Assembly (NCBI RefSeq): GCF_963675165.1
Contig: NC_087388.1
Location: forward strand, 5,461,047-5,525,046
Direction: 5' to 3'
Source: Halichondria panicea
Taxonomy: Eukaryota > Porifera > Demospongiae > Suberitida > Halichondriidae
Length of the DNA: 64,000 bases
Numbering within the stretch: the first letter of the stretch is position 1; the number at the start of each line of letters is the position of its first letter. The translations under genes and the position numbers were made by a program. This document shows, piece after piece, positions 1 to 64,000 of this stretch. The notes below the pieces were generated by a model. That model worked only from the letters and a program-made list of their open reading frames with translations, did no database searches and was not told the origin of the DNA.

Positions 1-176
1 GGTGAACAAGATGCAGAACTTTGACCATCCTTGCGTCATGTCTCTAATTGGGGTGTGTCTCGATGCTGGCCACGGGATTGCCATAGTGATGCCATATATG
101 GCCAACGGGAGCCTTTTTGACTACCTCAAGAAAGAGAGGGATAATCTGGAGCTGGACGATGACTGTGAGATTGATC

Positions 177-178
<2 letters not shown>

Positions 179-208
<30 letters not shown>
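179..208 (+). repeat. (GT)15 microsatellite at a 5' splice site
   Basis: Fifteen GT units begin exactly at the donor of the relic exon 19. Homologous donors carry 10 units (20464), 7 units (49907) and 19 units (63803), so the repeat is inherited and length-variable. Confidence 0.9.
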
Positions 209-210
<2 letters not shown>

Positions 211-545
211 TTTAGCAATTTTAATTAGCACTATTATACATATGCCCCAAGGCATAACTACTTGAGTGTAGAAATTAATTTGTATCAGTACAGAACATCT
301 TTTATTAAGCTTTATCAGTATACGGAAGTTCCCGAAATTAATTTGTATCATTATTTGCATGCAAGTATAATTATTATTGTATATAGGGACAGTACAGAGT
401 GGTCATCTTTGCACAATACTTCTATGTAACGGACTGTAACTTCAGAATACATACAAATAGTATACGGTTTATTTTACTGACAGTATCCACAAATACACGG
501 ATTACCCCCTTTTTGGGGTAATGTACACGCATGCGCATACAATGT

Positions 546-591
546 ATACCATGCAGGCCGCCTTTCTCTTCGCGGCCTGGAATCGAGGCTA
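546..591. mobile_element. Remnant of short TAG...CTA hairpin element
   Basis: The right arm CGGCCTGGAATCGAGGCTA matches the termini of the Mutator-like elements at 25372 and 54271 and of the 47-bp hairpin at 63232. The left arm keeps only CAGGCCG. No target duplication is recognisable, so it is an old or truncated copy. Confidence 0.55.
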
Positions 592-787
592 ATAATTATG
601 TAGACTGTCATTATCTGTAACTCGAGACTTGTACGTTAGAAATGTCAAATTTCTTAATACCACTGCAGAATATGACTATGTCCCCACGCCCACGGAAGCC
701 TCTCATCACTATGGCAACTTTCCATTAAGTGACCCTCTAACAACTGACAACAGTGCGTATGGCCTCAGGGAAGAGATAACTACATGA

Positions 788-1375
788 CTTGGACTATTTA
801 AAATACAGCTGAACTACGATGTCTGCATTATGTAATACAATTGCATTTGAGCTTTGTTTTTTAACTAATTAGATTTAGTTAAGTATTGACTTACATTCAG
901 CTGCTGCATGATGACCACTTATATATTACTTAGTGCATGGGATAATTAGAATACTGCTACCTTTTTCTTATAGTGCCATGTACCCTAGCCAACTTTATAA
1001 TAGTTAAAAGCAATAATTATGTCTCACGGGCAGTTCACCTGAAATTTCAGATAACCTTTTTGTGAGTGCTGATTGGCTCCAAAGTTGGAATATGTAGCGA
1101 ATGGACACTCGTATTTTTTTTAGTCACACTAATTGTATACCAGGGTGTGGTCTAGTTACATTGCATGGCAAAATTATGTGCATGTACATGTACCAATGCA
1201 AAAACTTGAAGTTCAATTATCATTAAAATATTGCACTGTCAGCAATGAGTCATTATGACCTCATGGCCTAGAGTCAACCACATCTAATTACAAAACTATG
1301 TGATGATAATGACTTTCAGTGGGCTTGGTTAACCGTTTCACTTTGCTTGGCATATAATAACAGTGAAGTATCAAT
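788..1375. other. Spacer between class B relic and RTK-1
   Basis: No gene is seen. The stretch is AT-rich and homologous to the spacer upstream of RTK-5. For example, the segment around 971-990 is the uninterrupted form of the site occupied by an insertion at 52121-53046. Confidence 0.7.
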
Positions 1376-1424
1376 ACTGCTAAGTTTGTATTAAGGTTAC
1401 CCTAATTGTCCAATGCTAGAATAG
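1376..1424 (+). promoter_or_regulatory. Conserved class A 5' flank (promoter-proximal or 5' UTR)
   Basis: A block starting CTGCTAAGTTTGTATTAAGG and ending AATGCTAGAATAG directly before the ATG is shared with RTK-5 (55516-55566) and, in shortened form, with RTK-3 (27521-27555), while sequence further upstream diverges. Conservation suggests a core promoter or 5' UTR role; no TATA box is obvious. Confidence 0.5.
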
Positions 1425-4400
1425 ATGGCTATATTAGTAACTCTCCTTGCTTTGTTTCTGCTGCAAGGAGCAGCTTATTCTCAATCACCCTCCTTTGATT
1501 TCATTTCAGCTGAAAATCTCGGACTGCAAGTGGACTCCACTGGGAGAACATTCCTTGCTGCAGACAACTACTTGTATAGACTGAATGCTCAGCTAATACA
1601 AGAGGAGAGAGTTTATCTAGGAGCTAATTTTTATGTCATTAATGAAGGACTTGCCCTGAGCTCTACTGGGATGTTGGTGGTGTGTTTAGAGGATCTCTCT
1701 TGCTCTGTCTACAATGCAAGCAACCTCAGTGCTGGTCCCATTAGGAGTGTCAGTAATGCTATAGCAGGAGATTTTTACTTCGGAGCAGCTTTGTTTATGT
1801 CAGGAGACGCTTTCTACACTGGAGCAATGACTGATGAAGGACAGAGAATGGTACTGCAACAATTCGGAGAGGGGTTCAATAGATCGTCCAACAACAACAA
1901 TCCATCAGACACGCGTAATGAACTGGTTTTTGGAATTAGTTCGTTTACGCGACAATTCTATGCATATGGTGGTTTTGTGAGTGGTGGATTTTCATATTAT
2001 GTTGTCGTCGACTCTGAACCTGCTGATACACGAGCTATAAGACTGCTACGTGTTTGCAACCTGTTTAATTGTGGAGGCCGAAGTACCTGTGGAGTGACTG
2101 CTTTGTATGAACTGGGAATCAATTGTAGCTTTCAGTCGATCACTGAAGATACTCATGTGTGTGCAGTGTCATTAGTGGAGGACTTCAGTGGAATATCTGG
2201 ACCCACTGCTGTGGTAACTATTTGCTTTGGCAATACTAACTCTATTTGTGTGGTCAATATTACTGCTGTCAATGAAGCTATGGACGCTAAATATGACTCA
2301 TGTATTGTGTCACGCACTGTTGGAGAAGAAATTGGTTTAGCATGGAAAACAGGCTCTTCAGAAAGCTGCGATACTCTGCCTCAGCCTCAGGTACACATTT
2401 ATGTAGCATATACTGGTCTACATCAACAATTGATTCATTTTCCAGGATACAGGGGACAGATGTGACACACCCAGTCCAGTCGGCCTTCTCATCCCAAATG
2501 GTGGTATTGACATAATAGCACCAGTTCGTATCAATTTTGGAGTCGACCTTGTCCCTTTTACTTCAGTAGCTGTAAAGGTGGAGCAGTTTTCCTTTGTGTT
2601 TGTGGCAACGGATGATTCCAGGATACTAGGAGTAAGTGAATGCAGTTAGTGTGTAAAATAACGGCATTGTTTGTCTTCACAGTACGATGTCAGTGGTACA
2701 TCGACCCTGGACACTGATAGCTCATTCTACAATCAGCCAGTGGCCTCTGATGTATTTTATTTGGCATGGCATGAGGGACTAAACTACATCACAGCAGCCA
2801 CTGAAGACTCCGTGAGTTAATGCTTGCATGTATGTCCTACCCCATCTATCTGCCTCCCCCCTCTGAAGGTGTACCAAGTACCCATAGAGGAGTGTTCCCA
2901 GCGTATAAACTGTACCAGTTGTACCAATGACCTTAACCCGCTGTGTGGGTGGTGTGTGGTGGAGAACAAGTGCTCTCGTCAGACGCAGTGTCAGAATTCC
3001 GGTCTCTCCAGAAGATGGATACAGTACAACTGTTTTACTATCACTGTTGATCCTATGCAACTTTTCATTGACCCTGCAATTCTTGCTAATGAGGTATGCA
3101 TTAATGTGACTGTCTGAGGTTATATATATAAACTATCCTCACAGGTCACGGTGACCCTGCCTAACCCCCTTCCTGGGGAGAACATCTCCTGTCATTTGGC
3201 GGACAGTGAAGGACGTTTCCCACCCATCTTAGTACCAGCTGTTGAGGTCATCCCAGGAACAGTGTTCAGTTGTGATATTGAAGGGCTGGTACCTGACTAC
3301 CCTGGAGTGACTGCAACCATCAACCTGGGATTTCAGAGCTCTCTGTTCAATGAGCCATTTAACGTTACCAACCAAGCACTCACAATCTACAATTGCTCAG
3401 CAGGGAAAAGGTATAGGTACCTCAACCATATTCATGACCTGCTGATCACACTATGAATGTGCAGCTGTAAGGATTGCCTGGAGCCCAACAGTCCGTGTGG
3501 ATGGTGTAACCTCAACAAGCATTGCAGTGGAACAGCAACTCTGTGCAGGAATGCATGCATCTCACTTCCTACAGGTGATAGCTTGATGACCCCTGACTCT
3601 CTAATGCCTATATCCCTCTATATAGGTGTCTATATCTACACACTTCACAGACCTATGCCCCCTGTTAGATACGGCCCCCTTTGGGGGGCACACTCTACCA
3701 GTGAGGGTGGTCCAGGACTTTCTACTGACCACTAGGAACCTGATACCAACAGTAAGTCAACATGACCTCTGTACCCTGACCAATCCATGGCTTCCCTATA
3801 TATAGACGGATGGTTTCGAGTATTCGTGTATTGTGAATGGAGTTAGTCTGACAGCTCAGTATGAGAACGAGACCTCTATCCTGTGCAATGTGGGCAGTGG
3901 AGACGTAAGTGTTGACACTGTAATACTACAATACAATACATTGTATGAACAGTTTCACAATAAAAACCTTTAATTGATTGTGATTTAATTAGCGTTGTAT
4001 TCTAGTTATCACAATACCATACATGACACAGCTCAACCTGCCTACTGGTAGTGGTAGCTACTCTGTGGTTGCTATGGTGATATGGTCCGGGAATGGCGTC
4101 AACCACCCACTCAGCAGTGTCGCACAACAGACCAACAGTACGTACTGCTACACCACCATCACAGTAACTACAATTGGACTAACATTATTTTTATACAACC
4201 TCTGTCCACCATATGCCACCTCCTCTATACAGTTACGTTGTTTGATTGTCATAACTTGGGCAGTGGATGTTCAGAGTGCCTTGCATCCAGACTGGGGTCA
4301 GAGTTCACGTGTGGGTGGTGTAGCCTTAGCGACAGCTGTGAGGTGTTGCAAGAATGCACCAATGATGTTTTTGTTACTGAGGGGAGAAATTGTCCTACTC

Positions 4401-7400
4401 CTTTCATCACCTTAATCTCTCCAGAATCTGGTAATTATTATATATATACTGACTGCATGCCATGATACTTCCTACATCCTCAGGACCAGTTGATGGTGGT
4501 ACAGCAATTACTGTGATGGGCACTGACCTCGGAGTGACCTTTGCTGACGTTCTGAACGCCACCCTTACATTAGGAGGTGTGGCCTGTACTATCATCAACA
4601 CTGACTATATACCAGGGAGGCAGTTTGTGTGTGTGACCAACAACTTTGGAAGTACAGGCTCCAATGTGTTCACTATGGTCCTGTATGGCAATATAGACGT
4701 CAATGTAAACGCCAATCCCTTCATTGCGTTGAATCCTGTTGTCAGTAGTGTGAAACCGACCTTTGGACCCGTGGCCGGGGGTACCACACTGACTGTGAGG
4801 GGTACTGCACTAAGAGTGGGTAACCATGAGAACACTAGAGTCACTCTGGTCAGTGGAGGGTCAATCTACACCTGCAACGTATTGTAAGTGGCAGTATATG
4901 TTTGGAAAATGTTGAAAACTTTCCTTGCAGAGTTGTTTTTTCTCAAGAGATTGAATGCATCACTACAGCAGCAAATTTCACCTCCGCTGCAGAGGTGGTG
5001 GTTACTATTGATGCAGCTAGACTGGACTTCGGAGTGTTCTTCACTTACAGTAACAACCCCAATGTAACTGCTGTGCGTCCTAGCAACACTATTCCCAGTG
5101 GAGGCATCACACTGACCTTTACTGGAGTGTACTTGGACGTGGTACAACAGCCTGTGTTGGAGATCTACCAGCCGATGGGGGCTCTTCTGGTAAGCCAGCA
5201 ACTATAATTATGTCTGGATGTTTTCCTCACAATAATTATAATACAGTACATGATGCACTGTCCCTCCCCTACAGAAGAGCAACTGCAGTGTTGTGGACAA
5301 TACCACCATCACATGCTTGACTCCTAGTTTGATAAAAACCTCACTGACCCCATTGGACTATGCCCTACTGTTTGATGATGTCCCACCTATCACACAAGCA
5401 CGTTTTCCCATCAGCGTCCAATCAGATCCCTCCAATTTCCGGCTGGAGGGTTCTCAAAAGGTTCCTAATGGCACAGAGACCCTCATACGCATTGTGGTAT
5501 GTCCTACATAGCTAATATACTGACCCTATATATACGTGTGTGTATCCAGGGTGATAATCTCGACTCAGTGGAGACCAGTGAGATAGGAGTGACTGTGGGA
5601 GGGGAGGAGTGTGTCAAGACACCTAGTAGCGTAAGAGGGAGTGAATTCATTTGTACTGCCCCCTTGGAGCCGCCAGGAGGGGAAAACCCAGCCAACATAA
5701 ATGTGTGTATGACTATAGTTATACGTAACTGTGTCACTGTTCACTTCAGGTAACCGTTGGAAGCAACATCGCTCAAAAATTGGACCGGCAACTGACTTAT
5801 ACATTTCCTGAGGCAACGGTTCTCGGGCCAACCGTTCCTCTGGAGATCATCATTCCAGTTATTGTTATCATATTTATAATTGTCGTGTGTGTACTGACGA
5901 TTGCTATTGTCTGCTTGTATCTGAATTCGAGGAGAAAGTCAGTACCAATTTTTATGCATCAGCATGAGCAAAGGATAGAGCTCACGGCTACTGGGTAAGT
6001 AATGATATATACTGTTCAATTTGCAAATTAATTTGTTACAGGAAAACTCACGAGGTAGTTGATGGTAATACTGCACTCGTTAGTAAGTTTTCTTTTCTAC
6101 ACACACATGTATAGTCCCTGTTACATGCAACATATTATATTCAGAATCAGAACTTGTTGAGATTGCTGAGTCCATCCCAGACTCATTCAAAATAGCTGCC
6201 TCAAAATTGAAGCTCTCCAGTACTGCGATTGGACAAGGTAAACAAAGATGTGCATTTCACTTTATTTATGGGATGTCATTATATGTACAGGTGAATTTGG
6301 CGTTGTGTACAAGGGCGTCCTGACAAACTGGAACAAAGTGCCTATGCAGGGGGTGGCCGTGAAGACATTAAAAGGTTTTTAATTTAACAGCATAATTTCA
6401 TGAACCGTATAGTGGGTAGTTTTCTCGGGGTGGGGGGGAGGCAGTAGTTTTCGTGGCGAATATTTCAACTATTAATAAAGCTACCTGACTACCTTTACCT
6501 GTGTGCAAGCAGCAACCACGAAATACACCAACTGACTAATTAAATATTTTGTTTTGCTGCCCCCTATACAGAGATCACCCGACAATGATAATACACTACA
6601 CACATCATCTAGCAATATTCATATCTTGTGCATTTATCAACAGCAACCTGCCTAGGGCGTACAAGGCGGGGTTATAATTGCTCTAGCATGGAAAAGTTGT
6701 GAGATGAATATTAATACACAATGAAACCTTTTGAACACAGAAACTATAAACTCACGATTATTTCGCGATCATTCCCTCTATAGACATGTTAACCTAAATT
6801 CCGGTCTGCAGTCATTTTCTGTGCCCTAGAGATTATAGCACACAACATTTCATTTCATTTCTGATGAGTTAGTTCTTCATTATTTATGCAGGTCTGTTCT
6901 CGTTGTCGGATGTTCAGAGCATGGTGTGTGAGGTGAACAAGATGCAGGACTTTGACCATCCTCACATCATGTCCCTAATTGGAGTTTGTCTCGATGCTGG
7001 CCCCGGTGTTGCCATAGTGATGCCATATATGGCCAATGGCAGCCTTATTAGATATCTCAAGAAAGAGAGGAGCAGCCTTGAGTTGGACGATGACTGTGAC
7101 ATAGATCAGGTGTGTGTGGTGTAGCGTATACGAGTAGTAAATAGCTCAGTATCTATGACGACTACCTTTTGGTTTAGAGCATTGTGGTATTAGTGTAAGC
7201 ATTGTGTGGGTGTCTCAACAGAGAGGTGGGTGGGGCTGATTACTGTGATCCATGTGTATAGAGAGATGCATTCCCGGTCAAAATAATATATTTCTTTCCT
7301 TGACTGCTTAACCAGCGTATAAGATCATCATTCTTTTGGCCTTGACCATATTTAATAAGATCCATGCCACAACAGCTTTATATTTATTTCACTATGATTA

Positions 7401-8997
7401 TAGCTATATATATATGCATGCATGCAAACAAAGTGACAAAATGTACATAACTGATAGTTGTAAAACTGATGCTGAAGACTAACAGTGATGGCAGGGAAAG
7501 AATGATATTAATCCATAGCTAGATCTAGTTATAAACTTAATTGTGTCAGTGTGACTGTTGTGGGGATAATACTGCATGAGTATATATATAGGTGCTTTTT
7601 CAGAGCTTGGTAAAAAATCAGAGCACCAATTAACAATTTATGAAGAAGTGGTTGCCATTGGTACAGATTCTGGAAGTGAGGAAACTGCTACTAAAGATGT
7701 GTCGTCAGATAACACTGGGAATGGCCTACTTGGCTGAACAGAAGTTTGTCCATCGAGATCTTGCAGCCAGAAACTGCATGTGAGTGAACTATTTACAGTG
7801 TACACAATACTATAGACTAAAATATAAGAATTATGCATGCAAAGTTCAAGCCCCACGTTATACTATAGTTGGAGCTTGCATGCGACATATATAATTGGTA
7901 TATATGCATCGATATTGTAAATATCACGAACACACTGGTTAGCATGTTACATGATTGTTTCCGTGAGGCTTCATCTTGTACATTCCTATAGGCTGGACTC
8001 GGGAGGGGGTATCAGGGTGGGGGACTTTGGTCTGGCTGAGGACGTCTATGCTAGCGGCTACTTCAGACAGAACGACCGAGCCAATGTGAAGCTGCCCTAC
8101 AAATGGATGGCCTTGGAGAGTCTCAACGATGCCATCTTCACAGAGAAAACTGATGTGGTGAGTCAGTGCATGATCACAAGCTCTATAACTAATAGGAATG
8201 CACACTGTTTAATCCCGACCCCTACATTGCTTCTAAAATACATTTTCCTTTCATTTATTTTGCTAGTGGCAATAATTATTGTTACTTGTCGTCCATGTGC
8301 TCAGTGGTCATACGGTGTGACTGTGTGGGAGGTCTTCAATGGAGGACGGACCCCCTACCCTGCTGTGGACCCACACTCCCTCATCAAGCTGCTGGGAAAG
8401 GGGCAAAGACTAGAGAGACCTCTCAACGCAGCCTGTTCCACCGAAATGTGAGTGTACACTCTCTGAGTTGATTATCATAGCAGTTGCATTGAGGTAGCTG
8501 TTGTGTTGGGTAGACTGAGATTTGGAATTACCATTTTGTTCCAACTGACTGTACATCCCTCTACACTCACTCAGTTCTGAAGTGATGCGTCAGTGTTGGA
8601 GGGAGGACCCAGAGGAGAGACCAACCTTCTCACAACTGTCGTCCATTGTGGACAAGTTACTGACATCCATTGCTGGCTACACTGAGCTCGGTATGGTGCT
8701 ACTGAACACAGTTCAAGAGGTGGAGCAGCTCAGTAAGTGTATAATTATATAGACATAATTAAGAGTGTACCTTAGTATGCTACTATAAATAGCAGCTCTT
8801 AATGCCCATATATGAATACTTATATACACTTATAGTGTATGCTAAGACATACTTATTCATTCCATGCTCTTACTGCAGAATGTGACAATGTACCTTCACC
8901 TACTGAAGACGCTAATCGCTATGTAGATGGTCCACTAGGTCACCCTCTAGCATTCAAAAACAGAATGTACGAAGGATTTACTTCAACAGACGATTAA
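1425..8997 (+). CDS. RTK-1: class A sema/PSI/IPT receptor tyrosine kinase, frameshifted
   Basis: Twenty-four exons: 1425-2390, 2446-2631, 2683-2811, 2869-3093, 3145-3410, 3465-3574, 3626-3751, 3806-3904, 4032-4137, 4233-4430, 4484-4883, 4931-5189, 5275-5496, 5550-5702, 5750-5994, 6042-6082, 6145-6237, 6291-6374, 6892-7109, 7667-7779, 7992-8157, 8305-8447, 8575-8732, 8879-8997. Order: signal peptide ([20 protein letters not shown]), sema-like domain, PSI (exon 4), IPT-like (exon 5), PSI (exon 6), IPT, PSI (exon 10), IPTs (exons 11-14), TM (exon 15), kinase (exons 17-23) with [23 protein letters not shown] and [10 protein letters not shown]. Exon 6 is 110 bp instead of 106: GCAT is duplicated at 3551-3558. 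The shifted frame meets TAG at 3733 in exon 7, so the predicted product is a secreted sema-PSI-IPT-PSI fragment. All other exons keep frame, so the lesion may be recent, allelic or an assembly error. Confidence 0.85.
3551..3558 (+). other. GCATGCAT 4-bp duplication causing frameshift in RTK-1 exon 6
   Basis: RTK-4 reads GAATGCATCTCAC at the homologous place and RTK-1 reads GAATGCATGCATCTCAC. RTK-2, RTK-3 and RTK-5 also lack the extra four bases. Confidence 0.85.
6402..6475. repeat. Partial CCGTATAG-type MITE in RTK-1 intron 18
   Basis: ACCGTATAGTGGGTAGTTTT resembles the terminus of the intact element at 37613-37816 and is followed by GTTTTCGTGG-like sequence. The opposite end was not found. 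The homologous introns of RTK-3 and RTK-5 lack it. Confidence 0.45.
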
Positions 8998-9835
8998 CTA
9001 ATTATAGCCTTTAGCTAGTGAGTTGTCTCTGTATATAATTATAGCCTGTATAAAAACGTACAATTCCAGCTGCTTTAATCTTTGGCACAACCGTGCATGC
9101 ATGGTATGTTCAGTTTACTTTATTCTTTATTAGTATCATGCATGTATACACATGGTCACCGTAGCCTATTATTGTTTTACACAATAAAGTCACATGCAAT
9201 GTTTCCCGTCTTAATAATTTTGTCCTCAATTAACTATTTTCACATGCAGTGCCTATAATATTATATAGGCAGTCTTTTTACAATTTGAACAAAAAATATT
9301 CCGGAATATTGGTTTGGCACAGACCTAGCAATGGGCAAGGGAATATATTGATGTGTTTACTGATAATTATTGATAGTAGCATGATGCATAAGTGACATTC
9401 CAAGGATTGTTATGACAGTACACATCACATGCAGCCAGTCATAATAATGAATACTTTGTATTTATGTACTGACAATTCGGTGTACAGCTTACGTTTTCTG
9501 CTGCATGGGGTCGGCTGCTCTGGTCGTCATGGTAACCTGGACGCATTAGGCACCCACTGAGCAACATATTGAAACAAATTTCAGGTATCATTTCTTTCTG
9601 TCAACAATCATTATCTGCATGGATAGATGCTTCTAGACAATCTAGACAATCCTTTACAGTGATTTTTATTGATAGCCATGATTTGACCAGTGGCAGCAGG
9701 GTATATATGATTAGTGTGTGTGTGTGTGTGCATGGACACACAAATATGAGCTGTTTGAGCAAACTAGACGCTTTTATCAGTTTTTCACGAATTGCTTTAA
9801 CTGCTAATGAGACAGTAGTTGAAAAATAATAGTTA
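8998..9835 (+). other. Class A 3' flank of RTK-1
   Basis: No gene. It is homologous to 36217-37010 and 62912-63560. It holds the conserved AATAAA at 9183-9188 and the empty target site GCACAGACC (9317-9325) that is filled by a hairpin element at 63232. Homology to the RTK-3 flank stops near GACAGTAGT (about 9820), where ITPR intron sequence begins. Confidence 0.75.
9183..9188 (+). terminator. Polyadenylation signal of RTK-1
   Basis: AATAAA about 190 bp after the stop codon, within a block (ACACAATAAAGTCACATG) conserved after RTK-3 and RTK-5. Confidence 0.6.
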
Positions 9836-12583
<2,748 letters not shown>

Positions 12584-13181
12584 TACTTATTCTTCTTATT
12601 TGTCCAATTTGATTTTGTCATCGTATAATTATTGTGATGAACTTGTAGATTAACAACTGCATGCTTTGTTTCATTACACGAATATGATCATCATATTATA
12701 ATTAATTGTTTCTCCACTAGGAATTCATAATAATTATAATTATGCATTAGTATATTTTTACTATGTCTTGTACAATCTATATTGTAACAATGTTGTCTAT
12801 CAATTACTGTCATTTTAATTTAATTTGTTGCCTTTTGGATCTGTGAAAATCAATGCAGTGCAGTGTCAATTAGCATATTGCACTGTGGTCAGTTCTGTAC
12901 CGTTTAGAGCTAAATTTTTGAGGAGCTTGTTTTCGTGGGTTAGCAATCCTACACGAAAATTAATTCCACCACAAACAATTATGCAAAAATGAAGTCTTAA
13001 AGGCGTGGCCTGGGGATGCTATCCATTCCACTTGCGCTATAGATAATATCAAGAGTTCATTAGGAAGAGTACGCAACTCCACTTAAACCATAGTAGGAGT
13101 TTCTTCAGGCCTACGTCACAACCACATGCTGTTGTATAAACTGTGAAATCAAATTTGCAATGAATAACAGAGTGATGATTA

Positions 13182-13313
13182 CACTGTAAAAAAATGGTGT
13201 GTGGTTTTGACGCAAGTGCGTGACTATTGTGGCAATTATCAGGAAAAAACGCAAGAAAAAACGCACGTTTGCCACAATAGCCACGCACTCAGGTCAAAAC
13301 CACTTTTACAGTG
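13182..13313. mobile_element. MITE with CACTGTAAAA termini
   Basis: Termini CACTGTAAAA and TTTTACAGTG are inverted, with inner arms GTGGTTTTGAC and GTCAAAACCAC, and TA lies on both sides (13180-13181 and 13314-13315). It is non-coding and non-autonomous. The superfamily is uncertain; the TA flanks favour a Tc1/mariner-like relative. Confidence 0.65.
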
Positions 13314-13343
13314 TATCACTAATATTATTCATTTACAACTGCG

Positions 13344-13397
13344 GTAGGAAAGGCAATGAATAACAACGTTACTAACTTTATTCATTGCCTTTCCTAC
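13344..13397. repeat. 20-bp perfect inverted repeat
   Basis: GTAGGAAAGGCAATGAATAA at 13344-13363 recurs inverted at 13378-13397 around a 14-bp loop. It may be a tiny hairpin element; no target duplication is clear. Confidence 0.6.
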
Positions 13398-13544
13398 TTG
13401 CACTAGATTATTATTTGTTCCAATCTTGCACATAATAAGAACAATAATTATTATCTTTATTATCATTGAACACACCAGGAATAGGTGTACATATTATATT
13501 ACATGTATAGTAATAGTATAGTACTAGCTATAGTGCAAGAATAG

Positions 13545-14118
13545 TAACCTCGATCCCAGGCCGAGTTTTCGCTTTTATAATGATAGGCAAACATGCTCCC
13601 ATCCCTCTACTAGACTCACAAGCCGTCACTGTTGCACGCGACAGTGACGGCTTGCGAGTCTATCCCTCTACCGCTGTAGCTGCGATAGGCCAGTGGGTGC
13701 GGCCTTGTCTTGTGATGACTTTTGTCAGTAATTTTCCAGAGGAGGTACGACATCTGTGTGTCAAAGGAAACGTTTTAGACACACATTCCTTAGATCAAAG
13801 TTCGGAATGTGTGTGTTAAAGACACAGAACCATAGCAATCTATCTTGACGCAGAGGAGGCGCGAAGCACTTAACCTTTGCTACTTAGGTCTCTAGTTGCC
13901 GTTGTGTTAAACTTTGACTCTGCTTTGATGCATCAGTAAATTACATAATTTGCACGTGACATCAATATTAGTATTCCTGATTTACACAAGCTATAGCCCA
14001 GAGTCACCAGTCCCTTTTCTCCCGCCCCCGTCCAATCAGAGAAAAGGGAGTGGCTTGCGAGTCTAGCAGGTACCAGGCCGCCGTAAGCTTATTTTTAATC
14101 GGCCTGAATTCGAGGCTA
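13545..14118. repeat. Composite decayed Mutator-like element
   Basis: The left end (ACCTCGATCCCAGGCCGAG from about 13547) matches the TIR of the elements at 25372 and 54271, and the right end (CGGCCTGAATTCGAGGCTA to 14118) matches the shorter variants. The interior differs from those elements and carries a nested 52-bp hairpin (13611-13662). No outer target duplication is found. Confidence 0.55.
13611..13662. mobile_element. 52-bp hairpin element with 9-bp target duplication
   Basis: TAGACTCACAAGCCGTCACT and its near-perfect inverse form a hairpin ending CTTGCGAGTCTA. TCCCTCTAC flanks it on both sides (13602-13610 and 13663-13671). It is the same family as the 67-bp copy at 37945-38011. Confidence 0.85.
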
Positions 14119-14209
14119 CCTCTGGGCTTGCAATCGACGATCGAGCCACGCCCAACTAATACATATACACATATAATTATATAATTATATCTAGATCTAA
14201 GTAGACTAC

Positions 14210-14224
14210 TTCATTAATATTCAA
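14210..14224 (+). promoter_or_regulatory. Conserved class B 5' motif
   Basis: TTCATTAATATTCAA lies just upstream of the RTK-2 ATG and is repeated before RTK-4 (43172-43186), where the rest of the flank differs. It may be promoter or 5' UTR. Confidence 0.4.
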
Positions 14225-14233
14225 TTAAGAAAA

Positions 14234-17200
14234 ATGGCTATGTTAGTAACTCTCTTTGCCTTGTTTCTGCTGCAAGGGGCAGCTCAATCTCAATCGTTCT
14301 CCTTCCAAGACTCTACCAATGTTCCAGGACTGCAAGTGGACTCCAGTGGGAGAACATTCCTTGCTGCAGGCAACTACCTGTATAGACTTAATTTACAGCT
14401 AGTGCAAGAGGAGAGAATTGATCTAGGAGCTACTGTTATCAATAGAGGACTAGCCCTGAGCTCTACTGGGATGGTGGTGGTGTGTTTAGAGGATCTCTCT
14501 TGCTCTGTCTACAATGCAAGCAACCTCGGTGCTGGCCCGATCAGGAGTGTCAGTAATGCTATAGCCTCTGCAAATCCGAACTTTGGAGCAGCTATCATTA
14601 CGTCAGGAGACACCGTCTATACTGGAGCATCGACTGGTGCAGGAGAGAGAATGGTGCTGCAACAATTCGGAGAGGGGTTCAATAGATCTTCCGACAACAA
14701 TCGTAATTTATTCAATGGGGGTGAACTGATTTTTGGGGTTGGTGAATTCTCCAGACAATTCTATGGAGGATTTGTGAGTGGTAACTTTACCTACTATGTT
14801 GTCTCTGACTATCAACCTGCTGATGCACGAGCTATAAGACTGTTACGTATTTGCAACATGCCTGATTGTGGCGGCCCAAGTACCTGTGGAATGACTGCTT
14901 TGTATGAACTGGGATTCAATTGCGGTTCACGATCAATCAGTGGAGCTACTCGTGTGTGTGGAGTGTCATTAGTGGAGGACTTCAGTGGGATATCTGGACC
15001 TACTGCTGTGGTAACTATTTGTACACCTGGCTTCACTACTAGAAACTCTATTTGTGTGGTCAATATCACTGCTGTCAATGAAGCTATGGACACTAAATAT
15101 GACTCTTGTATTGTGTCACGCAGCACTGTTGGAGAAGACATTAATATAGCATGGAAAACAATTACAGATAACTGCAATGCTCTGCCTGAGGTTTGTAACT
15201 ATAGTAATTTAAATTGGTTTAGTATGGAGAACAAGTTCCTCAGATATCTGCACTGCCCTACCTCCGGTTTGTAAATAATTATAGACTTATATAATTACAG
15301 TAGAAAAAAACAAATCTCACAATTTGATCTTTCTCTAGGTAACTGGGGACAGATGTGATACACCCACTCCTATCGGTATTCTCGCCCCTGATGGTAGTAG
15401 GGACAGTATAGCACCGGTTCGTATTAACTTTGGAGGTACTGTCCCCACCACCTCAATAGCTGTGAAGATGGAGCAGTTCTCTTTTGTGTTTGTGGCAACT
15501 GATGATTCACGGATAAGAGGAGTAAGTGGTTGAGTCAGCTATATTGTGTATAATTATGAGTCTCCACAGTACGATGTCAGTGGTACATCTACCCTATTCT
15601 ACAATCAGCCAGTGACCTCTCTTGTACATCAGTTGTCATGGCAAGAAGGACTGAACTACATCACAGCAACCACTAATAACTCGGTGAGTACGTCTCACCT
15701 CCCATCCACTACCCCATCCCTCTGCATGTAGGTGTTCCAAGTACCCATAGAGGAGTGTTCCCAGCGTATAGACTGTACCAGTTGTACCAATAACCTCAAC
15801 CCGCTCTGTGGGTGGTGTGTGGTGGAGAACAAGTGCTCCCGTCAGACACAGTGTCAGAACTCCAGTCTCTCTAGTAGATGGACACAAGATAATACCAACT
15901 GTGTTACAGCCACTGTGGAGCCTATGCAACCTGTGCTTGACCCTGAGATTTCTGTTGGAGTGGTGAGGATTGTGTATTTGTTTCTGATAACATTCAACGA
16001 CACAGCTCACAGTGGCCCTGACCTCTCCTGGCTTGCCTTTCCTCCTGGCTGGGGAGACCTTCTCTTGTCATCTTGCAGACAGTGAAGGACGTTTCCCTCC
16101 CATTACAGTACCAGCTGTTGAGGTCACCCAGGGAACAGTTTATAACTGCAGTATTACAGGAATGGTACCTGACTATCATGGAGTGACTGCAACTATCAAC
16201 CTGGGATTTCAGAGCTCTCTATTCAATGAGCCATTTGATATCACCAACCAAGCGCTCACCATCTACAGGTGCTCAGCAGGAGAAAGGTATCACCTTAATA
16301 TTCAAATTCAATATTCATGGTACGTATATTTAGTTCCAGTATGGTCATGATTATCAACTCTCCAATGACTGCATGAAGTCCATTTTAATGATGAATAGTT
16401 AAGGCACCACTAAACAGCGAGACTATAATTATGTACATGCGAAATGTCGATGAATGCTATAATTATATGGAGATCTTTCTTTCTCACTGCACAGTTGTAA
16501 GGATTGCCTTGGGCTCGATAGTCCTTGTGGATGGTGTAACCTCAACAAGCAGTGCAGTGGAACATCAGCTCCTTGCAGGAATGTATCTCATTTCCTACAG
16601 GTGAGCTCAGTAACCATGGTTACCTGTGACTCTGTACACATCCTCTGTACAGGTGTCTGGAGGCAACAACTTCACTGCCGAGTGCCCCTTATTGGACACG
16701 CCCCCCTCTAGTGAGTACACTCAACCAATAAGGGTGGCCCAGGACCTTCGACTGACTACCAAGAACCTCATTTCACCTGTAAGTCATATGACATCCGTAC
16801 CTGTTTGTTTAATGGCTTCCCTCTATTAGACGGATGGCTTTGAGTACTATTGTGTTGTGAATGGAGTTAGTCTGATAGCTCAGTATGAGAACAAAAACTC
16901 CATTCTGTGTACAGTGGGCAGCGGGCAAGTGAGTGGAGACAATAACGTTCTTATGATCACTTGTTGTGTTTACTATCATCCTTAAGTGCTTATCTTAGTC
17001 ACTGGAATATCACATATAAGTATTTTCACTTTCTGCACAAGACAAATGATTTTACAATTGCTTGCCTTAAATAGTGATGATCTTGTACAGCTCACACTGC
17101 CTGCTGGTGTTGGCAGTTCCACTGTAGATGTCAAGGTGATGTGGTCAGGGAATGGCATCAACCACCTACTGAGCAGTATCATGCAACAGACCAATGGTAC

Positions 17201-20200
17201 ATGCATACACAGCTAATGCAGGTAACAGATGTTTCAGTATAGAGGCACCAGCACATGTACGTGCATGCAACATTTTTACTGCATGCGGAATGTTGTGCAA
17301 ACGAGTGGGAATGATTGACTATGATATATAGTTGCTAAAAAGTGGCCAAAAGTTCGAAGTATTGGTGCATGGTCAGTGGCGAATCCAAAGGGGGTTCTTT
17401 GGGTTCAATTGAACCCCCCTTTGAGAAAGAAGTGAGTGGGAGGCTCAAGCAACTAATTAGCAAGTTGTTCCTTTCTTACTAGCTTTCACATGCACTTCTC
17501 ACTTACCTTTAGTCCTTGTTAGTCCTGCGAAGCTTTATCTGTGCAGTTTCAGTGACTATGAAGGCTAAAAACTCTCCAGCGTAGTACATACAGACTGCTT
17601 ATGAAAGTGATGACCTTTTTTTTAGGAAAAAATTCGGTGTGTTAATGCACATGCTCACTGTTTCGAAGAAGTTACGACGTCTTTTTTTTAGGTAAAATGT
17701 AAAATTTACAATCCTTGACCCGCTCAGAGACCTGGAACCCCTCTTTCAAGATTCCTAGATCCTCCACTGAAGGTGTAGCCTCTTTTTTCCATCTTGCAGC
17801 TACTATAGTACTATAGCCAGCTAGCTTTCTGCATACCGTATACCTCACTTGCGCACGCGGAAACTGAGGCATAATTATTATGCTTACCACCCTCCCCCTA
17901 TACACACACACAGTGACTCTGTATGATTGTCGTGATTTGGCCAGTGGATGTTCAGAGTGCCTTGTGTCCATACTGGGATCAGAGTTCACGTGTGGGTGGT
18001 GTGTGATCAGGGAAAGCTGTGAGGTGTTGCAAGAATGCACCAATGATGTTTGGGTTACTGAGGGGAGAAATTGTCCTACCCCTTTCATCAACTCAATCTC
18101 TCCAGAATCTGGTAATTGTTATATTAAACCTGTATGCCATGACACTCCTACACCCACAGGACCAGTTGAGGGTGGTACAGCGATCACTGTGATGGGCACT
18201 GACCTTGGGGTGACCTTTGTTGACGTTCTGAACGCTACCCTTACATTAGGAGGTGTAGCCTGCACTCCCATCAATACTGACTATATACCAGGGAGGCAAT
18301 TTGTGTGTGTGACCAACCACTTTGGAATTACAGGCTTCAATGTCTTCACTATGGTCCTATATGGCAATATACACGTCAATGTAAACGCTGATTCCTTCAT
18401 TGCGTTGAATCCTATTGTTAGTAGCGTCAAGCCGACCTTTGGACCCATGGCCGGAGGTACCAAACTGACTGTGGGGGGTAAAGAGTTAGGAACTGGTAAC
18501 CTTGAGAACACTAGAGTCACTATAGAAATCAATGGAGGGCCAACCTATCCCTGCAGCATGATGTAAGTGCTATAATTATTAAAGAACATGCAGTAGACAA
18601 TGTTTAAACCTTTCCGTGCAGATCAGTCTTTTCTCAAGAGATTGAATGCACCGCTACGGCAGCAAACCTCACCTCCGCTGCAGAGGTGGTGGTTACTATT
18701 GATGCTGCTAGACTGACTTTCGGAGTGGTGTTCAGTTACCGTAACAATCCCAATGTAACTGCTGTGTTTCCTAGCAACACCATTCCCAGTGGAGGCATCA
18801 CACTGACCTTTACTGGACTAGACATGAACGTGGTACAACAGCCTGTGTTGGAGGTGTATAGAGGAGCGGGGTCTCCTCTGGTGAGCCAGCAATAATGTTT
18901 GTACATGATGTACTTACTCTCTCCCCCTCTTACAGAGAAGCTACTGCATTGTTGTGAACAGTACCGCAATCACATGCTGTACTCCTAGTCTAGGGACGAC
19001 CTCACTGACCCCATTGAACTATTCCCTGTTGTTTGATGATGCCCCACCCACTACACAAGCACGTCTCCCCATCATCGTCCAATCAGATCCCTTCAATTTT
19101 ACACTAGAGGGTTCTCAAGAGGTCACCAGTGGCACAGTGACCCTCATACGCATTGTGGTACGTCCTATAGCTAGTATACTGACGCTATATATACTGTTAC
19201 CGTGTGTGTATCCAGGGTGATAATCTCGACTCAGTGGAGACCAGTGAGATACGAGTGACCGTGGGAGGGGAGGAGTGTGTCAAGATACCCTCCAATAGTA
19301 GAGGTAGTGACATCATCTGCACTGTCCCCTTGGAGCCGCCAGGAGGGCAGGAACTAGCCATCATAAATGTGAGTAACTATCTAAAAATAACTGTTTGTCA
19401 CTGTCTCCTTCAGGTGACCATTGGGAGCAACATATCTCAAGTATTGGACCGTCAACTGACTTATTCGCTTCCTACCTTTCTTGGGCCAACAGTTCCTCTG
19501 GAGATCATCATTCCAGTTATTGTTGTTATCTTTGTATTGGTCGTGTGTTTACTGATGATTGTGATTGTCTGCTTATATCTGAACTCGAGGAGAAAGTTCA
19601 TGTCGATTGCTATGCACCAACAAATGGTAGAGCTTGTGGCTACTACTGGGTAAGTAACGCTATATAATTATATACCTTCTTATGTCGCTTTTACGGTTGT
19701 ATTAGGAAAACTCCGGAGGCAGTGGATGGAAATAATGCACTCGTTAGTAAGTTAGTATACATGTGTACAATTATAGTCTAGTTATATTCATTGACCTACA
19801 GAATCAGAGCTTGATGAAATTGCCAAGTCCATCCCAGACTCATTCAAAATACCAGCCTCCATATTGAAGCTCTCCAGTACTGCAATTGGACAAGGTAAAG
19901 AAAGATGTGCATTTCACTTAATTTATGGGATGTCACTATACAGGTGAATTTGGCGTTGTGTACAAGGGAATTCTGACAGACTGGAACAAAGTACCTATGC
20001 AGGGGGTGGCCGTGAAGACATTAAAAGGTGACATCAATTGAAAATATTTACCTTACATGTACATGTTACTGTATATAGGTTATATCAACCACTCGTTTTT
20101 CTGGTTCTCTTGCTAGGTTTTTGCTACCCCCTACATAAAAAGTACAATTTCTGGCCAACAGCTAATAATACAACACAGTCAACCAACGTTGCATTTCTGA

Positions 20201-23200
20201 TGAGCCATGCAGTTAATCATTGTTATACTCTATATATGCATGCAGGTCTGTTCTCGTTGTCGGATGTTCAGAGCATGGTGTGTGAGGTAAACAAGATGCA
20301 GGACTTTGATCATCCTCACGTCATGTCCCTGATTGGGGTGTGTCTCGATGCTGGCCCCGGGATTGCTATAGTGATGCCATATATGGCCAATGGGAGCCTT
20401 TTCGACTACCTCAAGAAAGAAAGGGATAATCTGGAGCTGGACGATGACTGTGAGATTGATCAGGTGTGTGTGTGTGTGTGTGTATTTTAGCAATTTTAAT
20501 TAGCACTATTATTTATAAACACACCGGCCCCAATTGCAAGGCATAACTACTTGAGTGTAGAAATTAATTTGTATGCATGCGTATATATAGGGACAGTACG
20601 GAGTGGTTTCAATAATATTGAAGATTAGAGCACCATGCACCAAAGGATTTTGATCATGCAGCGTTGTCCTTTTCATTCTCTGTATAGATTCTGGCAGTGA
20701 GGAAACTGCTACTAAAAATGTGCCATCAGATAGCACTGGGAATGGCCTACTTGGCCGAGCAGAAGTTTGTCCATCGAGACCTTGCAGCCAGAAACTGCAT
20801 GTGAGTGACTATGTGTAGTGAGAGACGTCAGTGTTAACAATAATCACATGTAAAGCTACAAAGATAATTACTGATTCATTGCGACGAATCTAACGTTACT
20901 ATTATCGTAGCAGTATCACAAATCAACAACTCATCCAACTCTTCATGAAAATTGACTTACGTGCATTGTTAGCGTGGTTTCATCTTGTACATTCCTATAG
21001 GCTGGACTCGGGAGGGGGTATCAGGGTGGGGGACTTTGGTCTGGCTGAGGACGTCTATGCTAGCGGCTACTTCAGACAGAACGATCGAGCCAATGTGAAG
21101 GTGCCCTACAAATGGATGGCCTTGGAGAGTCTCAACGATGCCATCTTCACAGAGAAAACTGATGTGGTCAGTCAGTGCATGGTAGACTAATAAGCACTCC
21201 AGGAAATTGTGAAATTTTCTGTGCATTTATTGGTATTATAGGTATAGACCTCCTGCATGTGGTGCTCAATTAATTACAAAGTTTACGACCAAATACGAGT
21301 GGACAAACATTTATAGCAAGACATATGCTCATTCAGTGGTCGTACGGTGTGACTGTGTGGGAGGTTTTCAATGGAGGACGGACTCCCTACCCTGCCGTGG
21401 ACCCACTGTCCCTCATCCAGCTGCTGGGAGAGGGGAGGAGACTAGAGAGACCTCTCACTGCAGCCTGTGCCACCGAGATGTGAGTGTATATACTCTTTGA
21501 GTTGTAGCATGCAGTAATTTGAGTACTGCATCACTGTGTGCAACTCCCCCCCTCCTAGCTCGGAGTTGGCTGTAATTGAAGCGGGGAAAAGTTGTCAATA
21601 CCATTTTAGTGTTGCATGCTCTCTTAATTGTGGTTCCACACTTTTGTTCTAACCGAGGCTACTGTATATGCATTACCTCCTCACCCAGTTCTGTGGTGAT
21701 GCGCAAGTGTTGGAGGGAGGACCCAGAGGAGAGGCCAACCTTCTTACAACTGTCCTCCATTGTGGAGAGGCTACTGGCATCCATCTCTGGCTACACTGAG
21801 CTCGGAATGGTGCTAGTGGATACCAGTAAAGAGGAGGAGGAGCTCAGTAAGTGTATAAATTATATGGACTTAAATTTGTTAGCCATGCAGCTTTTATTTT
21901 GTTTGCCGTAGGCTATAATTATTGTATGTATACAGTAGAACCTCGATTATCCGGACACCTTGGTTCCCGAGGCAGGCCGGATAACTGAATATACGAATAG
22001 ATAAACCACGCCTTGATCCACCCACTTTATTGATAAACAACAGTGCCACCTGGTTGTCTGCGCATGCGCAGAAGATAAACAGACTTGTCTCCATAGTAAC
22101 AGCTGCAATGCGCATGTGCATTTCAGGGACAAGCCCATTTCTGAATTATTATATCTGATTAAAAAGAAACTTCCAAGCCGGATAATGGAGGTTCCGGATA
22201 ATGGAGGGCCGGATAATCGAGGTTCTGTTCTACTGTATTTTGAAAGGAAGTGTATATATACCGACTAGAAAAACATTTGCAATGTGAAAAATTGCTAGGA
22301 TTGCATGGCCAGGGGAACCACAAAAAAACGTGGAAACAAGAAATCCGACGAGAGCATATATATAACTCCAATCCGTTACAACGTCAATCACATGTATACT
22401 GGTTGTTTTCCCAGCCAATAATTATAAATATAAATACGAAATTTTTACTGGTGGGGTGGTGATGACCAATCCTTTTATTATACATCCATTTTGGAATGTG
22501 CAGGCATATAATCATGATGATTTGTGATGAATTGATGTTCCTAATACATGCAGTGTTGAGCACAGGTACACAGTCCATCCATGCATAGTAACATGCACGG
22601 ACCGTATACTGGTAACCTGCATGGAATGATGTGTGGATGGAAGCTGGTAGATGGATCTGGAACACAGTCTATATACTATGTATTGTACATGTTCATGACG
22701 TTGTAACGGATTGGAGTTATATATATGCTCTCGTCGGATTTCTTGTTTCCACGCTTTTTTGTGGTTCCCCTGGCCAATCCTAGCAATTTTTCACATTGCA
22801 AATGTTTTTCTAGTCGGATTCCCTTTCTTTTTCAATACAAGTGGAACGTCAAGAGGCAGTATAGAAGTTCAAGAAGAGAAGACAGGACTAATTAGATATC
22901 TTCTCGAATATCTCTGGACTATATATAATAATTATAGTAATATTTGATATGTTGAATTTGTGAATCAGTATTAAATGACAGCCATTTTAAGAGCATGATA
23001 TATAGCCAGTGCATATAGCATGCTTGTCAGAGAAAGGGAGCTAGAGCTGAACAGTGTGAAGAAAAGCAACACCTCCAGGCTATGGAAATGCACTGATTTT
23101 AGGCGCATGGTTTCTTAGCCACGCCTATCTATTATTTGGCCACAACACAATTGCTGAGTCATTAAAGATGGTGGAATTGTCTAGGTAAGAGAAATAGAGA

Positions 23201-23788
23201 CTGAGAGGTCATCTGCCTCGTAAGCAATCGCAAATCTGAAGAAGCGCTTTATAATCCAGGTTGTAGTTGTTTGGAAACCCTGTGCAGAATGTCCTGGAGA
23301 TGGCTGTACTTGGAGTAAATGCTGGGCAAGAAACTTACTCACTCACTCACTTACTTACTTACTTAGTCAGTCAGACAAAGAGCGGTGAAACGTCGAAATA
23401 GTGCAATTTTTAAAATGACAATATTCACTAAATTTAAAAAGTTCATGGATTATGAAATGAGAGATACAAAGAGAGAAAAGGCTAAATAAACTATCTGTCC
23501 ATTCAGTTTCTTGATGTGGCCTTTCCCTGCAGAGGATAGAACAGTTTGAACATGTCAAAATAAGTGAAATATTGCTAAACACGGGCAAACCCACTGCCAA
23601 TCCTATGTCATTATTTTATAACTCGAGGCTTGTACATCAGAAATGTCAAATTTCTTAATACCACTGCAGAATATGACTATGTCCCCACGCCCACGGAAGC
23701 CTCTCATCGCTATGGCAACTTTCCATTAAGTGACCCTCTAACAACTGACAACAGTGCGTACGGCCTCAGGGAAGAGATAACTACATAA
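14234..23788 (+). CDS. RTK-2: class B sema/PSI/IPT receptor tyrosine kinase, intact
   Basis: Exons: 14234-15190, 15339-15521, 15570-15683, 15732-15962, 16006-16286, 16495-16600, 16653-16778, 16830-16928, 17091-17196, 17914-18111, 18160-18562, 18622-18880, 18936-19157, 19216-19368, 19414-19649, 19706-19746, 19802-19894, 19944-20027, 20246-20463, 20688-20800, 21001-21166, 21337-21479, 21689-21846, 23670-23788. The sum is 4809 bp, an open frame of 1602 aa. Signal peptide, sema-like domain (about 25-420), PSI modules at about 420-480, 590-620 and 735-790, IPT repeats to about 1145, TM about 1176-1202, kinase about 1262-1560. [23 protein letters not shown] and the Met-like [10 protein letters not shown] equivalent ([10 protein letters not shown]) are present, so it should be catalytically active. 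The tail has four tyrosines (YDYVP, RYGNF, SAYGL). Intron 23 is enlarged by a MITE and a foldback insertion; intron 9 also has extra sequence. Confidence 0.92.
20464..20483 (+). repeat. (GT)10 at RTK-2 exon 19 donor
   Basis: Ten GT units start at the donor splice site itself; class A genes have only GTGTGTGG there. Confidence 0.9.
21933..22235. mobile_element. 303-bp pogo/Tigger-like MITE in RTK-2 intron 23
   Basis: Termini CAGTAGAACCTCGATTATCC and its inverse (GGATAATCGAGGTTCTGTTCTACTG, slightly diverged) are flanked by TA. The terminus resembles pogo-group Tc1/mariner elements. A 303-bp copy at the same intronic place in RTK-4 (51361-51663) shows that insertion came before the duplication. 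Confidence 0.82.
22261..22817. repeat. Foldback insertion in RTK-2 intron 23
   Basis: Arms of about 130 bp (22261 to about 22390 and about 22690 to 22817), beginning CCGACTAGAAAAACATTTGC and ending in its inverse, enclose about 300 bp. It is absent from the homologous intron of RTK-4, so it is younger than the pair. No coding potential and no clear target duplication. Confidence 0.75.
23335..23374 (+). repeat. (ACTC/ACTT)n microsatellite
   Basis: A tetranucleotide run drifting from ACTC to ACTT to AGTC units, inside the RTK-2-specific insertion of intron 23. Confidence 0.7.
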
Positions 23789-25362
23789 CTCTTAGACTAT
23801 TAAAATATGGCTACATTATGTACATTGAGCTTTGAGATTTAGTTATAAGTATTGACATTGTTAAACCAGACTTAACCTTTATGCATGAATGCAGTATTTA
23901 AGCATCAGTCTGACTTCTATAGCTATACATCGATTCAGCAGTTTTGTCTCAACATGCAGCTTGAATCTTTTTATACGTATACGTACATGTCGACGACTAC
24001 CTATACCTACAGCTGGCTGATATAATGTAATTATTAAAAAAATGTACTGAAACTTTAACAGCAACATCAAACTTTATGCTTTACCTATATATAATTATAG
24101 CTATAACATATTTTACTGAGGGTGAACCCACATGCACCATTAATTATCATGAAGACGCTCATCGCTCAGTATAATGTCGACCCTCCGTTAAGTTATCTTC
24201 TAACGATTATTATGAACAGCAAAGCGTACAACCTTCTGGCAGGGAAGAAATGACTACAAATATGCCCAATTTGTGTGCCTTATTCTGGTTTCTCATTGTA
24301 CCTGATACATGCACTTACACACAGCTGCTGCATATGCATATACATGTGCCATCCACCATGCACCTATTACTTAGTGCATGGCATAATCAGTTATTATATA
24401 ATTATACTTCTTAGTATAGTGCCACCCTATACTTATAGTTCATATAGTCAAAAGTAATCTCAAGGCAGATCACCTGATTTTTCAGTTTTGTTAGAGTCCA
24501 GCCACCATTTGTGTGCATGAGTGTTGAATTATTTGGTAACAAAGTTGGAAGATGTAGCGAATGGACACTTGTTACATGTGTATATGGTGCATGCATGGGC
24601 AATATGCATGGGCAAAAGAAAACCGGCTGATTGTAAAACTAAAAAGTGACAATCACAGTCACTGTGAGATTCCAGATGATTGCTCGTATTAAATACTGTT
24701 TGTCAAAATGCATACACTTGCACATTGATCTACATTTCCAGGGGCGGATCCAGGAAAAACAAAAGGGGGGGCTAGACTAGCTAGAAAGGGGCGAAGCCCT
24801 GTACGAGGGCAGCCTCGCCGGAGGCGAATTTTTTTGCAAGATTTGACCTTTGAATAGCGATGTCAGACCGATTTTCATTTTTGCTATTTCTAACTCCTAT
24901 GTATTACTATCTCTTTTGAACACTCTAGGCAAACCAGAAAAACTTTACTGCACTGGACTTGGTCAAGCGAATGCAGAGATACAGCGTTTTGAAGAACACT
25001 AGTCAGGGCAAAATTCGTACAAAAATTTACCGCATTTTAATGTACTTGGGCGGGACTTATGAAATTTGTTGTTAATACCGGAAATGATCTTAAAGTTAGC
25101 ATATCTGCTGAACCGCTTGGTCTATTCTCTTTTAAAAAGTATGAAATGGACACTCAGGACTCGGGAGTTAACATTGTAACCATTTGATATCTATTATTAA
25201 TGTTTCTGTAATGTATATCTTTATGATGTCCCTATAATAGTATGATGTCTCCTGCTTCAGAGAGTTCTTTTGGATTTAAAGTAACCATGCTATCTTTTCA
25301 GTATATTGTATCATGTTTCAGAACTCTCATCAATGTCCACCTTATGCTTGTATCTGTTTCTT
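23789..25362. other. Spacer downstream of RTK-2
   Basis: It contains a second, decayed terminal-exon copy (about 24125-24260). From about 24750 there is a repeat that starts CAGGGGCGGATCCAGG and is absent from the RTK-4/RTK-5 spacer. No other gene seen. Confidence 0.55.
24125..24260 (+). pseudogene. Relic of an RTK terminal exon (exon 24)
   Basis: GAAGACGCTCATCGCT, TTAAGTTATCTTCTAACGA and GCAGGGAAGAAATGACTACA align with the class B last exon at 23670-23788, but the frame is broken (a stop after the HR codons) and no acceptor AG is placed correctly. It sits about 340 bp after the real terminal exon, so another decayed gene end is buried in this spacer. Confidence 0.65.
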
Positions 25363-25371
25363 GATGTTTAT

Positions 25372-26446
25372 TAGCCTCGATCCCAGGCCGAGTTTTCGCT
25401 TTTATAACGGTTAGGCGAACAACTGGGCCTGGTACTAGTTGTCTGCGCATGCGTCAAATTTTCATTGTATATTTGTGGTCGGCAAAAATATTTAATAAAT
25501 CAATAATAGAAATTTGTACACAGAAAATGCACAGAGTGAGTACACAAAAGATGCACATAGGGAGCTGCTTCACAAAGGCCTGGGGAGTTGCCAGTTGTGC
25601 TGCAGCACAATTACAGTGACCCAGGGCAACTTCAGGATGATTGAATGCCTTCAAATTACGTTTCAAAAAGATTTAGCAGGCTGCTGGACTTCTCTGATTC
25701 TAGGCCCCAACTCGTAACTCATTGCTTGAGAAAACGTAGATTCTCTTGATGTCTCTGAGCTACCCAGCAACGCTCGAATGAGCAGGTCATACTCCAGTCC
25801 TGTGTCTGTGAGTATAGGACAATATTAAAAGAAACCAAAGGCGGTTAAACCCTTACCTCAAACTGTCCAGTCTCGTCCGTTAGTATAGCCAAGAGGAGCA
25901 CTGTTGGGACAGCTGGATATTAGCCATTGCTCCTGTACAGAGAAGTAGACATTTTAAATACGTGTAGAAATTTCTCGGTTATAGTGTCATTGTCGACGAG
26001 CTGATGATGGCAGCACCAAGTTCTCTAGCTCACACTCTTCACTTGATCCACCATATTAATGATGAAACTATAGTCTACCTACATTCTTGCCAAACATGAA
26101 CAAGACTTGATAGCATAGCCGGCCATAGGGCCCACACAAAAATATCTGACCTTAACAAGCTTGACAAAGCTTTATACCTCTTCCCTTGTTGTTCAGTCTT
26201 CAGAATAAGCTTCAGAGAAGAGAGAAGCTTCAGCTAAGAGCCATTCCAATCGATTCCAATAATGATAAAACGGGAACTGACTTCTAGTACACGATAGTAC
26301 ACAAATATAAATGTCACGAAAGTGAACGAGAATATCCATTCGTCAGAATCTGACGAACGATTGACGCATGCGCAGACAACTAGTACCAGGCCCAGTTGTT
26401 CGCCTAACCGTTATAAAAGCGAAAACTCGGCCTGGGATCGAGGCTA
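25372..26446. mobile_element. Mutator-like (Pack-MULE-like) element, 1075 bp
   Basis: Perfect 86-bp terminal inverted repeats (25372-25457 and 26361-26446) start TAGCCTCGATCCCAGGCCGA. The target site GATGTTTAT is duplicated on both sides (25363-25371 and 26447-26455). Long TIRs with a 9-bp duplication fit the Mutator superfamily. There is no transposase, so it is non-autonomous. The interior is nearly identical to the copy at 54271-55358, which has a different target site, so the two are separate insertions. Exon-like pieces on the minus strand suggest host gene capture. Confidence 0.85.
25663..25932 (-). pseudogene. Captured exon fragments inside the Mutator-like element
   Basis: On the minus strand, 25932-25857 is bounded by CTGTACAG and a GTAAGG donor and reads EQWLISSCPNSAPLGYTNGR in one frame. 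25805-25663 follows a TACTCACAG acceptor and reads TGLEYDLLIRALLGSSETSR onward to a TGA. The junction frame has an in-frame TGA at the end of the first piece, so as joined it is not open. The parent gene is not recognised. The same pieces exist in the second copy. Confidence 0.4.
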
Positions 26447-26455
26447 GATGTTTAT

Positions 26456-27520
26456 AAGCAATTTTTCTGTCAATTTCATTTGGTCTAAATAATTCGTTTT
26501 TAGTGTGATGTAGATTTAAGGCCATAGAACTATAAATCTATGATACAACTCTGTTGACAGCTTCTAATTAATACAGTAGATTACTCTTGTCTTTTTTATG
26601 TGCAAATTGAATCAGTTCTTGCAATTTAATAGTTTTGGTAGATTACATTGTTGTCCCTGGAATTCTCTCCAATCTTTCTTGTTTCTTTTCAACAGAGGCT
26701 TTCAGATTGCTTCAATAATTACTTTCAGTAACTTCTAAGAACTTCTAAGAAATAAATACAGCTATTGGTACACTTGGCTTGATTTTACTGCATTTCTATT
26801 CTCAGCTCCACCCATCTATCCATGCAATATGTGATTCCGCAAGAAATAAAAGCTTATTGTAGTAACTTTTTGCATAATCTGCAGAGAGTTAGAGATAAAA
26901 GACATGCTCACTTGTGTTTTTGTTCATTTTCATGTTTGGTTGCCAAAATGATGATCACCTTCGAGAAAAAATCACACGCAAAACAAGCATCAAATGCTAA
27001 AATTATAAAAAAACTGTTATAAAAATCAAATTCTACGCTATTTTTTACCCTTGGGAACAGCTGTTGTTTGCTAGACTCTTCCAGGGCTTGCGGAAAGCCC
27101 TTCTTGTTCACTCACTTTCTGGTCCCGTTTTTTACCATTGAATTACTGTACGAAAATACGCCCACGCACTACTTCCGGTCTGACATCTCTACTTTGAACT
27201 TTCATATTAATGAGTAGAATACGTTGACCTCTGCACTTACTTTTAATACTATGGTGATACTGTACTGATCAGATGTACGTACGTACGTACAGCTAGCTAG
27301 CTAGGTACGTCCAGCTAGCTACCCTAGATCCTTTATACCTAGTAGCTGTTGTCTAGTATGACAAAGTTATAACAATTATTTTTATGAAGGTCAAACTCAA
27401 CACAATAATAATTATTGCACTGTCAGCATAATGAATAATGACCTAATGGCCTCATCAATTGATATAAGAAACTATGCTTTCAGTAAGTATAACAGTGAAC
27501 ATAGATCTACTAAATTTAAT
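26456..27520. other. Spacer between the Mutator-like element and RTK-3
   Basis: No gene is seen. AT-rich, with short palindromic GTAC and CTAG tandem repeats at about 27277-27320. The last about 150 bp align with the flank of RTK-1. Confidence 0.55.
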
Positions 27521-27555
27521 GCTGCTAAGTTTGTATAGCTTGTCCAATGCTATAG
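27521..27555 (+). promoter_or_regulatory. Class A 5' flank of RTK-3 (shortened)
   Basis: GCTGCTAAGTTTGTA and TTGTCCAATGCTA are kept, but the AAGGTTACCC segment present before RTK-1 and RTK-5 is missing. Confidence 0.45.
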
Positions 27556-30500
27556 ATGGCTATGTTAGATCTAGTGGCTTTCTTTGCTTTGTTTCTGCTG
27601 CAAGGAGCAGCTTATTCTCAATCACCCTCCTTTGATTTTAAGATTAGAACTGACTATCTCCCAGGACTGCAAGTGGACTCCACTGGGAGAACATTCCTTG
27701 CTGCAGACAACTACCTGTATAGACTGAATGCTCAGCTAATACAAGAGGAGAGAGTTGATCTAGGATCTTATGTCATTGACCAAGGACTGGCCCTGAGCTC
27801 TACTGGGATGTTGGTGGTGTGTTTAGAGGATCTCTCTTGCTCTGTCTACAATGCAAGCAATTTCAGTACTGGTCCCATCAGGAATATCAGTAATGCTATA
27901 GGGGGAGATCTTAGATTTGGAGCAGCTATCATTACGTCAGGAGACACTTTCTACACTGGAGCAATAACTGGTGTGGGACAGAGAATGGTACTGCAACAAT
28001 TTGGAGAGGGATTCAATAGATCGTCAAACAGCAATCTATCAGACGAGTATAATGAACTGGTTTTTGAGATTAGTTCCTTTGCACGAAACTTTTATGCATA
28101 TGGTGGTTTTGTGAGTGGTGGATTTGCCTATTATATTATCGTCGACTATCGACCTGCTAATGCACGAGCTATAAGACTGCTACGTGTTTGCAACATGCCT
28201 GATTGTGGAGGCCCAAGTACCTGTGGAGTGACTGGTTTGTATGAACTGGGAATCAATTGTGGCTTTCAAACAATCACTGGAGATACTCATGTGTGTGCAG
28301 TGTCATTAGTGGAGGACTTCAGTGGGATATCTGGACCCACTGCTGTGGTAACTGTTTGCTCCAGCAGTACTAACTCTATTTGTGTGGTCAATATCACTGC
28401 TGTCAATGAAGCTATGGACGCTAAATATGACTCTTGTATTGTGTCACGGACTGTTGGAGAAGAAATTGGTTTAGCATGGAGAACAAGCTCAGATAACTGT
28501 GATACCCTGCCGCAGCCTCAGGTACGTTTGTATATGATTATAACATACAGGGTTTTGCAAAATCTTTGCAATATCCCAAAAAAGCGTTTTGCGTTGAGCG
28601 TTCCTTATAAGGTTATCTGTGGTCAACCATAAAGTTGTAGATCTTAGTCAGCATGTCAACAATGCACTATTCTACAAACAGTTGATGGATCAACTTGAAG
28701 ATTCCCAGCAACACTTTGATAAGACAGTCCAAGCAGCTCTGTCTGATGCACTATTCTCCATCTAATAATACCGCTTTTTTCACAAGAAAAAGCCATTTTG
28801 TTTTTGAATTTTGCTTCCTAAGCAGACTTGGCATTTCACCACAATGTGTTTATGACACCACAATGTGTAAACATTAGATATCCATATAAGGAACGCTCTA
28901 CACCCTCTATTTCAAAGATTCTGCAAAACCCTGTACTGGTCTTCAACAAATCATTTATTTTCAGATACCTGTGGACAGATGTAACACACCCAGTCCAGTC
29001 GGTCTTCTCATTCCAAATGGTGGTATTGACATAATAGCACCAGTTCGTATCAACTTTGGAGCCAGCCCTATTCCTGATGCTTCAGTAGCTGTAAAAGTGG
29101 AGCAGTTTTCCTTTGTGTTTGTGGCAACTTTTGATTCGAGGATAAGAGGAATAAGAGGAGTAAGTGCGTAATTGTGTATAATTATGACATTGCTTGTCTC
29201 CACAGTACGATGTCAGTGGTACATTGACCCTGGGAACTGATAGCTCATTCTACAATTTTCCAGTGACCTCTAGGGTATTATATTTGTCATGGCATGAGGG
29301 ACTGAACTACATCACAGCAGCCACTGCAGACACTGTAAGTTTATAATGCTTGTATATGTATGTGTTCTACCCTATCCATTTCACCTCCCCCTCTGAAGGT
29401 GTACCAAGTACCCATAGAGGAGTGTTCCCAGCATATAGACTGTACCAGTTGTACCAATGACCTCAACCCGCTGTGTGGGTGGTGTGTGGTGGAGAACAAG
29501 TGCTCCCGTCAGACGCAGTGTCAGAACTCTAGTCTCATCAAGAGATGGACACAGGAAAATACCAACTGTTTTACTACAACTGTGGATCCTATGCGACTTG
29601 TCCTCGACCCTACAATTCTTGCTAATGTGGTAAGGTATATATGCATTAATGTGACACAGGTCATACAAACTGATCCAACAGTTCACGGTGATCTTGCCTC
29701 ACCTCCTGCATGGAGAAAATATATCCTGTCATCTGGCCGACAGTGAAGGACGTTTCTCACCCATCATAGTACCAGCTGTTGAGATTATCCCAGGAATAGT
29801 GTTCAGTTGTGATATTGAAGGACTGGTACCTGACTACCCTGGAGTGACTGCAACCATCAACCTGGGATTTCAGAGCTCTCTGTTCAATGAGCCATTTAAC
29901 GTTACCAACCAAGCACTCACAATCTACAATTGCTCAGCAGGGAAAAGGTATAGGTACCTCAACCATATTCATGACCTGCTGATCACACTATGAATGTGCA
30001 GCTGTAAGGATTGCCTTAGGCCCAATAGTCCGTGTGGATGGTGTAACCTCAACAAGCAGTGTAGTGGAACAGCAACTCTGTGCAAGAATACGTCTCACTT
30101 CCTACAGGTGATAGCTTGATGACCCCTAGCCTGACTCTCTAATGCCTATACCCCTCTATACAGGTGTCTATATCTACAGACTTCAGAACCCTATGCCCCC
30201 TGCTAGATACGACCCCCTTTGGGGGGCACACTCTACCAGTGAGGGTAGTCCAGGACCTTCGACTGACCACTAGGAACCTGATACCACCAGTAAGTCAACA
30301 TTAACTCTGTACCCTGACCCTTCCATGGCTTCTCTATAGACGGATGGCTTCGAGTATTTGTGTATTGTGAATGGAGTTAGCCTGGCAGCTCAGTATGAGA
30401 ATGAGACCTCTATCCTGTGCAATGTGGGCAGTGGAGACGTAAGTGCTAACACTGTAATACAATACAATGTAATGTAATGTAAACTGCACAAACAGTTTCA

Positions 30501-33500
30501 CAATGACCATTAAATGCTAATTGTGATTTAATTAGTGCTGCATTCTAGTTATCACATTACCATACATGACACAGCTCAACCTGCCTACTGGTAGTGGTAG
30601 CTCTTCTGTGGTTGCTACGGTGATATGGTTCGGGAATGGCATCATCCACCCACTCAGCAGTGTCACACAACAGACTGACAGTACGTACACCATCACAGTA
30701 ACTACAAAAGTTGGACTAACATTTATACACAACCTCTGTTTACCATATGCCCCTCCCCCTCCCCCCAACACACACAATGACATAAAGTTACGTTGTTTGA
30801 TTGTCGTAACTTGGGCAGTGGATGTTCAGAGTGCTTAGCATCCAGACTGGGGTCAAAGTTCACGTGTGGGTGGTGTAGCCTTAGCGACAGCTGTGAGGTG
30901 TTGCAAGAATGCACCAATGATGTTTTTGTTACTGAGGGGAGAAATTGTCCTTCCCCTTTCATCAAATCAATCTCTCCAGAATCTGGTAATCATTATAATT
31001 TTACCTACTATATGCCATGATACTTCCTACACCCACAGGACCAGTTGATGGTGGTACAGCAATCACTGTGATGGGCACTGACCTCGGAGTGACCTTTGCT
31101 GACATTCTGAACGCCACCCTTACATTAGGAGGTGTGGCCTGTACTATCATCAACACCGACTATATACCAGGGAGGCAGTTTGTGTGTGTGACCAACAACT
31201 TTGGAAGTACAGGCAGCAATGTCTTCACTATGGTCCTGTATGGCAATATAGACGTCAATGTAAACGCTGATCCTTTCATTGCGTTGAATCCCTTTGTTAG
31301 TAGCGTCAAACCGACCTTTGGACCCGTGGCAGGGGGTACCAAACTGACTGTGAGGGGTACTGCACTAAGAGTGGGTAACCATGAGAACACTAGAGTCACT
31401 CTGGTCAGTGGAGGGTTAATCTACACCTGCAACGTATTGTAAGTGGCAGTATACGTCTGGAAATGTTGAAACCTTTCCTTGCAGATCAATCTTTTCTCAA
31501 GAGATTGAATGCACCACTACAGCAGCAAACCTCACCTCCGCTGCAGGGGTGGTAGTTACTATTGATGCTGCTAGACTGGACTTTGGAGTGTTCTTCACTT
31601 ACAGTAACAACCCCAATGTAACTGCTGTGCGTCCTAGCAACACCATTCCCAGTGGAGGCATCACACTGACCTTTACTGGAGTGTACTTGGACGTGGTACA
31701 ACAGCCTGTGTTGGAGATCTACCAGCCCATGGAGGAGGATCCTCTGGTAAGCCAGCAACTATAATTATGTCTGTATTATTTACTCTCCCCTACAGAGAAG
31801 CAACTGCAGTGTTGTGGACAATACAACCATCACATGCTTGACTCCTAGTCTGCTAATAACCTCACTGACCCCATTGGACTATGCCCTACTGTTTGATGAT
31901 GTCCCACCTATCACACAAGCACGTTTTCCCATCAGCGTCCAATTAGATCCCTCCAATTTCCGGCTGGAGGGTTCTCAAAAGGTCCCTAATGGCACAGAGA
32001 CGCTCATACGCATTGTGGTATGTAATATTAGCTAGTAAACCGACCCTATTAATTGTTATTGTGTGTGTATCCAGGGTGATAATCTCGACTCAGTGGAGAC
32101 CAGTGAGATACGAGTGACAGTGGGAGGGGAGGAGTGTGTCAAGACACCCAGTAGCGTAAGAGGGAGTGAATTCATCTGTACTGCCCCCTTGGAGCCGCCA
32201 GGAGGGGAAAACCCAGCCAACATAAATGTGTATATAACTATAATTATACGTAACTGTGTCACTGTTCACTTCAGGTAACCGTTGGAAGCAACATCGCTCA
32301 AAAATTGGACCGGCAACTGACTTATACATTTCCTGAGGCAACGGTTTTTGGGCCAACAGTTCCTCTGCAGATCATCATTCCAGTTATTGTCATCATCTTT
32401 ATAATTGTCGTGTGTGTACTGACGATTGCTATTGTCTGCTTGTATCTGAACTCGAGGAGAAAGTCAGTACCAATTTATATGCATCAGCATGAGCAAAGGA
32501 TAGAGCTTACGGCTACTGGGTAAGTAATGATAATATTATATACTGTTCAATTTGCAAATAATTTGTTACAGGAAAACTCATGAGGTAGTCGATGGTAATA
32601 CTACACTCGTTAGTAAGTTTTCTTTTCTACACACACATGTATAGTCCCTGTTACATGCAACAAATTATATTCAGAATCAGAACTTGTTGAGATTGCTGAG
32701 TCCATCCCAGACTCATTCAAAATAGCTGCCTCAAAATTGAAGCTCTCCAGTACTGCAATAGGACAAGGTAAAGAAAGATGTGCAAATAATTTGATTTTGG
32801 GATGTGACTATACAGGTGAATTTGGCGTTGTGTACAAGGGTGTTCTGACAGACTGGAACAAAGTACCTATGCAGGGGGTGGCCGTGAAGACATTAAAAGG
32901 TTATAATTATCATTATTGTTGTGAGATGAATATTACACAATGAAACCTTTTGAACACAGAAACTATAAACTCACGATTATTTCGCGATCATTCCCTCTAT
33001 AGACATGTTAACCTAAATTCCGGTCTGCAGTCAGTTATACATTTTCTGAGCCCTAGAGATTCATTTTTCTGCAATTGTAACACACAACATTTCATTTCTG
33101 ATGAGTTAGTTCTTCATTATTTATACAGGTCTGTTCTCATTGTCGGATGTTCAGAGCATGGTGTGTGAGGTGAACAAGATGCAGGACTTTGACCATCCTC
33201 ACGTCATGTCCCTAATTGGAGTGTGTCTCGATGCTGGCCCCGGTGTTGCCATAGTGATGCCATATATGGCCAATGGCAGCCTTATTAGCTACCTCAAAAA
33301 AGAAAGGAGCAGCCTTGAGTTGGACGATGACTGTGACATAGATCAGGTGTGTGTGGTGTAGGGTGCATACGAGTAGTAAATAGCTCAGTATCTATGACGA
33401 CTACCTTTTGGTTTAGAGCATGTATAAGTAATACTATTTATTGCTTTTTAATAAGTGCTGACATCAGCGTTTTACATTGAAATTGCACAGGAAGCGACTC

Positions 33501-36216
33501 ATCACCAACTGTGCAGATATTTTTCCATATCGCACACCCGGAAGTATTATTGCACACTTGTTATTGCACACTAGGAAGTGATTCTTATTTGGAATAAAAC
33601 GTTTTCAGCAGTGAGAGAACAAGAAAAACATAGTTTACACACTTATAATCATGCATTGCAATGTTTATCAGTCTCTTTTCTTGTTTTCTGATGCTCTGTA
33701 TCACTTCTGTGCTCTTTTTGCAGTGAAGCTGAGGGTCAGGAGGTTGTCAGTGTTCATATTTAATGCATCAAACAGGCATCAGTGTTGGGAGTGGGTGCTT
33801 TGAGCGGAGTATTGCACATGTAGAAGTGTACTGCACCACCATATAAGCCTGTTCAGGCTTGTATAAAGTCGTTTTGGCTTCAAAAACGGTTGTCACACTT
33901 TTCTTCAGTTATAGCGGTGCATGTTTCCTCTTCTGATACACTGGAGCATGATAGAAAGCAAGCACATGCTGTTTATCCTTCAGAACTATCCATTTTCAAA
34001 ACGGGTTGCTGGTTGTCAACGTTTTTCTTGTCTTTTTTTCTTGTCTGTTCTCTACAAAATCTTTAAGTAGCCTTCTGCAAGCTCTCTTGGTGTTCTAGAG
34101 TATTATTTCTTTGTCTTTCTAGCTGTTTTCTTTCTCTTAAACTCGTCTTCAACTGGGAGAACTCAATTTTGTTGCTACGCATTCTTCTGGTTGATAAAGC
34201 AACCGCATGTTGCGCATGCGCAGATTCAACCTGCATTTTGGTTGCCAAGCAATAAATGCATTATCCCATGGATACTGATGATTATCACTCGTCCGTGCCT
34301 AGTAACTGTCACTCGTGCCTTGCAGGCACTCGTGCAGTTACTGCACAGACTCGTGATAATCCTCAGTATCCATAGGATAATATCATAATAATTATGGTAT
34401 TAGTGTGAGCATTGTGTGGGTGTCTCAACAGAAAGGTATGTGGGGCTGCATGATTACTGTGATCCATGTGTATAGAGAGATGCATGCTACATTCCCATCA
34501 GCTATACTGGGTCAAAATATATTTCTTACCTAGCTTGACCACTTGACCAGCCTATTTTACTGAAACAACATGCATCAGCCTTATGGCCTGACCATATTCC
34601 ACAACAAATCACGTTCACTATAGCTATGCATGCATATATATAGTGCAAGGTGTACAAAATGATAGTTAAAACTGGCGCATGCAGAATGCAGGGAAAGAAT
34701 GACTATATAGCTATAATTATCTAGAAAGAATTTTTTCAATTTGTGTCAGCAGCGTGATCGATTGTGGGGATAATACTGACTTGGAGTATATAAAATTATG
34801 ATGAGCTTTTCCAGAACTTAGTCAAAAATCAGAGCACCAATTAATAATTTGTAAAGAAGTGGTTGCCATTGATACAGATTCTGGAAGTGAGGAAACTGCT
34901 ACTAAAGATGTGTCGTCAGATAGCACTGGGAATGGCCTACTTGGCTGAACAGAAGTTTGTCCATCGCGACCTTGCAGCCAGAAACTGCATGTGAGTGAAC
35001 AATTGACAGTGTGCACGAAAGAAATCATGACACTAAGTATAATCATGCAAAGTTCATGTTTTTATAGCCACGGTAACGTTATACTATAGTTGGAGCATTC
35101 TTCCTTGCATGCGACAAAAATTATATCCAATGGTATGCATCGATATTGTAAAAATATCACTAGCATACTAGCTGGTTAGCATTTTACATAATTGTTTCCA
35201 TGAGGTTTTATCTTGACATATAATACATTCAGGCTGGACTCGGGAGGGGGTATCAGGGTGGGGGACTTTGGTTTGGCTGAAGACGTCTATGCTAGCGGCT
35301 ACTTCAGACAGAACGACAGAGCCAATGTGAAGCTGCCCTACAAATGGATGGCCATGGAGAGTCTCAACGATGCCATATTCACAGAAAAAACTGATGTGGT
35401 GAGTCAGTGCATGATCACAAGCTCTATAACTCAGTAATAGCTTTATTTTCGTGAACACGCTCTATCTAACCTCAACCCCTAATTTGTGTCTGAAATACAT
35501 TTTCCTTTCATAATCATTGTTACTTGTCGTCCATGTGCCCATGCAGTGGTCGTATGGTGTGACTGTGTGGGAAGTCTTCAATGGAGGACGGACCCCCTAC
35601 CCTGCTGTGGACCCACACTCCCTCATCCAGCTGCTGGGAGAGGGGCGGAGACTAGAGAAACCTCTCAACGCAGCCTGTTCCGCCGAAATGTGAGTGTACA
35701 CTCTCTGAGTTGAGTATCGTAGCAGTTGCATTGAGCTAGTTGTTGTGTTGGGTAGACTGAGATTTGGAATTACCATTTTGTTCCAACTGACTGTACATCC
35801 CTCTACACTCACTCAGTTCTGAAGTGATGCGTCAGTGCTGGAGGGAGGACCCAGAGGAGAGACCAACCTTCTCACAACTGTCCTCCACTGTGGACAAGTT
35901 ACTGACATCCATTGCTGGCTACACTGAGCTCGGTATGGTGCTACTGAACACAGTTCAAGAGGTGGAGCAGCTCAGTAAGTGCATAATTAAAAGATAGTAT
36001 GCTACTATAAATAGCAGCTCTTAATGAATACTTACTTAGTGTAGTATACTAAGACATGCTAAAAATCATTATTCATTCCATGCTTTTACTGCAGAATGTG
36101 ACAATGTACCTTCACCTACTGAAGACGCTAATCGTTATGTCGATGGTCCACCAGGTCACCCTCTAGCATTCAAAAACAGAATGTACGAAGAAGAATTTAC
36201 TGCAACAGACGATTAA
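27556..36216 (+). CDS. RTK-3: class A sema/PSI/IPT receptor tyrosine kinase, intact
   Basis: Exons: 27556-28521, 28965-29159, 29206-29334, 29399-29629, 29682-29947, 30002-30107, 30164-30289, 30340-30438, 30575-30680, 30788-30985, 31039-31438, 31485-31746, 31796-32017, 32075-32227, 32275-32519, 32572-32612, 32675-32767, 32816-32899, 33129-33346, 34878-34990, 35233-35398, 35547-35689, 35817-35974, 36095-36216. Total 4842 bp, 1613 aa. Architecture as RTK-2, with TM about 1186-1211 and kinase about 1273-1571 including [17 protein letters not shown] and [10 protein letters not shown]. The tail reads [15 protein letters not shown] with tyrosines at RYVD and RMYEEE. Introns 1 and 19 carry insertions (28548-28933; about 33437-34385). 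From about exon 5 onward it is nearly identical to RTK-5, while exon 1 differs in sequence and length. Confidence 0.92.
28548..28933. mobile_element. 386-bp Tc1/mariner-like MITE in RTK-3 intron 1
   Basis: Termini CAGGGTTTTGCAAAATC and its inverse (GATTCTGCAAAACCCTG), with inner arms GAGCGTTCCTTATAAGG and its near-inverse. TA is duplicated at 28546-28547 and 28934-28935. RTK-1 and RTK-5 show the empty site (CATACTGGTC). Confidence 0.85.
33437..34385. repeat. About 0.95-kb insertion in RTK-3 intron 19
   Basis: It is missing from the otherwise nearly identical intron of RTK-5, where GTAATACTATATAATTATGG is continuous. The right part has an inverted repeat (CCCATGGATACTGATGATTA and its near-inverse, about 34266-34378). 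No coding sequence recognised; exact ends uncertain. Confidence 0.65.
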
Positions 36217-37530
36217 CTAATTATAGCCTTTAGCTAGTGAGTTGTCCCTGTACATATAGCGTGTATATAAACGTACAATTCCAGCTGCTTTAATCTTTGG
36301 CACAACCGTGCATGATACAATCAGTTTACTTTATTCTTTATTAGTATCATGCATGTATACACATGGTCACCGTAGCCTATTATTGTTTTACACAATAAAG
36401 TCACATGCAATGTTTCCCGTCTTAATAATTTTGTCCTCAATTAACTATTTTCACATGCAGTGCCTATAATATTATAATTATAGGCAGTCTTTTTACAATT
36501 TGAACAAAAAATATTCCGGAATATTGGTTTGGCACAGACCTAGCAATAGGCAAGGGAATATTGATGTGTTTACTGATAATTATTGATAGTAGCATGATGC
36601 ATAAGTGACATTCCAATGATTGTTATGACAGTACACATGCAGCCAGTCATAATAATGCATTTATGTACTGACAATTCGGTGTACAGCTTACGTTTTCTGC
36701 TGCATGGGGTCGGCTGCTCTGGTTGTCATGGTAACCTGGACGCATCAACCACCCACTGAGCAACATATTGAAACAAATTTCAGGTATCATTTCTTTCTGT
36801 CAACAATTATTATCTGCATGGATAGATGCTTCTAGACAGTCTAGACAATCCTTTACAGGTGATTTATACTGATAGCCATGATTTGACCAGTGGCAGCAGG
36901 GTATATATGATTAGTGATTGTGTGTGTGTGTGTGCATGGACACACAAATATGAGCTGTTTGAGCGAACTAGACACTTTCATCAGTTTTTCACGGATTGCT
37001 CGAGACAGTAGTAGTCACCTATAGTCATTCTCGATTCACCCATAATAATAATGCACTGAATAAGGTCATTACGGTAAAAAGTTATACTGTATCCATTTTG
37101 CTCCTTGTGCAATCAATAAATGCTCTATCATGAGTTAAGAATTGCACAATAATTACACAGTACTACATGCCGTATATCGAATGACTGATTTATAAGTGCA
37201 TCCTCGAATATAAGCGTATATAGAGCAGCCTCAGCTCTGCTATTGAGCCTATGAATAAATTACGTGCTCGGAATAATTTTAGTCGAATAGGAGGTAAGTA
37301 TCTAATGGTTATTGTCCATTTTTGGTAAAGATCATTGCATTAAGTTTTGCATAACGACGTTCTCATGGCTGAAAGTTGAATTATGGATCAATTAAGAAAA
37401 CACTGTGTCCAGTTGTGTGTGCTGTATTATGTCTATTATGAAGTATACGTACAAAGGGTATCCATGCATGCATGTACTTTATTAGTATATAGCTACTAAT
37501 TAAAACATGGCTTATGTTTTATTTAATGCA
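36217..37530. other. Class A 3' flank of RTK-3 and spacer
   Basis: Up to about 37010 it is homologous to the RTK-1 and RTK-5 flanks. The rest has no recognisable gene. Confidence 0.6.
36394..36399 (+). terminator. Polyadenylation signal of RTK-3
   Basis: AATAAA about 180 bp after the stop codon, in the block conserved among the class A genes. Confidence 0.6.
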
Positions 37531-37600
37531 GAATATGTGACAGTAAACGCACACCCACTAAAGAAGTTTATCGCTATATCGACCGATTGGAGTTACTAAT
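37531..37600 (+). pseudogene. Relic of an RTK terminal exon
   Basis: AATATGTGACAGTAAACG, preceded by GCAG, and GTTTATCGCTATATCGACCG align with the class A last exon (AATGTGACAATG...CGCTATGTAGATGG) but with many changes, so the exon is degraded. Confidence 0.6.
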
Positions 37601-37612
37601 AACTACGCTCTA

Positions 37613-37816
37613 CCGTATAGCGGGTAATTTTCGTGGGGTAAAATATTCGTTATTTTCGTGGGCAGGCTGACCTCCACGAAATTTTATCGTAGGCGTGGCT
37701 TATCTGAACGTAGGAATGCCGTGCAGCCACGAGACTAAACGAAATTTTTACTCACGAAAACTACCATTCTCGAGTTGAACGAATTTTTTACCCCACGAAA
37801 CTTACCCGCTATACGG
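37613..37816. mobile_element. 204-bp MITE with CCGTATAGCGGG termini
   Basis: CCGTATAGCGGGTAATTTTC and its inverse (with one or two changes) flank about 145 bp, and TA borders both ends. The interior holds further GTTTTCGTGG-type inverted motifs. Non-coding. Confidence 0.75.
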
Positions 37817-37849
37817 TATATAGTCTAATTTCTCGTTCCACGCCTTCCC

Positions 37850-38058
37850 TGGCACTGACCTCGGAGTGACCTTTGCTGACATTCTGAACGCAATCCCATT
37901 AGGAGGTGTGGCCTGCACTCCTATCAACACCGACTGTATATACCTAGACTCGCAAGCCGTCACTGTTGCAGGCGAACTGTTCGCCTGCAACAGTGACGGC
38001 TTGCGAGTCTAGTATATACCAGGGAGGCAATTTGTGTGTGTGACCAACAACTTTGGAA
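37850..38058 (+). pseudogene. Broken RTK IPT exon (exon 11 fragment)
   Basis: GGCACTGACCTCGGAGTGAC through CAACTTTGGAA matches the start of exon 11 of the full RTKs. It has small deletions, is split by a 67-bp hairpin element, and ends abruptly at 38058 where ITPR coding sequence starts. Confidence 0.85.
37945..38011. mobile_element. 67-bp hairpin element with 9-bp target duplication
   Basis: TAGACTCGCAAGCCGTCACT and its perfect inverse form almost the whole element, around a GGCGAACTGTTCGCC centre. GTATATACC is duplicated at 37936-37944 and 38012-38020. The intact RTK exon has this target sequence once. Confidence 0.9.
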
Positions 38059-40104
38059 CGAACAGGGGAGCAAGGTCAACGACTTTTTCAAAAGGACCAA
38101 CAAGCTCCACAAAGAAATGGAGTGTCAGAAAGACCTGAGAAGTATTGTAGGCGGATTACGAGTACCTATAATTATGTTGTAGTCTGAGTGGCCTGTGCAT
38201 GTGATACAGAGCAAAACAAAGTTAGTTCAAATTGAACCACTGTTATCAAGTTATAGCTGTTTAAATTAAGAGTTGAGTTTATGATTGTACAGTGTATCGC
38301 GCTTGCACTGTCTAGGTACATGTATAGGTGTAGCATCTTCGAACTTTATAGTTCTATAAAATTGAATCAATATATACGTGTGTGTATAGAAACTTTTCTA
38401 GGCCCCGATAAATTACTCTTTTTTTCTAAATGTGCTTATATTAATCCCCCAAAAAGTTGACATAACAATTAACACAAAATTAAAACGTGCAACTGACACA
38501 CGACATAGTTAGTGTTATCTATTTTTTGCCCAGAAATTTCGTTATGCAAAATTTAATGTAATGATCTTTACCAAAATGAACATTGTGATGCCCAATTTCT
38601 ATTGAGACCCCTGTTATGCTAAAATTTAATTATTCCAAGTATAATTTATCAGGGCCTAACTGATAAATTACTCCTCCTTCTTTATCGGCTCCCCTCTCCC
38701 TCAGATCGAACGGTCCAATATAAGATAGCTCGTCACATGGGTCTATGTCCAGTATCTCGTTCTACCTTGCCTTCTGTCTCAACATGATGGTGGTCTTTCT
38801 CTACCCCTTCAACAAGGGCTCCAATTACATCAGTGAGTACTGCACAAGTGCTTCTGTTAGCATAATTATAGCACTGTTATAGTACACACTGTATGACTGA
38901 ATAGATCTACTTGTACTTCATTTCCCTTAGTTAGCATTTACTCCGAGTACTTTAAAATGTATAATTATACATTGTATAATAATTGTATCATAGCCACCAT
39001 GTACCCCGATGGCTATGAACTTAATTTGTGCAAGAGCTGATCGAGCTACTTTTATCAAAATAATTATTGGTCCTCATAATTATAAACGTGCATTTATTCT
39101 TACTGGTGAAGTATTTATGCCCCTCCGATAATTCCAGACTCTATGGATTTGAAGACGTTCATGTTGCTATGGATGGTGTTGATTGCTTCTATACTACTAC
39201 TAATCTATGGAGACAGGAAACACATCAAGCGCTACTCTGTGTCTTTAGCGGCACTGGCTGTTATCAGGAGTCTGGTTACCTTGGGGATGCAGCCGACACT
39301 ATTCCTGCTCGGATTCTTACAGGTATACTCCTATCTTAGCGGCCCCTCACTCAAGTATTTTAATAAAGGAAAATCAAAATTTGAGGTTTTACCAATTCAA
39401 GATTATGATAGTTTTTGCATAATGCGGACGGTATACTGGTAGCGTGTGTTTTGATTGTAGCTGTGGACGAATCTCTGTTTAATTTTGAGGCTTATAGAAC
39501 ATGTTAAGGTGAACACCTTTTATCCAATAATCTTACCTCCCCCCCCCCCACACACACACAGCTTGTCAACAAAGGCGTGTTCATAGTGAGTCTATTATCA
39601 AATCGTGGCATCCTTCGTAAGCTGTGGACTGTTAGACCACGACGGGCCACAAAACATTATTTTCAGTTTATTCGTGAGCTGAGCTCTGACCTCTTCTTCA
39701 GTCCCCACCTCCCTTATCATTGGATGCAGTTCACATTCTGTTTCCTGGGGTTCAGTATACACGAGTTCTTCTACTGGGTACTGGTGAGTGTGTGTGGAGT
39801 GTGGTGTGTGGGTGTGGTGTGGAGTGGGCGTGCTTGCGTGTGTTGTATGGTGTGTGGGTAGGTAATTGAATGTGTTTACTAGTGTAGTGGGGTAATTATG
39901 TAGCTTCTGTTTACATTCAGTCTAGAAATTGATTTTGAATCCATGCAGCTGTCACACACAATAGCCTTGAAACCAATTACATGTGCTTCAACCTGTGTTC
40001 ACTGTTTGTCTAAACTTAACCAGAGTTGAACACTATGGACAGTCTTCACTGCATGTACATTCATATGAATATAGCTACCATTAGAATCCACGATTGTACA
40101 CACA

Positions 40105-40106
<2 letters not shown>

Positions 40107-40169
<63 letters not shown>
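40107..40169 (+). repeat. (CA)n at an ITPR-psi2 acceptor
   Basis: About 31 CA units run directly into the AG acceptor of the exon at 40171, in place of a normal pyrimidine tract. Confidence 0.9.
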
Positions 40170-40170
<1 letters not shown>

Positions 40171-40703
40171 CTGATTGACATAGTCTATCGCTACGACACG
40201 CTGATGAACGTGATCAACAGTGTTCTCAGGAACTACCAGTCCATTCTCCTCACTACCATACTCGCCATTATCATCATCTATCTCTACGCCATCATCGGAT
40301 ACTTGTTCTTCGCAGATGATTTTAGACTGGTCACTAACCCCCTCCCAATGATTGCCGGGGAGTGTCAAGGTGAGGAGCGGGGTTATTGATAGTTGGTGAG
40401 ATTCAATAAGGCTAGGTATTGTACCAGGAGTGCACTCCTGATTGTACTTATAGTTCCTGAAAAATCTAACACAGATATTATGACTGTACAGTGTTAAATG
40501 AGGAATATTTGTTCTCAATAGGAAAGAGAATTGTTCCCTAGGGTTAGAGTTAAAGTGCATGTGAAAGGCAATAATTTAGGAAGCTTTAAAAAACTTCGCT
40601 TTTGTAAACAAGGATGGTACTGCCTGAAACAAAATGTTTTCTCCAGCTTACAATAATCACGTACTAATCCTGGCTCGATACAATACTCCACACATAACAC
40701 ACG

Positions 40704-40708
<5 letters not shown>

Positions 40709-40783
<75 letters not shown>
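40709..40783 (+). repeat. (CA)n upstream of the pore-loop exon of ITPR-psi2
   Basis: About 37 CA units, then AAACACACACAG, the acceptor for the exon at 40795. It is homologous to the expanded tract at 10109-10566. Confidence 0.9.
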
Positions 40784-40790
<7 letters not shown>

Positions 40791-42789
40791 ACAGCTGATG
40801 GTGTAGGTTGCAGCGATTCCCCTGCAGAGTGGCCGGTAGTGATGGAGAAGAGCTGTGATACTCTATTCAACTGTTTCATGACCACCATTAAAGAGGGCCT
40901 GAGGGCAGGGGGAGGGATCAGTGATGTCCTCAGGAAACCATCTAGTCAGGTAAGGGAGGGGGAGGGGCAATGTCATCCAGTTGCAGGGAATTATTAGTTT
41001 ACAGCAATTTCGGCTTAAAAACTTTTAATAGTTTGTATTCGTATGTAATGCTCAGGGGGGGGTGGGGCACAGGGCACAGGTATACATGCCACATGCCTTG
41101 CCCAGCATTAAACAAATCTACTTAAAAAGGCAAACTCCTTACTGCCTAGTGATTATTTGTTTATCATTCTTCCTCTTTTGCGCCACATTCTCTCCAGGAC
41201 CGTCTGTATCACCTGCGGACAGCCTTTGACCTCACCTTCTTTTTCATCGTCATAGTGATTATCATCCAGAACCTCATCTTTGGCGTCATCATCGACACCT
41301 TTGCTGCCCTCAGGGCTGAGAAGGACCACAAGGAAGAGGTGCTCAAGAACACATGCTTCATCTGTGGTAAGGGGTCATTTAATATACTAGCGCTTCGTGT
41401 TCCGTTATAATATTATAATGCCTGTGTGATAAATGATAAAATGGGTACAGGATGTTCATAAGTGAACAATGCCTGATTGCTGTAACTCAGCCTTGATTGT
41501 TTCCTGCTTGTGGATGTGTATATACCCTTTCCTGTACTATTGGAACCTACTGCACACACACTTACCCACCTAGCTCCCACACACCTTCCCCACCCCCACA
41601 TGCACAGGTCTCCCGCGAGGTGCCTTTGAGAACAAAGACGTGACGTTCCACAAACACATTATTCAGGAGCACAACGTTTGGCACTACCTCTACTTTATAG
41701 TGCACCTCAAGACTAAAGACACCACTGAGTTCACTGGACCAGAGAGCTACGTATTCAAGATGATACAGCCTTCATTCAACGTAAGTCATAAATTAAGTTA
41801 GGAGATATTGACCTCTATGATTACCTCGACCTTGAGACAAGGAAATGATGAATCATCTAGTCATAAGTTGGCTTCTGTTGCTCTTAGATCATCAATGCTG
41901 AATATGCTGATGGGAGTGATGCTAGGCCAGGCTCCTCTTCACAAGGAAAAGCTCCGGACTTGGAATGGTTTCCACGATTGCGATGTATGTCGCTACTAAA
42001 TCCTGAAGAGGTTGAACAGGAGCAGTACGAAATGAGAGACCTTCAACTGCAGTTACTCGAGACCAACATGCTCGTCAAGAGCCTGTCAGTCCAGCTCAAC
42101 GACCTTAAAGAGCGGGTGAGTGGCATGTGTGAATATTACACGGAAATTTAGTTGGGTATAATATAGATGCATATGCAATAACTTAGTAAAAAGCGAAACA
42201 AAAAAAAGAAGGAAACCCATCCATCATGGCTTGCATTGTCAGCATAATTATATGAACCATATACATGTAAGACTGAAGTATTTGTTGTAACTATGTTGTT
42301 TAAAAGTTCATTATTAAACTCCTGATGGTATAAAATTGCCATTTGAGGAAAAGGTAACCTTATGCGGCTGTGCACAACTTGTGTATAGAATCCACTCAAT
42401 GCCACCTAGGTGGTTGCCATCAGGCTTCACAAGAGTCCTTAATAAAGTCTTACCTTGCATCACAAGTATTCGGAAAATAACGTGACTTCCTGCATGCTTG
42501 GTATAATTGCCATCTTAGTGGCTGGAGCAGTCACTTGCCTATATAGAGGCAGCAATGAGTTGATCACGCATTTCACGTTATTTTATTAATATTTTGATGT
42601 AAGGTAAGGATGCATACCTTTATTATGGACTCTTGGCATTCACTCATGCAACATTTTTGCTTCTTTACATTTCTTTTTTTACAGATGATAGCTCAGCGAA
42701 AGATGCAACAACACAGAACGCTGCAAGACCGGTTACCAGGCAACGCTCCACAACACGTTCGAATGTCATCTTATCCAATGGGACCCTAG

Positions 42790-43171
42790 TGATCATTCTT
42801 CTTATTTGTCCAATTTGATTTTGATTTCGTATAATTATTGTGATGAACTTGGTAGATTAACAACTGCTTTGTTTCATTACATTTTCTCCACTAGGAATTC
42901 ATATTATTATTCATTAGTGTATTTTTACTATGTCTTGTACAATCTATTGTAACAATGTTGTCTATCAATTACTGTCATTTAATTTAATTTGTTGCATCTC
43001 TGAAAATCAATGCAGTGCGGTGTCAATTGCATATTGCACTGTGGTCAGTTCTGTACCGTTTAGAGGGAAATTTTTACTCTCTAGGATCTGAAGGGCGGGG
43101 GAGGCTGCGCATGTTTGCGTATGCTCCCATCCTTCTATGGTGTTATACATAGTAGATTTTATGGCTCTAGC
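42790..43171. other. Short spacer between ITPR-psi2 and RTK-4
   Basis: No gene seen. Homologous to the beginning of the RTK-2 upstream spacer, but without its MITEs and composite element. Confidence 0.6.
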
Positions 43172-43186
43172 TTCATTAATATTCAA
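43172..43186 (+). promoter_or_regulatory. Conserved class B 5' motif
   Basis: TTCATTAATATTCAA two bases before the RTK-4 ATG, shared with RTK-2. Confidence 0.4.
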
Positions 43187-43188
43187 GA

Positions 43189-46100
43189 ATGGCTATGTTA
43201 GTAACTCTCTTTGCCTTGTTTCTGCTGCAAGGAGCAGCTCATTCTCAACCATTCTCCTTCCAAGACTCTACCAATCTCCCAGGACTGCAAGTGGACTCCA
43301 CTGGAAGAACATTCCTTGCTGCAGACAACTACCTGTATAGACTGAATGCTCAGCTAATACAAGAGGAGAGAGTTGATCTAGGAGCTACTGTTATCAATAG
43401 AGGACTGGCCCTGAGCTCTACTGGGATGTTGGTGGTGTGTTTAGAGGATCTCTCTTGCTCTGTCTACAATGCAAGCAACCTCAGTGCTGGTCCTATCAAG
43501 AGTGTCAATAATGCTATAGCCTCAGCAGATCCTGACTTTGGACCAGCTGTCTTTACGTCAGGAGACACTTTCTACACTGGAGCATCGACTGGTGCAGGAT
43601 TAGGAGAGAGAATGGTACTGCAACAATTTGGAGAGGGGTTCAATAGATCGTCCGCCAACAATCCATTAAGCGCACGCAATGAACTGGTTTTTGAGATTAG
43701 TGAATTTTCACGACAATTCTACGGAGGATTTGTGAGTGGTAACTTTACCTACTATGTTGTCTCTGACTACCTACCTAGAATTGATCGAGCTATAAGACTA
43801 TTACGTGTTTGCAACATGCCTGATTGTGGAGGTCCAAGTACCTGTGGAGTGACTGCTTTGTATGAACTGGGGTTCGATTGTGGAGAACGAACAATTGGTG
43901 CAGTTACTCGTGTGTGTGGAGTGTCATTAGTGGAGGTATTCAGTGGGATATCTGGACCCACTGCTGTGGTAACTATTTGTACACCTGGCTTCACTATTAG
44001 AAACTCTCTTTGTCTGGTCAATATCACTGCTGTAAATGAAGCCATGGACACTAAATATGACTCTTGTATTGTGTCACGCACTGTTGGAGAAGAAATTGAT
44101 TTAGCATGGATAAGATCCCCAGATAACTGCAATTCCATTACTCAGGTTTGTAACTTTGCAGTGTTATTGGCATTGATCACGCGTTTCAGACAGGACCCAA
44201 TATATGTTACTTTCCGAATGCACGTGATGCTAGGCTTCGTTCTGTACTCTCTCTCTCTTTTAGTTATTGCCCAGCACGAGTGCAACATAACTTGTTGCCC
44301 AGTGAGTGGGCAGATCAAAGCAATCCAGTGCTCTGTATAGTTACATCACTACCATAGCAACCATATAATATTGCACTGCATTATAATTATTATGGCATAA
44401 TGCACTGGGATTATAATTATGCACTTGCACTGTGTGTAAATGTAGTAGATTTTGAGAAAGAAATCTACTTTTGGGACTTATACCCCACCATCCCATTAGT
44501 TGCATGTGGGAACAAAACCTAAGAATTTACTATGAAATTCAACAAAACTTTCAAATTCCACTCAAAACACATGTCTTATTAGGGAAAAAATTGACTTATC
44601 AGAAGAATTTGACGTCATTGGGCAACAACTAATACACAATGCCCGAGGGCATTATGTCATCCAGTGCAATATAATTATGGCATGTTGCACGAGGGTGCCT
44701 GCCCAATGATGTTAAACTCTTTTGATTGGTCAAGTTTTTCCTTATAAATTGTAATAAAAACATGTGTTTTTTAGTGAAGTAAATTCTTAGGTTTCTTCCC
44801 ATGCACAACTAGTTGAAAAAGTAGTAGTCGGAGGGGTGGGGCATAAGTCCCAAAAGCAGATTTCTTTCATGAAATCTGAATTTACACACAGTGTAAATGT
44901 CATGCATATATATAATTCCAGTGCAATATGCCATAATTATAATGGTTTCTATGGTAGTAATGCAACATGCCATAAATAAGCCCTGGGTTGCTTTGATCTG
45001 CCCATTCACTGGGCAACAAGGACTCTTGCATGCTATTAATAACAAATCACAATTCGATCATTCTCTAGCTGGTAATTGGGGACACATGTGACACATCCAC
45101 TCCCATCGGTATTCGCATCGCTAACAATATAGCACCACTTCGTATTGACTTTGGAGGTACTGTTCCCACCGCCTCAATAGCTGTGAAGGTAGAGCAGTTT
45201 TCCTTTGTGTTTGTGGCAAGTGATGATATGAGGATAAGAGGAGTAAGTGGTTGAGTCAACTATGTACATGTAATGAGTAGTTGCATCCTGCATGTCCACA
45301 GTACGATGTCAGTGGTACATCGACCCTGAGCACTGATAGCTCATTCTACAATCAGCCAGTGACCTCTGATGTATATCATTTGTCATGGCAGGAGGGACTG
45401 AACTACATCACAGCAGCCACTAATAACTCCGTGAGTTAATGCTTGCATGTTCTACCCTATCCAGTATCCTCACCCTCTCTGTACTAGGTGTTCCAAGTAC
45501 CCATAGAGGAGTGTTCCCAGCGTAGAGACTGTACCAGTTGTACCAATGACCTTAACCCACTGTGTGGATGGTGTGTGGTAGAGAATAAGTGCTCTCGTCA
45601 GACGCAGTGTCAGAACTCCGGTCTCTCCAGTCAATGGACACAGGACAATGCCAACTGTTTTACTGCTGCTACTGTGGAGCCTATGCAACTTGTCCTCGAC
45701 CAAGCAATTTTTCCTACAGTGGTAAAAATCATGTATAGTTGTGTTTGATAGCATTCAGTGACTCCTACAGCTCACAGTGACCCTGACCTCCCCCGGTCTG
45801 CCTGACCTCCTGCCTGGAGAGAGCTTCTCCTGTCATTTGGCCGACAGTGAAGGACGTTTCTCACCCATCATAGTATCAGCTGTTGAGGTCACCTCAGGAA
45901 TAGTGTTCCGTTGTGATATTCAAGGACTGGTACCTGACTATCCTGGAGTGACTGCAACCATCAACCTGGGCTTTCAGAGCTCTCTGTTCAATGTGCCATT
46001 TGACATTACCAACCAAGCACTCACAATCTACAAGTGCTCAGCAGGAGAAAGGTATTACACATATCAGGAACTTCCCATATTCAAAACACCCTAATAAGTA

Positions 46101-49100
46101 CATGATCAACTCCCCCTTGAAGGAAATTTATACAAATCATTTATGTTTCCTAATAGAAATTGTGGGTTATAGCTGCTTAAAACTGGCTTTCTTTAGCTGT
46201 AAGGATTGCCTCGGGCCCAACAGTCCATGTGGATGGTGTAACCTCAACAAGCAGTGCAGTGGAATATCAGCTCCTTGCAGGAATGCATCTCACTTCCTAC
46301 AGGTGAGCTCAGTGACGTGTGATGACCTGTATATAAGTCCATCTGTACAGGTGTCTGCAGGCAACGACTTCACTGCCGAGTGCCCCTTGTTGGACACTCC
46401 CCCTTCTGGTGGGTACATTCTTCCAGTAAGGGTGGCCCAGGACCTCCGACTAACTACCAGGAACCTTATCACCTCCGTAAGTCACATGACTTCCGTATCT
46501 CATTTTTATGGCTTCCCTCTTCATTAGACGGATGGCTTCGAGTACTTGTGTGTTGTGAATGGAGTTAGCCTGACAGCTCAGTACGAGAACGAAAACTCCA
46601 TTCTGTGTACAGTGGGCAGTGGACAAGTGAGTGGGGATAATAATGTTCTTATAGTGTATGCCTAGTTGTGTTTACTATCTCATCCCTAAGTACTTATCTT
46701 GGTCACTGGAATATCACATATAAGTATTTTCAACACAAGACAATACAATTGCTTGCCTTAAATAGTGATGATATTGTATGCAGCTCACACTACCTGCTGG
46801 TGTTGGCAGTTCCACCGTAGATGTCAAGGTGATGTGGTCAGGGAATGGCATCAACCACCTACTGAGCAGTATCATGCAACAGACCAATGGTATACATACG
46901 CAGCTATATATAGTAATTACACACATTGACACATGCAGCCTCTGTTAATAAAAGCTCCGCGTACGCTGATGCCTCGGTATAGAGGCATCACGTGCAACTT
47001 TTTCCGCCTCTTTTCTCCCTCTTATATACAGCTACGTACTAATAGCTAGCATTATTACAGAGCTACCTACTAGGTAGTATGGCTAAGTTATATCAACAGA
47101 TTATCCACTAGTCTGAAGAGACTGCAATGGCCTTCAAAGTAAGCAAAAATTAATCTAGCTATAACTCGACGAAGCTTATTTTGCAAATCCACAAATAGAA
47201 ATGTTATATACTATAGTGAGCAGTTGTAGCTAGCAGCCTAGACAGACAGACACACACACACACATGCACTACTCGCTTGGGCATGCGACAACTGAAACAT
47301 AATTATTATGCTTACCCCACCTCCCCCTATACACACAAAGTGACGCTGTATGATTGTCGTGATTTGGGCAGTGGATGTTCAGAGTGCCTTGCGTCCACAT
47401 TGGGGTCAGAGTTCACATGTGGGTGGTGTGCGATTAGAGAAAGCTGTGAGGTATTACAAGAATGCACCAATGATGTTTTCATTACTGAGGGGAGAAATTG
47501 TCCTACCCCTTTCATCAACTCAATCTTTCCAGAATCTGGTAATCATTACAACCTGTATATTGTATGTATAATGATGTGTCATACACACCACTCCACCCAT
47601 AGGACCAGTTGAGGGTGGTACTGCAATCACTGTGAAGGGGACTGACCTTGGGGTGACCTTTGCCGACATTCTGAACGCCACCCTTACATTAGGAGGTGTG
47701 GCCTGCACTCCCATCAACACTGACTATATACCAGGGAGGCAGTTTATGTGTGTCACCAACAATTTTGGAAGTACAGGCAGCAATATCTTCACTATGGTCC
47801 TCTATGGCAATAGAGACGTCAATGTAAACGCTGCTCCTTTCATTACATTGAATTCCTTTGTTAGTAGCGTCAAACCGACCTTTGGACCCGTGGCAGGGGG
47901 TACCAAACTGACTGTGGGGGGTAAAGAGTTAGGAACTGGTAACCTTGAGAACACTAGAGTCACTATAGAAATCAATGGAGGGCCAACCTATCCCTGCAGC
48001 ATGATGTAAGTGGCTATAATTATTAAATAACATGCAGTAGACAATGTTTAAACCTTTCCGTGCAGATCAGTCTTTTCTCAAGAGATTGAATGTACCACTA
48101 CGGCAGCAAACCTCATCTCCGATGCAGAGGTGGTGGTCAATATTGATAATGCTAGACTGAATTTCGGAGTGGTGTTCAGTTACCGTAACAATCCCAATGT
48201 AACTACCGTGTTTCCTAGCAACACCATTCCCAGTGGAGGCATCACACTGACCTTTACTGGACTAGACATGAACGTGGTACAACAGCCTGTGTTGGAGGTG
48301 TATAGAGGAGCGGGGTCTCCTCTGGTGAGCCAGCAATAATGTTTGTACATGATGTACTTACTCTCTCCCCCTATTACAGAGAAGCTACTGCATTGTTGTG
48401 AACAGTACCGCAATCACATGCTCTACTCCTAGTCTAGGGACGACCTCACTGACCCCATTGAACTATTCCCTGTTGTTTGATGATGCCCCACCCACTACAC
48501 AAGCACATCTCCCCATCACCGTCCAATCAGATCCCTTCAATTTTACACTAGAGGGTTCTCAAGAGGTCACCAGTGGCACAGTGACCCTCATACGCATTGT
48601 GGTACGTCCTATAGCTAGTATACTGACGCTATATATACTGTTACCGTGTTGTGTATCCAGGGTGATAATCTCGACTCAGTGGAGACCAGTGAGATACGAG
48701 TGACCGTGGGAGGGGAGGAGTGTGTCAAGATACCCTCCAATAGTAGAGGTAGTGACATCATCTGCACTGTCCCCTTGGAGCCGCCAGGAGGGCAGGAACT
48801 AGCCATCATAAATGTGAGTAACTATCTAAAAATAACTGTTTGTCACTGTCTCCTTCAGGTGACCATTGGGAGCAACATATCTCAAGTATTGGACCGTCAA
48901 CTGACTTATCCGTTGCCTGAGGTAATGGGTGAGCCAACAGTTCTTCTGGAGATAATCATTCCAGTTATTGTCTTTATCTTTGTATTGGTCGTGTGTTTAC
49001 TGATGATTGTGATTGTCTGCTTATATCTGAACTCAAGGAGAAAGTCCACGTCGATTGCTATGCACCAACAAATGGTGGAGCTTGTGGCTACTACTGGGTA

Positions 49101-51911
49101 AGTAACGCTATATAATTATATACCTACTTATGTCGCTTTTACGGTTGTATTAGGAAAACTCCGGAGGTAGTGGATGGAAATAATGCACTCGTTAGTAAGT
49201 TAGTACATGTGTATAACTCTAATTAGTTATTCAATAACCTACAGAATCAGAGCTCGATGAAATTGCCAAGTCCATCCCAGACTCATTCAAAATACCAGCC
49301 TCCATATTGAAGCTCTCCAGTACTGCAATAGGACAAGGTAAAGAAAGATGTGCATTTCACTTAATTAATGGGCTGACACTATACAGGTGAATTTGGCGTT
49401 GTGTACAAGGGAGTTCTGACAGACTGGAACAAAGTACCTATGCAGGGGGTAGCCGTGAAGACATTAAAAGGTGACATCAATTGAAAATGTTTACCTTACA
49501 TGTACATGTTACTGTATATAGGTTATATCGACCACTCGTTTTTCTGGTTCTCATGCTAGGTTTTTTTGCTACCTCCTACATAAAAAGTACAATTTCTGGC
49601 CAATAGCTAACAATACAACACAGTCAACCAACGTTGCATTTCTGATGAGCCATGCAGTTAATCATTGTTATACTCTATATGCATGCAGGTCTGTTCTCGT
49701 TGTCGGATGTTCAGAGCATGGTGTGTGAGGTGAACAAGATGCAGGACTTTGACCATCCTCACGTCATGTCCCTGATTGGGGTGTGTCTCGATGCTGGCCC
49801 CGGGATTGCCATAGTGATGCCATATATGGCCAACGGGAGCCTTTTCGACTACCTCAAGAAAGAAAGGGATAATCTGGAGCTGGACGATGACTGTGAGATT
49901 GATCAGGTGTGTGTGTGTGTATTTTAGCAATTTTAATTAGCACTATTATATATAAATACACCGGCCCCAATTGCAAGGCATAACTACTTGAGTGTAGAAA
50001 ATAATTTGTATGCATGCGTATATATAGGGATAGTACGGAGTGGTTTCAATAACATTGAAGATTAGAGCACCATGCACCAAATGATTTTGATCATGCAGCG
50101 TTGTCCTTTTTATTCTCTGTATAGATTCTGGCAGTGAGGAAACTGCTACTAAAAATGTGCCATCAGATAGCACTGGGAATGGCCTACTTGGCCGAGCAGA
50201 AGTTTGTCCATCGAGACCTTGCAGCCAGAAACTGCATGTGAGTGACTATGTGTAGTGAGAGACGTCAGTGTTAACAATAATCACATGTAAAGCTACAAAG
50301 ATAATTACTGATTCATTGCGACGAATCTAACGTTACTATTATCGTAGCAGTATCACAAATCAACAACTCATCCAACTCTTCAGGAAAATTGATTTACGTG
50401 CATTGTTAGCGTGGTTTCATCTTGTACATTCCTATAGGCTGGACTCGGGAGGGGGTATCAGGGTGGGGGACTTTGGTCTGGCTGAGGACGTCTATGCTAG
50501 CGGCTACTTCAGACAGAACGATCGAGCCAATGTGAAGGTGCCCTACAAATGGATGGCCTTGGAGAGTCTCAACGATGCCATCTTCACAGAGAAAACTGAT
50601 GTGGTCAGTCAGTGCATGGTAGACTAATAAGCACTCCAGGAAATTGTGAAATTTTCTGTGCATTTATTGGTATTGTAGGTATAGACCTCCTGCATGTGGT
50701 GCTCAATTAATTACAAAGTTTACGACCAAATACGAGTGGACAAACATTTATAGCAAGACATATGCTCATTCAGTGGTCGTACGGTGTGACTGTGTGGGAG
50801 GTTTTCAATGGAGGACGGACTCCCTACCCTGCCGTGGACCCACTGTCCCTCATCCAGCTGCTGGGAGAGGGGAGGAGACTAGAGAGACCTCTCACTGCAG
50901 CCTGTGCCACCGAGATGTGAGTGTATATACTCTTTGAGTTGTAGCATGCAGTAATTTGAGTACTGCATCACTGTGTGCAACTTTCCCCCCCCCTCCTAGC
51001 TCGGAGTTGGCTGTAATTGAAGCGGGGGAAAGTTGTCAATACCATTTTAGTGTTGCATGCTCTCTTGTGGTTCCACACATTTGTTCTAACCGAGGCTACT
51101 GTATATGCATTACCTCCTCACCCAGTTCTGTGGTGATGCGCAAGTGTTGGAGGGAGGACCCAGAGGAGAGGCCAACCTTCTTACAACTGTCCTCCATTGT
51201 GGAGAGGCTACTGGCATCCATCTCTGGCTACACTGAGCTTGGAATGGTGCTAGTGGACACCAGTAAAGCGGAGGAGGAGCTCAGTAAGTGTATGGACTTA
51301 AATTTGTTAGCCATGCAGCTTTTATTTTGTTTGCCGTAGGCTATAATTATTGTATGTATACAGTAGAACCTCGATTATCCGGACACCTTGGTTCCCGAGG
51401 CAGGCCGGATAACTGAATATACGAATAGATAAACCACGCCTTGATCCACCTACTTTATTGATAAACAACAGTGCCACCTGGTTGTCTGCGCATGTGCAGA
51501 AGATAAACAGACTTGTCTCCATAGTAACAGCTGCAATGCGCATGTGCATTTCAGGGACAAGCCCATTTCTGAATTATTATATCTGATTAAAAACAAACTT
51601 CCAAGCCGGATAATGGAGGTTCCGGATAATGGAGGGCCGGATAATGGAGGTTCTGTTCTACTGTATTTTGAAAGGAAGTGTATACCTTCTTGCATCCATG
51701 GCCATAGGAGTCTTTGTATAATTTGCAGACTTTCATTATTATAACTCGAGGCTTGTACGTCAGAAATGTCAAATTTCTTAATACCACTGCAGAATATGAC
51801 TATGTCCCCAGGCCCACGGAAGCCTCTCATCGCTATGGCAACTTTCCATTAAGTGACCCTCTAACAACTGACAACAGTGCGTACGGCCTCAGGGAAGAGA
51901 TAACTACATGA
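43189..51911 (+). CDS. RTK-4: class B sema/PSI/IPT receptor tyrosine kinase, intact
   Basis: Exons: 43189-44145, 45069-45242, 45302-45430, 45488-45721, 45771-46051, 46197-46302, 46351-46476, 46528-46626, 46784-46889, 47341-47538, 47603-48005, 48066-48324, 48380-48601, 48661-48813, 48859-49097, 49154-49194, 49245-49337, 49387-49470, 49689-49906, 50125-50237, 50438-50603, 50774-50916, 51126-51283, 51793-51911. Total 4821 bp, 1606 aa. Same domain order as RTK-2, with kinase motifs [20 protein letters not shown] and DFG. From exon 12 to the end it is almost identical to RTK-2 (tail [19 protein letters not shown]), while the sema exon differs. Intron 1 holds a 730-bp foldback insertion, and intron 23 a pogo-like MITE shared with RTK-2. 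Confidence 0.92.
44291..45020. repeat. 730-bp foldback insertion in RTK-4 intron 1
   Basis: CTTGTTGCCCAGTGAGTGGG at the left end recurs inverted (CCCATTCACTGGGCAACAAG) at the right. Arms of roughly 200 bp include inverted GGGACTTATACCCC and GTAGATTTTGAGAAAG segments. It is absent from RTK-2 intron 1. Confidence 0.75.
49907..49920 (+). repeat. (GT)7 at RTK-4 exon 19 donor
   Basis: Seven GT units begin at the donor; it is the shortest of the class B set. Confidence 0.85.
51361..51663. mobile_element. 303-bp pogo/Tigger-like MITE in RTK-4 intron 23
   Basis: Same length, TA target and intron position as 21933-22235, differing by few bases, so it was inherited by duplication. Confidence 0.82.
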
Positions 51912-52120
51912 CTTGGACTATATTTAAAATACAGCCGAACTACGATGTTTGCATTATGTAATACAATTGCATTGAGCTTTGTTTTTACTAATTAGATTTA
52001 GTTAAGTATTGACTTACATTCAGCTGCTGCATGCTTATACATAATTATAATGACCACTTGTATATTACTTAGTGCATGGCATTTATAATTAGAATACTGT
52101 CTTTTTCTTATAGTGCCATG
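51912..52120. other. 3' flank of RTK-4
   Basis: No gene. It aligns with 788-980 downstream of the class B relic up to the insertion site at 52120. Confidence 0.6.
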
Positions 52121-53046
52121 ACTCAGGGGAGTACACAGGGTGGTGCTTAGGGTGCTCCAGCACCCCCATCCAGGCTCTGGTGCTCCAGCACCCGGTACCC
52201 TATCCAGACTCAGAGAAGCTCAAGTAGATAGTTCAACCATCACTGGCTGGCTAGAAGGAAGCTACACTTACTGCAGCTATCTACAGCTTAATAGTGATAG
52301 TTACAATAACTTTAATCTAGCTAGCTAGCCTAAAAAACTTACTTTTCTTCGATCGTTACTGGGATATCCATGGGAACTAATAAAGAGTGGGGAGGGGCTC
52401 AATAATAAGGCTAGGCAGCAGGAAGTGGTTTGCTGTATCAAACACTTGAGCTTGCCTCACAACATGCAGCACAACAAGGTTCTTGGATCCAGGTACATGA
52501 GGTACATGAATGTATAGTATAATTATATAATTAAGCCTACATGTATGTACAATAAATTATAATAATAATCAATGTTTGCAATGTAAACTACAAAGTCTCT
52601 TTTCCTCAACATCAAGGTACGTACTGGTGGTCATACTTTGTACGCTGCCTGTCACCTCCTGGTAAGCTGATCAATCTTTTAGTGGCCTGAAAAGAAAAGA
52701 ATCAAGACTGTCGTCAGATCAAGCAAAGGAACAAACGTTTATCATCACTTAACTTCTACATTTACACAGAGACTAGGCATGATTGCATTGACATTTGACA
52801 TACCTTAAGAAGAGTTGGCTAGAGTTTGCCATCCCAGGTGAATTGAGCTTCTGGTCGTAAACATTCTTGACTTGCTGATGGCACTGTAAAATACTGTCAG
52901 TACTGTGGCCGGCTGTGCACCATCTAGAAAACAGTGGGCGTTGCCGACAAAAGGGGCGTGACCCCGGAGTGGGCGTGGTCTAAATTTTGCGGCGCGTTTC
53001 ACGCGCAATGAGCACCCCCATTTACTGAATCCTAGGATCGCCCCTG
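52121..53046. mobile_element. 926-bp insertion with CAGGGG/CCCCTG ends
   Basis: CATG flanks both sides (52117-52120 and 53047-53050), and the uninterrupted site TAGTGCCATGTACCC exists at 971-985. The left interior has repeated GTGCTCCAGCACCC and the right end reads GATCGCCCCTG. No transposase found; superfamily unknown. Confidence 0.7.
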
Positions 53047-53050
53047 CATG

Positions 53051-53594
53051 TACCCTAGCCAACTTCATAATTTAATTATATCTCACGGCAGTTCACCTGA
53101 AATTTCAGATAACCTTTTTGTAAGTGTTGAATGACTCCAAAGAAGATGTAGCGAATGGACACTCGTATTTCATTCCGTGTATGCATGGACAACTTGCTTA
53201 AAATAATTTTGTTATACTGATTGATACAGAGTAGCGTAAGTGACAATCACATTCCCGACGATTGATGATTGCTCATTTATATACATTTCCTGCATGAGAT
53301 TCAATGAATGCGTAAGCTAGCTATCATCAGCCCCTTATTCTAAGCTAGCTCCTCCCCCAAAATTACTTTGGAGGTGTGTGCCCTGAGTCACACCCATTGT
53401 ATACCAGGGTGTGGTCTAGTTACATTGCATTGCAAAATTAGGTACAGTAACATGTACCAATGCAAAAACTTGAAGTAGATCTAGATCTAGTTCAAGATAT
53501 ATTGCACTGTCAGCAATGAATCATTATAACCTCATGGCCTAGTAATCAAAACCATGTGATGATAATCTACTTTCAGTTTGCTTGGCATAATAAC
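53051..53594. other. Class A upstream spacer before RTK-5
   Basis: No gene. Homologous to about 985-1350 upstream of RTK-1. Confidence 0.6.
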
Positions 53595-55494
53595 CAGTGG
53601 CGTGTACAATGGCTTTGGGGGCTTGAGCACCCCCCTGTCCTCCCAGACAACTATGAAACTAATCGTATCACTCAGTAGCTAGCTAGCTAACTGTGCAGCT
53701 CTATCTCATTGACACAACGATTATAAGTCATGACCACGCCCAATTGAGCATGTGCAATCAGTATTGCCATTCCAATGTTGTTATGTAATGCTAATTGCAT
53801 GCATAATAGATCCACTGCACTATCCCAGTCACCTCTTGCTCCACTGAGAGATACTGAGAAGCAATGATTAACACTAGAATGACTGGACATCCCCATTGTG
53901 ATTGACCAGTTTGCTAGGATGTACCCCAGAAGAATAGTGCATGGAGATCCTACAAGATGACTGACTCATAATTATGTCTTATTATCACGCTATGCATGCA
54001 TTAGATCCCATTTGAGTGTATTTAGCAGGGAACTATGAGCTATAGTACCGATACTATAGATTACTCTGGGCTACAAACTACAACATTATACATTGTATTG
54101 TCATTTACAAGAAGATACACAGAAAAATTATTGTAGCTAGATGCTTTGTCTAGTAACATAGTAACAGAACTAGAATGGAAGAGAGAAGCTCTAGAGGAGA
54201 ATAGTAGGAGCCGCTCTTTTCTTGGGCAGTGTGCTGTACTTTTTTGGTGCAAGGCTGCATGGGGGAGGAGTAGCCTCGATCCCAGGCCGAGTTTTCGCTT
54301 TTATAACGGTTAGGCGAACAACTGGGCCTGGTACTAGTTGTCTGCGCATGCGTCAAATTTTCATTGTATATTTGTGGTCGGCAAAAATATTTAATAAATC
54401 AATAATGGAAATTTGTACACAGAAAATGCACAGAGTGAGTACACAAAAGATGCACATAGGGAGCTGCTTCACAAAGGCCTGGGGAGTTGCCAGTTGTGCT
54501 GCAGCACAATTACAGTGACCCAGGGCAACTTCAGGATGATTGAATGCCTTCAAATTACGTTTCAAAAAGATTTAGCAGGCTGCTGGACTTCTCTGATTCT
54601 AGGCCCCAACTCGTAACTCATTGCTTGAGAAAACGTAGATTCTCTTGATGTCTCTGAGCTACCCAGCAACGCTCGAATGAGCAGGTCATACTCCAGTCCT
54701 GTGTCTGTGAGTATAGGACAATATTAAAAGAAACCAAAGACGGTTAAACCCTTACCTCAAACTGTCCAGTCTCGTCCGTTAGTATAGCCAAGAGGAGCAC
54801 TGTTGGGATAGCTGGATATTAGCCATTGCTCCTGTACAGAGAAGTAGACATTTTAAATACGTGTAGATCTATACATATTAAATTTCTCGGTTATAGTGTC
54901 ATTGTCGACGAGCTGATGATGGCAGCACCAAGTTCTCTAGCTCACACTCTTCACTTAATCCACCATATTAATGATGAAACTATAGTCTACCTACATTCTT
55001 GCCAAACATGAACAAGACTTGATAGCATAGCCGGCCATAGGGCCCACACAAAAATATCTGACCTTAACAAGCTTGACAAAGCTTTATACCTCTTCCCTTG
55101 TTGTTCAGTCTTCAGAATAAGCTTCAGAGAAGAGAGAAGCTTCAGCTAAGAGCCATTCCAATCGATTCCAATAATGATAAAACGGGAACTGACTTCTAGT
55201 ACACGATAGTACACGAATATAAATGTCACGAAAGTGAACGAGAATATCCATTCGTCAGAATCTGACGAACGACTGACGCATGCGCAGACAACTAGTACCA
55301 GGCCCAGTTGTTCGCCTAACCGTTATAAAAGCGAAAACTCGGCCTGGGATCGAGGCTAGGGGGAGGAGCTGGATGTATGAAAGATACGCCGCAATAAATG
55401 CGGGGGCGTAAAATCGCGCGCGCTATGCGCGCGGCTCCATTTTTTTTCTGCACTTTTGAGCACCCTCCTGCTTCAATCTCTAGAAACTCCCCTG
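53595..55494. repeat. Older insertion hosting a nested Mutator-like element
   Basis: It starts CAGTGGCGTGTACAATGG and ends AAACTCCCCTG, with inverted GAGCACCCCC-type motifs near the ends. The RTK-1 flank is continuous at this place (ATAATAACAGTGAAG). The Mutator-like element at 54271-55358 lies within it. No clean target duplication could be defined. Confidence 0.5.
54271..55358. mobile_element. Mutator-like (Pack-MULE-like) element, 1088 bp
   Basis: About 85-bp terminal inverted repeats identical to those at 25372-26446. The 10-bp target GGGGGAGGAG is duplicated (54261-54270 and 55359-55368). The interior differs from the other copy by few substitutions and a 13-bp insertion near 54870. It carries the same minus-strand exon-like pieces. 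Different flanks prove an independent insertion. Confidence 0.85.
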
Positions 55495-55515
55495 AATTAA
55501 CAGGGAACATACCAA

Positions 55516-55566
55516 TGCTGCTAAGTTTGTATTTAAGGTTACCCTAATTGTCTGATGCTAGAATAG
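55516..55566 (+). promoter_or_regulatory. Conserved class A 5' flank of RTK-5
   Basis: GCTGCTAAGTTTGTATTTAA through GATGCTAGAATAG matches the RTK-1 flank, although everything just upstream is transposon sequence. The regulatory information kept is therefore short. Confidence 0.5.
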
Positions 55567-58500
55567 ATGGCTATGTTAGTGGCTTTCTTTGTTTTGTTGT
55601 TTCTGCTGCAAGGAGCAGCTTTATATTCTCAATCACCCTCCTTTGATTTTCTCCCAGGACTGCAAGTGGACTCCACTGGGAAAACATTCCTAATTGATGC
55701 AGACAACTACCTGTATAGACTGAATGCTCAGCTAATACAAGAGGAGAGAGTTGATCTAGGAGCTACCTATGTCATTGAACAAGGACTGGCCCTGAGCTCC
55801 ACTGGGATGTTGGTGGTGTGTTTAGAGGATCTCTCTTGCTCCGTCTACAATGCAAGCACCATCAGTGCTGGTCCTATCTGGAGTGTCAGTAATGCTATAG
55901 TAGGATATTTTAACTCTGGAGCAGCTATGTTTATGTCAGGAGACAGTTTCTACACTGGAGCAATGACTGATATAGATCTAGGTCAGAGAATGGTACTGCA
56001 ACAATTCGGACAGGAGTTCAGTAGATCTTCTGTAAACAATCAATCAGATATGCGTAATGAACTGGTATTTGAGATTAGTACCTTTGGACGAAACTTTTAT
56101 GCATTTGGTGGTTTTGTGAGTAGTGGATTTGCCTATTATGTTGTTGTCGATTATCAACCTGCTGATGCACGAGCTATCAGACTATTACGTGTTTGCAACA
56201 TGCCTGATTGTGGAGGCCCAAGTACCTGTGGAGTGACTGGTTTGTATGAACTGGGAATCAATTGCGGTCTTCAGGGGATCACTGAAGATACTTGTTTGTG
56301 TGCAGTGTCATTAGTGGAGGACTTCAGTGGGATATCTGGACCCACTGCTGTGGTAACTATTTGCTTTGGCGGTACTAATTCTATTTGTCTGGTCAATATC
56401 ACTGCTGTCAATGAAGCTATGGACGCTAAATATGACTCGTGTATTGTGTCACGCACTGTTGAAGAAGAAATTGGTTTAGCATGGAGAACAGGCTCTTCAG
56501 AAAACTGCGATACCCTGCCTCAGTCTCAGGTACGTTTGTATATAATTATAGCATACTGGTCTATTTATATAACATCAACAATTCACAGGAAACAGTGGAC
56601 ATATGTGACACACCCAGTCCAGTCGGCCTTCTCATTCCAAATGGTGGTATTGACATAATAGCACCAGTTCGTATCAACTTTGGAATTGACCTTGTCCCCT
56701 TTGCTTCAGTAGCTGTGAAGGTGGAGCAGTTTTCCTTTGTGTTTGTGGCAACTAATGATTCTAGAATAAGAGGAGTAAGTCCATGATTGTGTATAATTAT
56801 GACATCATGCTTGTCTTCACAGTACGATGTCAGTGGTACCTCGACTCTGGACACTGATAGCTATTTCTACAGTCAGCGAGTGAGATATGATGTATATCTT
56901 TTGTCATGGCATGAGGGACTGAACTACATCACAGCAGCCACTGCAAACTCTGTAAGTTAATTATGGCATGTAAGCATATATTATTATATGTCCTATATCC
57001 TATCCATGCTTTATACCCCTTTGTAGGTATTCCAAGTACCCATAGAGGAGTGTTCCCAGCGTATAGACTGTACTAGTTGTACCAATGACCTCAACCCGCT
57101 GTGTGGGTGGTGTGTGGTGGAGAACAAGTGCTCCCGTCAGACGCAGTGTCAGAACTCCAGTCTCTCTAGTAGATGGGTACAGGACAATGCCAACTGTTTT
57201 ACTACCACTGTGGATCCTATGCAGCTTGTCCTCGACCCTGCAATTCTTGCTAATGTGGTAAAAGACTTGCATGTCCATGCATTAATGTGACTGTCTGAGG
57301 TTATATAAACTATCCTCACAGGTCACGGTGACCCTGCCTAACCCCCTGCCTGGAGAGAATATCTCCTGTCATTTGGCGGACAGTGAAGAACGTTTCCCAC
57401 CCATCATAGTACCAGCTGTTGAGGTCACTCCAGGAATAGTGTTCAGTTGTGATATTGAAGGACTGGTACCTGACTACCCTGGAGTGACTGCAATCATCAA
57501 CCTGGGATTTCAGAGCTCTCTGTTCAATGAGCCATTTAACGTTACCAACCAAGCACTCACAATCTACAATTGCTCAGCAGGGAAAAGGTATAGGTACCTC
57601 AACCATATTCATGACCTGCTGATCACACTATGAATGTGCAGCTGTAAGGATTGCCTGGAGTCCAACAGTCCGTGTGGATGGTGTAACCTCAACAAGCAGT
57701 GTAGTGGGACAGCAACTCTGTGCAAGAATACGTCTCACTTCCTACAGGTGATAGCTTGATGACCCCTGACTCTCTAATGTCTATATCCCTCTATACAGGT
57801 GTCTATATCTACAGACTTCAGAGCCCTATGCCCCCTGCTAGATACGACCCCCTTTGGGGGGCACACTCTACCAGTGAGGGTAGTCCAGGACCTTCGACTG
57901 ACCACTAGGAACCTGATACCACCAGTAAGTCAACATTAACTCTGTACCCTGACCCTTCCATGGCTTCTCTATAGACGGATGGCTTCGAGTATTTGTGTAT
58001 TGTGAATGGAGTTAGCCTGGCAGCTCAGTATGAGAATGAGACCTCTATCCTGTGCAATGTGGGCAGTGGAGACGTAAGTGCTAACACTGTAATACAATAC
58101 AATGTAATGTAATGTAAACTGCACGAACAGTTTCACAATGACCATTAAATGCTGATTGTGATGTAATTAGTGTTGCATTCTAGTTATCACATTACCATAC
58201 ATGCATGACACAGCTCAACCTGCCTACTGGTAGTGGTAGCTCTTCTGTGGTTGCTACGGTGATATGGTTCGGGAATGGCATCATCCACCCACTCAGCAGT
58301 GTCACACAACAGACTGACAGTACGTACACCATCACAGTAACTACAAAAGTTGGACTAACATTTATACACAACCTCTGTTTACCATATGCCCCTCCCCCTC
58401 CCCCCAACCACACAATGACATAAAGTTACGTTGTTTGATTGTCGTAACTTGGGCAGTGGATGTTCAGAGTGCTTAGCATCCAGACTGGGGTCAAAGTTCA

Positions 58501-61500
58501 CGTGTGGGTGGTGTAGCCTTAGCGACAGCTGTGAGGTGTTGCAAGAATGCACCAATGATGTTTTTGTTACTGAGGGGAGAAATTGTCCTTCCCCTTTCAT
58601 CAAATCAATCTCTCCAGAATCTGGTAATCATTATAATTTTACCTACTATATGCCATGATACTTCCTACACCCACAGGACCAGTTGATGGTGGTACAGCAA
58701 TCACTGTGATGGGCACTGACCTCGGAGTGACCTTTGCTGACATTCTGAACGCCACCCTTACATTAGGAGGTGTGGCCTGTACTATCATCAACACTGACTA
58801 TATACCAGGGAGGCAGTTTGTGTGTGTGACCAACAACTTTGGAAGTACAGGCAGCAATGTCTTCACTATGGTCCTGTATGGCAATATAGACGTCAATGTA
58901 AACGCTGATCCTTTCATTGCGTTGAATCCCTTTGTTAGTAGCGTCAAACCGACCTTTGGACCCATGGCAGGGGGTACCAAACTGACTGTGAGGGGTACTG
59001 CACTAAGAGTGGGTAACCATGAGAACACTAGAGTCACTCTGGTCAGTGGAGGGTTAATCTACACCTGCAACGTATTGTAAGTGGCAGTATACGTCTGGAA
59101 ATGTTGAAACCTTTCCTTGCAGATCAATCTTTTCTCAAGAGATTGAATGCACCACTACAGCAGCAAACCTCACCTCCGCTGCAGAGGTGGTAGTTACTAT
59201 TGATGCTGCTAGACTGGACTTTGGAGTGTTCTTCACTTACAGTAACAACCCCAATGTAACTGCTGTGCGTCCTAGCAACACCATTCCCAGTGGAGGCATC
59301 ACACTGACCTTTACTGGAGTGTACTTGGACGTGGTACAACAGCCTGTGTTGGAGATCTACCAGCCCATGGAGGAGGATCCTCTGGTAAGCCAGCAACTAT
59401 AATTATGTCTGTATTATTTACTCTCCCCTACAGAGAAGCAACTGCAGTGTTGTGGACAATACAACCATCACATGCTTGACTCCTAGTCTGCTAATAACCT
59501 CACTGACCCCATTGGACTATGCCCTACTGTTTGATGATGTCCCACCTATCACACAAGCACGTTTTCCCATCAGCGTCCAATTAGATCCCTCCAATTTCCG
59601 GCTGGAGGGTTCTCAAAAGGTCCCTAATGGCACAGAGACGCTCATACGCATTGTGGTATGTAATATTAGCTAGTAAACCGACCCTATTAATTGTTATTGT
59701 GTGTGTATCCAGGGTGATAATCTCGACTCAGTGGAGACCAGTGAGATACGAGTGACAGTGGGAGGGGAGGAGTGTGTCAAGACACCCAGTAGCGTAAGAG
59801 GGAGTGAATTCATCTGTACTGCCCCCTTGGAGCCGCCAGGAGGGGAAAACCCAGCCAACATAAATGTGTGTATGACTATAATTATACGTAACTGTGTCAC
59901 TGTTCACTTCAGGTAACCGTTGGAAGCAACATCGCTCAAAAATTGGACCGGCAACTGACTTATACATTTCCTGAGGCAACGGTTTTTGGGCCAACAGTTC
60001 CTCTGCAGATCATCATTCCAGTTATTGTCATCATCTTTATAATTGTCGTGTGTGTACTGACGATTGCTATTGTCTGCTTGTATCTGAACTCAAGGAGAAA
60101 GTCAGTACCAATTTATATGCATCAGCATGAGCAAAGGATAGAGCTCACGGCTACTGGGTAAGTAATGATAATATTATATACTGTTGTTCAATTTGCAAAT
60201 TAATTTGTTACAGGAAAACTCATGAGGTAGTCGATGGTAATACTGCACTCGTTAGTAAGTTTTCTTTTCTACACACACATGTATAGTCCCTGTTACATGC
60301 AACAAATTATATTCAGAATCAGAACTTGTTGAGATTGCTGAGTCCATCCCAGACTCATTCAAAATAGCTGCCTCAAAATTGAAGCTCTCCAGTACTGCAA
60401 TAGGACAAGGTAAAGAAAGATGTGCAAATAATTTGATTTTGGGATGTGACTATACAGGTGAATTTGGCGTTGTGTACAAGGGTGTTCTGACAGACTGGAA
60501 CAAAGTACCTATGCAGGGGGTGGCCGTGAAGACATTAAAAGGTTATAATTATCATTATTGTTGTGAGATGAATATTACACAATGAAACCTTTTGAACACA
60601 GAAACTATAAACTCACGATTATTTCGCGATCATTCCCTCTATAGACATGTTAACCTAAATTCCGGTCTGCAGTCAGTTATACATTTTCTGAGCCCTAGAG
60701 ATTCATTTTTCTGCAATTGTAACACACAACATTTCATTTCTGATGAGTTAGTTCTTCATTATTTATACAGGTCTGTTCTCATTGTCGGATGTTCAGAGCA
60801 TGGTGTGTGAGGTGAACAAGATGCAGGACTTTGACCATCCTCACGTCATGTCCCTAATTGGAGTGTGTCTCGATGCTGGCCCCGGTGTTGCCATAGTGAT
60901 GCCATATATGGCCAATGGCAGCCTTATTAGCTACCTCAAAAAAGAAAGGAGCAGCCTTGAGTTGGACGATGACTGTGACATAGATCAGGTGTGTGTGGTG
61001 TAGGGTGCATACGAGTAGTAAATAGCTCAGTATCTATGACGACTACCTTTTGGTTTAGAGCATGTATAAGTAATACTATATAATTATGGTATTAGTGTGA
61101 GCATTGTGTGGGTGTCTCAACAGAAAGGTATGTGGGGCTGCATGATTACTGTGATCCATGTGTATAGAGAGATGCATGCTACATTCCCATCAGCTATACT
61201 GGGTCAAAATATATTTCTTACCTAGCTTGACCACTTGACCAGCCTATTTTACTGAAACAACATGCATCAGCCTTATGGCATGACCATATTCCACAACAAA
61301 TCACGTTCACTATAACTATGCATGCATATATATAGTGCAAGGTGTACAAAATGATAGTTAAAACTGGCGCATGCAGAATGCAGGGAAAGAATGACTATAA
61401 TTATAGCTATAATTATCTAGAAAGAATTTTTTCAATTTGTGTCAGCAGCGTGATCGATTGTGGGGATAATACTGACATGGAGTATATAAAATTATGATGA

Positions 61501-62911
61501 GCTTTTCCAGAACTTAGTCAAAAATCAGAGCACCAATTAATAATTTGTAAAGAAGTGGTTGCCATTGATACAGATTCTGGAAGTGAGGAAACTGCTACTA
61601 AAGATGTGTCGTCAGATAGCACTGGGAATGGCCTACTTGGCTGAACAGAAGTTTGTCCATCGCGACCTTGCAGCCAGAAACTGCATGTGAGTGAACGATT
61701 GACAGTGTGCACGAAAGAAATCATGACACTAAGTATAATCATGCAAAGTTCATGTTTTTATAGCCACGGTAACGTTATACTATAGTCGGAGCATTCTTCC
61801 TTGCATGCGACAAAAATTATATCCAATGGTATGCATCGATATTGTAAAAATATCACTAGCATACTAGCTGGTTAGCATTTTACATAATTGTTTCCATGAG
61901 GTTTTATCTTGACATATAATACATTCAGGCTGGACTCGGGAGGGGGTATCAGGGTGGGGGACTTTGGTTTGGCTGAAGACGTCTATGCTAGCGGCTACTT
62001 CAGACAGAACGACAGAGCCAATGTGAAGCTGCCCTACAAATGGATGGCCATGGAGAGTCTCAACGATGCCATATTCACAGAAAAAACTGATGTGGTGAGT
62101 CAGTGCATGATCACAAGCTCTATAACTCAGTAATAGCTTTATTTCGTGAACACGCTCTATCTAACCTCAACCCCTAATTTGTGTCTGAAATACGTTTTCC
62201 TTTCATAATCATTGTTACTTGTCGTCCATGTGCCCATGCAGTGGTCGTATGGTGTGACTGTGTGGGAAGTCTTCAATGGAGGACGGACCCCCTACCCTGC
62301 TGTGGACCCACACTCCCTCATCCAGCTGCTGGGAGAGGGGCGGAGACTAGAGAAACCTCTCAACGCAGCCTGTTCCGCCGAAATGTGAGTGTACACTCTC
62401 TGAGTTGAGTATCGTAGCAGTTGCATTGAGCTAGTTGTTGTGTTGGGTAGACTGAGATTTGGAATTACCATTATGTTCCAACTGACTGTACATCCCTCTA
62501 CACTCACTCAGTTCTGAAGTGATGCGTCAGTGTTGGAGGGAGGACCCAGAGGAGAGACCAACCTTCTCACAACTGTCCTCCACTGTGGACAAGTTACTGA
62601 CATCTATTGCTGGCTACACTGAGCTCGGTATGGTGCTACTGAACACAGTTCAAGAGGTGGAGCAGCTCAGTAAGTGCATAATTAAAAGATAGTATGATAC
62701 TATAAATAGCAGCTCTTAATGAATACTTACTTAGTGTAGTATGCTAAGACATGCTAAAAATCATTATTCATTCCATGCTTTTACTGCAGAATGTGACAAT
62801 GTACCTTCACCTACTGAAGACGCTAATCGTTATGTCGATGGTCCACCAGGTCACCCTCTAGCATTCAAAAACAGAATGTACGAAGAAGAATTTACTGCAA
62901 CAGACGATTAA
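55567..62911 (+). CDS. RTK-5: class A sema/PSI/IPT receptor tyrosine kinase, intact
   Basis: Exons: 55567-56529, 56589-56774, 56823-56951, 57027-57257, 57322-57587, 57642-57747, 57799-57924, 57975-58073, 58214-58319, 58426-58623, 58677-59076, 59123-59384, 59434-59655, 59713-59865, 59913-60157, 60214-60254, 60317-60409, 60458-60541, 60771-60988, 61574-61686, 61929-62094, 62242-62384, 62512-62669, 62790-62911. Total 4830 bp, 1609 aa. Domains as in RTK-3; all kinase motifs are present ([23 protein letters not shown]). It has the most compact introns of the five and no intronic insertion seen. The sema exon begins [20 protein letters not shown] and lacks the residues between SFDF and LPGLQ seen in RTK-3. 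The exon 10 acceptor (ACATAAAG) is weak, with its pyrimidine tract about 20 bp upstream, as in RTK-3. Confidence 0.92.
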
Positions 62912-63088
62912 CTAATTATAGCCTTTAGCTAGTGAGTTGTCCCTGTACATATAGCGTGTATATAAACGTACAATTCCAGCTGCTTTAATCTTTAGTACAA
63001 CCGTGCATGATACAATCAGTTTACTTTATTCTTTATTAGTATCATGCATGTATACACATGGTCACCGTAGCCTATTATTGTTTTACAC

Positions 63089-63094
63089 AATAAA
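63089..63094 (+). terminator. Polyadenylation signal of RTK-5
   Basis: AATAAA in the conserved class A 3' block, about 180 bp after the stop. Confidence 0.6.
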
Positions 63095-63231
63095 GTCACA
63101 TGCAATGTTTCCCGTCTTAATAATTTTGTCCTCAATTAACTATTTTCACATGCAGTGCCTATAATATTATATAGGCAGTCTTTTTACAATTTGAACAAAA
63201 AATATTCCGGAATATTGGTTTGGCACAGACC

Positions 63232-63278
63232 TAGCCTCGAATCCAGGCCGTATTTTAATCGGCCTGGTCTCGAGGCTA
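63232..63278. mobile_element. 47-bp hairpin element with 9-bp target duplication
   Basis: TAGCCTCGAATCCAGGCCG and its inverse surround a 9-bp loop. GCACAGACC is duplicated (63223-63231 and 63279-63287). Empty sites with a single copy exist at 9317-9325 and 36532-36540. The ends match the Mutator-like TIR. Confidence 0.92.
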
Positions 63279-63584
63279 GCACAGACCTAGCAATGGGCAA
63301 GGGAATATTGATGTGTTTACTGATAGTAGCATGATGCATAAGTGACATTCCAAGGATTGTTATGACAGTACACATCACATGCAGCCTGTCATAATAATGC
63401 ATACTTTGTATTTATGTACTGACAATTCGGTGTACAGCTTACGTTTTCTGCTGTATAGGGTCGGCTGCTCTGGTTGTCATGGTAACCTGGACGCATCAAC
63501 CACCCACTGAGCAACATATTGAAACAAATTTCAAGTATCATTTCTTTCTGTCAACAATCATTGTTATACTCTATATGCATGCAG

Positions 63585-63800
63585 GTCTGTTCTCTTTGTC
63601 AGATGTTCAGAGCATGGTGTGTGAGGTGAACAAGATGCAGAACTTTGACCATCCTCGCGTCATGTCTCTAATTGGGGTGTGTCTCGATGCTGGCCACGGG
63701 ATTGCCATAGTGATGCCATATATGGCCAACGGGAGCCTTTTTGACTACCTCAAGAAAGAGAGGGATAATCTGGAGCTGGACGATGACTGTGAGATTGATC

Positions 63801-63802
<2 letters not shown>
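63585..63802 (+). pseudogene. Orphan class B kinase exon 19
   Basis: A complete 218-bp N-lobe exon with acceptor GCATGCAG, frame open ([34 protein letters not shown]) and a GT-repeat donor. No exon 18 of this gene precedes it; RTK-5's terminal exon and 3' flank come first. It matches the relic at 1-178, so the catalytic exons are probably missing downstream too, but the window ends. Confidence 0.85.

Positions 63803-63840
<38 letters not shown>
63803..63840 (+). repeat. (GT)19 at the orphan exon 19 donor
   Basis: Nineteen GT units starting at the donor; it is the longest of the four homologous tracts. Confidence 0.9.
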
Positions 63841-63842
<2 letters not shown>

Positions 63843-64000
63843 TTTAGCAATTTTAATTAGCACTATTATACATATATGCCCCAAGGCATAACTACTTGAC
63901 TGTAGAAATTAATTTGTATCAGTACAGAACATATTTTATTAAGCTTTATCAGTATACGGAAGTTCCCGAAATTAATTTGTATCACTATATGCATGCAAGT

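Follow-up and report, generated by a model that had tools for sequence, protein, structure and literature searches.

Clustered receptor tyrosine kinase genes with a predicted plexin ectodomain and a variable sema-like exon in a sponge genome

We propose that a gene array in Halichondria panicea encodes a clustered repertoire of receptor tyrosine kinases, in which a plexin ectodomain is joined to a MET/AXL-type kinase in a Met-LP-like plan and which would serve the recognition of variable partners. We put the probability of this reading at roughly two in three. Five genes of the window analysed (R1 to R5) belong to a clustered family with 28 open first exons. Copies have exchanged segments with one another, and the first exon varies in a manner that requires sites with dN>dS.

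Gene array and predicted proteins

The window is a stretch of 64,000 nucleotides, C12:5461047-5525046 (C12 being contig NC_087388.1), from a genome of 131 Mb in 39 contigs. Its comparison with itself gave five similar gene units.

1425..8997, + strand: R1, predicted plexin-ectodomain receptor tyrosine kinase gene, 24 predicted exons, 1601 aa, intact
14234..23788, + strand: R2, same family, 24 predicted exons, 1602 aa, intact
27556..36216, + strand: R3, same family, 24 predicted exons, 1613 aa, intact; reference model, introns all GT-AG
43189..51911, + strand: R4, same family, 24 predicted exons, 1606 aa, intact
55567..62911, + strand: R5, same family, 24 predicted exons, 1609 aa, intact

The R3 model was based on conservation among the copies, with manual curation afterwards; its exon edges are predictions. 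It was mapped onto 15 copies. Eight of these retain intact 24-exon frames: R1-R5 and the copies at C12:5452984, 5526433 and 5266684 (minus strand). Six of the other seven are partial only, with mapped exons free of stops; the copy at 5536001 was left out of the models, as exon 9 could not be mapped in it and the joined frame breaks as a result. Exon 1 of R3 matches at least 43 places in the genome, 42 on C12 and one, weakly, on C2; 29 are near-full and open, one has a stop (L034) and 13 are pieces. The open loci lie at 4.56-5.57 Mb of C12 (28) and at 6.74 Mb (one, the probable plexin discussed below). The exon for the kinase N-lobe was found in at least 92 places, 40 of them at 85% identity or more (33 on C12, seven on C2, C4 and C5), and exon 12 in at least 40 (34 on C12, six elsewhere). 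Kinase remnants flank the window genes.

1..784, + strand: kinase remnant preceding R1; an exon 19-like piece starts 38 bp before the window and ends at 178, an exon 24-like piece is at 671-784
63587..64000, + strand: kinase remnant downstream of R5; exon 19-like at 63587-63802, exon 24-like piece just past the window

The upstream remnant (1-784) gave no match to exons 20-23, and the downstream one is part of a block also present at 1-784.

The predicted protein is described here for R3.

27556..28521, + strand: exon 1 (aa 1-322), with the signal peptide and the larger part of the sema-like domain; PSI 1 follows after about 430 aa
28965..29629, + strand: exons 2-4, C-terminal sema-like part and PSI 1; R3 and R5 still divergent
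32275..32519, + strand: exon 15, transmembrane helix (aa ~1186-1208) and juxtamembrane part
32675..35974, + strand: exons 17-23, encoding the tyrosine kinase domain at aa 1275-1544 (PK_Tyr_Ser-Thr, E 1.3e-80) with its catalytic motifs

Pfam assigns three PSI, four TIG/IPT and one tyrosine kinase domain to this protein. The Pfam Sema model gave no match in it at E up to 1, nor on single exons, and no plexin RasGAP domain was found, the kinase standing in that place. Among PDB sequences, plexin-A2 matches the ectodomain over aa 220-1050 (E 2e-63). A segment of 456 residues that starts at the end of the signal peptide and runs through PSI 1 matches plexin-B1 (E 8e-15), mainly in its last part with the PSI; the N-terminal sema-like blades of R3 contribute a weak collinear match of the first blade alone. 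A profile of 27 exon-1 rows matched no solved structure in the PDB, and AlphaFold modelling of exon 1 (five rows from the window) yielded an unusable model with a mean pLDDT of 36.8. The kinase, among the best 60 of 753 PDB matches, scores 222 bits with MER, 214 with MET, 211 with AXL, 209 with RON and 208 with RET; the highest total there, 308 bits, comes from a chain with two EGFR kinases at 152 bits each. The catalytic motifs, DFG included, are conserved in all eight copies with full models. Kinase tails fall into at least two types among copies. Taken together, the domain matches and the plexin and kinase alignments indicate a receptor tyrosine kinase with a plexin ectodomain, the Met-LP plan. 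Proteins R1-R5 are thus predicted to combine a plexin ectodomain (sema-like, three PSI, IPT) with an active-looking tyrosine kinase of MET/AXL type.

A locus at 6.74 Mb of C12, about 1.2 Mb from the array, aligns with R3 over aa 36-1032. Identity is 57-66% in eight of nine blocks (less one overlapping minor match) and 44% in the remaining one. It is the nearest relative of exon 1 found outside the array. A genome search with the kinase N-lobe exon found no kinase match near it, and a plexin RasGAP domain lies downstream of its ectodomain on the same strand; two RasGAP loci were found in the genome, both on C12. We infer that the ectodomain and RasGAP halves form a single gene, in which an N run between the halves could hide exons. 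An open frame of 1817 aa at this locus was rejected when it proved to be an N run. Read most simply, the locus is probably a true plexin, and the array would descend from a plexin ectodomain that acquired a kinase.

Three of the relatives outside C12 (L051, L052 and L053) share R3 from about residue 655 on, that is IPT, PSI 3, further IPTs, the transmembrane helix and the kinase; they do not share its sema half. Fifteen open frames were chosen by eye from these loci, and two sets, of nine and five frames, were scanned for domains. The set of nine gave SRCR in two frames and Sushi in two frames of L053, and Sushi in one frame of L051. In the set of five, one upstream frame of L052 and one of L051 gave no domain. 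L052 has a helicase-like frame on the opposite strand, and no alternative head was found for it among the frames scanned. In L053 the second SRCR exon and the first shared exon are on one strand, with about 200 bp between them, so a single gene is likely, not proven. It is likely, from these frames, that some relatives elsewhere in the genome bear SRCR or Sushi domains in place of sema. SRCR domains gave at least 213 matches among 150 scored of 1364 candidates in the genome. The same genome gave three matches to the nuclear-receptor DNA-binding domain and two weak ones to innexin; nuclear receptors are few in sponges. Cys-loop receptors gave no match, in a search whose control gave none either. 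This gene content is consistent with a sponge.

Mosaic exchange between copies

The breakpoints of mosaic exchange lie near exon 5 in the pair R3/R5 and near exons 11/12 in R2/R4.

29800..36811, + strand: R3 tract near-identical to R5 and to the C12:5452984 copy, from exon 5 and extending some 600 bp beyond the stop; right edge is the alignment end; insertion 33441-34377 excepted
57440..63562, + strand: R5 counterpart of this tract, left boundary approximate
18500..22256, + strand: R2 tract 91-100% identical to R4 (about 47940-51684), from exon 12 onward, and again at exon 24 (23608-23807)

In R3 and R5, 134 of 1477 aligned bases differ over exons 1-4 and 32 of 3321 over exons 5-24 (Fisher p 1e-41). 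Introns, less introns 1 and 19 (unequal in length), differ at 22 of 158 positions in the 5' part and 14 of 1676 in the 3' part. Binned by 150 bp, exon 1 opens with 300 bp at 97-98% identity; identity then falls to 82-96% between about 27850 and 29800 and is mostly 96-100% from there to 36811, where the conserved tract ends about 600 bp past the stop; there is a single 89% bin at 36550. A 0.94-kb insertion in intron 19 of R3 (33441-34377) is not found in R5. Synonymous divergence follows the same course, with dS of 0.11-0.18 in exons 1-4, 0.06 in exons 5-9 and 0.003-0.029 in exons 10-23. No amino-acid difference in exons 17-23 separates the kinases of R3, R5 and the 5452984 copy, and R5 differs from that copy at 83 of 1490 bases in exons 1-4 and 30 of 3321 in exons 5-24. 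In R2 and R4, 267 of 2764 bases differ over exons 1-11 and 45 of 2005 over exons 12-24 (p 3e-27). The near-identity that a preliminary description of this DNA had reported, from about exon 5 to the 3' UTR in R3/R5 and from exon 12 on in R2/R4, is borne out by these counts. Its variable first exon does differ between copies, but the variable part in R3/R5 comprises exons 1-4 and not exon 1 alone. Since introns and synonymous sites shift along with the exons, the mosaic reflects recombination and not selection alone. In permutations of the variable sites, none of 1000 reached the longest shared run of R3/R5 or R2/R4; the same outcome was obtained in 18 of the 21 pairs tested, and the test alone is therefore not specific.

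R1 and its twin at 5526433, just beyond the window, show the reversed pattern. They differ at one of 1506 bases in exons 1-4 and by 2.6-7.3% in exons 12-16. Their block is mostly 97-100% identical over 9.8 kb, with a patch of 91-97% (R1 4800-6000) within surroundings of 95-100%. A match of about 16 kb, mostly at 97-100%, links R5 from about exon 6 and the next gene to the upstream copy and R1. The left edge of this match falls inside R5, as would be expected if unequal crossing-over alone, with breakpoints within genes, had produced chimeric copies and strict gene conversion were unnecessary. The right edge of the R3/R5 tract, being an alignment end and not a drop in identity, is also compatible with crossing-over. 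That account is possible though doubtful: the R3/R5 tract is only about 7 kb long and begins and ends within, or just beyond, a single gene, and this, like the diverged patch inside the R1/twin block, fits conversion better. The identical upstream flanks of R3 (25372-26447) and R5 (54271-55359) had been considered as proof of a recent duplication on both sides of the divergent part. This was rejected, as the flank is a transposon, a 1,076-bp element with 86-bp inverted ends and at least 40 near-full copies at 97-100% (40 scored of 715 candidates). Its copies throughout the genome indicate that the two flanks are independent insertions.

Across the array, tree topologies of 12 copies were compared by the AU test for four segments: exon 1, exons 5-9, exons 10-14 and the kinase. 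Each segment rejects the topologies of the others; its own tree was built from the same data, and the 5000 resamplings used are below the program's advice. In the SH test exons 5-9 do not reject one of these topologies, and the kinase does not reject two. Mean dS in the same copies is 0.219 for exon 1, 0.258 for exons 2-3, 0.30-0.33 for the IPT stem, 0.444 for the transmembrane segment and 0.230 for the kinase. As dS is lower at both ends, the ends of the genes look more widely exchanged than the middle. Uniform divergence along the genes was found neither in exon-wise identity nor in dS.

Exon 1 itself seems to have been exchanged between subfamilies as well. Among 29 copies, 21 of 406 pairs have a shared run that exceeds the global 5% threshold; 14 of these pairs are more than 100 kb apart and 11 are on opposite strands. 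This evidence is moderate because many runs fall in the conserved framework. A single whole-cassette donor for the sema part of R3 or R5 was sought among 30 exon-1 loci and rejected, the best overall matches being 86.2% for R3 and 92.6% for R5. The best match of each switches between successive 150-bp windows, and R3 is 99% identical over 150 bp of exon 1 to L023, which lies 258 kb away on the other strand. The earlier proposal of gene conversion in the signalling half is not supported as a rule, since exchange extends beyond that half, as seen from (i) the reversed pattern of R1 and its twin; (ii) a dS in exon 1 below that of the stem and transmembrane segment; (iii) kinase tails of at least two types.

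Variation and selection in exon 1

Mean dN/dS over the 66 pairs of 12 copies is 0.59 in exon 1, 0.67 in exons 2-3, 0.40 in PSI 1, 0.33 in exons 5-9, 0.48 in exons 10-14, 0.43 in the transmembrane segment and 0.18 in the kinase, which is under strong constraint. With the plexin and two more copies added, the values in the same order are 0.55, 0.60, 0.36, 0.32, 0.47, 0.44 and 0.18. Mature exon-1 proteins are distinct in all 29 copies, in a framework with 11 invariant cysteines. The most variable segments are, in R3 numbering, aa 26-35, 138-139, 172-175, 239-245 and 269-272, with 24 forms at aa 26-35 and 23 at aa 239-245 among the 29 copies. The in-frame length changes described earlier, after the SFDF or FQDS start and around residues 115-165, are real.

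A purpose-written site model, with a grid of synonymous and non-synonymous rates, was fitted with and without dN>dS. For 29 copies of exon 1 it gave a 2dlnL of 41.2 (29-62 across other kappa values), with 11 of 316 sites at posterior >0.9. When exon 1 was cut into two to four parts with separate trees, the summed 2dlnL was 40.7-44.5; it was 35.4 without the plexin and 33.4 when the copies at 4.56-4.88 Mb were also left out. Recombination can mimic positive selection, an effect that separate trees lessen and do not remove. Sixty null simulations, with neither dN>dS nor recombination, reached a 2dlnL of at most 10.1. They yielded up to seven sites above 0.9 (mean 0.6), and the dN>dS class is thus better supported than any single site. 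In the 12-copy set for which the kinase is also covered, 2dlnL was 0.0 for exon 1 and -0.2 for the kinase; 20 random 12-copy subsets of exon 1 gave 0.3-17.9. The test is therefore underpowered at 12 copies, and the kinase is not comparable at full depth. Exon 1 of 28-29 copies needs sites with dN>dS while its average dN/dS remains below 1, and purifying selection across the whole exon, a pattern at odds with the earlier idea of a diverging head, was not found. That idea, of a converted signalling half beneath a diverging head, holds for the low-dS 3' tract of R3/R5, the constraint on the kinase and the dN>dS sites of exon 1, and fails as a general rule.

Ordinary concerted evolution of a large, redundant family of receptor tyrosine kinases, with the kinase half maintained by purifying selection and conversion and the ectodomain drifting under relaxed constraint and no recognition repertoire, would account for a mean dN/dS below 1 in the sema part, for exchange throughout the genes including exon 1, and for the null result of the exon-1 test in 12 copies. 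We consider it rather unlikely. The 29-copy test lies far above all 60 simulated nulls, and variation is concentrated in a few segments of the cysteine framework. Sites that look purifying number 166 of 316 in exon 1 (29 copies), or 135 of 318 in a rerun, which is not expected under general relaxation; 29 of the best 30 exon-1 loci are open. An assembly or haplotype artefact, in which mis-joined alleles create extra copies or near-identical halves, could produce blocks such as that of R1 and its twin, but is highly improbable, as the copies lie on one contig with differing neighbours, indels and insertions and the window frames are intact.

A candidate recognition repertoire and known systems

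In the repertoire that we propose, the surface loops with which the sema domain meets a ligand would differ from copy to copy. Clustering of the receptor would then turn on largely the same kinase. Unequal exchange and gene conversion would renew the tips and hold the signalling half uniform within subfamilies. From the pattern of variation and constraint, a role in recognition, of microbes, neighbouring cells or self/non-self, is likely. A narrower version, a self/non-self or symbiont repertoire in which plexin or SRCR/Sushi tips are interchangeable heads on one stem and kinase chassis, is speculative and on present grounds unlikely.

Met-LP receptor tyrosine kinases are known from annelids, molluscs and starfish, with one each in annelid and mollusc and four in starfish, according to the relevant sections of PMC6374515. 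These place Met in Bilateria and Met-LP in Lophotrochozoa and Echinodermata, propose two independent fusions, and give plexins and semaphorins, and no Met or Met-LP, for the sponge Amphimedon. Bacterial LPS raises a plexin-group gene and a Sema-domain gene in Halichondria panicea, as stated in part of PMC8242945. The pertinent portions of PMC8662651 name a sponge-specific Src family and nothing resembling a plexin-kinase array, and the word 'kinase' is absent from the main text of PMC10855680. No report of such an array in a sponge was found among the matches listed for the open-access literature.

The predicted array would place plexin-kinase fusions outside Bilateria, with a probable plexin relative of its ectodomain retained on the same chromosome. 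It offers concrete candidate receptors for sponge recognition, with a variable head, a constrained kinase and a chassis that is probably reused with SRCR/Sushi heads.

The allorecognition genes of Hydractinia and Sp185/333 of sea urchins form clusters with gene exchange and a variable recognition part. The sponge array is also clustered and exchanging, with a variable head as its candidate recognition part; its domains differ. Plexins share its ectodomain, and exon 1 has the probable plexin of the same genome as its nearest relative, but the array has a kinase where plexins have RasGAP. MET and RON share the Sema-PSI-IPT-TM-TK plan, and the array kinase scores near MET, RON, MER, AXL and RET; it differs from MET and RON in having three PSI domains, as plexins do, and a kinase equally near AXL and MER. 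Met-LP receptors resemble it in their plexin-type ectodomain, one transmembrane helix and intracellular tyrosine kinase (given in part of PMC6374515), whereas the genes described here form a sponge cluster with 28 open first exons and a strongly variable sema-like exon.

Repeated elements and the simple repeat

Several further features accompany the five predicted plexin-ectodomain receptor tyrosine kinase genes (R1-R5) of the window.

1-784 and 63587-64000: remnant kinase sequence matching exons 19 and 24
about 10100-10600: long run of (CA)n repeats
25372-26447 and 54271-55359: 1,076-bp element bounded by 86-bp terminal inverted repeats, upstream of R3 and R5, found by genome search
37851-38060: isolated piece of IPT exon 11, between R3 and R4

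The 1,076-bp element is a DNA transposon, young and probably non-autonomous, with at least 40 near-full copies genome-wide at 97-100% identity among the matches listed (715 candidates). Intron 19 of R3 carries a 0.94-kb insertion (33441-34377) that R5 lacks. The (CA)n array is open in several frames only because of its repetition.

Kinase remnants

The block containing the kinase remnants is a repeat present at each end of the window, and neither remnant has any match to exons 20-23.

Kinase relatives elsewhere

Elsewhere in the genome, two loci share the IPT-TM-kinase chassis of the array with other domains upstream in place of sema, namely Sushi in L051 and SRCR plus Sushi in L053. Related kinase exons at 2.32-2.44 Mb of contig C5 are preceded at 3-9 kb, on the same strand, by three SRCR matches among those listed, an arrangement which suggests a putative second SRCR-kinase array. 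Additional clusters of related kinase exons, mostly of 63-78% identity, lie on contigs C1, C6 and C11.
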